Notes under the pieces: generated by a model
Database searches by the model: none
Seen by the model: the letters and a program-made list of their open reading frames with translations, nothing else
What the model was told of the DNA's origin: nothing
DNA from: Siphonodentalium dalli
Lineage: Eukaryota; Mollusca; Scaphopoda; Gadilida; Siphonodentaliidae
DNA length: 64,000 nt
Direction: 5' to 3'
Assembly: GCA_032622095.1 (NCBI GenBank)
Contig: CP136062.1
Span: 10,009,710-10,073,709, forward strand
In this document: positions 1-64,000 of the stretch, piece after piece
Layout: each line of letters starts with the position of its first letter
Position numbering within the stretch: position 1 is the first letter of the stretch
Program-made: the position numbers and the translations under genes

Positions 1-339
1 TGCCATCCCTGTTCTCAGTCTCATAACCAAAATATTGTTTAAACATCCATGATAGTGACAGGAAAACCATGATTATTTATTTTATTTTCAAAATGTGGTG
101 CGTTCGATACGATTTCCCGGTATTTCCGGTGAGAATACAATCCGGTCAGAAGTTAACACTAAAGCGCCGTTTCCACTATGAAAAAAGACAGGAGCGATAC
201 TTTGCGCCAGGGAAATTGAAATTGCGGGCTCTGCTGGGTGCGAGCGGAATAGCGCCCGCTTCGTGGGGAGGACTGGCGTATTCTGAGACACAGATGTTTA
301 TAGTATTTTAATCATATTTTATGGCATGGATTGTTATTA

Positions 340-930
340 AAACTGTTTATTACACTCATCTGCACGATTTCCATTGGAAACAACATTAACCCTTTCAGTG
401 CCAGGGGCCGATCTAATCGGCCCTAAACCTACACAATAAGTCTGTTAAAGAATATAATAAAATATATTAAAATTGTAAAAAAAAAAAAAAAAAAAAAAAA
501 AATGTTTAAGCCAATGCATTCTCTTATATATGCGAGGCGACCTATGGTCGACTCGCATATATAAGAGAATGCATTGGCACAGGGTATATGGGTTGATACA
601 AAAATCGGCCTGGCACTCAAAGGGTTAATTAAAAATTGTAATGTCACTAGTGAATTATGTCATTTTCGTTACGTCACATTGAAATTTAGGTGGTTGATCT
701 TTCTCCACATCGGGACTTTCATGCATTAATACTGTGTGTTTTAATCAAATGAACCAAATGTGTAGTAAATAGAGTAATCAATTAGTTCCGAGAATTATGT
801 TAAATAATTCACTCGAGGTGAGAGGCGTTTAGGTAAGAAGCTTGTGCGCTAACACGCAATCGTTTCTTACCGACGTCTCTCACCTCTCGTGAATTATTTA
901 ACATAATTCTCGACAAATTACTGGAAAATC
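340..930. mobile_element. Foldback element (family with 'gagaattacgtt' hairpin), carrying a nested MITE
   Basis: The stretch shares its body with 58022-58440 and 61310-61640: a 'tttattacactc' start, a 'gtaatgtcactagtgaatta' segment and a long terminal hairpin. Here the hairpin is at about 777-925, its arms reading 'gagaattatgttaaataatt' and the complement around an 'aagcttgtgcgc' loop. No coding capacity is visible, so it is a non-autonomous foldback element. A smaller element is inserted at 390-624. Confidence 0.7.
390..624. mobile_element. piggyBac-like MITE with TTAA target duplication
   Basis: Termini are inverted: CCCTTTCAGTGCC on the left and its near complement (GGCACTCAAAGGG) on the right, flanked by TTAA at 386-389 and 625-628. 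The undisturbed insertion site is visible in the sister foldback copies at about 58078 and 61333, where 'gctgttaattaaaaatgg' is uninterrupted. TTAA duplication and CCC termini are typical of piggyBac elements. The interior holds an A-tract and a hairpin built on 'gcattctcttatatatgcga'. Confidence 0.8.
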
Positions 931-959
931 CACCAGTTTGTCCATCTGGCCGTTCATCT

Positions 960-1075
960 CTTGATCTGCCCGTCCACCTACAGTAATGCTCTAAGTAATC
1001 AACTCCTTAACCACAGCAGAATTATGGATAATTTTTCAGGATTTAATCGGAAATATGGCTTGTATACCCCCCTCA
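960..1075. mobile_element. Solo arm of a foldback element (family 'accacagcagaattatgg')
   Basis: The segment 'ccacagcagaattatggata' followed by 'ttcaggatttaatcgg' matches the left arms of the complete foldback elements at 38203-38455, 55672-55850 and 60058-60298. The right arm is absent here, so this is a truncated copy. Confidence 0.6.
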
Positions 1076-1448
1076 ACATTAATTCAGCTGCAGTTACTGC
1101 ACGTGATGTCAGTCAGGGCCACGTATATCATGACTTATTGCTCAGTCAGCTATTGGTCATTTGTAATAGTCTTGTGTGTTTAAGTCACAGTATGTGTGTG
1201 TTTCTATACTCATAGAAGTGTCGCTAATTAGTCACTTTGGGTTTTAAAGTAGCACCCAATGATATATGCAGACAATGTGTGTAACTTAAATCTTTACGAC
1301 CTCCGATAGATCCTATTGCCTTCCATTTTGGTCGGGAAAGTTGCAAATCACATTTGCTGCAATGCGAATATTGTCACCATATGTATGTATACAAGCACCA
1401 TATATTTAGCAATAACAAACTGTGGTTTAAATTTGGTTTGTTATCGCT

Positions 1449-1545
1449 GCAAATAACATCTAAATCAACTTATACAAACGCATATAGACTACTGCAAATA
1501 ACATCTAAATCAACTTATACAAACGCATATAGACTACTGCGGCTA
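1449..1545 (+). repeat. Two-copy 45-bp tandem repeat
   Basis: The unit starting 'ctgcaaataacatctaaatc' occurs twice in a row without visible differences, then gives way to unrelated sequence. Confidence 0.8.
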
Positions 1546-1585
1546 TTCAACACTCAGTACCGGTATCGTGAAATTTGTCCAAGTA

Positions 1586-2147
1586 CTGACGGTTCCGGTA
1601 CCAGTACTGTGACTTTGTCACACCGTACAGGACTGTTCCGGTACCAGTACTGTGACTTTGTCACACCGTACAGGACGATTCCGGTACCACTACTGTGACT
1701 TTGTCACACCGTACAGACGGTTCCGGTACCAGTACTGTGACTTTGTCACACCGTACAGATGGTTCCGGTACCAGTACTGTGACTTTGTCACACCGTACAG
1801 ACGGTTCCGGTACCAGTACTGTGACTTTGTCACACCGTACAGGACGGTTCTGGTACCAGTACTGTGACTTTGTCACACCGTACAGGACGGTTCCGGTACC
1901 AGTACTGTGACTTTGTCACACCGTACAGACGGTTCCGGTACCAGTACTGTGACTTTGTCACACCGTACAGGACGGTTCCGGTACCAGTACTGTGACTTTG
2001 TCACACCGTACAGGACGGTTCTGGTACCAGTACTGTGACTTTGTCACACCGTACAGGACGGTTCTGGTACCAGTACTGTGACTTTGTCACACCGTACAGG
2101 ACGGTTCCGGTACCAGTACTGTGACTTCGTCACACCGTACAGACAAG
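1586..2147 (+). repeat. 42/43-bp minisatellite, about 13 copies
   Basis: The unit contains 'ggttccggtaccagtactgt' followed by 'gactttgtcacaccgtacag'. Copies alternate between 42 and 43 bp (cagac versus caggac at the unit end) and carry a few point changes such as ttctgg for ttccgg. Short open frames run through it on both strands but shift with the 1-bp length changes, so I do not treat it as coding. Confidence 0.9.
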
Positions 2148-2204
2148 ATCCCTCATCTGATCGTCAGCAAACTACAGATTGATCTTCGGGGTGACCACTA
2201 TATG

Positions 2205-2440
2205 TGGTGGGTGGGTACTAGTACTACCTATATACGAGCGCCTGCGGCGCATAACATACTATCGGTGGTGGGATGGGGTGGTGGGTGGGTACTAGTACTA
2301 CCTATATACGAGCGCCTGCGGCGCATAACATACATTGACCACTCATCGTCCATCTGTCCTTTTAGCTGTCCGTCCGTCCATCTGTCTGTCCATTTGTCCA
2401 TCTGTCTGTCTGTCCGTCCATATACACTTTACACATAATA
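2205..2440 (+). repeat. Two-copy repeat followed by gtcc/gtctg-rich simple sequence
   Basis: A segment 'gtgggtactagtactaccta' continuing to 'gcctgcggcgcataacatac' occurs twice (about 2210-2258 and 2284-2332). It is followed by a degenerate run of gtcc, gtctg and catctgtc motifs. The preceding part (2138-2200, 'ttcggggtgaccactata') resembles the satellite units at 52.5-53.9 kb. Confidence 0.7.
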
Positions 2441-2685
2441 CAATAACTCAAACATTTGATCCGATTGGATAAAAAAATTTATTTGAGTTTCTCAGACCAA
2501 AATACAGATCGAGTTCGATTATGGGTTTGATCCGAGTATTTTTTACAGAATTATGGCCCTTTTTCGACTTAGAATTCACGCATGCTGCCATAACTGAAAC
2601 AATTCAAAGAGAACTGGCCAAACAACAGAGTAGTGCAAAATTAGATAAATTGATTTAGCTATCTTTTTAACCACAAATTAGTGAG
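2441..2685. other. No feature recognised
   Basis: AT-rich sequence between repeats. I see no exon, no tandem structure and no inverted termini here. Confidence 0.5.
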
Positions 2686-2687
2686 GT

Positions 2688-2790
2688 GAATTTATTTAAT
2701 TAGACCAATGAGGTGAATTTATTTAATTAGACCAATGAGGTGAATTTATTTAATTAGACCAATGAGGTGAATTTATTTAATTTAATGGAG
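2688..2790 (+). repeat. 31-bp tandem repeat, about 3.5 copies
   Basis: The unit 'gaggtgaatttatttaatta' followed by 'gaccaat' is repeated with almost no divergence, suggesting recent expansion. Confidence 0.85.
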
Positions 2791-2879
2791 CACTTGGTCC
2801 TTAGATGCTTGGGCTTACATTGGATCAAACAGGTCCGATGTAGGTGATTTAACCCCTTTTACCCATTCCATGTCTTTAA

Positions 2880-3367
2880 CCCTTTCAGTGCCAGGGGCCG
2901 ATCTCATCGGCCCTAATTTATGGTCTGTAAAATCGGCCCTAAAAAAAAATTAAAATTAAATATTTACTTTTTTTTTTAGATTATTTTTTTTTTGGGTTGA
3001 ATTTTGTTTGGGTATGCTTAAGCATGCTATAGCGAATTTAAAAACAAACTGGATAAAACCTTAGGGGCATGTTATAACTCAAAACTATCACCAAGTATTC
3101 ATAGTAATAATTTTGATGCCCAAGAAAAATGTAAGATTCCCTGGCACTAAACCTACAAAATAAGTCTGTTAAAGAATATACCCGGTAAGAAAAAACTATT
3201 AAAATTGTAAAAAATTGTAAAAAATAATAACAAATGATGAAAAATTGTTAGGCCAATGCATTCTCTTATATATGCGAGGCGACCTATGATTGACTCGCAT
3301 ATATAAGAGAATGCTTTGGCACAGGGTATATGGGTTGATTCAAAAATCGGACCTGGCACTGAAAGGG
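2880..3367. mobile_element. piggyBac-like MITE with TTAA target duplication
   Basis: Left end CCCTTTCAGTGCCAGGGGCC and right end reading GGCACTGAAAGGG, bounded by TTAA at 2876-2879 and 3368-3371. It is the same family as 390-624 and again holds the 'gcattctcttatatatgcga' hairpin near its right end. No coding capacity. Confidence 0.82.
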
Positions 3368-3656
3368 TTAAACCTTTTCGATTATTAAATAACTATATTA
3401 TTTTTGCAATTTTCAACACTATGATATTGGTGACAGGCTCTATATTTTAGATGTTATATTAAGGCCAAAACAAAAACAGGCAATTTTTTTTAGAATCGAT
3501 GAGGGAGCGAGGGTTTTATTTTTATTTTTTATTTTTGTTATGGGGATAATGCCCATAGTTAGCATGGGTTATTATACCTTCCCAGGTTAAGAAAATGTAA
3601 GGAGAACATTGTTTTGATATAAACTAATGTATTCCACTATAAAGAATGACCATAAT

Positions 3657-4811
3657 CAAGGGCGGATCTACCATCTGGCGCCCTTGGCGCGCCCCCCCCC
3701 CCTTTTTTTCGCCAGAGCAAGGAATATTTGGACGTGTCCGGGCGCTATTCGTCTCTGAGCGAGTTTATTGCTAACATACATGCAAATATATACAACAGTT
3801 TACATGTTTTACATTAATCTGACTCGAGTACAATTATTTCAACTGTGAATGGATGTACTAGTATATCCATGCAAGGGCTAAACCAACATCCCGTGCGACG
3901 TGGGCGCGCCCCGCGTGGAATATTTTTGCCATGCAGAGCAAAATAATTCTGTCCACATTTTATTTCTGGGCGTCGGAAAATATCTGGCCAGGCGCCAAGT
4001 TTTAGGCGCCATAAGTTTTTATATAAACATAGATATAGCAATTCTAACTGTGGTGTCAAAATGTCAATTCCATCTATATATACATGTACATGTAGCAATA
4101 GAAATGAGATGGCTACACTTTGGGATAAGCCTATAGTATACAACGTATATATAGTCTGAGCATTCGATAGTACGGAGGTTGTACTATCGAACTTCAAACC
4201 ATCGAACAGCATTATATCGTCGTAAAGAAATTATATATAGGCCTACGCCATACTACGGTATACTATTAAGGTCCCAATCGTCCTGACCCAAGGTCCCAAT
4301 CGTACAAGGACCCAAATCGACCAAGGTCCCAATCGCACAAGGTCCCAATTAATCGTCCAGCAAGGTCCCAATTGTCCGACAATCGTAGTATTTTGTGATG
4401 CACATGTACCCAGTCCTGATGTATAGTATAATATCGATACATCCATTGATCGGAGTAAATTTAATTATCACTAGCTCCATATAAGCTACATAAACTGAGA
4501 TTTATGTTTTATGTGTGCATACCCAGATTGGAACATATCAAATTTATATATGTAACTCAATATTATTCATTTTCTAGTTATTTTAATATCAGTATCCGAT
4601 TGATTTTTCAATGGGCACATGACACAGCAAAACGTGTCGTTTTGAATGTAGGATCCAAAAAAAAATCCCGGGGGAGGTTGCTCGTGCCCCCATCTACCAC
4701 AAGGGGGGTCCCTCTTGTGCTCTCCCCCGATCACCGCTTTGCGGCTCGGATGATGCTATGCCTATATTAATGGCGCCCCCCCCCTTTTCAAAATTCCTGG
4801 ATCCGCCCCTG
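3657..4811. mobile_element. Non-autonomous DNA transposon with GGGGCGGATC-type ends
   Basis: The left end reads CAAGGGCGGATCTA and the right end, read inward on the other strand, CAGGGGCGGATCCAGG. Both are followed by C/G-rich tracts. Termini of this form are familiar from hAT-type elements in animals, but I could not see a clean 8-bp target duplication, so the superfamily is uncertain. A degenerate block of about six 'aaggtcccaatcg' repeats sits at 4258-4380. No transposase is visible. Confidence 0.5.
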
Positions 4812-5830
4812 ATAATAAGATCGTTCTCAACGTTGTAGATGGACCAGTCTACTAACGTTTTATCACCTGTTGTCACATTTAATGGGAAGAGAATATTTGC
4901 GTTTCTAATATTGTTTGGTAACAAGCATGTTTAATAACAACAAACAGAACTAAATATCCGGTTCAATTACTAAAATAAAAATACGGAAATTGAATACAAT
5001 CGAAACGAAAAAATATATATAGTGATCTTCATAGAAAGTCTAGAATGACTTATTCTGCCGTATCTGAATAAGTATTAACTATTATGTACCTCAATACATG
5101 CCAGCCACAAAAACTTCAAATATTAAACCAGCATACACATCACCAATACGCACCATATTTCTTTCCGGTTTGCGTTCCCGAAATTGTAAATCTCAGAATT
5201 GTTTACTATTTACCGTTTACCGTTTCGAATTGATAAAATACCTAAATATTTGAACACATTTGACTTAATAAACTTGGGGTTTGGGCAGCTTGTGGTGACA
5301 ATATACCTGGTAGTTATGGTTGCATAGTGTCAGTTTTTTTAATACCAACACATACACCATTGGTATGTCTATCATATTCGATGTTTGAAACATAACTAAT
5401 TTCTGTTTTCTAGTTTCCTATTTTCGTGTTATCATTTGACAGCTTGGTCAAATTTAAAATTGTAATAAAATGGTTCAACGCAGGCCTTTTTTCCAGACGC
5501 GGCTATGCCCGAGAATCCATGCCTAACCCTTCTATTTTGACCCATACATTCCAACAATTTGTGTTATTACTGGTTTTATGAACATTGTCTATACTACTTT
5601 AGATCATAACAGTGTACTCTATAATTCAACATCAAAAGATTATGATTCCGATCATAGCAATTTACTATCACCAAGGGATGGGTTGTGATTGGCCTCTTGT
5701 TTGAATTTCAGGTTGACATCTAGTATAACTTAGATATTTCAACTTTCTGCATTCCTAATCGCTCCATTGATGGTAACACATGAAATTATCCCCCATCCAA
5801 ATTGAGCTACAGTGTCATTGACACTTTCCT
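4812..5830. other. Unique intronic or intergenic sequence, nothing recognised
   Basis: About 1 kb of AT-rich sequence. I looked for an exon ending in phase 1 that could precede the 6013 exon, encoding the end of a metallophosphatase domain, and found none. Confidence 0.5.
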
Positions 5831-5831
5831 G

Positions 5832-6012
5832 TTGTTTCAGCTGAAATTGATAATAAGATGGACGAGTTGTTTGTTAAGTGTGGGTTAAACATCTATCGAT
5901 CGTTATTGGCCTCTCGTTTTTGTTTTAGCTGAGAATTATAATAATATGGATGAGCTGTAAAGTGTGGGTTAAACATCTGCCGATCGTGATTGGCCTCTCG
6001 TTTTATTTTCAG
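5832..6012 (+). repeat. Two degenerate copies of the exon 1 acceptor, about 86-bp period
   Basis: The acceptor and start of the 6013 exon ('ttcag' then CTGAAATTGATAATAAGATG) occur first at 5836-5860 and again, more mutated, at 5924-5955 (TTTTAG then CTGAGAATTATAATAATATG). Copies are 88 and 84 bp apart. Each keeps a pyrimidine tract and AG, so they are decoy acceptors. In the second copy an in-frame TAA follows GAGCTG, so it cannot replace the real exon. Confidence 0.8.
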
Positions 6013-6108
6013 CTGAAATTGATAATAAGATGGACGAGCTGTTAGGTGTGTTGAGTGTGGAGCTCGATGGAAGATTCTCAACAATTAGAACACAAGAAAC
6101 CAATCTAG
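6013..6108 (+). CDS. 5'-nucleotidase gene, exon 1 of those visible (start of C-terminal domain)
   Basis: The exon follows 'ttttattttcag' and ends at the donor TCTAG|GTGAGA. It starts with two bases completing a codon from an unseen upstream exon and ends with one base (phase 1). It encodes EIDNKMDELLGVLSVELDG then RFSTIRTQETNL, with the last G of NLG shared with the next exon. In UshA-family enzymes a segment of this kind (R..E..LGN..AD) links the metallophosphatase domain to the nucleotide-binding domain, and the join to NFITDIM in the next exon reproduces that motif. The length of 96 bp fits a normal internal exon. Both borders have been copied into the neighbouring introns: two acceptor copies upstream, and about 30 donor-region copies downstream. 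The identification rests on motif recognition, not on a search. Confidence 0.87.
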
Positions 6109-9100
6109 GTGAGAAGGAAATAATAAAACACACGGTGTACCTCACAGAGATAGAAACTTGCAATACCGAGTGGCATCCACTTGGGTCTGTTTGGGGCTCC
6201 CTATAGGAACCAATCTAACTGAGAAGGGATTAGTTTAACCCACAGGGTGCCTCACAGATCATATAGAGGTAGAGGGTTACAATACTTAGTGGTGTCTGTT
6301 TGGGGCTCCCTATAGGAACCAATCTAACTGAGAAGGGACTAGTTTAACCCACTTGGTGCCTCACAGATCATATAAAGATAGACACTTACAATACTTACAT
6401 GTAGTGGTGTCTGCTTGGGTCTGTTTGGGGCTCCCTATAGGAACCAATCTAGCTGAGAAGGGACTAGTTTAACCCACGGGGTGCCTCACAGATCATATAG
6501 AGAAAGAGGGTCACAATACTTAGTGGTGTCTGTTTGGGGCTCCCTATAGGAACCAATCTAGCTGAGAAGGGATTAGTTTAACCCACAGGGTGCCTCACAG
6601 ATCATATAGAGAAAGAGGGTCACACCATAGACTAAAAATAGGATAGACGTCGCACTCATGGTTATCAAACTGTAACGCTATTGGACGTCGCCATTGCGTT
6701 GGCCCTCAAGTGTTAAGGTAGTTCAGAAAAGTAGGGGGAGATAATTTTACGTTATATTTACATCGAGTTCGCGCAGGTTGTCGAGAGATATTCGTAATAA
6801 ATGTACTTTATACTAACTTTGTAACATTATGAATTTTAGGTAACATTAACTGAATGCCTAAGAATGCGATTTTGTTCAAGATAGGTTTTCCTGAAATAGA
6901 AAGTGCCCGCAATTCGATGTTGTTTACGCCGGCACATTGACAAGCTAACAAACTGTCTTGTTATTTCTTGTGGCAAGTTGTGAATTTTGCGTTGAGGTTT
7001 ATTTACTCAGATTTCTTACATGTAGTGTGGATTTAGTGCATTACCGATTGGCCGATCAAATGACGTCGAGTGACGTATCTATCCTTCCTTCATCTATGGT
7101 TACACCACTGAGTGGTGTCTGCTTGGGTCTGTTTGGGGCTCCCTATAGGAACCAATCTAACTGAGAAGGGATTAGTTTAACCCACGGGGTGCCTCACATA
7201 TCATATAGAGATAGAAGCTTACAATACTTAGTGGTGTCTGTTTGGGGCTCCCTATAGGAACCAATCTAACTGAGAAGGGATTAGTTTAACCCACAGGGTG
7301 CCTCACAGATCATATAGAGATAGAGGGTTACAATACTAAGTGGTGTCTGTTTGGGGCTCCCTATAGGAACCAATCTAGCTGAGAAGGGATTAGTTTAACC
7401 CACAGGGTGCCTCACATATCATATAGAGATAGAAGCTTACAATACTTAGTGGTGTCTGTTTGGGGCTCCCTATAGGAACCAATCTAGCTGAGAAGGGATT
7501 AGTTTAACCCACAGGGTGCCTCACAGATCATATAGAGATAGAAGCTTACAATACTAAGTGGTGGCTGTTTGGGGCTCCCTATAGGAACCAATCTAACTGA
7601 GAAGGGATTAGTTTAACCCACGGGGTGCCTCACAGATCATATAGAGATAGAGGGTTACAATACTTAGTGGTGTCTGTTTGGGGCTCCCAATAGGAACCAA
7701 TCTAGCTGAGAAGGGATTAGTTTAACCCACGGGGTGCCTCACAGATCATATAGAGATAGAAGCTTACAATACTTAGTGGTGGCTGTTTGAGGCTCCCTAT
7801 AGGAACCAATCTAGCTGAGAAGGGATTAGTTTAACCCACAGGGTGCCTCACAGCTCATATAGAGATAGAATACTTACATGTAGTGGTGTCTGCTTGGGTC
7901 TGTTTGGGGCTCCCTATAGGAACCAATCTAGCTGAGAATGGATTAGTTTAACCCACTGGGTGCCTCACAGATCATATAGAGATAGAAGCTTACAATACTT
8001 AGTGGTGTCTGTTTGGGGCTCCCTATAGGAACCAATCTAGCTGAGAAGGGATTAGTTTAACCCACAGGGTGCCTCACAAATCATATAGAGGTAGAAGCTT
8101 ACAATACTTAGTGGTGTCTGTTTGGGGCTCCCTATAGGAACCAATCTAGCTGAGAAGGGATTAGTTTAACCCACAGGGTGCCTCACAAACCATATAGAGG
8201 TAGAGGGTTACAATACTTTGTTGTGTCTGTTTGGGGCTCCCTATAGGAACCAATCTAGCTGAGAAGGGATTAGTTTAACCCACAGGGTGCCTCACAAATC
8301 ATATAGAGGTAGAGGGTTACAATACTAAGTGGTGTCTGCTTGGGTCTGTTTGGGGCTCCCTATAGGAACCAATCTAACTGAGAAGGGATTAGTTTAACCC
8401 ACAGGGTGCCTCACAGATCATATAGAGGTAGAAGCTTACAATACTAAGTGGTGTCTGTTTGAGGCTCCCTATAGGAACCAATCTAGCTGAGAAGGGATTA
8501 GTTTAACCCACAGGGTGCCTCACAAATCATATAAAGATAGAGGGTTACAATACTTAGTGGTGTCTGTTTGGGGCTCCCTATAGGAACCAATCTAGCTGAG
8601 AAGGGATTAGTTTAACCCACAGGGTGCCTCACAGATCATATAGAGGTAGAAGCTTACAATACTAAGTGGTGTCTGTTTGGGGCTCCCTATAGGAACCAAT
8701 CTAGCTGAGAAAGGATTAGTTTAACCCACGGGGTGCCTCACAAATCATATAGAGGTAGAAGCTTACAATACTTAGTGGTGTCTGTTTGGGGCTCCCTATA
8801 GGAACCAATCTAGCTGAGAAGGGATTAGTTCAACCCACAGGGTGCCTCACAGATCATATAGAGATAGAGGGTTACAATACTTAGTGGTGTCTGTTTGGGG
8901 CTCCCTATAGGAACCAATCTAGCTGAGAAGGGATTAGTTTAACCCACAGGGTGCCTCACAAATCATATAGAGGTAGAGGGTTACAATACTAAGTGGTGTC
9001 TGCTTGGGTCTGTTTGGGGCTCCCTATAGGAACCAATCTAACTGAGAAGGGATTAGTTTAACCCACAGGGTGCCTCACAGATCATATAGAGGTAGAAGCT

Positions 9101-9870
9101 TACAATACTAAGTGGTGTCTGTTTGAGGCTCCCTATAGGAACCAATCTAGCTGAGAAGGGATTAGTTTAACCCACAGGGTGCCTCACAAATCATATAAAG
9201 ATAGAGGGTTACAATACTAAGTGATGTCTGTTTGAGGCTCCCTATAGGAACCAATCTAACTGAGAAGGGATTAGTTTAACCCACAGGGTGCCTCACAAAT
9301 CATATAAAGATAGATGCTTACAATACTTAGTGGTGTCTGTTTGAGGCTCCCTATAGGAACCAATCTAGCTGAGAAGGGATTAGTTTAACCCACAGGGTGC
9401 CTCACAAATCATATAGAGGTAGAGGGTTACAATACTAAGTGGTGGCTGTTTGAGGCTCCCTATAGGAACCAATCTAACTGAGAAGGGATTAGTTTAACCC
9501 ACAGGGTGCCTCACAGATCATATAGAGGTAGAGGGTTACAATACTTAGTGGTGTCTGTTTGAGGCTCCCTATAGGAACCAATCTACTGAGAAGGGATTAG
9601 TTTAACCCACAGGGTGCCTCACAGATCATATAGAGATAGAGGGTTACAATACTTAGTGGTGTCTGTTTGGGGCTCCATATAGGAACCAATCTAACTGAGA
9701 AGGGATTAGTTTAACCCACAGGGTGCCTCACAGATCATATAGAGATAGAAGCTTTCAATACTAAGTGGTGTCTGTTTGGGGCTCCCTATAAGAACCAATC
9801 TAACTGAGAAGGGACTAGTTTAACCCACGGGGTGCCTCACAGATCATATAGAGATAGAGGGTTACACCAC
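6109..9870 (+). repeat. 109-bp minisatellite derived from the exon 1 donor junction, about 30 copies
   Basis: The first 110 bp of the intron plus the exon end (AACCAATCTAG|GTGAGAAGG, then 'cggtgtacctcacaga', 'gatagaaacttgcaatac') align with the repeat unit (AACCAATCTAGCTGAGAAGG, 'gggtgcctcacagatc', 'gatagaagcttacaatac'). The array therefore starts at the exon border itself. In the copies the donor GT has become CT (ctagctgag) or the site reads ctaactgag, so the copies are not usable as donors. Some units carry a longer 'ctgcttgggtctgtttgggg' variant. The last units (9845-10040) are strongly diverged. An unrelated element interrupts the array at about 6624-7100. Confidence 0.88.
6624..7100. 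mobile_element. MITE inserted in the 109-bp array
   Basis: The array stops inside 'agagggtcacac' and resumes at 'ggttacaccactgagtgg'. The intervening 475 bp have inverted ends: 'ccatagactaaaaatagg' on the left, and 'ccatagatgaaggaagg' when the right end is read on the other strand. No coding capacity. It must be younger than the array it splits. Confidence 0.65.
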
Positions 9871-10109
9871 TGAGTGGTGTCTGAATGGGTCTGTATGGAG
9901 TTCCCGATAGAACCAATCTAAGTAAAGAGGGATTAATTCTACCCACATGGTACCTCAGAGATACATGCCTTTCACTACTGTGTGGTATCTGTTTCTCCCT
10001 GTTTGGGGCTCCATATGGGTTCTTAGGATACTTTGGTCCAACAGTCATAAGATATATGTCAGAGGAGCATGTTTTCCTTTTGAGGTATGAAATATTTTTT
10101 TACACTTTT

Positions 10110-10500
10110 TAGCTCACCTGAGACGAAGTCTCCGGTGGAGCTATAGTCATCACTACTCGTCCGTCCGTCTGTCCGCACGTCCGTCTGTCCGTCCGTCAAC
10201 AATTCTTTGAACATCTTCTCCTCTGAAACCATCAGACCGATTGGGTTTATATTTGGTGTGGATGTTCCCTAGGTGACTCTTATTCAGATTTGTTCAAATG
10301 AGATCACCATGTCAAATAGTTTTGATGTCAGGACCATAACTATTTTTCCACATAGTAATTCTTAAAACGACTTCTTTTCTGAAGTTGTCGGGCCGAATGG
10401 GTTCACATTTGGTATGAGGGTACCTTGGGTGACTGTGGTTCAGATTTGTTCAAATGAGGTCACTGGGTCAAATGTGGGTGGGGCTATGGACATAAATCTG
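10110..10500 (+). repeat. Molluscan-type 'tagctcacctgagacgaag' dispersed repeat
   Basis: It begins 'tagctcacctgagacgaag', passes through a gtccgtcc tract, and continues 'ggtgtggatgttccc' and 'cagatttgttcaaatgaggt'. The same arrangement recurs at 11740-12110, 44085-44500 and, in part, 50100-50240 and 51180-51480. I recall such repeats as abundant in bivalve and gastropod genomes. Function and transposon class are unknown to me. Confidence 0.65.
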
Positions 10501-10739
10501 AAGAATTTTTTTTTAGATTTAACTTATTGCTCAATTTAACCCAAAAAAATTTATGTCTATTTTATTTTTAATAAATATTTTTTTTTATTTAAATAAAATA
10601 AAAAATATTTAATTAAAATTTTGAAGAACTTAGGACATTACATCGTCGGGGGGGGGGGGTAGGTACCTCTAGTCACCCCACTAAATTTGGTTGAAATCAG
10701 GGGTTTGTGAGAAAACAGACAGATGTACAGAAATGTTCA

Positions 10740-12792
10740 GTAAGTTCCATATCCTTGCATTCCCAAACCATCTCTGCTCTGTACCACCAAGCATGATAGA
10801 CACATGTTGTTTATAAAACAGTGCCAGATTTATAGATAACAGAACTTCTGTGGCTATAGGCAGAGTCCCCTGGGAGTGTATTCATGTCATTCATAATTTA
10901 AATGAGATTAATAGTGTTGAGCATTTGTTTTCTAAAGCTGTCAATCAAGCACCATGATTGTTTACAATACCCTGGTCATTAATATCAATTTAAATTCCTT
11001 TTCTCAAAGCTGTAATGAAGTGTGTCTGGCATTTGTAGAATGAGGTTCCCGGAGGGTGAATTTAATTATGCTACCCTGCATAGCATGCTAGCATTGCTAA
11101 ATACACCATTTGAGGGCCTCATTCTGCTTAGGCCTCATCTTCTGGGAAGTATCTAGAGTCTCAAATTAACATTTTTAGCACCTTTTTTTCCTTCTGTTGA
11201 GATTCTAAAATGCATAATTGAGGTGTGAAATGGGTGTGCATACTGTCATACGCCACCAACTTCAGCTGGAGAACTTCTGTCTGTCCCCAGGTCTCCCATA
11301 GCAGTTGATGACTAAGTAAGATTGGGTTCCCAGATGGTGAATTTGGTGATGCTAGCCCACCTTACAGAATAGCATCACTACATTCACCCTTTTGGGACCT
11401 CAAACACACTAAATTCACGCTTGGCTGTTCCAATATTATTTTCCTTGGTGGCATGTTTTGATCTGTTCCAATTGGGTCCTTTTTGGAAAATCAATTAACT
11501 TCAACTCTTAAAAGTGAATGTTTAAATTATTAGATGAATAGATATCAGAGATGGGGATTCATGTTTGTTCAAATAGGGGCAGAGGTATAAGAAAATTAGC
11601 TCTGCCCCACCCACATAACCTGTATCTATGATGTACGCTACTGGTATAATAAGATAATGTCATATTCTTGCAGGGATGTCCCCACAGTGTTGGGGGGGGG
11701 GGGGGGGGTTTACAGATTTGTTCAATGAAATGTAATTTTTAAGCTCGCCTGAGACAAAGCTATAGTCATCACTTCTCATCTGTCTCCTGTTCATCTGTCT
11801 GTCCATCCATCCATCTGTCAACAATTCTTTGAACATCTTCTCTAGATCATAAGACTGAATGGGTTCATATTTGGTGTGGATGTTCCCTTGGTGACTCACA
11901 TTCATATTTGTTCAAATGAGGTCACTCTGTCAAATGGTTGTGAAGCCAGTGCCATAACTCTTGCCCTCCATAGTAATTCTTAAAAACGACTTCTTCTCAT
12001 GTACCATCAGGTTGAATGGGTTCATATTTGGTATGAAGGGTCATTGGGTGACTGGAGTTCAGATTTGTTCAAATGGGTCACTTGTTTTAAATGGGGTTTC
12101 AAATTTATTCAGATGGGGTCACCAGATTAAATAGGGTGGGACCAGGGACATAACTGTATGTCTCTATGGTAATACTTAAAATGTCTTCTCAAGAGAGGTT
12201 GGACTATTTAGCTTACATATAGTATGGAGGATCCTTAATGACTGAGATTCAGATTTGTTAACATGATTCAAACTGTTAAGAAATTACGGGGCTATGGGGA
12301 CTTAACACTTTTGTGTCTAATAAAATCATTAAAATACAAAATGCTTTAAAACATCTACCTTGGAACTACCTGACTGATTAATCTGACATACCTATATGGT
12401 GTTTTTGGGTCCATGGATAATTGTGCTTCAAACATGTCTAAATAGTTTTATAAAAAGGTGCTTGTGAGATTGGAAATTTCCAACAATTGAGAAAGTTTGT
12501 GAGATGTCGGTTGTGAAATTCCAACCTAAGACTTGAGAGTCTGGAGCCCGGTCAGGAAGGGACATGAGCTGGAGGAGGGAGGGGGTGATCAGTAGTGTAC
12601 AGTTGGTAATTTAAAAGTAGGTATTCACCGATCTACATACATGAAGCCTCTCTATCCACATATCCTGTTTAGATCTACTTCTTTTAAGGTGATTATGAAA
12701 AGTTCTGACTGTTATGGTCTCCTGAGTCCCAGTCTTATCAGTCTTTGCAGTCTGGTGAGCGACCCCAGTCTTTGACTGTCTTGTTCATTGTT
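10740..12792 (+). repeat. Dispersed ~2-kb repeat, copy 1 (partner at 50600-52520)
   Basis: This stretch and 50600-52520 share a long series of segments in the same order and orientation: a foldback 'gaggtgaattt' hairpin, 'gcttaggcctcatcttc', 'cagagatggggattca', 'gggtgggaccagggacata', 'caagagaggttggactattt', 'gagattggaaatttcca' and 'agtctttgcagtctggtgag'. Local differences include different MITE-like hairpins and a long G run (about 11692-11708). No protein-coding capacity is evident, so it is either a degenerate transposon or a segmental duplication. Confidence 0.75.
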
Positions 12793-12845
12793 ATAACAGA
12801 TATTATTATAGGATACAGCAAATGTACTGATGTCAGAGGCCATAA
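12793..12845 (+). pseudogene. Degenerate fragment of exon 2 upstream of the real exon
   Basis: 'ttataacagatattat' followed by 'ggatacagcaaatgtactga' resembles the beginning of the 13477 exon ('ttataacagatattatgctg', 'aatacaacgaatgcagac'). It lacks a clean acceptor and has several substitutions and a small insertion, so it is a non-functional exon copy. It lies immediately outside the boundary of the dispersed 2-kb repeat. Confidence 0.6.
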
Positions 12846-12879
12846 ATACTGAGAGTTAACATTCACATTATCGTTTACA

Positions 12880-13476
12880 CTATCAGGTAATTTTATACCT
12901 ATAAAACGTTATTGTTTAAACTTACAGATAATTTTATACCCATAAAATGTTATTGTTTAAACTTACAGGTAATTTTATACCTATAGAACATTATTGATTA
13001 AACTTTAACATACAGGTAATCATATACCTATAAAACATAATGGTTTTCACTTTATACCTATAAAACATAATGGTTTACACTTTATACCTATAAAACATAA
13101 TAGTTTACACTTTATACCTATAAAACATAATAGTTTACACTTTATACCTATAAAACATAATAGTTTACACTTTATACCTATAAAACATAATGGTTTACAC
13201 ATTATACCTATAAAACATAATGGTTTTCACTTTATACCTATAAAACATTATGGTTTTCACTTTATACCTATAAAACATAATGGTTTTCACTTTATACCTA
13301 TAAAACATAATGGTTTTCACATTATACCTATAAAACATTATGGTTTACACTTTATACCTATAAAACATTATGGTTTACACTTTATACCTATAAAACATTA
13401 TAGTTGTCACTTTATACCTATAAATCTTTCTGGTTTTCACTTTATACCTATAAAACATTATGGTTTTCACTTTCAG
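12880..13476 (+). repeat. Acceptor-derived array before exon 2 (41-bp then 30-bp units)
   Basis: The upstream units (12880-13020) carry a 'cag' plus GTAATTTTATA, which is the exact start of the 13477 exon with its acceptor, followed by 'cctataaaacgttattg'. From about 13020 the array settles into a 30-bp unit, 'tttatacctataaaacataa' plus 'tggtttacac', in about 15 copies that have lost the AG. The final unit ends 'ggttttcactttcag', which is the functional acceptor. Part of this array supplies the pyrimidine tract of the real exon. Confidence 0.82.
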
Positions 13477-13644
13477 GTAATTTTATAACAGATATTATGC
13501 TGAATACAACGAATGCAGACGTCGCTCTACTCAACTCCGGGACGATGAGGTCCAACAAACAACATTCCAGGGGGAATTTCCACCTCCGCGACCTACTTAC
13601 GATTCTACCTCTAATAGATCCACTAGTAGTCATCAAAGTTAGCG
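13477..13644 (+). CDS. 5'-nucleotidase gene, exon 2 (NSG..R nucleotide-binding motif)
   Basis: The exon follows 'cactttcag' and ends at TTAGCG|GTGAGT; phase 1 at both borders. It encodes NFITDIMLNTTNADVALLNS, then GTMRSNKQHSRGNFHLRDLL, then TILPLIDPLVVIKVS. The sequence NSGTMR corresponds to the conserved N-G-G-x-R-type loop that binds the nucleotide in UshA and CD73, and the RDLLTILP segment matches the family's (Y/R)(D/E)LL..LP motif. Asn, Gly and Arg of the loop are present, which argues for an intact enzyme domain. The exon sits between an acceptor-derived array and two tandem copies of its own 3' end. Reading through the donor gives GEYHVKWGGVYHHLP and a stop at about 13689-13691. Confidence 0.9.
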
Positions 13645-13915
13645 GTGAGTATCATGTTAAATGGGGAGGGGTGTATCATCACCTTCCGTGACCTACTTAC
13701 GATACTACCTCTAATAGATCCGCTGGTGGTCATCAAAGTTAGCGGTGAGTATCATGTTAAATGGGCGGGGTGTATTGTCGCCTTAACTCCCGAACGATGA
13801 GATCCAATAAACAACATTCCAGGGGGAATTTCCACCTCCGCGACCTACTTACATCAAAGTTAGTGGTGAGTATCATGTTAAATGGGGAGGGGTGTATCGT
13901 CCAAGGCTCAAAATA
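13645..13915 (+). repeat. Two tandem copies of the exon 2 3' end with donor
   Basis: Copy one (13685-13784) repeats CGTGACCTACTTACGATACT to GTTAGCG|GTGAGTATCATG, with donor GT at 13745. Copy two (13785-13915) begins further inside the exon (AACTCCCGAACGATGAG), has lost about 31 bp in the middle, and ends GTTAGTG|GTGAG with donor GT at 13866. Both keep intact donors but have no acceptor of their own. Confidence 0.88.
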
Positions 13916-14143
13916 ATTATTTTTTAACTGACTGTCAAAATGACAGCCACCAAATGGATTGTGTTGGTCAATTAATAATGGTGCCTGTCAAATTTTCAGA
14001 TGTACTGTATGAGACAGTATTTAAATTTCCAATCGACTTATTATTCGTCAATGATGCGCACATTTTAGTGAGCGTCCAATTGCCACCTAGGAAAAAGCCA
14101 TGTTATTTTTGTTTTCAAAAGTTCAAAAACTTTACAGTTCATA
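13916..14143. other. Unique intronic sequence
   Basis: AT-rich intron without recognised repeats or exon-like segments. Confidence 0.5.
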
Positions 14144-14458
14144 AATGCACATGTGTGTATTATAATTACTATGTTGTTTGGATCGTTATAGAGCACATGT
14201 GTGTATTATAATTACTATATTGTATGTATCGTTCATAGAGCACATGTGTGTATTATAATTACTATGTTGTTTGGATCGTTCATAGAGCACATGAGTGTAT
14301 TATAATTACTATGTTGTATGTATTGTTCATAGAGCACATGTGTGTATTTTGCACTAATCCATGGCTCAATTTCATTTATTTGTTGCATGTATTCTGTTGA
14401 GTATAAAAGGAAATGGTCCCATAAATTGCCGGATTTAATGTACAGTATCCCTTTAACT
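14144..14458. mobile_element. TTAA-type MITE arm with internally amplified 47-bp repeat
   Basis: Read on the minus strand from 14455, 'ttaaagggatactgtacat' leads into a body homologous to 62076-62200 ('caacagaatatatgcaacaa', 'gctctatgaatgatgcaaac'). Its inner portion, a 47-bp unit 'gagcacatgtgtgtattata' plus 'attactatgttgtttggatc', is tandemly repeated about four times at 14144-14345. The element ends only about 20 bp before the acceptor of exon 3. Confidence 0.7.
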
Positions 14459-14478
14459 AAGCCTAATTCTCTTTTAAG

Positions 14479-14651
14479 GTCGCCAGCTTATGGAAGCACT
14501 GGAGAATGGTGTGTCTCAGTATCCAAAACTGGAGGGCCGATTTCCACAGATATCAGGAATCACCTTTGGTTTTAATCCTGATAAGCCGGCAAATGAACGA
14601 ATAGATACTAGTCATGTTTCAGTACAAGGAAAACAAGTCGATCTGGATAAT
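14479..14651 (+). CDS. 5'-nucleotidase gene, exon 3 (GRFPQISG base-stacking segment)
   Basis: The exon follows 'ctcttttaag', starts with two bases completing Gly, and ends at GATAAT|GTGAGT in phase 0. It encodes RQLMEALENGVSQYPKLEG, RFPQISGITFGFNPDKPAN and ERIDTSHVSVQGKQVDLDN. The (A)LE.GVS....GRFPQ(V/I)SG block is a signature of the C-terminal domain; its Phe is the position that stacks on the nucleobase in characterised relatives. DLDN joins directly to HYRLCTKEY of the next exon, giving the family's 'd..Y.v.t..y' pattern. The last 93 bp of the exon with its donor are duplicated immediately downstream, offering a second in-frame donor at 14745. A third strong donor-like site (ATAG|GTAAGT) lies at 14785 but is out of phase. 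Confidence 0.9.
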
Positions 14652-14744
14652 GTGAGTTTTGGTTTTAATCCGAATAAGTCGGCAAATGAACGAATAGATA
14701 CTAGTCATGTTTCAGTACAAGGAAAACAAGTCGATCTGGATAAT
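14652..14744 (+). repeat. In-frame 93-bp duplication of the exon 3 end and donor
   Basis: Starting in the GTGAG of the first donor, the sequence repeats GGTTTTAATCCGAATAAGTC through GATCTGGATAAT and a second GTGAGT. Only two coding changes separate the copies (DKP versus NKS). 93 bp is 31 codons with no stop, so use of the second donor would insert 31 residues, VSFGFNPNKSANERIDTSH and the rest, without shifting frame. Which donor is used cannot be told from sequence. Confidence 0.85.
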
Positions 14745-17370
14745 GTGAGTTTTCCTTTTGAAATGACATGGAATTCACCCATAGGTAAGTAATAGTTGAA
14801 ACGTAACATGACACGAGCTTAGTGTAGCACATAGTCAGCAATCTGTAACGAGCCGAAACGTGATGAGACATACGCATAGTATGACACAGAGTCAGCAATC
14901 TGTAACGAGCCGAAACGTGATGAGACATAAGCATAGTATGACACAGAGTCAGCAATCTGTAACGAGCCGAAACGTGATGAGACATACGCATAGTATGACA
15001 CAGAGTCAGCAATCTGTAACGAGCCGAAACGTGATAAGACATACGCATAGTATGACACAGAGTCGGCAATCTGTAACGAGCCGAAACGTGATGAGACATA
15101 CGCATAGTATGACACAGAGTCAGCAATCTGTAACGAGCCGAAACGTGATGAGACATAAGCATAGTATGACACAGAGTCAGCAATCTGTAACGAGACGAAA
15201 CGTGATGAGACATAAGCATAGTATGACACAGAGTCAGCAATCTGTAACGAGCCGAAACGTGATAAGACATACGCATAGTGTGACACAGAGTCAGCAATCT
15301 GTAACGAGCCGAAACGTGATAAGACATACGCATAGTGTGACACAGAGTCAGCAATCTGTAACGAGCCGAAACGTGATAAGACATACGCATAGTATGACAC
15401 AGAGTCAGCAATCTGTAACGAGCCGAAACGTGATGAGACATACGCATAGTATGACACAGAGTCGGCAATCTGTAACGACCCGAAACGTGATGAGACATAC
15501 GCATAGTGTGACACAGAGTCAGCAATCTGTAATGAGCCGAAACGTGATAAGACATATGCATAGTGTGACACAGAGTCGGCAATCTGTAACGAGCCGAAAC
15601 GTGATGAGACATACGCATAGTATGACACAGAGTCGGCAATCTGTAACGAGCCGAAACGTGATGAGACATACGCATAGTATGACACAGAGTCAGCAATCTG
15701 TAATGAGCCGAAACGTGATAAGACATACGCATAGTGTGACACAGAGTCAGCAATCTGTAACGAGCCGAAACGTGATAAGACATACGCATAGTATGACACA
15801 GAGTCAGCAATCTGTAACGAGCCGAAACGTGATAAGACATACGCATAGTATGACACAGAGTCAGCAATCTGTAACGAGCCGAAACGTGATGAGACATACG
15901 CATAGTGTGACACAGAGTCAGCAATCTGTAACGAGCCGAAACGTGATGAGACATACGCATAGTATGACACAGAGTCAGCAATCTGTAACGAGCCGAAACG
16001 TGATGAGACATACGCATAGTGTGACACAGAGTCAGCAATCTGTAACGAGCCGAAACGTGATGAGACATACACATAGTATGACACAGAGTCGGCAATCTGT
16101 AACGAGCCGAAACGTGATGAGACATACGCATAGTATGACACAGTGTCAGCAATCTGTAACGAGCCGAAACGTGATGAGACATACGCATAGTATGACACAG
16201 AGTCAGCAATCTGTAACGAGCCGAAACGTGATAAGACATACGCATAGTGTGACACAGAGTCAGCAATCTGTAACGAGCCGAAACGTGATGAGACATACGC
16301 ATAGTGTGACACAGAGTCAGCAATCTGTAACGAGCCGAAACGTGATGAGACATACGCATAGTATGACACAGAGTCAGCAATCTGTAACGAGCCGAAACGT
16401 GATGAGACATACACATATTGTGACACAGAGTCAGCAATCTGTAACGAGCCGAAACGTGATGAGACATACGCATAGTATGACACAGAGTCAGCAATCTGTA
16501 ACGAGCCGAAACGTGATAAGACATACACATAGTATGACACAGAGTCAGCAATCTGTAACGACCCGAAACGTGATAAGACATACGCATAGTATGACACAGA
16601 GTCGGCAATCTGTAACGAGCCGAAACGTGATGAGACATACGCATAGTGTGACACAGAGTCAGCAATCTGTAACGAGCCGAAACGTGATGAGACATACACA
16701 TAGTGTGACACAGAGTCAGCAATCTGTAACGACCCGAAACGTGATAAGACATACGCATAGTGTGACACAGAGTCAGCAATCTGTAACGAGCCGAAACGTG
16801 ATAAGACATACGCATAGTATGACACAGAGTCAGCAATCTGTAACGAGCCGAAACGTGATAAGACATACGCATAGTATGACACAGAGTCAGCAATCTGTAA
16901 CGAGCCGAAACGTGATGAGACATACACATAGTGTGACACAGAGTCGGCAATCTGTAACGAGCCGAAACGTGATGAGACATACGCATAGTATGACACAGAG
17001 TCAGCAATCTGTAACGAGCCGAAACGTGATAAGACATACGCATAGTGTGACACAGAGTCAGCAATCTGTAACGAGCCGAAACGTGATGAGACATACGCAT
17101 AGTATGACACAGAGTCGGCAATCTGTAACGAGCCGAAACGTGATAAGACATACGCATAGTATGACACAGAGTCAGCAATCTGTAACGAGCCGAAACGTGA
17201 TAAGACATACGCATAGTGTGACACAGAGTCAGCAATCTGTAACGAGCCGAAACGTGATGAGACATACACATAGTATGACACAGAGTCGGCAATCTGTAAC
17301 GACCCGAAACGTGATAAGACATACGCATAGTATGACACAGAGTCAGCAATCTCTAACGAGCCGAAACGTG

Positions 17371-18907
17371 ATGAGACATACACATAGTGTGACACAGAGT
17401 CAGCAATCTGTAACGACCCGAAACGTGATAAGACATACGCATAGTATGACACAGAGTCAGCAATCTGTAACGAGCCGAAACGTGATGAGACATACACATA
17501 GTATGACACAGAGTCAGCAATCTGTAACGAGCCGAAACGTGATGAGACATACGCATAGTATGACACAGAGTCAGCAATCTGTAACGAGCCGAAACGTGAT
17601 GAGACATACGCATAGTATGACACAGAGTCAGCAATCTGTAACGAGCCGAAACGTGATGAGACATACGCATAGTATGACACAGAGTCAGCAATCTGTAACG
17701 AGCCGAAACGTGATAAGACATACGCATAGTATGACACAGAGTCAGCAATCTGTAACGAGCCGAAACGTGATGAGACATACGCATAGTATGACACAGAGTC
17801 AGCAATCTGTAACGACCCGAAACGTGATGAGACATACGCATAGTGTGACACAGAGTCAGCAATCTGTAACGAGCCGAAACGTGATAAGACATACGCATAG
17901 TATGACACAGAGTCAGCAATCTGTAACGAGCCGAAACGTGATAAGACATACGCATAGTATGACACAGAGTCAGCAATCTGTAACGAGCCGAAACGTGATG
18001 AGACATACACATAGTATGACACAGAGTCAGCAATCTGTAACGAGCCGAAACGTGATAAGACATACGCATAGTATGACACAGAGTCAGCAATCTGTAACGA
18101 GCCGAAACGTGATAAGACATACGCATAGTGTGACACAGAGTCAGCAATCTGTAACGAGCCGAAACGTGATAAGACATACGCATAGTATGACACAGAGTCA
18201 GCAATCTGTAACGAGCCGAAACGTGATGAGACATACGCATAGTATGACACAGAGTCAGCAATCTGTAACGAGTCGAAACGTGATAAGACATACGCATAGT
18301 ATGACACAGAGTCAGCAATCTGTAACGAGCCGAAACGTGATAAGACATACGCATAGTGTGACACAGAGTCAGCAATCTGTAACGAGCCGAAACGTGATGA
18401 GACATACGCATAGTGTGACACAGAGTCAGCAATCTGTAACGAGCCGAAACGTGATGAGACATACGCATAGTGTGACACAGAGTCAGCAATCTGTAACGAG
18501 CCGAAACGTGATAAGACATACGCATAGTATGACACAGAGTCAGCAATCTGTAACGAGCCGAAACGTGATGAGACATACGCATAGTATGACACAGAGTCAG
18601 CAATCTGTAACGAGCTGAAACGTGATGAGACATACGCATAGTATGACACAGAGTCAGCAATCTGTAACGAGCCGAAACGTGATAAGACATACGCATAGTG
18701 TGACACAGAGTCAGCAATCTGTAACGAGCCGAAACGTGATGAGACATAAGCATAGTATGACACAGAGTCAGCAATCTGTAACGAGCCGAAACGTGATGAG
18801 ACATAAGCATAGTATGACACAGAGTCAGCAATCTGTAACGAGCCGAAACGTGATGAGACATACGCATAGTATGACACAGAGTCAGCAATCTGTAACGAGC
18901 CGAAACG
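17371..18907 (+). repeat. Higher-order repeat inside the 57-bp array, copy 1
   Basis: The order of variant units here recurs 1824 bp (32 units) downstream at 19195-20731. Shared markers include a gacccg unit following an acacat/agtgtg unit at the start, a gagtcg unit at about 18270 and 20094, and a gagctg unit at 18614 and 20438. The block was therefore copied as a whole. Confidence 0.8.
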
Positions 18908-19194
18908 TGATGAGACATACGCATAGTATGACACAGAGTCAGCAATCTGTAACGAGCCGAAACGTGATGAGACATACGCATAGTATGACACAGAGTCAGC
19001 AATCTGTAACGAGCTGAAACGTGATGAGACATACGCATAGTATGACACAGAGTCAGCAATCTGTAACGAGCCGAAACGTGATAAGACATACGCATAGTGT
19101 GACACAGAGTCAGCAATCTGTAACGAGCCGAAACGTGATGAGACATAAGCATAGTATGACACAGAGTCAGCAATCTGTAACGAGCCGAAACGTG

Positions 19195-20731
19195 ATGAGA
19201 CATACACATAGTGTGACACAGAGTCAGCAATCTGTAACGACCCGAAACGTGATAAGACATACGCATAGTATGACACAGAGTCAGCAATCTGTAACGAGCC
19301 GAAACGTGATGAGACATACACATAGTATGACACAGAGTCAGCAATCTGTAACGAGCCGAAACGTGATGAGACATACGCATAGTATGACACAGAGTCAGCA
19401 ATCTGTAACGAGCCGAAACGTGATGAGACATACGCATAGTATGACACAGAGTCAGCAATCTGTAACGAGCCGAAACGTGATGAGACATACGCATAGTATG
19501 ACACAGAGTCAGCAATCTGTAACGAGCCGAAACGTGATAAGACATACGCATAGTATGACACAGAGTCAGCAATCTGTAACGAGCCGAAACGTGATGAGAC
19601 ATACGCATAGTATGACACAGAGTCAGCAATCTGTAACGACCCGAAACGTGATGAGACATACGCATAGTGTGACACAGAGTCAGCAATCTGTAACGAGCCG
19701 AAACGTGATAAGACATACGCATAGTATGACACAGAGTCAGCAATCTGTAACGAGCCGAAACGTGATAAGACATACGCATAGTATGACACAGAGTCAGCAA
19801 TCTGTAACGAGCCGAAACGTGATGAGACATACACATAGTATGACACAGAGTCAGCAATCTGTAACGAGCCGAAACGTGATAAGACATACGCATAGTATGA
19901 CACAGAGTCAGCAATCTGTAACGAGCCGAAACGTGATAAGACATACGCATAGTGTGACACAGAGTCAGCAATCTGTAACGAGCCGAAACGTGATAAGACA
20001 TACGCATAGTATGACACAGAGTCAGCAATCTGTAACGAGCCGAAACGTGATGAGACATACGCATAGTATGACACAGAGTCAGCAATCTGTAACGAGTCGA
20101 AACGTGATAAGACATACGCATAGTATGACACAGAGTCAGCAATCTGTAACGAGCCGAAACGTGATAAGACATACGCATAGTGTGACACAGAGTCAGCAAT
20201 CTGTAACGAGCCGAAACGTGATGAGACATACGCATAGTGTGACACAGAGTCAGCAATCTGTAACGAGCCGAAACGTGATGAGACATACGCATAGTGTGAC
20301 ACAGAGTCAGCAATCTGTAACGAGCCGAAACGTGATAAGACATACGCATAGTATGACACAGAGTCAGCAATCTGTAACGAGCCGAAACGTGATGAGACAT
20401 ACGCATAGTATGACACAGAGTCAGCAATCTGTAACGAGCTGAAACGTGATGAGACATACGCATAGTATGACACAGAGTCAGCAATCTGTAACGAGCCGAA
20501 ACGTGATAAGACATACGCATAGTGTGACACAGAGTCAGCAATCTGTAACGAGCCGAAACGTGATGAGACATAAGCATAGTATGACACAGAGTCAGCAATC
20601 TGTAACGAGCCGAAACGTGATGAGACATAAGCATAGTATGACACAGAGTCAGCAATCTGTAACGAGCCGAAACGTGATGAGACATACGCATAGTATGACA
20701 CAGAGTCAGCAATCTGTAACGAGCCGAAACG
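19195..20731 (+). repeat. Higher-order repeat inside the 57-bp array, copy 2
   Basis: Second copy of the 17371-18907 block at an offset of 1824 bp. The three units at 19021-19194 also repeat those at 18622-18795 (offset 399 bp, seven units), marking the junction of the duplication. Confidence 0.8.
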
Positions 20732-23700
20732 TGATGAGACATACGCATAGTGTGACACAGAGTCGGCAATCTATAACGAGCCGAAACGTGATGAGACATA
20801 CGCATAGTGTGACACAGAGTCAGCAATCTGTAACGAGCCGAAACGTGATGAGACATACGCATAGTGTGACACAGAGTCGGCAATCTGTAACGAGCCGAAA
20901 CGTGATAAGACATACACATAGTATGACACAGAGTCAGCAATCTGTAACGAGCCGAAACGTGATAAGACATACGCATAGTGTGACACAGAGTCAGCAATCT
21001 GTAACGAGCCGAAACGTGATAAGACATACGCATAGTATGACACAGAGTCGGCAATCTGTAACGAGCCGAAACGTGATAAGACATACGCATAGTATGACAC
21101 AGAGTCCGCAATCTGTAACGAGCTGAAACGTGATGAGACATAAGCATAGTATGACACAGAGTCCGCAATCTGTAACGAGCTGAAACGTGATGAGACATAC
21201 GCATAGTATGACACAGAGTCCGCAATCTGTAACGAGCCGAAACGTGATGAGACATACACATAGTATGACACAGAGTCAGCAATCTGTAACGAGCTGAAAC
21301 GTGATGAGACATACGCATAGTATGACACAGAGTCAGCAATCTGTAACGAGCCGAAACGTGATGAGACATACACATAGTATGACACAGAGTCAGCAATCTG
21401 TAACGAGCCGAAACGTGATGAGACATAAGCATAGTATGACACAGAGTCAGCAATCTGTAACGAGCCGAAACGTGATGAGACATAAGCATAGTATGACACA
21501 GAGTCAGCAATCTGTAACGAGCCGAAACGTGATGAGACATACGCATAGTATGACACAGAGTCAGCAATCTGTAACGAGCCGAAACGTGATAAGACATACG
21601 CATAGTGTGACACAGAGTCAGCAATCTGTAACGAGCCTAAACGTGATAAGACATACGCATAGTATGACACAGAGTCGGCAATCTGTAACGAGCCGAAACG
21701 TGATGAGACATACGCATAGTATGACACAGAGTCAGCAATCTGTAACGAGCCGAAACGTGATGAGACATTCGCATAGTGTGACACAGAGTCAGCAATCTGT
21801 AATGAGCCGAAACGTGATGAGACATACGCATAGTATGACACAGAGTCGGCAATCTGTAACGAGCCGAAACGTGATAAGACATACGCATAGTGTGACACAG
21901 AGTCAGCAATCTGTAACGACCCGAAACGTGATAAGACATACGCATAGTGTGACACAGAGTCAGCAATCTGTAACGACCCGAAACGTGATAAGACATACGC
22001 ATAGTATGACACAGAATCGGCAATCTGTAACGAGCCGAAACGTGATAAGACATACGCATAGTATGACACAGAGTCAGCAATCTGTAACGAGCCGAAACGT
22101 GATAAGACATACGCATAGTATGACACAGAGTCAGCAATCTGTAACGAGCCGAAACGTGATAAGACATACGCATAGTATGACACAGAGTCAGCAATCTGTA
22201 ACGAGCCGAAACGTGATGAGACATACGCATAGTATGACACAGAGTCAGCAATCTGTAACGAGCCGAAACGTGATGAGACATACGCATAGTGTGACACAGA
22301 GTCAGCAATCTGTAACGACCCGAAACGTGATGAGACATACGCATAGTATGACACAGAGTCAGCAATCTGTAACGAGCCGAAACGTGATGAGACATACGCA
22401 TAGTATGACACAGAGTCAGCAATCTGTAACGAGCCGAAACGTGATAAGATATACGCATAGTGTGACACAGAGTCAGCAATCTGTAACGACCCGAAACGTG
22501 ATGAGACATACGCATAGTGTGACACAGAGTCAGCAATCTGTAACGAGCCGAAACGTGATGAGACATACGCATAGTGTGACACAGAGTCGGCAATCTGTAA
22601 CGAGCCGAAACGTTATAAGACATACGCATAGTATGACACAGAGTCAGCAATCTGTAACGAGCCGAAACGTGATGAGACATACGCATAGTATGACACAGAG
22701 TCAGCAATCTGTAACGAGCCGAAACGTGATGAGACATACGCATAGTGTGACACAGAGTCGGCAATCTGTAACGAGCCGAAACGTGATAAGACATACGCAT
22801 AGTATGACACAGAGTCAGCAATCTGTAACGAGCCGAAACTTGATAAGACATACGCATAGTGTGACACAGAGTCAGCAATCTGTAACGAGCCGAAACGTGA
22901 TAAGACATACGCATAGTATGACACCGAGTCAGCAATCTGTAACGAGCCGAAACGTGATGAGACATACGCATAGTGTGACACAGAGTCAGCAATCTGTAAC
23001 GACCCGAAACGTGATGAGACATACGCATAGTGTGACACAGAGTCAGCAATCTGTAACGAGCCGAAACGTGATGAGACATACGCATAGTATGACACAGTGT
23101 CAGCAATCTGTAACGAGTCGAAACGTGATAAGACATACGCATAGTGTGACACAGAGTCAGCAATCTGTAACGAGCCGAAACGTGATGAGACATACGCATA
23201 GTATGACACAGAGTCGGCAATCTGTAACGAGCCGAAACGTGATGAGACATACGCATAGTGTGACACAGAGTCAGCAATCTGTAACGAGCCGAAACGTGAT
23301 GAGACATACGCATAGTGTGACACAGAGTCAGCAATCTGTAACGAGCCGAAACGTGATGAGACATACGCATAGTATGACACAGAGTCAGCAATCTGTAACG
23401 AGCCGAAACGTGATGAGACATACGCATAGTATGACACAGAGTCAGCAATCTGTAACGAGCCGAAACGTGATAAGACATACGCATAGTATGACACAGAGTC
23501 AGCAATCTGTAACGAGCCGAAACGTGATGAGACATACGCATAGTGTGACACAGAGTCAGCAATCTGTAACGAGCCGAAACGTGATGAGACATACACATAG
23601 TATGACACAGAGTCAGCAATCTGTAACGAGCCGAAACGTGATAAGACATACGCATAGTATGACACAGAGTCAACAATCTGTAACGAGCCGAAACGTGATA

Positions 23701-25699
23701 AGACATACGCATAGTATGACACAGAGTCAGCAATCTGTAACAAGCCGAAACGTGATGAGACATACGCATAGTGTGACACAGAGTCAGCAATCTGTAACGA
23801 GCCGAAACGTGATAAGACATACGCATAGTATGACACAGAGTCAGCAATCTGTAACGAGCCGAAACGTGATGAGACATACGCATAGTATGACACAGAGTCA
23901 GCAATCTGTAACGAGCCGAAACGTGATAAGACATACGCATAGTATGACACAGAGTCAGCAATCTGTAATGAGCCGAAACGTGATAAGACATACGCATAGT
24001 ATGACACAGAGTCAGCAATCTGTAACGAGCCGAAACGTGATGAGACATACGCATAGTATGACACAGAGTCAGCAATCTGTAACGAGCCGAAACGTGATAA
24101 GACAAACGCATAGTATGACACAGAGTCAGCAATCTGTAATGAGCCGAAACGTGATGAGACATACGCATAGTATGACACAGAGTCAGCAATCTGTAACGAG
24201 CCGAAACGTGATAAGACATACGCATAGTATGACACAGAGTCGGCAATCTGTAACGAGCCGAAACGTGATGAGACATACGCATAGTATGACACAGAGTCGG
24301 CAATCTGTAACGAGCCGAAACGTGATGAGACATACGCATAGTGTGACACAGAGTCAGCAATCTGTAACGAGCCGAAACGTGATGAGACATACGCATAGTA
24401 TGACACAGAGTCAGCAATCTGTAACGAGCCGAAACGTGATAAGACATACGCATAGTATGACACAGAGTCAGCAATCTGTAACGAGCCGAAACGTGATAAG
24501 ACTTACGCATAGTATGACACAGAGTCAGCAATCTGTAACGAGCCGAAACGTGATGAGACTTACGCATAGTGTGACACAGAGTCAGCAATCTGTAACGAGC
24601 CGAAACGTGATAAGACATACGCATAGTATGACACAGAGTCAGCAATCTGTAACGAGCCGAAACGTGATGAGACATACGCATAGTATGACACAGAGTCAGC
24701 AATCTGTAACGAGCCGAAACGTGATAAGACATACGCATAGTATGACACAGAGTCAGCAATCTGTAATGAGCCGAAACGTGATAAGACATACGCATAGTGT
24801 GACACAGAGTCAGCAATCTGTAACGAGCTGAAACGTGATGAGACATACGCATAGTATGACACAGAGTCAGCAATCTGTAACGAGCCGAAACGTGATGAGA
24901 CATACGCATAGTATGACACAGAGTCAGCAATCTGTAACGAGCCGAAACGTGATAAGACATACGCATAATATGACACAGAGTCAGCAATCTGTAATGAGCC
25001 GAAACGTGATAAGACATAAGCATAGTATGACACAGAGTCAGCAATCTGTAACGAGCCGAAACGTGATGAGACATACGCATAGTATGACACAGAGTCAGCA
25101 ATCTGTAACGAGCCGAAACGTGATGAGACATACGCATAGTATGACACAGAGTCAGCAATCTGTAACGAGCCGAAACGTGATGAGACATACACATAGTGTG
25201 ACACAGAGTCAGCAATCTGTAACGAGCCGAAACGTGATGAGACATACGCATAGTATGACACAGAGTCAGCAATCTGTAACGAGCCGAAACGTGATAAGAC
25301 ATACGCATAGTATGACACAGAGTCAACAATCTGTAACGAGCCGAAACGTGATGAGACATACACATAGTATGACACAGAGTCAGCAATCTGTAACGAGCCG
25401 AAACGTGATGAGACATACGCATAGTGTGACACAGAGTCAGCAATCTGTAACGAGCCGAAACGTGATAAGACATACGCATAGTGTGACACAGAGTCAGCAA
25501 TCTGTAACGAGCCGAAACGTGATGAGACATACACATAGTATGACACAGAGTCAGCAATCTGTAACGAGCCGAAACGTGATAAGACATACGCATAGTATGA
25601 CACAGAGTCAGCAATCTGTAACGAGCCGAAACGTGATGAGACATACGCATAGTATGACACAGAGTCAGCAATCTGTAACTGATGATAATCCTATTGCAA

Positions 25700-25788
25700 C
25701 ATTGGTTGTCATGGTCGAACCTAGGCGTTGGTTGTCATGGTCGAACCCAGGCATTGGTTGTCATGGTCGAACCCAGGCATTGCCAAAT
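25700..25788 (+). repeat. 26/27-bp tandem repeat, three copies
   Basis: 'ttggttgtcatggtcgaacc' plus 'caggca' is repeated three times immediately after the end of the 57-bp array. Confidence 0.85.
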
Positions 25789-26434
25789 AGTTGACATTGT
25801 TACTACATTTCTGTGTCGAGTTTAATCAAATATTGCGTCAACTGAGGTACGAATTTGACAAATCCTACATTTATGCTTATCAAATAAAAGCTTCGTTGAA
25901 TGTTAATTTTCGCACTGTTAATGTCCCTGTGTAGCCCAAGAAATGACTTTTTGCGATTGGTTCGTGGTTTGATCTGATGGTCCCAATTTGACCAAGCCTA
26001 TTGTGACTCATTTTATGTATTGATCTCATCCCCGTATTTTTTCCGTGAGTCAACCTGGTGGATCTGCAAAGTCTACTCTATACAATGAAAACAAGAAGAA
26101 GCCCACTTTTGTCGTGCCAATTCAGCAAAAAGCTCCTTTATCTAAGTTTGTCATAAAATATCACGTATGATACGGTCGCAGAATCGTTAAACTGCCGTAG
26201 CACCGTGGTTGTCAAGTCGCAGAATCGTGAAATTGGTCGCAGAATCTTCAAAACGATTGTGCCGTGTGAATATGCATGCATTGTTGTTTATCAAAGGTCA
26301 ATAATAAGTATGAGAGATTTTTTAATTGAAATATGGGGGTATTATATTCAAAAAGACTGTAACACAACATTACCAATTATTGGAGGTCAGGGTATAAATT
26401 CGCTCACGAGTTGCTTCATTTCTCAGTGACATTT
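25789..26434. other. Unique intronic sequence
   Basis: No exon-like segment, tandem repeat or inverted terminus recognised, apart from a short 'gtcgcagaatcgt' motif repeated about three times around 26175-26245. Confidence 0.5.
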
Positions 26435-26437
26435 ATT

Positions 26438-26476
26438 GTTTTGTTTATATCAGCGTTACCATCTATATTATTAGAG
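26438..26476 (+). repeat. Degenerate copy of the exon 4 acceptor and exon start
   Basis: 'ttttgtttatatcag' followed by GCGTTACCATCTATATTA parallels the real junction 'ttttgtttatttcag' plus CATTACCGTCTATGCACC some 60 bp downstream. It is a single acceptor copy and quickly loses the reading frame. Confidence 0.65.
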
Positions 26477-26511
26477 TTATTCATCTTTGTTTATTTTTTT
26501 GTTTATTTCAG

Positions 26512-26589
26512 CATTACCGTCTATGCACCAAAGAATATATTGCTCAAGGCAAGGATGGCTACGATGTGTTCAAGTCTTGTGAAATCTTG
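26512..26589 (+). CDS. 5'-nucleotidase gene, exon 4 (GKDGYDVF motif)
   Basis: A 78-bp exon between 'tttgtttatttcag' and ATCTTG|GTAAGA, phase 0 at both ends. It encodes HYRLCTKEYIAQGKDGYDVF plus KSCEIL, which matches the family pattern Y.v.t..yla.G.DGy..f. The Gly-x-Asp-Gly-aromatic motif carries the second base-stacking aromatic residue in UshA-type enzymes (Tyr here). Its intron neighbours are enormous: about 11.9 kb upstream, holding the 57-bp array, and about 13.4 kb downstream, holding a transposon and the 24-bp array. A partial second donor-like TTTTG|GTAACT lies 20 bp downstream but would change the phase. Confidence 0.9.
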
Positions 26590-27290
26590 GTAAGAATTAA
26601 ACTTTTGGTAACTACTCATCAATGAGTATTTAGTATATAATGGGATAAAGAGATAGGAAATTGCACCAACATTGAAATATGAAAATACTTAGTGAACGTT
26701 CAGACAAACACGATACAATCGTTAAGTGGAGGAATCGGGCCCGACGAAATCGTGGATAGTTTGTTCACACGATTGCGATGTCGTCGTACATGATGATATC
26801 ATAGGTTGTTCATAAAGCATGTGATTGACTGCCCTGCCCTGCGATTACGTCGCAAGTGGAGGTATCCAAGGATACGCCAAGATTTCGAATCTAAAATCAA
26901 ACAGTACTTGATATTATTTTTTTACTTGCGATTTGAATGAGCATGTGCAGTCTAACTACCGGTTACTTCCTACGGCAGGAATCCTTCCACTTACGATCGA
27001 ATTGTTTATTTTTTTTTACTATTTAAAAACAATTTTCTTACATTCTTTAACAATTATAAAAAATAATATAAATTTGTTAGGCCAATGCATTCTCTGATAT
27101 ATGAGAGAATGCATTGGCCCATTGGTACAGGGTTAAAAACTTTAATGATATAATACCTATGAATCTCTACTATATATGGCTAACTCCCATAGAGAGCCCC
27201 ACACAGATAGAAGGATCTATTACTGACTGTCATCTGCTCGTGTCTGTGAGGGGTACCATACTGGTGCTGTTTGTCTGAATCAATCCTCCA
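26590..27290. other. Intron with a partial 'gcattctct' hairpin
   Basis: Mostly unique sequence. At 27078-27135 there is a short hairpin 'aggccaatgcattctctgat' with its complement and 'cagggttaa', a remnant of the hairpins found inside the piggyBac-like MITEs. Confidence 0.5.
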
Positions 27291-27295
27291 AATGA

Positions 27296-27674
27296 TTGAA
27301 AAGGACAAGTCTGGACATTTGCAGAATAAGGTCCCTAGAGGGTGAATTTATTGACCCTATCCCACAAAGTGGGCTGGCATCACCAAATTCACCCTCAGGG
27401 GACCTCAATTTGCTTAGGCCTCATCTTCTGGGAAGTATCTATAGCCTCAAATTAACATTGTTGTGTTACTTTTCCCTTCTGTTCAGTTTCTATATCCCCT
27501 AATATTCACCATTTGGGAACTTCAATCTGAGTGTATGTCTCCCATAGCAGATGAGGCGATGCAGATTAAGGTCCTCAGAGGGTGAATTTGGTGACGCTAT
27601 CCCACTATGCAGGATAACATTACTAAATTCACCCTCAGGGGACCCCATTCTGCTAAAATCAGGCTTGCATCAGT
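27296..27674. mobile_element. Foldback element of the 'gagggtgaattt' family, interrupted
   Basis: Two hairpins are present: 27325-27415 and 27565-27658, each pairing 'agagggtgaattt' with 'aaattcaccctcaggggacc', separated by 'gcttaggcctcatcttctgg'. The same two-hairpin plan occurs at 11030-11400, 50655-51070 and 58990-60050. Its right-hand end is interrupted by the Mutator-like element that begins at 27675. Confidence 0.65.
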
Positions 27675-29929
27675 GGTAGGCAGTTGTTACCGGCCGGCTA
27701 AGGAAGGTTCGATTGTTGACCTTGACATGACATGACCTTTCGTGACGGAAGTAAAATTTATATTTCGCGCATGCGCTATGTGCAATTTTTCGTACTTGCG
27801 TAAAATTAAGCAAACAAAGTTTTTCATCTTGCTGAATTCAAACTTAATTGATTAGAACACGTATTTGAATATGATTATCAGAGTTTACCGAAATAGAATG
27901 TGGTATTGAGTGGGAACGTTACATCCTTCCATATGAATTCAACGACTATTGGCTGATGAACTGGTTAAAAATTCGATTTGAATCGAAGTTCGAGTGACAG
28001 TGACGATGACCGTGAATCGTGATATTGACATTCACATTGTTGTTGACATTTTTTATTGAATTTTGTTAGCGGCAACACTCGGGTCTCAACGAGAGAAATT
28101 GAGCAACCTTGTACATCAGCGAACATTCTCACAAGAAGAAAACCACAGTGTTCACAAGTGATCTAATCATTCTAATGTTTTGAAATGCAAGTGACTACTG
28201 GAAGTTTGGAACACAACAACAACAACACTCAAGTCTCAACACGTCAACAGTGTGTATAGCAACACCAACAGAATGAAAATGTACCAACTACACTGTGGAA
28301 TTTGACAATACTATTATAAATAAGATTTGGACTGCATTGGTCTTAACTTAAGTCAAGCTGGTGTACATATTCAATTGCAATGGAATTATGGGTGTACAAG
28401 TGCCAAAAGACTCAATAGTTTATTTACAGTTACTAGTACTACCACTACTGCCTGATGAATAAATCCAGTGATTTTCAGTTCTATTTCATCATTGGAAAAG
28501 ATGCAACACCATTCACTCAGCTTCAACAAATACGAGTTCCACTGTTGAGAATGAACGTCACCATGGACTGTCAAAATGAAACATCAGACTGACCAAATTC
28601 TTCAATTGTTGAATAAATCATCATGTACTACATGTTATATGATATGATATCCATATAAATGAATAATTTCTTCTTTGACTGCCACCCCATAAAATCAATC
28701 CAGCATAACCTTGGAGACCTACACGGAGCATACATATTACATATATAAATTCAAAAGAGAAGGTTTAAACATGTATATTGAGAGTCCCAACACACTAACC
28801 ATGCAGTAACCAGATATGTTTTATACTATAATTACTACAGTAAAATTAAAACAATTTTGGGAAACAAATTTACAATTTCTTCTGTACTTCAGTTTAATTT
28901 GAAGCATTTCACTGTTCAGGCTCTAACTTGAACCTGGTAATTGTTTGCTTATATCATGTAGCAAGGATTAATTAGACAAATAAATACACAAGGAGTAGAT
29001 ATATATTCCAACTATATATGCATCAGATAAAATGATTTAAGCGTTGCACCGGGTAAAGAATGAGTAATTTATTAGGGCCCCTTCAAGTCATTTTAATTAA
29101 TTATCACATGAGGTAAACATCACCCATTGTTTGACAATAAACAAAGTTACCACAATCTTATAAGGTGATAACAGATGCTCTTTATTGCTATAAATTATAT
29201 TTGTGGGTTTTTAAGTCATCTGATGTTAATGGCACTTATCCCATGACACTCCCCATGTCAAATTACCCACACATTTCCTGAGCTGATAATAAATGCTCTT
29301 CATTGATCATATATGTTAAGATAATTTATTAGTCCCCCTTTAAGTCACATGAGGTGAAAGCGCCTAGCCCATGGTCAGGTGACCCCTGTGTACCAATTTT
29401 CATACATATCGTCAAAGCTGATAACGAATGCTCTTTATTTTATCTATATGATATAGAACTCTCTCTTTATTGTTCATCACATATGATAATATAATTTTAA
29501 AGTTTGCCTTTAGTGTCAATGGCACCTATCCAGTGGTACTCCCGGGTCAATTTCAAGTGACCAGGGTCCAACTAGTTTGGGTTTGTCATTAATTATTTAA
29601 TTAAAATTATTTATTGGTGCCCCTTTAAGTTGTCTGAGGTCAATGCCACTTATCCTATGACACTCAATTTGCCCATGTGTACCAATTTTCATCAACTCCT
29701 CTAGCCAAAATATATATAAATATTTGTGTATGTGAATTTTTTTTCCATGGTGGGGGGAGGGGGAGATATACAGAGTTGGGAAAGAAAACCAGGGGCAGAT
29801 GACGTGGTACGTGTACCAGCCAATCTTGATACAGAGAATATCAGAAGGCATCTTTGTTGAAGACTTATAATCAGTTTTGTCCATATTTTGCCAAGATAAA
29901 TTATATTAACCCGCTTGCAGCATTAAAGA

Positions 29930-30125
29930 TCCTGTGCCAGTGCATTCTCTTATATATGTGTCTCCCATAGGGAGAATGCACTGGTTTACAAGGTTGAGGT
30001 AAATATTGTTAGGTCAAGGTATGCTCTCATATATGTGAGGATCCCTATGGGAGACTCATATATAAGAAAATGCACTGGCACAGGATCTTTATATATGTAA
30101 GAGAATGCATTGGCACAGGGTTTTT
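29930..30125. mobile_element. Hairpin cluster 'tgcattctcttatatatgtg' inside the Mutator-like element
   Basis: Three successive inverted segments based on 'gtgcattctcttatatatgt' with 'cccatagggag' loops, ending in 'ttggcacaggg'. A similar cluster is found at 60980-61145, including the 'catttaccttcaccttgtaa' spacer in inverted form. Confidence 0.6.
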
Positions 30126-32197
30126 CACAAAATTGGGACAGAGTCTTTTTAGGGTCATTCGGCAAAAAAAAACATTCCTGCCAGCAGCCATCTTGGATTT
30201 TACTCTTTGCATAACTACATGTAGGCCTTTCAACTTTCCACATTCCTAATCACTCCATTGACTGTAACACAAAAATTCTTCCATTGACATTGACACTTTC
30301 ATTTAATTAAAATTTGATTATTAGTGCCCCTTTAAGTCACATGAGGTCAACAACACCTATCCGATGGCACTCATCGGGTCAATTTACCACAGTGAATAAA
30401 TGTTCAACTATTCAATTCCAGATGCCAATATATAATCATTTATTTAGTTAAATTAAATATTAGTGTCTTTTTAAAGATATCTGCGCCTTTCTTGTGATAC
30501 TCCCAGTGTCAACATGAATCCATTTTAAAAAATATTATTTCAGGGCTTTCTTGTGAGACATATTTTAAGGTCACAACCTGTTATTTCTTCAACAAATGCC
30601 AAACATTGATTTTGATAATAGACACAAATTTTCACTTTGGCCAAGGGCTTAGGTCCAATCTTGCTGAATCTTAAATACATGGAAATATCTAGTTCTGGGT
30701 TAAATAGCTTTGATAATAGTGCAAGGATGGATACCTTAAAGGTATACATTTTTTTTCTGGTTATTGTTCGAATTTTAAAAGATTAGATTATTTTTCACCA
30801 TATAATGTATTTCCATGACAAATATTTAGCACAAATGTTAATGCATATGGAATTATGGATTTCTATGTACTTCATCCTTTTTCTCTGCACTATTCCTAAT
30901 TTGTGGAACAGTTATTTGAATCTGTGATAGTGCTAAACCTATATAATATCCATGCACAAGTCAACTGTGTATGGATTGACTGGAGGCCCAAGTGGCAGTT
31001 TTTTCTCTATTGGTGTTGGGGAAACGATGGATGTCCTGTGCATAAATTTAATAATTAGGTGTCACTTGAGTAAATAGGTGGTTGTTATATTATATTATCT
31101 TATTGTTCTTTGTCTTGTGAATTAATATGGATAATCTTCAAAATGAGATCTTAGCCCACCAAATGTGCTTATAGTTGGTACAATGATCCAGCATATCATG
31201 AATATCCATGCTTTTGACCAGCAAGGGCCATCGTGGTAAACATACAGTTAGATTAGGTGAATAGCCACTGGGTCTATACCTGTATGGTGATTTTTATAGG
31301 ATTTTGCCTACTGCAGTGGTAATGTAACAGTATGCTGTGGGGCAGATGTTGGATTAAATCAGCCAAGTTATACACCTCTTTGGTCAGGAAGAAATACTAT
31401 ATACATATAAAATTCCCTGGATCTGTATTTGTGAAGAAATCTTGAAAGTCTAGTGCATTTATGAGAACAAATGGCAAACCCAGAGTAACATGTCATCTCC
31501 CCTGGATATTCCCCCACCCTGGACATTTCCCTCCTGGATATCATCCCACCCCACCTATAAATAACAAAATTGACTCCTTTTATATTGTTTGATCCTGAAT
31601 TGGCCAGAAAAAATACTTTTTGAGATTTAATTATATTTTTTTTATATATTTTATATATTTTTTTTTTCCAAGTGAGATTTTTTTTTTACTCGGTGATTAC
31701 TGATATTGTTTTATCCTGAAATGGCCAGCAAAATGTTTTTGATATGAATATTGATTTTAGAGTTATCCCTTCAACCCTGTTTGACCAGGTGTTTATGCCA
31801 ACTTTATGGGCCACATATTATTACACATCTCGAGAAATAACAAACTTAAAAAATTTATATCTGTGCACTCTGAACTTTGATGGGTGGGATCCTCAACTTG
31901 AATCAAATATTTATTACCCCCCCCCCCAAAGCCAAAGAAATAGTAATTTAGGAGCTACTGATAGGAATGAGTATCAATAAAAGCATTCACACTAGCTAGT
32001 CAATTTAACTACATGTAGTGTAAATATTGCATCCTGCATGCATGGATAATCCCCAAGGCCAAACCCAACTACTTGTCCCACTATTGTCCCCAAAGTAGAC
32101 ACCATGAATAATTGATTTAATAACTTGATGTTTTATATTGTTTTCCCTTAAGTTAATAACAATAACACAACAAAACTTATAAAATGAGTCTACAGTA

Positions 32198-32690
32198 ATG
32201 TTCTATATAATCAACCTCTAAACCACAGCAGAATTTGGAGAATTTGGCTGAAGGGGTCACTCTCACCAAAAAAAGTGCTGAAGGGTACACAGGGTTTGAA
32301 AATGTGCTGAAGGGTACACAGGATTTGTGATCGGCACGAACACCATTACTTAAATTGTGTTTATGAAAGTCTGGCGCCCATTAGCAGTTTGTTTTCAGTA
32401 CATTTTAATATTCATTGGAACAGAAACAATTATTCTCTAACAGAAATCATGGCAGATACGCAAACTGAATGCCTTTAGAACAATATTTCAAACCCTGTGT
32501 ACCCTTCAGAACATTTTGAAAATCCTGTGTACCCTTCAGTACTATTTTTGGTGAGAGTGACCCCTTCAGCGGGAATTTGTTCAATATTTAGTTGAAATTA
32601 TTGCCATATTTCCGACTAAATCCTGAAAAAAATCCCATAATTCTGCTGTGGTTAACGGATCATATACTTAGAGCATTTAATACTGTACAT
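32198..32690. mobile_element. Foldback element with duplicated inner arms
   Basis: Outer arms match the 'accacagcagaattatgg' foldback family (left 32198-32250, right 32608-32690). Inner arms pair 'gaaggggtcactctcacc' and two 'gctgaagggtacacagg' blocks (32252-32330) with their complements (32487-32572). The intervening loop is about 150 bp and non-coding. Confidence 0.7.
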
Positions 32691-33542
32691 TGTTGAACTT
32701 GGAATATCCCACAAAATTTCACTCCACTATAAAATTATTTTTCACAAAAATGTAAGTTTGTCATATTTCTAACAATAATTATCACTGCTAGACAATTTTG
32801 TTGTTGGTGGAATTCACATCATGAAAAAAAAAATGTTTTGAGTGACGGTGAATGATATATTAACACGTCTGGTGAACTTTAATTAATGCAGGGTGGGATG
32901 AAAATCTTCAAGACTGAACTCAACTATTGAACATAGTGAAGATAACCACAACCGACTATTTTCAACAACTGACATTAGGCCTATGACTTAAATTTAAATT
33001 TTGTGTCAATGCTGAACCTGACCGGATTGACAACATTGGAAAAATAACATTTCTACATTTAAGTTATTTTTAACAAAACGAACTATGGTGCATTGAGAGG
33101 GGTGGGGTTGGTGACCGACATTTGGGGCTTCTTATTAATCTTAAAGTAATATCCCCCGCCCCCAAAAAATGGAATTAATTTGGATTGAAATAAATTTAAT
33201 CATACTGTTATTAATATTCTATACTAGACCACTAGTAATATTATAATTTCAACAATTAGAGTCTGGATTTGTACTGTTCCTTTCACAGTGTCAGATTAAC
33301 AATGTCAATGCTGGTTAGCTGCTGCTGGTGTGTACATTCACTTTGTGAATGTGATGACTGATGTTGTGTTGCAGAGTTCTAACTTCTATCTTCATGAATC
33401 ATGGACTTTGCGGTAGTCTGGGAGAGAATTGTTGACTCTTAACTTAACTAGTCATGAATTAACAGAATTTCATAATCCCACACTCAGGACATTGCCAGAC
33501 TCTGTGAGTGTGACTCACTGACTCGGTGTAACTTTGACCACA

Positions 33543-33681
33543 GTTACTGGACATAAAGTCCCAAAAATTAAGGTTTTAATCGAGTTTAGAAATCGGTATC
33601 CTTATAACGAAGTAGTTAATATAAGGATACCGATTTCTAAACTCGATTAAAACCTTATTTTTGGGACTTTATGTCCAGTAA
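33543..33681. mobile_element. Near-perfect 60-bp hairpin (MITE)
   Basis: 'ttactggacataaagtccca' through 'gaaatcggtatccttat' is followed after a 17-bp loop by its almost exact complement ending 'gactttatgtccagtaa'. Such stem symmetry over about 60 bp indicates a recent foldback element. Confidence 0.75.
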
Positions 33682-34070
33682 GTTGAGTAACTGTGCTTTG
33701 ACTGACTCTGAGACGAGGCACAACAGTCAACACTTTCAGTTGTAAGCACATCGGTTCCATCCCGTTTTGCAACGTAATCATTCTAAATTCATATTGTATT
33801 GTATTCTGGATTCCTTTGTTTCCATTACCATGATTACATTTGCCCGCGATTATCTAATAATTTGAAAAACATTTCGTAATTCGCGGATGTAAACACTTTC
33901 CAAACTGGTCGCTCGATGTATCGTGACTACTAACTGCTTTCATGTTAATGTACTTCCTGTTGAATGTCCGCGCATGCGTACAGCCGACCTTCCTAAGCCG
34001 GCCGGTAACAACTGCCTACCTGCATCAGTACCTTGAATCTCAGCCATATTAATGTTAATGCCTTCAAAAT

Positions 34071-37000
34071 GAAGAGTGGCTTCCCTTGGATAATGAAGAG
34101 TGGCTTCCCTTGGATAATGAAGAGTGGCTTCCCTTGGATAATGATTAGTGGCTTCCCTTGGATAATGAAGAGTGGCTTCCCTTGGATAATGATTAGTGGC
34201 TTCCCTTGGATAATGATTAGTGGATTCCCTTGGATAATGAAGAGTGGCTTCCCTTGGATAATGAAGAGTGGCTTCCCTTGGATAATGATTAGTGGCTTCC
34301 CTTGGATAATGATTAGTGGCTTCCCTTGGATAATGAAGAGTGGCTTCCCTTGGATAATGATTAGTGGCTTCCCTTGGATAATGATTAGTGGATTCCCTTG
34401 GATAATGAAGAGTGGCTTCCCTTGGATAATGATTAGTGGCTTCCCTTGGATAATGATTAGTGGCTTCCCTTGGATAATGATTAGTGGCTTCCCTTGGATA
34501 ATGATTAGTGGCTTCCCTTGGATAATGATTAGTGGCTTCCCTTGGATAATGATTAGTGGCTTCCCTTGGATACTGATTAGTGGCTTCCCTTGGATAATGA
34601 TTAGTGGCTTCCCTTGGATAATGATTAGTGGCTTCCCTTGGATAATGATTAGTGGCTTCCCTTGGATAATGAAGAGTGGCTTCCCTTGGATAATGATTAG
34701 TGGCTTCCCTTGGATAATGATTAGTGGCTTCCCTTGGATAATGATTAGTGGCTTCCCTTGGATAATGATTAGTGGCTTCCCTTGGATAATGATTAGTGGC
34801 TTCCCTTGGATAATGATTAGTGGCTTCCCTTGGATAATGATTAGTGGCTTCCCTTGGATAATGATTAGTGGCTTCCCTTGGATAATGAAGAGTGGCTTCC
34901 CTTGGATAATGATTAGTGGCTTCCCTTGGATAATGATTAGTGGCTTCCCTTGGATAATGATTAGTGGCTTCCCTTGGATAATGATTAGTGGCTTCCCTTG
35001 GATAATGATTAGTGGCTTCCCTTGGATAATGATTAGTGGCTTCCCTTGGATAATGATTAGTGGCTTCCCTTGGATAATGATTAGTGGCTTCCCTTGGATA
35101 ATGATTAGTGGCTTCCCTTGGATAATGATTAGTGGCTTCCCTTGGATAATGATTAGTGGCTTCCCTTGGATAATGATTAGTGGCTTCCCTTGGATAATGA
35201 TTAGTGGCTTCCCTTGGATAATGAAGAGTGGCTTCCCTTGGATAATGATTAGTGGCTTCCCTTGGATAATGATTAGTGACTTCCCTTGGATAATGATTAG
35301 TGGCTTCCCTTGGATAATGATTAGTGGCGTCCCTTGGATAATGATTAGTGGCTTCCCTTGGATAATGAAGAGTGGCTTCCCTTGGATAATGATTAGTGGC
35401 TTCCCTTGGATAATGATTAGTGACTTCCCTTGGATAATGATTAGTGGCTTCCCTTGGATAATGATTAGTGGATTCCCTTGGATAATGAAGAGTGGCTTCC
35501 CTTGGATAATGAAGAGTGGCTTCCCTTGGATAATGATTAGTGGCTTCCCTTGGATAATGATTAGTGGCTTCCCTTGGATAATGAAGAGTGGCTTCCCTTG
35601 GATAATGATTAGTGGCTTCCCTTGGATAATGATTAGTGGATTCCCTTGGATAATGAAGAGTGGCTTCCCTTGGATAATGAAGAGTGGCTTCCCTTGGATA
35701 ATGATTAGTGGCTTCCCTTGGATAATGATTAGTGGCTTCCCTTGGATAATGAAGAGTGGCTTCCCTTGGATAATGATTAGTGGCTTCCCTTGGATAATGA
35801 TTAGTGGATTCCCTTGGATAATGAAGAGTGGCTTCCCTTGGATAATGATTAGTGGCTTCCCTTGGATAATGATTAGTGGCTTCCCTTGGATAATGATTAG
35901 TGGCTTCCCTTGGATAATGATTAGTGGCTTCCCTTGGATAATGATTAGTGGCTTCCCTTGGATAATGATTAGTGGCTTCCCTTGGATAATGAAGAGTGGC
36001 TTCCCTTGGATAATGATTAGTGGCTTCCCTTGGATAATGATTAGTGGCTTCCCTTGGATAATGATTAGTGGCTTCCCTTGGATAATGATTAGTGGCTTCC
36101 CTTGGATAATGATTAGTGGCTTCCCTTGGATAATGATTAGTGGATTCCCTTGGATAATGAAGAGTGGCGTCCCTTGGATAATGATTAGTGGCTTCCCTTG
36201 GATAATGATTAGTGGCTTCCCTTGGATAATGATTAGTGGCTTCCCTTGGATAATGATTAGTGGCTTCCCTTGGATAATGATTAGTGGCTTCCCTTGGATA
36301 ATGATTAGTGGCTTCCCTTGGATAATGATTAGTGGCTTCCCTTGGATAATGAAGAGTGGCTTCCCTTGGATAATGATTAGTGGCTTCCCTTGGATAATGA
36401 TTAGTGACTTCCCTTGGATAATGATTAGTGGCTTCCCTTGGATAATGATTAGTGGCTTCCCTTGGATAATGAAGAGTGGCTTCCCTTGGATAATGATTAG
36501 TGGCTTCCCTTGGATAATGATTAGTGACTTCCCTTGGATAATGATTAGTGGCTTCCCTTGGATAATGATTAGTGGCTTCCCTTGGATAATGATTAGTGGC
36601 TTCCCTTGGATAATGATTAGTGGCTTCCCTTGGATAATGAAGAGTGGCTTCCCTTGGATAATGATTACTGGCTTCCCTTGGATAATGATTAGTGACTTCC
36701 CTTGGATAATGATTAGTGGCTTCCCTTGGATAATGATTAGTGGCTTCCCTTGGATAATGAAGAGTGGCTTCCCTTGGATAATGATTAGTGGCTTCCCTTG
36801 GATAATGATTAGTGGCTTCCCTTGGATAATGATTAGTGGCTTCCCTTGGATAATGATTAGTGGCTTCCCTTGGATAATGATTAGTGGCTTCCCTTGGATA
36901 ATGATTAGTGGCTTCCCTTGGATAATGATTAGTGGCTTCCCTTGGATAATGATTAGTGGCTTCCCTTGGATAATGAAGAGTGGCTTCCCTTGGATAATGA

Positions 37001-37571
37001 TTAGTGGCTTCCCTTGGATAATGATTAGTGGCTTCCCTTGGATAATGATTAGTGGCTTCCCTTGGATAATGATTAGTGGCTTCCCTTGGATAATGAAGAG
37101 TGGCTTCCCTTGGATAATGATTAGTGGCTTCCCTTGGATAATGATTAGTGGCTTCCCTTGGATAATGATTAGTGGCTTCCCTTGGATAATGATTAGTGGC
37201 TTCCCTTGGATAATGATTAGTGGCTTTCCTTGGATACTGATTAGTGGCTTCCCTTGGATAATGATTAGTGGCTTCCCTTGGATAATGATTAGTGGCTTCC
37301 CTTGGATAATGATTAGTGGCTTCCCTTGGATAATGAAGAGTGGCTTCCCTTGGATAATGATTAGTGGCTTCCCTTGGATAATGATTAGTGGCTTCCCTTG
37401 GATAATGATTAGTGGCTTCCCTTGGATAATGATTAGTGGCTTCCCTTGGATAATGATTAGTGGCTTCCCTTGGATAATGATTAGTGGCTTCCCTTGGATA
37501 ATGATTAGTGGCTTCCCTTGGATAATGATTAGTGGCTTCCCTTGGATAATGATTAGTGGCTTCCCTTGGAT
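34071..37571 (+). repeat. 24-bp minisatellite, about 146 units, indel-free
   Basis: The unit is 'ttcccttggataatgattag' plus 'tggc'. The same phase is held from 34081 to 37561, exactly 145 periods, so there is no net length change. Main variants are gattag/gaagag, tggc/tgga, tggc/tgac and a few single changes. Both strands stay open because 24 is a multiple of three and no unit has a stop in the relevant frames, giving low-complexity frames of over 1,200 codons; the octapeptide SGFPWIMI has no features that would make it credible as protein. The array starts 42 bp after the target duplication of the 27675-34020 transposon. Confidence 0.93.
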
Positions 37572-37786
37572 GACCTTTCCCCTGTTTGTCAGTCCTCTAA
37601 AGGAGAGGGAATCTTTGACGCGAGACTTGTTTGTATTCATCCCAGACCTCCGTCTTTATATATAGAGTGTCTTCTGCTCCAGTCTATGTGGGGCTCACTA
37701 TGGGTGTATTTGGTGATGCTATTGTTCTCATTCTACAAATGACGGACACACTAAACTCAGACTTGGTGTTCAGGTAATATATAGAT

Positions 37787-37945
37787 AGAACCGCATGAGT
37801 GTCTGGATTTTGACGAAATTATCGCACGAGATTTGTTGGCGGAGTGATACCTCGAGTGCGGGACACGAGAGGTATCGTGTTCCGCCAACAAATCGTGTGC
37901 GATAATTCGTCAAAATCCAGACATTTATGCGGTTCTATTTTTATT
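37787..37945. mobile_element. Foldback element, about 75-bp arms
   Basis: 'agaaccgcatgagtgtctgg' through 'gatttgttggcggagtga' pairs with 'ttccgccaacaaatcgtgtg' through 'ccagacatttatgcggttct'. Only a few mismatches separate the arms. Confidence 0.75.
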
Positions 37946-38202
37946 ACATATATCCGTATCATAGTAAGTTGACTCATAATCGTACATCTCCGGTACAGAA
38001 AATGTGAATTTAATTGAGTTTTAACACTGAATGAAATAGTTCCGTCGACAGATTGCACTAGTGCTATTCTGAGAATTATCACACGCCTGGAAACTCGTGC
38101 GATGATGCGAATTACGTTGATATGTAATAAAAGCAGAGGACAAATAATACATGAGCAGAAAGAATCCTATTCAGATAATAAACGACCTATGACCTTTATA
38201 TA

Positions 38203-38455
38203 CAGTAATGCTCAAAGTAATCGACTTCTTAACCACATCAGAATTATGGGTAACTTTTCAGGATTTAGTCGGATATATGGCTTGTTGCCATTCATCGGAA
38301 AGCTCTCGGGGAGAGCTTTCCGATGAATGGCAACACGCCATATTTCTCGGGGAGAGCTTTCCGATGAATGGCAACAAGCCATATTTCTGACTAAATACTG
38401 AAAAGTTACCCATAATCCTGCTGTGGTTAAGAAGTCGATTACTTAGGGCATCACT
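38203..38455. mobile_element. Foldback element (family 'accacagcagaattatgg')
   Basis: Outer arms 'agtaatcgacttcttaacca' and the complement ending 'aagaagtcgattactt'. The centre contains a tripled 'gagagctttccgatgaatgg' segment forming an additional short inverted repeat. Homologues lie at 55672 and 60058. Confidence 0.75.
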
Positions 38456-38669
38456 AATTATCTGAACATTATTTGAGGGATAACTACTCGACAATGTGAA
38501 GAATGGGTTATTTTATATAACACTCCTGTATAGAGCCTCAGATGGACCCAAGCAGATTACAGACATCAGTGCATTGTTCTCTCTGTATGGGGCTCCATAG
38601 GGGATAACAACTCAGGGTTAACACATGATCAAGCCATGGGATTAATAATACTGGGTTTATTACTGTCAT

Positions 38670-39981
38670 TTAAGGAGTTAATGGTTACTTCTTCCCTGAT
38701 TGGTTGATAAACTTAACAATGCCGTGAGGAATCTTATTTAATCCTGTAAGGAGTTAATGGTTTACTCTCCTCCGATTGGTTGATAATTTTACCTTATCAG
38801 ATGAACAGTGTCCTACACATAACACCGCCATGAGGAATCTTGTTTAATCCTGTAAGGAGTTAATGGGTTACTCTCCTCTGATTGGTTGATAATTTTACCT
38901 TATCAGTAGGGCTTCATGGTATTTCGGTATTGAGTCATATCGCGATACTGTTTTTAGCACCGTATAGTCGGTTTCACTTTATGCAAATAGTCGGTACATC
39001 GTAGCCGCCGGTGTGGATATTAATACCGACGATATCACTATCAGTGTCAAGTATTTACAACCCTCAACACCTCTAATGCTGAGACAAAGGCCATGGCTAA
39101 CAGCTTCGGTTTAGCGTGGCGTAAAAATTAATAAACTCTCACTGCTCCATAAGTGTTTGTCAACACACTACGGACAATCAAGTCGGCATGCCTCACTGAA
39201 TGGGCGGCAATTGATGTTTATATAGTCTGTTCTCAGCTCAATATTGCTGGAAGATTTCCTGGTCAAATACAATAAAAACATCTATTAAATCTATTCTATG
39301 CTTGTCACGTGAGTTATCTTGTGTTGTGTGTACAATAAAAAATATGAAATCAATACATGTTTGCTGTAATTTTTTACAAGAGCGACTGTTAGCGACATTT
39401 ATAATGTCATAAGCGACCCACAGTTGATAGGGAATTCCCGATTACGTCAGGCATTTATAAATATATGTATCCGTCAGCAAATGAATGCAACATATTGCCA
39501 AGTATATCAAATCAATAATGCTATATTTTTTTCTGCTTGTTACTTTTATCATGCCCAAACAGTTCTACTCAAATTTATTGGTGACGATATTTAGTCATAC
39601 CGCGGTATCATTTTCAAAACCGTAGTCAGTATTAAAATCCGGATACCATGAAGCCCTACTTATCAGATGAACAGTGTCCTACACATAACACCACCGTAAG
39701 GAATCATTTTGAGTCCTTTAAGGAGTTAATGGTTACTTCTTCCCTGATTTGTTTATAATTTTACCTTATCAGATTAACAGTGTCTTACACTTAACACCGC
39801 CGTGAGGAATCTTGTTGAATTTTAAGGAGTTAATGGGTTACTCTCCTCTGATTGGTTGATAATTTTACCTTATCAGATGAACAGTGTCTTACACTTAACA
39901 CCGCCGTGAGGAATCTTGTTGAGTCCTGTAAGGAGTTAATGGGTTACTCTCCTCTGATTGGTTGATAATTTTACCTTATAG
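38670..39981 (+). repeat. 106-bp array derived from the exon 5 acceptor and exon start
   Basis: Each unit runs 'attggttgataattttacct' then 'tatcag' then ATGAACAGTGTCCTACACAT, AACACCGCCATGAGGAATC and 'aaggagttaatgggttactc'. The real exon at 39982 has the same flank and reads ATGAACAGTGTCCTACGCTC, AGCACCGCTGTGAGGAATCA. Five to six copies precede the exon. One copy (about 39700) still reads AGGAATCATTTTGAGTCC exactly as the exon does. Each copy has its own AG, but the frame after it hits TGA quickly. A hAT-like element splits one copy at 38907-39658. Confidence 0.87.
38907..39658. mobile_element. hAT-like MITE with 8-bp target duplication
   Basis: Ends are TAGGGCTTCATGGTAT and the complement ATACCATGAAGCCCTA, flanked by the 8-bp direct duplication CTTATCAG at 38899-38906 and 39659-39666. 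The 8-bp duplication and TAGGG terminus fit hAT elements. No open frame of note lies inside. It is inserted in the acceptor region of one 106-bp unit, so the array predates the insertion. Confidence 0.85.
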
Positions 39982-40106
39982 GTATCAGATGAACAGTGTC
40001 CTACGCTCAGCACCGCTGTGAGGAATCATTTTGAGTCCATTCAGATGTGTGCCGGAATAAAGCCATGTAAATCAGGTCACCGACAGAGCCTCATCAGTCT
40101 TATCAA
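39982..40106 (+). CDS. 5'-nucleotidase gene, exon 5 (C-terminal helix and extension)
   Basis: The exon follows 'ttttaccttatag' and encodes VSDEQCPTLSTAVRNHFES, IQMCAGIKPCKSGHRQSLIS and LI, ending AA|GTAAGA in phase 2. DE...P.LST.VRNHF.S matches the segment that follows GKDGYDVF in animal 5'-nucleotidases of this type. The start at 39982 keeps frame with exon 4; the AG six bases further in would introduce a stop after ten codons. The exon is enclosed on both sides by tandem copies of itself: its 5' half upstream, and its last 24 bases plus donor downstream. Continuing past the donor reads AAG TAA, an immediate stop, so every failure to splice here or use of a downstream donor ends the protein at ...SLISLIK. 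Confidence 0.88.
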
Positions 40107-43100
40107 GTAAGATTCCCCCATACAGAGCCTCATCAGTCTTATCAAGTAAGATTCCCCCCATACAGAGCCTCATCAGCCTCATCAAGTAAGATTCCCCCCA
40201 TACAGAGCCTCATCAAATACGATTCCCCCATACAGAGCCTCATCAAGTAAGATTCCCCCCATACAGAGCCGCATCAGCCTTATCAAGTAAGATTCCCCCA
40301 TACAGAGCCTCATCAGCCTCATCAAGTAAGATTCCCCCCATACAGAGCCTCATCAGCCTCATCAAGTAAGATTCCCCCATACAGAGCCTCATCAAGTAAG
40401 ATTCCCCCCATACAGAGCCTCATCAGCCTCATCAAGTAAGATTCCCCCATACAGAGCCTCATCAAGTAAGATTCCCCCCATACAGAGCCTCATCAGCCTC
40501 ATCAAGTAAGATTCCCCCATACAGAGCCTCATCAAGTAAGATTCCCCCATACAGAGCCTCACCAGCCTCATCAAGTAAGATTCCCCCATACAGAGCCTCA
40601 TCAAGTAAGATTCCCCCATACAGAGCCTCATCAAGTAAGATTCCCCCCATACAGAGCCTCATCAGCCTTATCAAGTAAGATTCCCCCATACAGAGCCTCA
40701 TCAGCCTCATCAAGTAAGATTCCCCCCATACAGAGCCTCATCAGCCTCATCAAGTAAGATTCCCCCATACAGAGCCTCATCAAGTAAGATTCCCCCCATA
40801 CAGAGCCTCATCAGCCTTATCAAGTAAGATTCCCCCATACAGAGCCTCATCAGCCTCATCAAGTAAGATTCCCCCCATACAGAGCCTCATCAGCCTTATC
40901 AAGTAAGATTCCCCCCCCCCATACAGAGCCTCATCAGCCTCATCAAGTAAGATTCCCCCCATACAGAGCCTCATCAGCCTTATCAAGTAAGATCCCCCCA
41001 TACAGAGCCTCATCAAGTAAGATCCCTCCCCCATACAGAGCCTCATCAGCCTCATCAAGTAAGATTCCCCCATACAGAGCCTCATCAAGTAAGATCCCCC
41101 CCATACAGAGCCTCATCAGCCTCATCAAGTAAGATTCCCCCATACAGAGCCTCATCAGCCTCATCAAGTAAGATTCCCCCATACAGAGCCTCATCAGCCT
41201 CATCAAGTAAGATCCCCCCCATACAGAGCCTCATCAAGTAAGATCCCCCCATACAGAGCCTCATCAAGTAAGATTCCCCCATACAGAGCCTCATCAGCCT
41301 CATCAAGTAAGATTCCCCCATACAGAGCCTCATCAGTCTCATCAAGTAAGATTCCCCCATACAGAGCCTCATCAGCCTCATCAAGTAAGATTCCCCCATA
41401 CATAGCCTCATCAGCCTCATCAAGTAAGATTCCCCCATACAGAGCCTCATCAGCATCATCAAGTAAGATCCCCCCCCCCCCATACAGAGCCTCATCAGTC
41501 TTATCAAGTAAGATCCCCCCATACAGAGCCTCATCAGCCTTATCAAGTGAGATCCCCCCATACAGAGCCTCATCAGTCTTATCAAGTAAGATCCCCCCCA
41601 TACAGAGCCTCATCAGTCTTATCAAGTAAGATCCCCCCATACAGAGCCTCATCAGCCTTATCAAGTAAGATCCCCCCCCCCCATACAGAGCCTCATCAGC
41701 CTCATCAAGTAAGATCCCCCCATACAGAGCCTCATCAGCCTCACCAAGTAAGATCCCCCCCATACAGAGCCTCATCAGTCTTATCAAGTAAGATTCCCCC
41801 ATACAGAGCCTCATCAGCCTCATCAAGTAAGATTCCCCCATACAGAGCCTCATCAGCCTCATCAAGTAAGATCCCCCCCCCCATACAGAGCCTCATCAAG
41901 TAAGATTCCCCCCATACAGAGCCTCATCAGCCTTATCAAGTAAGATTCCCCCATACAGAGCCTCATCAGCCTCATCAAGTAAGATCCCCCCCATACAGAG
42001 CCTCATCAGCCTCATCAAGTAAGATTCCCACATACAGAGCCTCATCAGCGTTATCAAGTAAGATTCCCCCATACAGAGCCTCATCAGCCTCACCAAGTAA
42101 GATTCCCCCCATACAGAGCCTCATCAGCCTCACCAAGTAAGATTCCCCCATACAGAGCCTCATCAGCCTTATCAAGTAAGATTCCCCCATACAGAGCCTC
42201 ATCAGCCTCACCAAGTAAGATTCCCCCCATACAGATCCTCATCAGCCTCACCAAGTAAGATTCCCCCATACAGAGCCTCATCAGCCTCACCAAGTAAGAT
42301 TCCCCCCATACAGAGCCTCATCAAATAAGATCCCCCCATACAGAGCCTCATCAAATAAGATTCCCCCCATACAGAGCCTCATCAAGTAAGATCCCCCCCA
42401 TACAGAGCCTCATCAGTCTTATCAAGTAAGATCCCCCCCCCCCCATACAGAGCCTCATCAGTCTTATCAAGTAAGATCCCCCCCATACAGAGCCTCATCA
42501 GCCTTATCAAGTAAGATCCCCCCCATACAGAGCCTCATCAGCCTCATCAAGTAAGATCCCCCCCATACAGAGCCTCATCAGCCTCACCAAGTAAGATCCC
42601 CCCCCCCATACAGAGCCTCATCAGTCTTATCAAGTAAGATTCCCCCCATACAGAGCCTCATCAGCCTCATCAAGTAAGATTCCCCCATACAGAGCCTCAT
42701 CAGCCTCATCAAGTAAGATTCCCCCATACAGAGCCTCATCAAGTAAGATTCCCCCCATACAGAGCCTCATCAGCCTCATCAAGTAAGATTCCCCCATACA
42801 GAGCCTCATCAGCCTCATCAAGTAAGATTCCCCCATAGAGAGCCTCATCAGCCTCATCAAGTAAGATCCCCCCATACAGAGCCTCATCAGCCTTATCAAG
42901 TAAGATTCCCCCATACAGAGCCTCATCAAGTAAGATTCCCCCATACAGATCCTCACCAGCCTCATCAAGTAAGATCCCACCATACAGAGCCTCATCAGCC
43001 TCATCAAGTAAGATTCCCCCATACAGAGCCTCATCAAGTAAGATTCCCCCCATACAGAGCCTCATCAGTCTTATCAAGTAAGATTCCCCCCATACAGAGC

Positions 43101-43905
43101 CTCATCAGCCTCATCAAATAAGATCCCCCCATACAGAGCCTCATCAAATAAGATTCCCCCCATACAGAGCCTCATCAAATAAGATTCCCCCCCCCATACA
43201 GAGCCTCATCAAGTAAGATTCCCCCATACAGAGCCTCATCAGTCTTATCAAGTAAGATTCCCCCATACAGAGCCTCATCAGTCTTATCAAGTAAGATTCC
43301 CCCCATACAGAGCCTCATCAGCCTTATCAAGTAAGATCCCCCCCCCCATACAGAGCCTCATCAGCCTTATCAAGTAAGATTCCCCCATACAGAGCCTCAT
43401 CAGCCTCATCAAGTAAGATTCCCCCATACAGAGCCTCATCAGCCTCATCAAGTAAGACCCCCCCCCATACAGAGCCTTATCAAGTAAGATTCCCCCATAC
43501 AGAGCCTCATCAGCCTCATCAAGTAAGATTCCCCCATACAGAGCCTCATCAGCCTCATCAAGTAAGATCCCCCCATACAGAGCCTCATCAGTCTTATCAA
43601 GTAAGATCCCCCCCCCCATACAGAGCCTCATCAGCCTCATCAAGTAAGATCCCCCCCATACAGAGCCTCATCAGTCTTATCAAGTAAGATCCCCCCCATA
43701 CAGAGCCTCATCAGTCTTATCAAGTAAGATTCCCCCATAGAGAGCCTCATCAGTCTTATCAAGTAAGATTCCCCCATACAGAGCCTCACCAAGTAAGATC
43801 CCCCCCATACAGAGCCTCATCAGTCTTATCAAGTAAGATTCCCCCATACAGAGCCTCATCAAGTAAGATTTCCCCCATACAGAGCCTCATCAAGTAAGAT
43901 TCCCC
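40107..43905 (+). repeat. Array of about 100 copies of the exon 5 donor junction
   Basis: The exon end ACAGAGCCTCATCAGTCTTA then TCAA|GTAAGATTCCCCC is repeated head to tail as 'cagagcctcatcagcctcat', 'caagtaagattccccccat'. Units are about 40 bp, or about 30 bp where the 'cagcctcat' segment is missing, with the C run varying from 5 to 12 bases. Almost every unit keeps CAAGTAAGA, a good match to a 5' splice site. Small frames such as those reading MRLCMGESYL on the minus strand are by-products of the repeat. Confidence 0.93.
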
Positions 43906-43914
43906 CCCCCCCCC

Positions 43915-44500
43915 AAATCATTAAAAACATGGCCGCCAGCAGCCATTTAGGATTTCAAATTTGAATCCATCGACACGATGCAATGCAGCCCGCATTTATT
44001 GGAGAAATGTATTGAGAATTTACAGGCATTTTTAGAATCAACTCTAGATGGGAGCTATCGATTTTTAGTGATTTTTAGCTCACCTGAGACGAAGTCTCCG
44101 GTGGAGCTATAGTCATCACTCCTCGTCCGTCGTCCGTCCGTCTGTCCGTCTGACCGTCTGACCGTCCGTCCGTCCGTCCGTCAACAATCATCTTCTTCCT
44201 TAGTATCTCATAAGGCCAAATGAGTTCATATTTGGTGTGGATGTTCCCTGCTTGACTCAGACTCAGATTTGTTAAAATAAGGTCACTGAGTCAAATAGTT
44301 GCGAAGCTAGGGCCATAACTCTTTCCCGCCATAGTAATTCTTAAAACAACTTCTTTTCAAGAACAATCAGGCCTATTTAGCTTATATTTGGTATGGAAGG
44401 TCCTTGAGTGACTGGGGGTCAGATTTGTTCAAATGGGGTCACTGGGTCAAATAGGGGCAGAATCAGGGACATAACTCTCTTCTCCCTAGTAATTATTAGC
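43915..44500 (+). repeat. Dispersed satellite unit plus 'tagctcacctgagacgaag' repeat
   Basis: 43921-44080 ('catggccgccagcagccat', 'gaatccatcgacacgatgc') matches units at 52680-52800. 44085-44500 is another copy of the molluscan-type repeat with a gtccgtcc tract and 'ggtgtggatgttccctg'. Confidence 0.7.
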
Positions 44501-44506
44501 TCAACT

Positions 44507-47500
44507 TACTTTTGTAAGTTTGAGCTATTGCCATGGTTTGGCGTCCGTCGTCTGTGTGTCCGTGTGTCCGTCAACAATTTCCTTTGGCGCGGGCTACAGG
44601 TCGTACCTTTGGTCTGATCTTTATGAAATTTGTCATGAATGTTGACATTGACATGTAGATGGGAAACGAGTCATTTTGGGGTCATACGGCCAAAAAACAT
44701 GGCTGCTGGCAGCCATCTTGGATTTCAAGATTCAATCCATTGGCGCGGGCTACAGGTCGTACTGTTCGTCTGATCATCATGAAATTTGTCATGGATGTTA
44801 ATAATGACATATAGATGGGAATGAGTGATTTTGGGGTCGTTCGGCCAAAAAACATGGCTGCCAGCAGCCATCTTGGATTTTACTCTTTGCATGACTAAAT
44901 CCTTTTGCGCGGGCTACAGGTCGTTGCGTTTGTCGGAAGTTTATGAAATTTGTCATGGATGTTAACATTGACATGTAGATGGGAAACGAGTGATTTTGGA
45001 GTCGTTCGGCCAAAAAACATGACCGCCAGCAGCCATCTTGGATTTTACTCTTTGCATGACTAAATCCTTTGGCGCGGGCTGCAGGTTGTACCTTTGGTCT
45101 AATCTTTATGAAATTTGTCATGAATGTTGACATTGACATGTAGATGGGAACGAATCATTGTGGGGTCGTTCGGCCGAAAAACATGGCTGCCAGCAGCCAT
45201 CTTGGATTTTACTCTTTGCATGACTAAATCTTTTGGCGCTGGCTACAGGTCGTAGCTTTTATCGGAAGATCATGAAATTTGTCATGGATGTTAATATTGA
45301 CATGTAGATGGGAATGAGTCATTTTGGGGTCATTCAGCCAAAAAACATGGCCGCTGGCAGCCATCTTGGATTTCAAGATTCAATCCATTGGCACGGGCTA
45401 CAGGTCGTACTGTTCGTCTGATCATCATGAAATTTGTCATGGATGTTAATATTGACATGTAGATGGGAACGAGTCATTTTTTGGGGTCGTTCGGCCAAAA
45501 AACATGGCCGCCAGCAGCCATCTTCGATTTTACTCTTTGCATGACTAAATCCTTTGCCGCGGGCTACAGGTCGTAGATTTTATCTGAAGATCATGAAATT
45601 TGTCATGGATGATAACAATGACATGTAGATGGGAACGAGTCATTTTGGGGTCGTTCGGCCGAAAAACATGGCTGCCAGCAGCCATCTTGGATTTTACTCT
45701 TTGCATGACTAAATCCTTTGGCGCGGGCTACAGGTCGTACCTTGGTCTAATCTTTATGAAATTTGTCATCAATGTTAATATTGACATGTAGATGGGAACG
45801 AGTCATTTTTTGGGGTCGTTCGGCCAAAAAACATGGCCGCCAGCAGCCATCTTCGATTTTACTCTTTGCATGACTAAATCCTTTGGCGTGGGCTACAGGT
45901 CGTAGCTTTTATCGGAAGATCATGAAATTTGTCATGGATGTTAACAATGACATGTAGATGGGAACGAGTCATTTTGGGGTCGTTCGGCCGAAAAACATGG
46001 CAGCCATCTTGGATTTTACTCTTTGCATGACTAAATCTTTTGGCGCTGGCTACAGGTTGTAGCTTTTATCGGAAGATCATGAAATTTGTCATGGATGTTA
46101 ATATTGACATGTAGATGGGAACGAGTCATTTTGGGGTCATTCGGCCAAAAAACATGGCCGCTGGCAGCCATCTTGGATTTCAAGATTCAATCCATTGGCG
46201 CGGGCTACAGGTCGTACTGTTCGTCTGATCATCATGAAATTTGTCATGGATGTTAATAATGACATATAGATGGGAATGAGTGATTTTGGGGTCGTTCGGC
46301 CAAAAAACATGGCTGCCAGCAGCCATCTTGGATTTTACTCTTTGCATGACTAAATCCTTTGGCGCGGGCTGCAGGTTGTACCTTTGGTCTAATCTTTATG
46401 AAATTTGTCATGAATGTTGACATTGACATGTAGATGGGAACGAATCATTGTGGGGTCATTCGGCCAAAAAACATGGCTGCTGGCGGCCATATTAGATTTC
46501 AAAATTCAATCCATTGGCGCGGGCTACAGGTCGTACTGTTCGTCTGATCATCATGAAATTTGTCATGGATGTTAATATTGACATGTCGATTGGAACGAGT
46601 CATTTTGGGGTCGTTCGGCCAAAAAAACATGGCGCCATCAGCCATCTTGGATTTTACTCTTTGCATGACTAAATCCTTTGGCGTGGGCTACAGGTCGTAG
46701 CTTTGATCGGAAGATCATGAAATTTGTCATGGATGTTAACAATGACATGTAGATGGGAACGAGTGATTTTGGGGTCGTTCGGCCAAAAAACATGGCTGCC
46801 AGCAGCCATCTTGGATTTTACTCTTTGCATGACTAAATCCTTTGGCGCGGGCTACAGGTCGTTGCGTTGGTCGGAAGTTTATGAAATCTGTCATGGATGT
46901 TAACACTGACATGTAGATGGGAACGAGTGATTTTGGAGTCGTTCGGCCAAAAAACATGGCCGCCAGCAGCCATCTTGGATTTTACTCTTTGCATGACTAA
47001 ATCCTTTGGCGCGGGCTACAGGTTGTACCTTTGGTCTAATCTTTATGAAATTTGTCATGAATGTTGACATTGACATGTAGATGGGAACGAATCATTGTGG
47101 GGTCATTCGGCCAAAATAACATGGCTGCTGGCGGCCATCTTAGATTTCAAAATTAAATCCATTGGCGCGGGCTACAGGTCGTACTGTTCGTCTGATCATC
47201 ATGAAATTTGTCATGGATGTTAATATTGACATGTAGATGGGAACGAGTCATTTTTTGGGGTCGTTCGGCCAAAAAACATGGCCGCCAGCAGCCATCTTCG
47301 ATTTTACTCTTTGCATGACTAAATCCTTTGGCGCGGGCTACAGGTCGTAGATTTTATCTGAAGATCATGAAATTTGTCATGGATGTTAACAATGACATGT
47401 AGATGGGAACGAGTCATTTTGGGGTCGTTCGGCCGAAAAACATGGCTGCCAGCAGCCATCTTGGATTTTACTCTTTGCATGACTAAATCCTTTGGCGCGG

Positions 47501-50010
47501 GCTACAGGTCGTACCTTGGTCTAATCTTTATGAAATTTGTCATCAATGTTAATATTGACATGTAGATGGGAACGAGTCATTTTTTGGGGTCGTTCGGCCA
47601 AAAAACATGGCCGCCAGCAGCCATCTTCGATTTTACTCTTTGCATGACTAAATCCTTTGGCGTGGGCTACAGGTCGTAGCTTTTATCGGAAGATCATGAA
47701 ATTTGTCATGGATGTTAACAATGACATGTAGATGGGAACAAGTCATTTTGGGGTCGTTCGGCCGAAAAACATGGCAGCCATCTTGGATTTTACTCTTTGC
47801 ATTACTAAATCTTTTGGCGCTGGCTACAGGTCGTAGCTTTTATCGGAAGATCATGAAATTTGTCATGGATGTTAATATTGACATGTAGATGGGAACGAGT
47901 CATTTTGGGGTCATTCGGCCAAAAAACATGGCCGCTGGCAGCCATCTTGGATTTCAAGATTCAATCCATTGGCGCGGGCTACAGGTCGTACTGTTCGTCT
48001 GATCATCATGAAATTTGTCATGGATGTTAATAATGACATATAGATGGGAATGAGTGATTTTGGGGTCGTTCGGCCAAAAAACATGGCTGCCAGCAGCCAT
48101 CTTGGATTTTACTCTTTGCATGACTAAATCCTTTGGCGCGGGCTGCAGGTTGTACCTTTGGTCTAATCTTTATGAAATTTGTCATGAATGTTGACATTGA
48201 CATGTAGATGGGAACGAATCATTGTGGGGTCATTCGGCCAAAAAACATGGCTGCTGGCGGCCATATTAGATTTCAAAATTCAATCCATTGGCGCGGGCTA
48301 CAGGTCGTACTGTTCGTCTGATCATCATGAAATTTGTCATGGATGTTAATATTGACATGTAGATTGGAACGAGTCATTTTGGGGTCGTTCGGCCAAAAAA
48401 ACATGGCGCCATCAGCCATCTTGGATTTTACTCTTTGCATGACTAAATCCTTTGGCGCGGGCTACAGGTCGTAGCTTTGATCGGAAGATCATGAAATTTG
48501 TCATGGATGTTAACAATGACATGTAGATGGGAACGAGTGATTTTGGGGTCGTTCGGCCAAAAAACATGGCTGCCAGCAGCCATCTTGGATTTTACTCTTT
48601 GCATGACTAAATCCTTTGGCGCGGGCTACAGGTCGTTGCGTTGGTCGGAAGTTTATGAAATCTGTCATGGATGTTAACACTGACATGTAGATGGGAACGA
48701 GTGATTTTGGAGTCGTTCGGCCAAAAAACATGGCCGCCAGCAGCCATCTTGGATTTTACTCTTTGCATGACTAAATCCTTTGGCGCGGGCTACAGGTTGT
48801 ACCTTTGGTCTAATCTTTATGAAATTTGTCATGAATGTTGACATTGACATGTAGATGGGAACGAATCATTGTGGGGTCATTCGGCCAAAATAACATGGCT
48901 GCTGGCGGCCATCTTAGATTTCAAAATTAAATCCATTGGCGCGGGCTACAGGTCGTACTGTTCGTCTGATCATCATGAAATTTGTCATGGATGTTAATAT
49001 TGACATGTAGATGGGAACGAGTCATTTTTTGGGGTCGTTCGGCCAAAAAACATGGCCGCCAGCAGCCATCTTCGATTTTACTCTTTGCATGACTAAATCC
49101 TTTGGCGCGGGCTACAGGTCGTAGATTTTATCTGAAGATCATGAAATTTGTCATGGATGTTAACAATGACATGTAGATGGGAACGAGTCATTTTGGGGTC
49201 GTTCGGCCGAAAAACATGGCTGCCAGCAGCCATCTTGGATTTTACTCTTTGCATGACTAAATCCTTTGGCGCGGGCTACAGGTCGTACCTTGGTCTAATC
49301 TTTATGAAATTTGTCATCAATGTTAATATTGACATGTAGATGGGAACGAGTCATTTTTTGGGGTCGTTCAGCCAAAAAACATGGCCGCCAGCAGCCATCT
49401 TCGATTTTACTCTTTGCATGACTAAATCCTTTGGCGTGGGCTACAGGTCGTAGCTTTTATCGGAAGATCATGAAATTTGTCATGGATGTTAACAATGACA
49501 TGTAGATGGGAACGAGTCATTTTGGGGTCGTTCGGCCAAAAAACATGGCCGCCAGTAGCTATCTTGGATTTTACTCTTTGCATGACTAAATCCTTTGGTG
49601 CGGGCTACAGGTCGTAGCTTTGGTCAGATGGTCATGAAATTTGTCATGGATGATAACAATGACATGTAGATGGGAACGAGTCGTTTTGGGGTCATTCTGT
49701 CCAAACACATGGCCACCAGCAGCCATCTTGGATTTTACTCTTTGCATGACTAAATCCTTTCGCGCGGGCCATTTTGGATTTTCAAAATTCAATCCATTGG
49801 CGCGGTCTACAGGTCGTACTGTTCGTCTGATCATCATGAAGTTTGTAGGTCGTAGCTTTGGTCAGATCTTCATAAAATGTGTCATGGATGTTAACAATGA
49901 CAAGTAGATGGGGAACGAGTCCTTTTGGGGTCAATTGGCCAAAAAACATGGCCGCCAGCAGCCATCTTGTATTTTACTCTTTGCGTCACTAAATCCTTGG
50001 GCGCAGGTTA
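44507..50010 (+). repeat. ~165-bp satellite array, about 33 units
   Basis: Units of 156-165 bp carry 'catggccgccagcagccatc', 'ttggattttactctttgcat', 'ggcgcgggctacaggtcgta', 'catgaaatttgtcatggatg' and 'gacatgtagatgggaacgag'. It begins with 'tagctcaacttacttttgta', a mirror-like 'ttgtaagtttgagctatt' and a gtccgtcg tract. Copies differ by substitutions and small indels, so open frames are short. From about 45400 the unit order repeats with a 1774-bp period. Confidence 0.9.
45600..49550 (+). repeat. 1774-bp higher-order repeat within the 165-bp array
   Basis: Diagnostic units recur at this spacing: the shortened unit 'aaaaacatggcagccatctt' at about 45990 and 47764; 'gaagtttatgaaatctgtca' at about 46877 and 48651; and a three-copy marker, 'accttggtctaatctttatg' with 'catcaatgttaat', at about 45740, 47514 and 49288. 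The period corresponds to eleven basic units. Confidence 0.8.
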
Positions 50011-50049
50011 GACATTTCAATTAGCACCTTTCCTATTCCTCCATTTACT

Positions 50050-50600
50050 GTCAACCATTAAATTATTCCCCTACCTAAGTTGAGCTACAGTGTCATTGAC
50101 ACTTTCATTAGAATGACTTCTTCTCCAGAATCATCAGGCCGATTTAGCTAATATTTTGTATGGTGGGTCCTTGTGTGACTGGGGTTCAGATTTGTTCAAA
50201 TGGGGTCAGTGTGTCAAATAGGGGCCGTGTCAGGAACATAACTTTAAATTTTTATTTTTTTTAATATTGTTAAATTTAAATCCTTGCTCAATTCAAAAAA
50301 CAAATCACAATTCAAAATGAACCAATACAAAAATATTGTTTTCATTTTAACCCCTGATTTTTTGTATTTTTTTAGACACAAAACACCCCATTCCACCCCT
50401 TTCCCTCCTCACCCCTCTACACCCCTGTCCCCACTACCACCCCCCCCCCCCCCAATCTGCGCCCACTGCAGTCAAGAAAAAATTAATTAGAAAAACTGAC
50501 ACCTTGTAACATCCATAAAGTATGGTATTAGCCCCAGACAGAAAGAGTTAATAACAGTCATCAATTCAGATGTTATCTAGCTGGTTGACAGCTATGTGTA
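50050..50600. other. Intron with fragments of dispersed repeats
   Basis: 50100-50240 is a fragment of the 'ggttcagatttgttcaaatg' repeat. 50385-50460 is C-rich low-complexity sequence. No exon recognised. Confidence 0.5.
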
Positions 50601-52520
50601 AACAGTCATGCTCTGTGTGTATCATTAACATATCATATCAAAACAAAATGCTGTATGTCTGACATTTGCAGAATGAGGTCCCCCGAGGGTGAATTTAGTG
50701 ATGCTACTCTGCACAGTAGGCTAGCATCACCAAATACACTCTCCATGGACCTCATTCTGCTTAGGCCTCATCTTCAGGGAAGTATACATGTCTTAAATTG
50801 ACATTTCTACTTACTTTTTCCCTTCTGTTTAGTTTCTATATTCCCTAATTTGCTGTCAGAAGATAAAATTGATAATTGAAGTGCCCAATGGGTGCACATC
50901 ACCAATTAACTGGACAACTTCAATCTGTTCCTATGTCTCCCATGGCAGTTGAGGCCTAAGCATAATGAGGTCCACAGAGGGTGAATTTGGTGATGCTAAC
51001 CCACCTTACAGGATTGCAGCACTAAATTCACCCTTTAGTGACCTCATTCTGCAAAAGTCAGACACTATATTCAGGCTTGGCTGTTCCACTATTATATTCT
51101 TAACCACCACCTATCCAGTTGTACTCATTATACCCTGATTTGCAAAGAAAACTTGGGGGGGGGGTATATTGGATTGAATTTGTCTGTCAGTATGTCCTCC
51201 CGTCCATCCCTCTGTTGGGATGTTTCCATCCGTCCATCAATTTTGTTCTTCTCCACATACATATTAAAGACCGAAATGGTTTATATATTTTGACTCACAT
51301 TCAGATTTGTTCAAATGAGTTCATCAGGTCATATAGGTGAGAAGCCAGGGCCATAACTCTTTCCCTCCATAGTAATTCTTCAGAAACCATCAGGCCTATT
51401 TAGCTTTTGGTATGGAGGGTCCTTTGGTGAGTGGGGTTCAGATTTGTACACGTGAGGTCATTTTTAGGAAACTTTTGAGGAAAATCAGTTTTCTTCAACT
51501 CTTAAAATCTACCGTTTGAAATTTCTAGATGAAAAGATCTCATAGATGGGGATTCACATTTGTTCAAATAAGGGCAGAGATAAGAGATTTAACTCTCAAC
51601 CACCCACCCTACCTGTATGTATGCTGTTTGATACTGGTATAATAATATATAGATTCCTATTGATTTCTAAGCTACCTGGGTGGAGGCAATGAGGCTGTAG
51701 ATTTGATTTTTCAACCAGTAACAGTCCACATTTTCCTACTTCGGGTTAAACTGTTCGACCGAAATCGCCACAGGTCTATTTTGCTGATATTTAGTATGAA
51801 GGGTTCTTTGGTGTCTGGTATTGAAATTTATTCAGATGTGGTCACCAGGTTAAATAGGGTGGGACCAGGGACATAACTGTATGTCTCTATAGTCATTCTT
51901 AAATTGTCTTCTCAAGAGAGGTTGGACTATTTAGCTTACATATAGTATGGATGATCCTTTAGTGACTGATATTCAGATTTGTTAACATCAGGTCAACCTG
52001 TTAAGAAATGACGGGGGCTATGGGGAGTTAACAATTTTGTGTTTAAAAAATCATTGAAATACCAAATTCATTAAAACATCTTCCTTGGAACTACCTAACT
52101 GATTAATCTGACATACATGTATGGTGTTTTGGGTCCATGGATAAATGGGCTTCAAACATGTCTCAATGTTTTTATAAAAAGGTGCTTGTGAGATTGGAAA
52201 TTTCCAAAAATTGAGAAAGTTTGAGATGTCGGTTGTGAAATTCCAACCCAAGACTTGGGAGTCTGGAGCCCGGTCGGGAGGGAATTGTTGAGCTGGAGGA
52301 GGGGGGTGATCAGTAGTGAACAGTGGGCAATTTCATGGTGGATATTCACCTTGAAATTACCCACTGTACACTACTGAAGCCTCTCTAGCCACATATCGTG
52401 TTTAGATCTACTTTTTTCAAAGTGCTTATGAAAAGTTCTGACTATTGTGGTCTCCAGAGTCCCAGTCTCATCAGTCTTTGCAGTCTGGTGAGCGACCCCA
52501 CAGTCTTTGACTGTCTTGTT
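50600..52520 (+). repeat. Dispersed ~2-kb repeat, copy 2 (partner at 10740-12792)
   Basis: Collinear with copy 1, including two 'gagggtgaattt' foldback hairpins (50665-50762 and 50970-51060), the 'gggtgggaccagggacata' block and 'agtctttgcagtctggtgag' at the end. It differs by small indels, and near its end a short inverted 'gtgggcaatttc' and 'gaaattacccactg' pair is present. Confidence 0.75.
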
Positions 52521-53930
52521 TATGAAAAACATGGCCGTTGGCAGCCATCTTGAATTTTACTCTTTGCAACCATACAGACCACATCCTTCATCTAATCATC
52601 ACGAAACTTCATATGGATCTTCGGGGTGACCTCTAGATGGGAGCCATCGATTATTTATGAAATTCGTTGAAAAAAAATTGCCACCAGCAGCCATCTTGGA
52701 TTTCAAATTTGAATCCATCGGCACACCCTGCAGCCTGCATATATCTAAGAAATGTTTTGTAAATTTACAGGCATTATTAGGATCACCTCTAGATGAAAGC
52801 TATCAAATTTGAGCTACTTTCGATTAGAAACATGGCCGCCAGCAGCCATCTTGTATTTTACTCTTTTACTAAATCTCTTGGCACACCCTACAGAACCATA
52901 TCCCTCGTCTGATCATCACCAAACTTTATATGCATTATCAGGGTGACCTCTATATGTGTGCCATCGATTTTTTCCAAATTTTTTTTTAAAACATGGCCAT
53001 CTTGGATTTTACTCTTTGCATGACTAAATCGGCACAACCTACAGGCCATACCCCTCATCCGATCATCACCAAACTTCATGAAGATCTTCGTGGGTGACCT
53101 CTAGATGGGAGCCAACAATGTTTTCAGAAATGTGTTTAAAAAAAAAGGCTGCCAGCGACCATCTTGGATTTTAATCTTTGCATAACTAAATCATTTGACA
53201 CAATCAACAGGTCACATCCCTCATCCGATCATCAACAATCTTCTTAACCCTTTACCCATCAGAACGGCCCTGTGCCAATGCATTCTCTTATATATGCGAG
53301 TCGACCATAGGTCGCCTCGCATATATAAGAGAATGCATTTGCTTAACACATATTAAAAATGATAAAATTGTCAAAGAATGTAGAAAAATATTATAAAAAT
53401 GTAAGAAAAATTTATAAAATTGTTAAAGAATGTAAGAAAAAATGGTAAAAAGTGTTAAAAAAAAGTATTTTTTTAGGCCAATGCATTCTCTTATATATGC
53501 GAGGCGACCTATGGTCGACTCGCATATATAAGAGAATGCATTGGCACAGGGCCTAACTGTAACCATCACAATGTGGTCAATGAACCAGTTCCAATGATAT
53601 CCCTATTTGTATGGTGTTATTGAGACAGACCGAAGATATTTTAGGCTGTTGAAGCTTTATTTGGGCGTTTTTGGCCGCTTTGTTGGGTAAAGGGTTAAGG
53701 ATCTTCAGGGTCATTTCTAGATGGGAGCCAACAATATTTTCTGAATTTAAAAAAAAAAACATGTTCGCCAGCAACCATATTGGATTTTATTCGTTTCATT
53801 ACTAAAACCTTTGGCACATCCAACAGGTCACATCCCTCATCCAAACTTCATATGGTACTTTGGTGTGACCTCTAGATGGAAGATCAATCCATCGGCACAC
53901 CCTGTAGCCAACATTTTGTGGAGAAATTAT
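52521..53930 (+). repeat. Diverged satellite units related to the 165-bp array
   Basis: About seven units with 'agccatcttggattttactc', 'ccgatcatcaccaaacttca' and 'gacctctagatgggagcca' at roughly 150-bp spacing. They are more diverged than those in the 44.5-50.0 kb array. A MITE splits one unit at 53248-53694. Confidence 0.75.
53248..53694. mobile_element. TTAA-flanked MITE with two hairpins
   Basis: Ends are CCCTTTACCCA and the complement (TGGGTAAAGGG), with TTAA at 53244-53247 and 53695-53698. Two hairpins built on 'gcattctcttatatatgcga' lie at 53268-53340 and 53475-53557 with opposite loop orientations. Removing it restores a satellite unit ('atcttc' TTAA 'ggatcttcagg'), supporting a simple insertion. 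Confidence 0.82.
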
Positions 53931-54065
53931 TTTAATGTAATTATTTTCTTTACACGATACAATCCTTTTACTGAAACTTTTTTACTTTCCTTCTTTATCA
54001 TTCTATTGACTTCTCAGCATAAAATTATTAATGCCTCCCAAGTTGAGCTACAGTGTCATTGACAC

Positions 54066-54195
54066 TTTCATTATGTTTGTTTTCTGCTGTCCTTGTCATG
54101 TTCTATTCTTTATTTGCCGAGTTATGTGTGTTTTCTGATGTCCCTATATGTTATATTCCCTGTATGCCTAGTTATGTTTGTTTTGTATTTTTCAG
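54066..54195 (+). repeat. Tandem copies of the exon 6 pyrimidine tract
   Basis: 'gttatgtgtgttttctgatg' with 'tccctatatgttatattccc' and 'tgtatgcctag' is repeated about 2.5 times at roughly 53-bp spacing up to the acceptor 'ttttgtatttttcag'. The intermediate copies end in gccgag or gcctag, so they may act as weak acceptors. Confidence 0.65.
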
Positions 54196-54343
54196 GAAAG
54201 AGAGCATGATTTTACATGAAGTACATTCCAACCATTCTATCACCAGATCGTTGGTTCGACAGCAGAGTGTTCACGATGCTGAGTGCGAAAAATGTCAGAT
54301 CGCTCCGTCCAAAGAAGGAAGGATTTATATGATTGACACCGAG
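54196..54343 (+). CDS. 5'-nucleotidase gene, exon 6 (C-terminal extension)
   Basis: The exon starts with one base completing the Lys codon split at the exon 5 donor (AA plus G) and ends ACCGAG|GTAAAC in phase 0. It encodes KESMILHEVHSNHSITRSLV, RQQSVHDAECEKCQIAPSKE and GRIYMIDTE. The tail is rich in His, Ser, Cys and charged residues and has no hydrophobic stretch. EGRI..ID resembles the final strand of related animal proteins, but I am less certain of homology here than for exons 2-4; its membership rests mainly on the exact phase fit on both sides and on the open frame with consensus borders. One Cys pair (C..C, ECEKC) could bind metal or form a disulfide, but nothing shows that. Confidence 0.78.
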
Positions 54344-54649
54344 GTAAACAAGCCAGGCCTCACATTATGTATGAAATAGAGCTTGAATAAGGCCCAGTTA
54401 TTCCTCTGATGGGACTGAATAATATGAATCGTACGTGACACATAGTGGAGCAACCACATACGCTGTGCCTCAAATTAGCTTTTTATCGGCAACATAATGT
54501 TAAGAATAATATATGTAACATCATGCAGTGGCCCCGGTAGGGACGACATGACAAGACTTGATTGTGCAATCTTATCTAGATTCTGGCCCGCAAATCCAAA
54601 ATGATGTAATTGACGTCATGAACCGTGCCATGACGTATATGCTTGTTTT

Positions 54650-54905
54650 CATTAAGCTAACCAATAAAATTTGTCAGAGTATTTACCTTATTAATCATTA
54701 TATGAGATTCTAATGGGCATCCTTCACCGTCGGCCTTCACCAATCTTCCGAGTATTTACCTTATTAATCATTATATGAGATTCTAATTGGCATCCTTCGC
54801 CGTCGGCGACACCAATCTTCAGAGTATTTACCTTATTAATCATTATATGAGATTCTAATCGGCATCCTTCGCCGTCGGCCTTCACCAATCTTCAGAGTAT
54901 TATCT
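54650..54905 (+). repeat. 73-bp tandem repeat, three copies
   Basis: 'cagagtatttaccttattaa', 'tcattatatgagattctaat' and 'ggcatccttcgccgtcggc' repeated three times with very few differences. It lies in the intron between exons 6 and 7 and is not visibly derived from either exon. Confidence 0.85.
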
Positions 54906-55457
54906 TTAAAGCCAACCTCGTGCCTCCCTAAATGAGGTCCCCAGAGGGTGAATTTAGTGATGCTAGCCCACCAAGCTAACCCTAAAGTAGTCCAACGATT
55001 ACAAAATTAATGTATAGCTCGCTGAACGTAAAATATTACACCTGTAACACATAGAACCGTGTATACCGTAGACTGTAACACATGAAATTATTCCCCCTCC
55101 AAGTTGACACTTTCATTCTACATTCTTCTTGGCAGGGAGCAAATTAACTGGTATCGCATCGCAATTTGCTACCCAAATTTGGATAAAAACTACGCAATTT
55201 GGTATGAATTATATATGATTTTAGAACAATGCTATGTAATCATGTCATTGTGAGGTTATTTGGTAATCAAAATTTCAAAAGTAATTAGCTTCCTGCTTCT
55301 TGGCTTTGTGATTATTTTTAAGAAATTAAAGCATAATCATTTGGAAAATTAGATTAGATCTCCATATAGAAGTTATAGTTTTGTATCTTTATAATTTTTT
55401 CCTCTGTCTGTCTGTCCTTCGTCACCTTGATATATCTTTATTATATTTTCCTCACAG

Positions 55458-55520
55458 AACTTCAAGTTTATGCCAGCATTACAAGAACAGGTGTCCACTT
55501 CTACAGAAAGTAGTAACTGA
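55458..55520 (+). CDS. 5'-nucleotidase gene, terminal exon and stop codon
   Basis: After 'ttatattttcctcacag' the frame continues NFKFMPALQEQVSTSTESSN and stops at TGA 55518-55520. The phase (0) matches the exon 6 donor. The end is Ser/Thr-rich and polar. With no hydrophobic tail it does not look like a GPI-anchor signal, so the protein is probably soluble, either intracellular or secreted; the N-terminus that would decide this is outside the window. Confidence 0.78.
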   Translation, partial: NFKFMPALQEQVSTSTESSN

Positions 55521-55671
55521 CAAATCCAACTTGTATGTGGCCACAGTTACCTCATCAGCAATCAGCTCAGCATCCTCCCCAACAGTTACCTCATCAATTA
55601 ACAGCTTCACCGTCCTCATCAACAGTTACCTCATCGATTAACAGCTTCAGCGTCCTCATCAACAGACTTCC
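55521..55671 (+). other. 3' UTR with a 40-bp tandem repeat
   Basis: 'acagttacctcatcaattaa' plus 'cagcttcaccgtcctcatca' is repeated three times at 55545-55664. I see no convincing polyadenylation signal before the foldback element at 55672. An 'aataaa' is present at about 56305 inside a MITE, which could serve if the transcript extends that far. Confidence 0.65.
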
Positions 55672-56390
55672 TCAGTGGATAATCGACTCCTTAACCACAG
55701 CAAAATTATGGGTAACTTTTCAGGATTTAGTCGGAAATATGGCTTGTTGCCATTCATCCGAAAGCTCTCAGTGAGAGCTTTCCAATGAATGGCAACAAAC
55801 CATATTTCCGACTAAATCCTGAAAAGTTACCCATAATTCTGCTGTGGTTAACTCTTTCAGTGCCAAGACCGATTTTTGTATCAACCCATATTTCCTTGAT
55901 CAATTTTCAAATTTATTGATTATAATAATGTGATACATTGAACTCTAAGAGCTCTTTATCACATGATTAGCACTATTTTCCGATGTAATATTCGAGCGTA
56001 ATAGACACGTGTAATATCGTCGCGTGCAATGACATCACGCTGCTCTTTTGGACAATGATCGCTGGCTGCAGTTAATTGTTGTTTTCGATCAACATTTTAG
56101 CGATTATATGATCATGTGATAAAAAGTATCTCAAACTCGTTCTATTTTATACGTAATTTATCAACCTCGTCCACTAAATTCTATTTGAGCCTCGGTAAAC
56201 CTCGGCTCAAATCGAATTTAGTGAACTCGGTTGATAAATTCCGTATAAAATAGTAACTCGTTTGAGATCCTCTATTTCCATCAATGTATCACATTATTAT
56301 AATCAATAAATTTGAAAAATGATCATGGAAATATGGGTTGATACAAAAATCGGACTTGGCACTGAAAGGGTTAAAGGAGTTATCATCATA
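55672..56390. mobile_element. Foldback element ('accacagcagaattatgg' family) with a MITE in its right arm
   Basis: The left arm begins 'ggataatcgactccttaacc'. The right arm runs to 'attctgctgtggtta' at 55851, and after the MITE (55852-56370) resumes as 'ttaaaggagttatcatc', the expected complement of the left arm start. This places the MITE insertion after the foldback element. Confidence 0.72.
55852..56370. mobile_element. TTAA-flanked MITE with long palindrome
   Basis: Ends CTCTTTCAGTGCC and GGCACTGAAAGGG between TTAA 55848-55851 and 56371-56374. Almost the whole 519 bp is palindromic: 'ttgtatcaacccatatttcc' pairs with 'ggaaatatgggttgataca' and 'attgattataataatgtgat' with its complement near 56285. 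It belongs to the same terminal family as 390-624 and 2880-3367. Confidence 0.8.
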
Positions 56391-56670
56391 TGAAAGTGAT
56401 CTGGGTCTCTATGTCACGCCGCTGTGAGAGGGTGAGGTGAGATCACCGATCAAACGAGTTGTGTCTGTCACTAATTTCACCCTCCGGGTACCTCATTCTG
56501 CTTGGCCTCATCTGCTATGGAGACTTTGACTCAGATGGAAGTTCCCAGATGGTGAATATTGTGATGTGCACCCATTGGGAACCTTGATTATGCAATGTGT
56601 CGTCTGCAAATTTGGGGATAAAGAGAAACTAAACTAAAAAAAGAAATAGAATCTATGTGAAGAAGTTTCT
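56391..56670. mobile_element. Partial 'gagggtgaattt' foldback remnant
   Basis: 56440-56600 contains 'caccctccgggtacctcatt', 'gcttggcctcatc' and 'aggtggaatattgtgatg'-like segments of the family seen at 27296 and 58990, but rearranged and without clear outer ends. Confidence 0.5.
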
Positions 56671-56671
56671 A

Positions 56672-57532
56672 AGGCCAAACAAAATTAATGAATTGATTCT
56701 CAGGCAATTTTTTTTTCAAATGAATGAGGGAGGGCGGTTTTTATTTTTATTTTTTATTTCCAGCGGCCAGTTCAGACATACATCTGGGATCCCCGAAATC
56801 AAGACCAGAAGGCTCAATTAATTGTGGAATCATTATAATTGAAACTGCGAACCAATAAACAAAACAAAAGACTAGTAGTGAAATAAAACTGGAAAAGTGT
56901 ATAAAATAAAATATATGCATTGAAGTATCCTAGGGGTTTATATTTGTCGGTATCGACTCGGCCGATTCATCCTCATCAATAAATATTTTTTCGGCCATTT
57001 GCCCAATTGTTTTATCGCATTCTATGGACAATACAGCCCATTTTCTGACAATTTTGTCACGAAATATAATTTGGTATGTCAACAACATCGTGTTTTTTTC
57101 AAATCACGGAATTTGCCGGTGAAGAAACGGCACGACTCGTTTGTTTGTGAACTTATAAATAACTGTAAATAATGCAACCTGCTTTAATGAATGACATCAG
57201 TTCGCTTTATTTAATCATGTTTTTTGCGTAAATACCGAGGCCTATCATCTCCCCAGCAGCGCACTGCCATAACTCGCCGTAGTTCGTTTCGAAGTGGTAT
57301 TCCTGTCGTAATTATTACATTACCACGTGCTAAAAGCGTAAACCGGAAATAGCGAATTCCGGCACTTCCGCAAACGGAGAACTCGCCACTTGAACGTGAA
57401 TCGGCTGCGATTTGAATTATTTGATCGTTGGTTGTTTGGATTTCAAATAAAAAGAGTTAGGCGGCCCCTATTTTATGAGAGCAGCGGTGCCTGAGAATCA
57501 ATTCATTAATTTTGTTTGGCCTAAAGAAACTA
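56672..57532. mobile_element. Foldback/TIR element of 861 bp
   Basis: Inverted ends 'aggccaaacaaaattaatga' plus 'attgattctcaggca' and the exact complement at 57498-57532. The interior includes 'gggagggcggtttttatttt', also found in a partial copy at 3461-3535 ('aaggccaaaacaaaaacagg'). No open frame of note. The target duplication is not clear, perhaps TA. Confidence 0.72.
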
Positions 57533-57599
57533 ATTTTATAATAAAGATAAGAAGATGCAGATTGAGAACTCCAGAGGGTGAAACTCTGGGGACCGCATT

Positions 57600-57790
57600 C
57601 TGCAATGAGATGGATGTGGAGAACCTGATCAGCATTCTCTCATATATATGAGCCTCACATATATAAGAGAATGTACTGGCTTACAAGGTCAAGGTAAATA
57701 TTGTAAGGCCGATGTATTTTCTTATATATGCAAGGCTCCCTTTGGGAAACTCACATATATTAGAGAATGCATGATTTTAGGAAGCTCCAG
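57600..57790. mobile_element. Hairpin remnants 'tataagagaatg'
   Basis: Two hairpins built on 'cattctctcatatatatgag' and 'cttatatatgcaaggctccc', similar to those at 29930 and 60980. Confidence 0.6.
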
Positions 57791-58021
57791 TCATTGGCAT
57801 GTGTCCCAGAAATGTTTTTCAAAACTTTTTGGGCTGAGAGCAGGAAAATATCTTTGAACTGCCTAAATTAAAATATACAGTGATATATTTACCTCTGGTG
57901 ATCAATTGGGAATACAGAATATAGTAGTTATTTTCATAAATTTGATACCCAAATGACACGTGCCCTTCGTTTACCGGTGAAATATAAAGGAGTAAATATT
58001 TACATTTATTACACGATCATG

Positions 58022-58440
58022 GTATAGAGTAATTTATTACACTCCTATGCACGATTTCCTTTGAAAACGCTGTTAATTAAAAATGGTAATGTCACTGGTG
58101 AATTATCTCATTTCCTGTGACTTCATTGACGTTACGTCACTTACTGATTTAGACTGAATTTTCTATGGTTGATCTTTCTCCACATCGGGACTTTCATGAA
58201 TTAATTCTGTGTGTTTTAATCATATTTGGCAAACTAAATTGACGCAGGAGTGTAATAAATGGAGTAATCAATTAGTTCCGAGAATTACGTTAGTTTATTC
58301 ACTCGAGGCGAGAGACATATAGGTAAGAAACTCGTGCGCTAAGGTGCACTCGTTTCTTACCTATACATCTCTCGCCTCGAGTGAATTATATAACGTAATT
58401 CTCGGGAACCAATTCATTACTCTCTATTTCTGCAGCATTC
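58022..58440. mobile_element. Foldback element ('gagaattacgtt' hairpin), intact copy
   Basis: Starts 'agagtaatttattacactcc' and ends with a hairpin 'cgagaattacgtt' ... 'aacgtaattctcgg' with a 'gtaagaaactcgtgcgctaa' centre at 58275-58405. It supplies the empty site for the MITE at 390-624: 'cgctgttaattaaaaatgg' at 58073-58091. Confidence 0.78.
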
Positions 58441-58493
58441 TGTTTTATGTAGTCCCAAGTTACCTTCAAGCCTGAGTTTAGTGTGCCTGTCAT

Positions 58494-58845
58494 TTTTTTT
58501 TTACCCTGTGCCAATGCATTCTCTTATATATGCGAGTCGACCATAGGTCGCCTCGCATATATAAGAGAATGCATTGGCCTAACAATGTATTCTTTAACAA
58601 TTTTATAATTTCACCCATACAGAGCCCCAGACAAACATGAGCAGACGACACTCTTCTATATATGTGTGGGGCTCCCTGCAGGGTAATGGATGTTTTTTAT
58701 TTTATGTCCTAAAAATTGTAAGAAACATTTATTTAAAAAAAATGATAAAAAATTGTTAGGCCAATGCATTCTCTTATATATGCGAGGCGACCTATGGTTG
58801 ACTCGCATATATAAGAGAATGCATTGGCACAGGGTAAAAAAATCC
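58494..58845. mobile_element. TIR element with hairpins at both ends
   Basis: 'ttttttaccctgtgccaatg' at the left pairs with 'cattggcacagggtaaaaaa' at the right. Each end also forms its own hairpin on 'gcattctcttatatatgcga'. The middle holds 'cacccatacagagccccaga', which resembles neighbouring dispersed repeats. Confidence 0.75.
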
Positions 58846-58989
58846 AGACTTACGACTGGATTTGATATGGCGGGTCTATTAACCCATAGAGAGCCCCACA
58901 CAGCCTGGAGCAGATGACACTATGTAGTGCATGCTTCCATCTGTGTGAGGCTCCCTGTGGGTTATATGGCGAGTCACATATGTAGTCCC

Positions 58990-60050
58990 AAGATTCCTTC
59001 AAGACTGAGTTTAGTGTGCCTGTCATTTGCAGAATGAGGTCCCCAGAGGGTGAGTTAGTGATGCTATCCCACATAGCGGGCTAGCATCACCAAATTCACC
59101 CTCTGGGGACCTCATTCTGCTAGGGCCTCATCATCTTTGAAGTATCTATAGTATAAAATTAACATTTTTTTCGTTGTTTTTACTTACTTTTTCCCTTCTG
59201 GGAAGTTTCTATATCCCTGTATATCCCCTAATTTGCAGAAGATAATATTCATAATCGAGGTGACTAATGGGTGAACATCACAAACTTCAATTAGGGAACT
59301 TCAATCTGATCCTATGTCTCCCATAACTGTTGAGGTCTATGACTTAGTTTAACGTTATGCATGCATTTATACATTCTTCGGAAACAAAGACGAGACTAAA
59401 TGTCTCATATGCATTAACGTAAATGAAATGTGAGAAGCTATCACAAGTTTCTAATTGAGCGTATATATGACTTCACTCTTTTGCAATCAGCTTAAAACAC
59501 CGTAAAATAAAGCCCTTTTGTGACTCAAGAAGCCATTTCATAACAATATGTTTACTCAATTGTGTTAGCGTCTAAAGAATTCACCTCTGAACGGTCATTA
59601 ACTAATCGCCCAGGGTGTGAAACCGACGCGCGACAGCACAGCTAATCGAACACACCCGTAATCTTGTCACGTCTTGTCAGCTCTCACGGATAACGTTAAG
59701 TTGTGCTGTGTAAAGCTGGTTAATTATTTTTGTTTACAATAAATTGCTCAATCCGGGAAATTTTGATGGGCGTCCGGGAGTGCGGGAGATTGGGCCCAAA
59801 TCCGGGAGTCTCCCGCAGAATCCGGGAGGGTTAACAGGTCTGATCGAGGTGACTAATGGGTGAACATCACAAACTTCAACTAGGGAACTTCAATCTGATC
59901 CTATATCTCCCATAACTGTTGAGGTCTAAGCAGAATGAGGTCCCCAGAGGGTGAATTTGATGATGCTAGCCATGCGGGATATTGTCACTAAATTCACCCT
60001 CTGGGGACCTCATTCTGTAGATGACAGACACACTATAATCAGACTTGTAT
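58990..60050. mobile_element. Two-hairpin 'gagggtgaattt' element with internal insertion
   Basis: Outer ends 'gactgagtttagtgtgcctg' and the complementary 'gacacactataatcagact'. Hairpins at 59034-59120 and 59935-60018 pair 'gaatgaggtccccagagggt' with 'caccctctggggacctcatt'. About 500 bp of foreign sequence (59340-59845) is inserted and flanked by a direct repeat of about 89 bp beginning 'gaggtgactaatgggtgaac'. Confidence 0.72.
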
Positions 60051-60057
60051 GTTTTAT

Positions 60058-60298
60058 GTACAGTAATGCCCTAGCCCCTAAGTAATCGACCTCTTAACCA
60101 AAGCAGAATTATGGGTAACTTTTCAGGATTTAGTCGGAAATATGGCTTGTTGCCATTCATCCGAAAGCTCAGTGAAATATGGCTTGTTGCCATTCATCCG
60201 ATGAATGGCAACAAGCCATATTTCCGACTAAATCCTGAAAAGTTACCCATAATTCTGCTTTGGTTAAGAGGTCGATTACTTAGGGCATTACTGTAGTA
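60058..60298. mobile_element. Foldback element ('accaaagcagaattatggg' family)
   Basis: Arms 'agtaatcgacctcttaacca' and 'tggttaagaggtcgattact' are near-perfect complements. The centre contains 'gttgccattcatccgatgaa', a palindrome. Confidence 0.8.
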
Positions 60299-60975
60299 AC
60301 AAGTTTCCTTCTCCACGCGATTTTGACGTAAAGCAGCATTATCCCAACTGATTTCACCAGCTGGTTTACATCGTGAGAAACTTGGACGATATTTTATGGA
60401 ATGGTACGATTAGCTAAATTTACGGTAATATTATTGAATGCTAATTGCTTTCAGTGGGAAAGGTGCATGGGAGTTCACTTGTCAGTTTTCGTGAAATTCA
60501 CTGAAATAAGCGCATAATATGTCTTTAAAGGTACTCAATCCGATTCGATGGTCCCCATATCATCAGATTCCAACAACAACAACATTTTTTGAAATGCCAC
60601 TTCAGTTATCAGAATTGATTAATGGCCCAAAAATAATGCTAACCACAGTCAACTATAGTATAAAATTGCTCAAAACCTGTTATTTATCAACGAAATTTTG
60701 CCTGATTGTCAATATCTAATGCCAAAAAAAACACTTGATTTACAGTTTTCCATCTTCATCCGTAATTTGGTCCAAGACCGTCGGCTTGACGAATGTTTTA
60801 CCGGGCCGCCAAAAATTACATATTTTGGGGGGGAAAGAACAAATTTTCAAAAATTGATACCTGATCACTCGAATCAAATCAAATAATTTTTACCCCGAAG
60901 CCAAAGAAATAGTAAATTGGTAGCGTTATTTCAGCTTTAACGGTTCCATGACTGAAGCTTCCTGAAAATTTGCGA
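60299..60975. other. Unique sequence, nothing recognised
   Basis: Short open frames occur around 60519-60886, but none has exon-like borders or recognisable protein motifs. Confidence 0.5.
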
Positions 60976-60979
60976 AAAA

Positions 60980-61145
60980 TCTGTGCCAATGCATTCTCTT
61001 ATATGTGCGAGTCGCCCATAGGGAGCCTCACATATATAAAAGAATGTATTGGCCTAACAATATTTACCTTCACCTTGTAAGCCAGTGCATTCTCTTGTAT
61101 ATGCATATACACAAGAACGCATGGCACAGGGTCTTTAATGCTGCA
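60980..61145. mobile_element. Hairpin cluster 'ctgtgccaatgcattctctt'
   Basis: Two inverted segments with 'cccatagggagcctcacata' loop and 'caatatttaccttcaccttg' spacer, ending 'catggcacagggtctttaat'. It is an inverted relative of 29930-30125. Confidence 0.65.
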
Positions 61146-61309
61146 CAGTGCAGCTCTCATCAAGAAAGGATCAAACTCCTGTTTGATTTGTTTTTAATCA
61201 TTTTAGGTACGTTCCATGTTTGCAGCTGTTTGTTGTTGTATTTTCACTAGTTTCAGATTATAAAATTATTGACGTTTATGTTATGTTTAAGCTACATTTT
61301 AAATATATT

Positions 61310-61640
61310 TTTTTATTACATTCCATTGAAAATGCTGTTAATTAAAAATGGTAATGTCACTAGTGAATTATGACATTTCCTGTGACGTCATTGACGTTAC
61401 GTTGTTTACTGATCTACACTGAATTTTCGAATCTCCACATTCTTAATTCTGTGTGTTTTAACCAAATTGATCCAGAAGTGTAATAAATGGAGTAATCAAT
61501 TAGTTCCGAGAATTACGTTCAATAATTCACTCGAGGCGAGAGACGTTTGGGTAAGAAACGCGCACTCGTTTCTTACCGACGTCTCGCCTCTGGTGAATTA
61601 TTTAACGTAATTCTCGGAACCAATTGATTACACTCTATTA
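61310..61640. mobile_element. Foldback element ('gagaattacgtt' hairpin), third copy
   Basis: Shares 'gctgttaattaaaaatggta' and the terminal hairpin (61505-61620) with 58022-58440, but has a shorter hairpin loop. Confidence 0.75.
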
Positions 61641-61694
61641 TATAACAATTAGTCATCCTACCCAATATACCACATACTTCATTTTATTATATAC

Positions 61695-61857
61695 ACTTCT
61701 ACTCAAGCCTTGAAATAGGGTGTCTGTCATTTGCAGAATGAGGTCCCCAGAGGGTGAATTTAGTGATGCTACCCCGCATAGCGGGCTAGCATCACCAAAT
61801 TCACCCTCTGGGAACCTCATTCTGCAAATTTCAGACACCCTATTTCAAGGCTTGCTT
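61695..61857. mobile_element. Compact single-hairpin 'gagggtgaattt' element
   Basis: The whole 160 bp is one palindrome: 'aagccttgaaatagggtgtc' as read outward on both sides, then 'gcagaatgaggtccccagag' and 'gggtgaatttagtgatgcta' pairing with their complements. It appears to be a deletion derivative of the two-hairpin element at 58990. Confidence 0.78.
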
Positions 61858-62075
61858 CTACTTTCTTTTAGAATTCATTAAGTGTCAATTTATTATCTTC
61901 ATTTTTCTTTGAGCAGCATACATTATAGCTTTGTCCCCCACATCCAGTTATAACAGTTAATCTGATTGGCTACAAAGCCATATTCAAATCACCATGTTCT
62001 CAACCATTCGGGCAGTGGGGTTTACGGGAACATGCACAACACAGGTGGAATAAAAGCACATGAAATAAGTGCTAA

Positions 62076-62205
62076 TTAAAGGGGTACTGTACACTAAATC
62101 CAGCCATGTATATTATATACAACAGAATATATGCAACAAATGAGTGAATGGATTATTGCTCTATGAATGATGCAAACAACATGGTGATTATAATTAAAAT
62201 TAATT
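62076..62205. mobile_element. Solo arm of a TTAA-type MITE
   Basis: 'ttaaaggggtactgtacact' followed by 'caacagaatatatgcaacaa' is homologous, in opposite orientation, to 14290-14455. Only one terminus is visible. Confidence 0.65.
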
Positions 62206-62354
62206 TATGGTTGGAGTCAAAAACCCTTTCTGGAGCCCCTGCAGAGATAACAATGTACTGATGACTGTCATCTGCTTGGTCTGTATGGGGCTCCATACGG
62301 GAGTAAATCAACCAAACAGTTATCATAGAGAAGCATCTTATATTAAAATGTTAA

Positions 62355-63132
62355 CCCTTTCAATACTGAATCAGACTGCTATAAATAAATGGTCTGTTAT
62401 TCTTTTGGAGGGATATTCGAGCAGACGACAGCCAGACCAAAAGATAATACAAGCACAGAAGAATTCTTATTCATGTCATTCATTGGTGGGAAATGCTTAG
62501 GTAATATGCTCATTTGTTGAATTTATTTTCAGAAAATGAGTATTTAATGAGTATTTAATGAGTATTTAATGAGGAATGGGTTAAAGGGATACTGTACTCA
62601 AATGTTGTTGTTGGTTTCTATAGTCTCCGAGTCGTAGAATAAGGTAACCAGATTTCCATTATTTGAAAGTCTGTTTAGTACGAAGTAATGTTACGGATGG
62701 CAGATTAACCGGAATGCGAAAATACCAATTGTCGTTGTCGAGTAATTTTTGGACAGTTTTCAAGCAAATGTATCAAGTAAATGTTATATTATATGCATAC
62801 TAGTCCCATATACTCATTTAAGTCATTGTCGTGAATTATTTTGATTATATATAGGTCTTGTAAATTCGTAATTTAATTTATGGCTCCAGCCATAAATAAA
62901 ATTTATATCAAATTATTAACTTTGATTTTAACCTGAACGTTTACAGAATACATCTTCGACTCATTTACTTAGTTTTCTATATATTATCGATATTAGGTCG
63001 TTGTTATCACCCGGAATTTATTTAAAATGGCATACAGTACCCAGATAGCACACGTACAGTACCCCTTTAAACTTATTTTCAGAACATTTCCTAAAGGAAC
63101 TATTCGTCAATGAGTATGTAGTATAGAAAGGG
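62355..63132. mobile_element. TTAA-flanked element with a second element nested inside
   Basis: Ends CCCTTTCAATACT and AGTATAGAAAGGG, with TTAA at 62351-62354 and 63133-63136. Inside, 62585-63066 has its own ends (AGGGATACTGTAC and GTACAGTACCCCT) and TTAA at 62581-62584 and 63067-63070. No transposase is visible in either. Confidence 0.75.
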
Positions 63133-63198
63133 TTAAAAAATATATATATTTGTTCTTTATAGTTACTTATTTATGAACACTTGTTATTTTTTATGTTT

Positions 63199-63554
63199 AG
63201 GCGACACCAATTTTTAAATCTGGTTTACGAACACCTCCTACAACTTTTTTTCCATTTCATGAAAAAAAATAAAACTTTTTTCTCCCAAATTTTTTTACAC
63301 GCATACTGATTTTCATGTGCTGTCGCATCCGGTTCTGCTTATAATCATTTACAGATCCATAGTTTCATGTATTTCACGACAAGAAATGTCTTGTTTGGTT
63401 CAGAATTTAATTCAAAAACAATTTTTGTAAAATCCACGATTTACTTGATATAAATTAGGGGGACAATTTTTTTTATTTTTATTTTTTTCCCTCCTGCATC
63501 TACTTTTTTTCTCCCCACATGTTCGTAAACCAGACTTAAAAATTAGTGTCGCCT
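63199..63554. mobile_element. TIR element of 356 bp
   Basis: 'aggcgacaccaatttttaaa' with 'tctggtttacgaaca' at the left, and the complement 'tgttcgtaaaccagacttaa' to 'gtgtcgcct' at the right. The AT-rich interior has no coding capacity. Confidence 0.75.
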
Positions 63555-63801
63555 TAGGCTACTTTCATATAAAACTTTGTACATGAATTGTTTGCTCAAT
63601 CCCATTGATTAAGGGCTAGTTTTAACATATTTTTATTTCCAAATCTGAACAAATAATATACAGATGACACATAATTATTTGCAATTAGAAGTGTTAATAT
63701 ATAGAAACGAGAATCGGACAACAAGCCCGAGGGCTTATATGAAGTCTTCTCTGCTTTGCTACATGCCCCATCCCCAGAAAATAGAAGACCAGAGAAGGAC
63801 C

Positions 63802-64000
63802 TATACAGACCCTTATTCAGATGACCTATACAGACCCTTATTCAGATGACCTATACAGACCCTTATTCAGATGACCTATACAGACCCTTATTCAGATGAC
63901 ATATACAGACCCTTATTCAGATGACCTATACAGACCCTTATTCAGATGACCTATACAGGCCCTTATTCAGATGACATATACAGACCCTTATTCAGATGAC
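63802..64000 (+). repeat. 25-bp tandem repeat, about 8 copies, continues beyond window
   Basis: 'cctatacagacccttattca' plus 'gatga' repeated with only cctata/catata and cagacc/caggcc variants up to the last base of the window. Confidence 0.9.

Follow-up and report, generated by a model that had tools for sequence, protein, structure and literature searches.

The window, a 64,000-nucleotide stretch of the Siphonodentalium dalli contig CP136062.1, contains seven in-phase exons of a 5′-nucleotidase-family gene (PF02872). We reset the exon borders according to splice signals and an unbroken reading frame, which continues from E1 to E7 (for E5–E7 by phase and splice signals). Within the 282-aa protein, E1–E4 are matched by PF02872 (E 1e-39) and by solved 5′-nucleotidases, best by 2z1a_A (E 1.5e-24); the assignment of E5–E7 is based solely on phase-consistent splice sites and an open frame. 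The introns of this gene are long. The exon models are as follows:

6013-6108, + strand: E1, with a phase-1 acceptor and the donor AATCTAG/GTGAG (splice signals, frame, PF02872/PDB match of the 282-aa protein)
13477-13644, + strand: E2 (PF02872 match, frame)
14479-14651, + strand: E3 (PF02872 match, frame)
26512-26589, + strand: E4 (frame; within the PDB alignment)
39982-40106, + strand: E5, with the acceptor TTATAG/GTATCAG and the donor ATCAA/GTAAGA (motif scan, phase continuity)
54196-54343, + strand: E6 (frame; no exon-derived copies found)
55458-55520, + strand: E7, including the stop codon (frame; no exon-derived copies found)

At eight of the gene's 13 junctions, the edge of the exon has been copied together with flanking intron into the adjoining intron, namely at the acceptors of E1, E2, E4 and E5 and the donors of E1, E2, E3 and E5. 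Searching the window by BLASTN with each exon plus 60 bases, and counting non-self matches with at least 10 exon bases, yielded 141 exon-bearing matches (E1 32, E2 7, E3 1, E4 1, E5 100, E6 0, E7 0). All 141 are on the plus strand in the adjoining intron, on the same side of the exon as the end that they copy, with the exon itself unbroken, as a sequence-only reading of this DNA had stated when it described repeats that extend into the intron and never replace the exon. Their identity ranges from 70% to 100% across junctions and copies, which suggests that the copies differ in age. All 13 junctions were subjected to a single test (a copy of at least 10 exon and at least 5 intron bases, partner on the intron side, E ≤ 1e-3, within a 1.6-kb frame); eight were positive, and antisense matches were found at none of them. 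With the low-complexity filter on, seven of 13 junctions are positive; with E5 left out, six of 11. A 32-base junction probe exceeded every one of 60 shuffles at these eight junctions (acceptor sites: E1 2, E2 4, E4 1, E5 2; donor sites: E1 29, E2 2, E3 1, E5 101). Both the BLAST junction test and the probe, with zero sites, came back empty at the acceptors of E3, E6 and E7 and the donors of E4 and E6.

BLAST and probe thus bear out that repeats beside exons 1, 2, 3 and 5 hold exon end plus intron and that arrays occur on acceptor and donor sides alike. Of the weaker copies reported 5′ of exon 1 and at exons 4 and 6, those at the E1 and E4 acceptors exist, whereas exon 6 has none. Overall, the pattern exists and is more pronounced than first described. 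The copied features are:

5832-6050, + strand: E1 acceptor array, 84 bp x 2.6 (TRF; BLAST 85–87%; probe sites 5824, 5911)
6095-9883, + strand: E1 donor array, 109-bp unit (TRF, 30 BLAST matches, 29 probe sites)
12865-13473, + strand: E2 acceptor arrays (TRF, BLAST)
13581-13901, + strand: E2 donor copies (TRF, BLAST, probe)
14565-14759, + strand: E3 donor duplication, 93 bp x 2, with 87 exon bases (TRF; BLAST 95%; open frame 14478-14792)
26432-26524, + strand: E4 acceptor duplication, two copies offset by 58 bases, with 13 exon bases (BLAST 89% over 35 bp, probe)
38714-40044, + strand: E5 acceptor array, 106-bp unit (TRF, BLAST, pattern search)
40083-43906, + strand: E5 donor array, ~39-bp unit, about 100 copies (TRF, 96 BLAST matches, 101 probe sites)

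The E1 acceptor unit consists of the intron end and the first ~38–48 bases of E1, the real exon start being the last copy; these 5′ copies (54 bp at 87% and 95 bp at 85% by BLAST) are not weak as had been claimed. The E1 donor array includes the final ~14 bases of the exon, and 29 copies have CT where the donor has GT, with the GT pattern in none. Before E2, 41-bp units (12868-13005) carry the acceptor and the first 11 exon bases, and a 30-bp array (13023-13473), without AG and without exon bases, is probably a derivative of them. An older, exon-only match to E2 lies at 12791-12824. The E2 donor copies (13680-13784 with 64 exon bases, 13782-13901 with 115) both keep GTGAGT, and their differing extents indicate at least two events, that is, repeated duplication. 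The E3 donor duplication is in frame, comprises 31 residues, keeps GTGAGT in its second copy and has three bases, TTT, in common at its breakpoints (read by eye). Exon sequence in the units of the E5 acceptor array reaches 62 bases; the array is interrupted by an unrelated insertion (about 38907-39655), and none of the four intron copies that a pattern search retrieved contains AGGTAT, the frame-correct acceptor. The E5 donor unit, finally, is made of 24 exon and 15 intron bases, with 86 exact occurrences of ATCAAGTAAG. In a search that skips very common words, this unit was found at this locus only, as was the E1 donor unit with the exception of a single 206-bp piece on C4, so that, this piece aside, both arose here. 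An array before E6 (54071-54184) stops short of the acceptor and has no exon match.

Tandem arrays make up 60% of the gene span, as compared to a mean of 5% and a median of 0 in 140 control loci. Exon-derived segments are present in nine of the gene's 26 non-redundant TRF arrays and absent from the remaining 17; the majority of the arrays are thus not derived from exons. The two largest arrays (57-bp x190 and 164-bp x32) and a 24-bp x146 array were considered as exon-derived and rejected for want of an exon-bearing BLAST match. The 164-bp repeat family occurs upstream as well. TRF intervals overlap five of the 13 junctions; when these 26 arrays were placed at random with no exon swallowed, five junctions were reached in 6 of 20,000 trials, a test that is post hoc because the gene was chosen for its pattern.

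Does tandem duplication favor exon borders in general? Control exons (n = 140, five families) were picked by hand from match lists: Cpn60 (42 of 53), Aldedh (11 of 13), Ras (63 of 150), proteasome (15 of 20) and AAA (9 of 20). We omitted loci that looked like duplicates, matches close to full length, most of a C5 Ras cluster and various other, mostly weaker rows, and likewise AMP-binding as a family, its 14 matches being single exons of almost full length; PF00069 and PF00149 matches lie outside the sample. To these we added every PF02872 match beyond the window, 13 in number. Control junctions are domain-internal and were set by a simple home-made splice score, without RNA; a single acceptor and a single donor were unplaceable. 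To check the placement, 25 of the 153 loci were inspected. The copy test was positive at seven of 229 control junctions (3.1%) and at 273 of 4,580 positions 60–440 bases into the same introns (6.0%; Fisher p 0.08), a depletion if anything. The suggestion that duplication starts preferentially at borders therefore fails in the controls, and recurrence in other genes, though borne out by alignments at those seven junctions, does not rise above the intron background. Compared with the control junctions, the present gene differs strongly (Fisher p 2.8e-8, post hoc).

What, then, is this pattern? We conclude that the gene is an extreme case of known, little-studied 'mirage' repeats and represents no new kind of process. 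Described in amphioxus as repeats spanning exon–intron borders, in genes for globin (BflGb6/BflGb9), Adh3, troponin C and PGBD5 (PMC3087553, PMC3902484), mirages show that the view of this pattern as unrecognised is wrong; in the literature searched, the name appears for amphioxus only. Those reports describe tandem border-spanning units at 5′ or 3′ borders, a whole exon kept, AG/GT retained in some copies and units of about 10–160 bp. Likewise, units here join exon end and adjoining intron at the eight junctions, the authentic exon stands unbroken at the array edge, and the tandem units are minisatellite-sized (39–109 bp; the E4 acceptor has a single pair, offset 58). Mirages are further characterised by normal splicing in spite of the repeats and by a length that varies among haplotypes or tissues; the difference between the paralogs L153 and L154 would be an indirect parallel to the latter. 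Unlike in amphioxus, the setting is a 2.23-Gb genome of nine contigs, eight junctions of one gene are affected, arrays reach ~100 copies, and the gene is known from genomic sequence of a single haplotype. Tandem duplication that leads to intron gain, as in the potato RdRp case, similarly includes splice signals, but creates a new intron (PMC4974935, PMC3443670), whereas the copies here sit inside introns of the present gene and none newly made was identified. Internal tandem repeats at exon–intron boundaries of duplicated human genes also affect exon ends; those cases are defined by paralog-variable repeat number and transcript evidence (PMC2812944), unlike the present gene.

We favor, with a probability of roughly three in four, mirage minisatellites formed by local tandem duplication in a repeat-rich locus, under selection for a whole exon and followed by array growth. 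Segments of about 40–150 bases across an exon–intron border would have been duplicated in tandem several independent times; the copy joined to the remaining exon would stay functional while the others turn into intron, and some would then expand to long arrays by slippage or unequal exchange. Directly visible are same-strand adjoining copies, unit ends in exon and intron, a kept frame, and extents and divergences that differ by event. Arrays also turn over: one C5 nucleotidase exon carries acceptor copies at the loci L152 and L154 and lacks them at L153, which around this exon shares 93% identity with L154. Slippage or unequal exchange presumably made the copies, decoy splice sites would be spliced over, and selection would remove exon-damaging events. 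The exon invariably lies at the array edge, in agreement with the suggestion that duplications arise anywhere and survivors keep one whole exon; when a tandem duplication spans a junction and the exon has to be kept, geometry leaves it no other place. Duplication is not directed at borders in general, and the exceptional position of this gene is due, at least in part, to an unusual abundance of tandem arrays in its introns. Against this explanation, a uniform rate leaves 8/13 unexplained next to 7/229 in controls (post hoc), the number and length of the arrays would by themselves lead one to expect fewer junction overlaps than observed (the 6/20,000 placements), and matches in this gene peak at the border (8/13 at offset 0, 4/13 at 60–90 bases from it) even relative to the raised rate at its own intron positions (62/260).

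Two things are new here: the extent of the pattern, with eight of 13 junctions affected and as many as ~100 copies, and a rate estimated from controls. Mirage repeats are thereby carried from amphioxus to another large genome and their reach within one gene is displayed; 7/229, from a hand-picked sample, estimates how many junctions are caught in tandem duplication, with no border preference; and ~100 donor copies beside a whole exon constitute a natural test of splice-site choice by the splicing machinery.

Alternatively, the gene could be decaying and, under relaxed constraint, tolerate decoy splice sites, which we consider unlikely. When 56 kb upstream (window 1-5999, L001 and L155–L158) were scanned with Pfam in the forward frames, no catalytic PF00149 exon was found, the PF00149 matches listed include none on this contig, and ordinary genes carry somewhat fewer junction than intron copies, all of which would fit. 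However, the genome search listed no PF00149 match by the C5 and C1 nucleotidase genes either, so that this silence carries little weight, introns are long, and all seven exons keep the frame and have usable splice sites. The upstream scan also gave short matches, some over the cut-off (YgaP-like_TM, CysA_C_terminal), within the repeat-rich L155–L158.

Less probable still is that borders of this gene or family are true duplication starts, for example because of sequence resembling AGGT or of breaks linked to transcription or splicing. The peak at offset 0 would agree with this, as would the corresponding, homologous exon in distant nucleotidase genes of C5, where acceptor copies are present in two of three loci (L152 and L154, not L153) and hold longer exon parts, probably reflecting separate events. 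Yet the 229 control junctions show no border excess, unit ends vary by event even within one junction (the E2 donor), L152 and L154 are related and may share one common event, and over the 13 nucleotidase exons sampled outside the window, 2 of 21 junctions are positive. Slightly more doubtful again is the proposal that 5′-nucleotidase exon borders here are real duplication hot spots tied to AG/GT, transcription or splicing, with introns thus growing outward, each from its own splice sites.

It is very improbable that copies were kept as splicing regulators, for instance by providing decoy donors or alternative exon ends in frame: the 86 exact donors beside E5 and the in-frame, donor-preserving E3 duplication are compatible with such a role, but the loss of the donor in 29 E1 copies, of the frame-correct acceptor in four E5 copies and of AG from the 30-bp array before E2 argues against common preservation. 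An origin from dispersed satellites abutting or entering exons, with repeat-derived exon ends, is hardly credible and we set it aside because the E1 and E5 donor units are locus-restricted as described; satellites are abundant, given the upstream members of the 164-bp family, but the exon parts of E1–E4 code for conserved nucleotidase residues.

How widely do exon ends recur in the introns of this 5'-nucleotidase-family gene? Splice signals and a continuous frame set seven exons (E1–E7) on the + strand of the window, which spans C2:10009710–10073709 of the genome, and their 282-residue protein matches 5_nucleotid_C (PF02872, E 1e-39) as well as solved 5'-nucleotidases. E5 was located by a scan for a motif that we take to belong to this protein tail, and E5–E7 are placed by phase and splice signals; upstream scans identified no exons before E1. 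With each exon plus 60 bases on either side as BLASTN query, we obtained 141 non-self matches with at least 10 exon bases, and all 141 are + strand matches in the neighbouring intron, on the correct side, as the sequence-only reading had claimed in placing the copies on the intron side of exon ends. A uniform junction test was positive at 8 of 13 junctions, comprising the acceptors of E1, E2, E4 and E5 and the donors of E1, E2, E3 and E5, so that both sides are indeed affected; it detected no copies at the E3 acceptor, the E4 donor, either junction of E6 or the E7 acceptor. The proposed involvement of exons 1–6 holds for E1–E5 and was not confirmed for E6. Junction-probe alignment agreed at 13/13 junctions, and seven stayed positive with a low-complexity filter. 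Two copies at the E2 donor carry 64 and 115 exon bases, respectively, and the process therefore recurred with different end points; the breakpoints of the E3 duplication have three bases in common. The gene span holds 26 non-redundant arrays, nine with exon-derived segments and 17 with none, and when all 26 were placed at random, five junctions were reached in only 6 of 20,000 trials. The exon-border pattern of this gene is real and striking in degree.

A general preference of duplication for exon borders, as had been suggested, found no support in 140 control exons from five other families, hand-sampled from match lists. Junction-spanning copies occurred at 7 of 229 internal junctions (acceptors 3/118, donors 4/111), as against 273 of 4,580 positions at 20 offsets in the same introns, and borders are therefore not favoured in the controls. 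With the low-complexity filter or stricter E-values, the junction count stayed at 7/229 and the intron positions numbered 254, 240 and 228 of 4,580. Borders may even be mildly depleted of copies (Fisher p 0.08, the positions not being independent). Copies were visible on alignment at all seven positive junctions; an antisense match occurred at one control junction. Two of the seven are donors of one Cpn60-family gene (2/13 junctions); no other among the 93 gene clusters, which include those of the nucleotidases, had more than one match.

Compared with the controls, the window gene is an outlier (8/13 versus 7/229, p 2.8e-8, for a gene picked for its pattern). Its introns were positive at 62 of 260 positions, and TRF arrays cover 60% of its span versus a control mean of 5% and median of 0, with coverage reaching 30% in 4 of 140 control loci. 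Array richness is not confined to the gene, since parts of the region upstream of the window are array-rich too (26–68% in L155–L158, but 9% in L001). The junction excess possibly reflects an instability specific to the locus; relaxed constraint is another possibility, as is selection of the most striking case.

What becomes of the copied splice sites? Among the roughly 100 units of the E5 donor array, 86 exact ATCAAGTAAG and 95 GTAAG are retained. In the E1 donor array, 29 copies read CT, and a pattern search found none with GTGAG. All four intron copies of the E5 acceptor lack six bases holding the frame-correct AG, and the 30-bp unit before E2 lacks AG; three units further upstream on the E2 acceptor side retain AG, followed by GTAATTT or ATAATTT. 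The fate of the copies differs from array to array, evidence against a common function.

Searches of the 2.23-Gb genome (9 contigs), skipping very common words, placed the E5 donor unit at the window locus only, and the E1 donor unit there and in one 206-bp piece on contig C4. The protein gave nine matches at E ≤ 0.01 (17 candidates scored), all in the window, and hence no close paralogue. Contigs C5 and C1 carry distant PF02872 genes; of the 21 junctions of the 13 nucleotidase exons there, 2 were positive. Three C5 exons are homologous to E2:

L152, C5:73481471, acceptor copies upstream
L153, C5:73804239, no acceptor copies in the bases sampled
L154, C5:73319276, acceptor copies upstream

L152 and L154 each have about seven partial acceptor matches; L153 has none in the ~700 bases sampled. 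Over 677 bases, from about 55 bases before the exon, L153 matches L154 at 93% identity. Together, the three offer a ready natural comparison for array gain or loss.

Amphioxus genomes are far below 2.2 Gb. Border-spanning tandem repeats, there named mirages, are described at both 5' and 3' borders of globin genes; one gene has six units in one haplotype and three in another, and RT-PCR points to normal splicing (PMC3087553). A second paper adds Adh, troponin C and PGBD5 (PMC3902484). Border repeats are likewise reported for human duplicated genes (PMC2812944), and intron gain by tandem duplication is presented as an accepted route (PMC4974935, PMC3443670). Among the open-licence PMC papers listed, we recognised no further animal gene case of mirage-type repeats. 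The pattern is thus known in kind, rather than unrecognised as first thought.

Several further features were observed. An insertion at window 38907–39655, with inverted ends seen by eye (GGGCTTCATGGTAT ... ATACCATGAAGCCC), interrupts the E5 acceptor array and resembles a small DNA transposon. A 164-bp tandem family (unit including GGCTACAGGTCGTA) occupies window 44580–49769 in an intron of this gene and forms long arrays in L155–L158, about 16–42 kb upstream of the window start. Also on the contig of the window, at G000:C2:149.8–150.6 Mb, protein kinase matches form a very large cluster; their scores are the same or almost so, and many lie about 2.4–2.9 kb apart. Exon matches with equal or near-equal scores, 0.06–0.7 Mb apart (C7:133.43/133.49, C1:54.10/54.27, C4:67.54/68.20 and C6:222.34/223.06 Mb), are probably recent segmental duplications or uncollapsed haplotypes.

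Follow-up and report, generated by a model that had tools for sequence, protein, structure and literature searches.

In the mollusc Siphonodentalium dalli, an exon of a 5'-nucleotidase-like gene is followed by a ladder of 102 tandem units (40083..43914, + strand), each composed of the end of the exon, its donor and a run of C. The ladder lies in a 64-kb stretch of DNA analysed here as a whole (the window), and by its anatomy it is a mirage-type exon-intron junction minisatellite, three of the five defining features of mirages being found in it. We consider it quite probable that the ladder is neutral, its rungs being carried passively while the first donor would do most of the splicing.

Experiments on how a cell settles on one of several identical adjacent 5' splice sites usually engineer two or three of them. 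Here a single allele carries 96 GT-bearing copies in cis and a gradient of exon lengths from 125 bases upward, and leaves only two protein outcomes, that of the first donor or an immediate stop. The ladder is thus a good natural test of splice-site choice among many equals, and it would place junction minisatellites well outside amphioxus and man.

The host gene and its exons

We scanned the 228 open frames lying outside arrays against Pfam. Three of them matched PF02872, the 5'-nucleotidase C-terminal domain (best 1e-11), and among the 228 no other family was found below 7e-4. Five exons on the + strand were then placed by homologues and by in-frame joining, namely E1 (6013..6108), E2 (13477..13644), E3 (14479..14651), E4 (26512..26589) and E5 (39982..40106), the last being a native exon of 125 bp whose joins are consistent in phase and which ends in CAA at the first donor. 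E1 to E5 join in frame to give 212 residues. With an E cut-off of 0.001 these match 222 proteins, led by one of Biomphalaria glabrata (62% identity over 97%). They also match bacterial and human 5'-nucleotidases whose structures are known, 34 distinct sequences in all. A tblastn search with the 120 listed homologues matched all five exons and revealed a sixth at about 54245. This next exon, E6 (54196..54343, +), was fixed by its in-phase join to E5. E1 to E6 join without extra sequence, and their in-frame product is the 5'-nucleotidase C-terminal domain, with 53-64% identity to the aligned mollusc proteins. With E6 added, the list of matches is headed by named mollusc proteins (Elysia, Solemya, Sinanodonta, Mizuhopecten and others).

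Because E6 joins E5 in phase, CAA|GTAAGA is the donor required by the frame. This native donor, GTAAGATTC (40107..40115, +), is the first rung of the ladder. Thus the exon and the donor proposed in an earlier sequence-only reading of this DNA are real: the joins are consistent in phase, homologues cover the exon, and the phase of E6 agrees. The same reading called the exon "exon 5", which is right for the window, where it is the fifth, and wrong for the gene, in which it is the eleventh of twelve exon matches (C2:9964395 to 10064061, in a genome of 2.227 Gb in 9 contigs), six of them lying upstream of the window. In one homologue, P0121 of Elysia marginata, the stretch matching E4 and E5 is repeated (alignment A4, columns 534-616), which is due to a duplicated exon or else to a faulty gene model.

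Anatomy of the donor ladder

Tandem Repeats Finder described 40083-43861 as a 39-bp unit present in 100.3 copies. Our own parse of 40086-43910, cut at the GAGCC motif, gave 102 units including the native one, of which 76 are long (about 39-45 bp, with two 9-bp blocks) and 26 are short (about 30-34 bp, with a single 9-bp block). The unit starts with 40083-40106, the final 24 bases of E5, and ends with the C-run of the intron start, which agrees with the unit first proposed, the last 24 exon bases plus the donor. The C-run varies in length from 5 to 13, and most of the variation of the second 9-bp block lies between two sequence types, the native GTCTTATCA and GCCTCATCA. Like neighbours were counted 31 times along the array of this single haplotype, compared with 22.4 +/- 3.9 in shuffles.

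The motif CAAGTAAGA, said to be kept by nearly every unit, is present in 95 of the 102, and the + strand of the window has no copy of it outside the ladder. The donor itself reads AGTAAGA in 95 of the 102 units and AGTGAGA in one (CAAGTGAGA), and in the remaining 6, located at three distinct places along the array, the G of GT is gone. GT is retained in 96 of 102 units when the native unit is counted and in 95 of 101 when the copies alone are counted, the first donor lying at 40107 and the last rung at 43894. These counts bear out the original description of roughly 100 near-identical 5' splice sites, and by descent the units are copies of the E5 junction. When 20,000 units were shuffled, 0.24% held an equally good donor as scored with an assumed position matrix. 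With the same matrix, six further arrays in the window showed no donor that good on their + strand.

A transposon or satellite family was rejected as the source of the array: a whole-genome search with its first 318 bases returned at least 18 matches, all of them in the array. A protein-coding array is ruled out in the frame of the gene, which meets TAA at once. A minus-strand sequence resembling a hammerhead (CTGATGAG) had no Rfam match, and no RNA family of Rfam matched the window at the gathering threshold.

Tandem copies at other junctions of the gene

Local copies cross 8 of the 12 junctions in the window, all on the + strand: the acceptors of E1, E2, E4 and E5 and the donors of E1, E2, E3 and E5. 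No crossing local copies were found at the E3 acceptor, the E4 donor or either side of E6. The E1 acceptor and exon start form an 84-bp unit present 2.6 times (5832..6050), with AG retained in the copies (3 of 3), whereas the end of E1 lies, with a dead donor, in the unit of the 109-bp arrays at 6180-6624 and 7127-9883, where GT is found in 0 of 26 copies by pattern and in 0 of 18 by alignment. The E2 acceptor region is copied in units of 41, 47 and 30 bp (12868..13473; AG kept in 4 of 5), and the E2 end with its donor is present as the native one plus two copies, both of which retain GT (13581..13898; 2 of 2). The E3 end and donor form a 93-bp unit present twice (14565..14753; GT retained, 1 of 1), and the E4 acceptor has a single copy with its AG (26432..26466; 1 of 1). 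A 106-bp unit holding the start of E5 with its acceptor region is repeated in tandem at 38714..38906 and again at 39659..40037, where the last copy is the native one; AG is absent at the aligned position in these copies (0 of 4) because they are without six bases there.

The 93-bp duplication of the E3 end spans 31 codons and is in frame, and use of its second donor would add 31 residues with no frameshift. At 54071-54184, a 50-bp repeat similar to the pyrimidine tract of the E6 acceptor stops immediately ahead of that acceptor, and no copy of it crosses the E6 junction. Tandem Repeats Finder also reported two further arrays, 14828-25679 (57 bp x 190) and 34068-37571 (24 bp x 146), whose units are stop-free in several frames and so give open frames of >1200 codons; these open frames are unlikely to be genes. 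The intron that holds the donor ladder also contains a 164-bp tandem array of 32 copies (44580-49769).

Comparison with known junction repeats

In amphioxus, repeats that span an exon-intron boundary, called mirages, have been reported not to disturb regular splicing (PMC3087553, PMC3902484). In these reports 5' and 3' boundaries can both be affected, and many, though not all, copies keep AG or GT; the units are 150-160 bp long and number 3 or 6 in BflGb6, and are 10-72 bp long in Adh3. Mirages are reported from PGBD5 too, and Adh and troponin C are also named (PMC3902484). The present gene shares three features with them: the units hold the exon end together with the splice site (24 exon bases and the donor), donor and acceptor sides are both affected, and many but not all copies keep AG or GT (95 of 101 at the E5 donor, 0 of 26 at the E1 donor). 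The differences are that the host is a mollusc rather than a cephalochordate and that the units number 102; splicing itself was assayed in amphioxus.

The closest parallel in man is the VNTR in intron 18 of ABCA7, a gene of Alzheimer risk, described as a C-rich 25-bp unit starting at the exon 18 donor GT, with 23.7 units in the reference and named alleles of 315 to 9711 bp (PMC5954066). According to the same report, the donor one unit on is used at 2 +/- 1% independently of array length, the transcript so made is out of frame and subject to decay, and longer arrays go with more skipping of exon 19 and lower expression. As in ABCA7, the array here begins at the donor and the donor lies within the units; unlike the present units with their 24 exon bases, the ABCA7 unit has no exon tail in that description. 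ABCA7 is also a case of a single junction, with measured effects of length on exon skipping and expression.

Two further systems are less close. Variable minisatellites at exon-intron boundaries of human segmental-duplication genes can alter splicing; they average 30-bp units x 4 and were found by comparing paralogues and transcripts (PMC2812944). Tandem duplication of an intron-exon stretch that carries splice signals has led to intron gain (PMC4974935), making a new intron of a kind that is not seen in the E1-E6 joins here. Our literature searches, in which subscription journals were thinly covered, found no junction minisatellite in a mollusc.

Origin of the ladder and use of its rungs

We propose that a tandem duplication caught the last 24 exon bases and the first ~15 intron bases, donor included, and that the duplicated pair grew to 102 units through unequal exchange and slippage. 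The inner 9-bp repeat would let units alternate between lengths of ~39 and ~30 bp, and slippage would also act on the C-run. The rungs would then be donors by descent that are passively carried, and the cell most likely keeps using the first donor, the sole one that yields the ancestral exon. By analogy, the ladder most likely works as ABCA7 does, with the first donor carrying nearly all splicing and the next rungs leaking slightly; its length would act, if at all, on neighbouring exons or on dose.

When the E5 frame is read on, TAA follows directly after the first donor, so all later rungs give an identical truncated product. With 4 of the rungs the exon would measure 300 bases or less. Transcripts from these rungs, which we expect to be rare, would stop at this TAA and be either degraded or translated into a protein without its tail.

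We compared the rate of substitution within the unit. The nine donor bases differ in 8 of 918 cells and fifteen other well-aligned bases in 10 of 1524 (p = 0.63), a comparison that omits the C-runs and also the second 9-bp block, which has differences in 58 of 684 cells and was set apart because most of its variation lies between two sequence types; when the whole unit is counted, second block and C-runs included, the donor is among the steadier parts. The E1 donor ladder is without GT in 26 of 26 copies, and therefore ladders need not keep their donors; GT in 95 of 101 copies here could be explained by function too. The remark, made when the ladder was first noticed, that it could equally be neutral is supported.

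The strength of the rungs was predicted in two ways, with the assumed donor matrix and with an assumed U1 5' end of human type. By the matrix the rungs score 8.1 bits and are ordinary donors, the natives of E1 to E4 scoring 9.2, 8.7, 8.8 and 7.6. A rung is predicted to pair with the U1 5' end at -4.5 kcal/mol, the weakest value among the E1-E5 donors (-9.5, -11.3, -5.5 and -8.0 kcal/mol for E1 to E4; -14.0 for an ideal site).

These data bear on functional readings of the ladder. One is that splicing is unproductive in proportion to length, the number of decoy donors setting the share of transcripts that stop after the exon and thus the dose of the enzyme. The in-frame TAA, which makes all later rungs equal in protein outcome, and the GT kept in 95 of 101 copies would suit this, as would the fall in expression and the rise in exon skipping that go with longer ABCA7 arrays; but the next-rung isoform of ABCA7 is itself unchanged with length (PMC5954066), the donor shows no extra conservation once the second 9-bp block is set aside, and the rungs are predicted to pair weakly with U1. 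We regard this reading as unlikely. A related proposal, which we hold to be quite unlikely, is that an allele's equal decoy donors, aided by the E5 acceptor copies, would form a length-coded rheostat for the dose of the 5'-nucleotidase-like enzyme by fixing the fraction of transcripts terminated one codon beyond the exon.

The rungs could also gather U1 snRNP, either as a buffer for U1 or as a shield of the long intron against premature polyadenylation, both of which had been suggested for the ladder. GT is found in 96 of 102 units, and the intron after E5 (40107-54194) is 14,088 bp long with 98 GTAAG. Buffering is unsupported, however, since rung pairing is the weakest of the E1-E5 donors and the donor bases change like other conserved parts of the unit. 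Protection from polyadenylation is unsupported as well: the sense strand of the intron has 0 AATAAA (6 on the opposite strand), which would leave little to silence, though there are 7 sense ATTAAA; about 3 AATAAA would be expected outside the two arrays of the intron, and simulations were free of the motif in 4% of cases. In the window's remaining long introns, the arrays examined hold no such ladder on the + strand. Taken together, these results make a U1 platform very unlikely.

Tandem arrays are hard to assemble with the right copy number, and the ladder might be an assembly artefact, either inflated in number or misplaced. But there are 48 distinct units among the 102, the longest exact repeat (164 bp) is well within long reads, and the flanks belong to one gene with its exons in order, which renders an artefact highly improbable. 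Each unit also ends in a weak acceptor-like C-run-ATACAG, giving 100 CATACAG|-type sites and donor-to-acceptor distances of 50, 59 and 60 bases; productive alternative splicing or the making of micro-exons inside the array is still barely conceivable, and the extensive kind suggested earlier unlikely, since, by a home-made score in which native acceptors fall between the 90th and 99.9th percentiles of all AG of the window, the acceptor-like sites reach the 88th, and any extended exon meets TAA immediately.

Junctions as targets of tandem duplication

To see whether junctions are preferred targets, we counted boundaries and intronic points crossed by local copies, taking 2 kb on either side in the window and 1.5 kb at outside loci. 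In the window, 8 of 12 junctions were crossed, compared with 129 of 527 intronic points when the big arrays are excluded (p = 0.002) and with 573 of 975 intronic points overall (p = 0.40); the former comparison omits the long arrays and the latter weights them by length, so neither is perfect.

Outside boundaries were chosen automatically with assumed matrices, and several of them are low-scoring. For TCP-1/cpn60 we used 22 of 30 loci, omitting 2 long open matches and 6 near-duplicates, and found 40 of 44 boundaries; for the upstream exons of the 5'-nucleotidase-like gene, 6 of 6 were used; for myosin-head, 14 of 30 loci were used and 26 of 28 boundaries found, the omitted loci having in-match stops, lying in crowded clusters of chromosome C4 or, in one case, being a duplicate. 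Crossing copies were found at 6 of 40 TCP-1/cpn60 boundaries (intronic points, 175 of 968), at 1 of 12 boundaries of the upstream exons (68 of 264) and at 0 of 26 myosin-head boundaries (50 of 616). Pooled outside the window, boundaries (7 of 78) were not above intronic points (293 of 1848), with p = 0.11 in the opposite direction. Outside junctions are struck no more than introns, so no targeting needs to be assumed, and special targeting of junctions is unsupported.

The window junctions differ from those outside (8 of 12 vs 7 of 78, p = 3e-5), also when the flagged one is left out (7 of 11 vs 7 of 78, p = 1e-4), and the introns of the window are themselves richer in local copies (129 of 527 vs 293 of 1848, p = 1e-5). 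Junctions are not favoured generally; the present stretch of the gene is exceptional. A second donor ladder was found at one outside locus, L033 (G000:C2:20443658-20446789), where an exon matching the TCP-1/cpn60 family is followed at 1603-2042 by a 39-bp unit of exon end and donor in 9 copies, 4 of them with GT, 4 with CT and 1 with AT.
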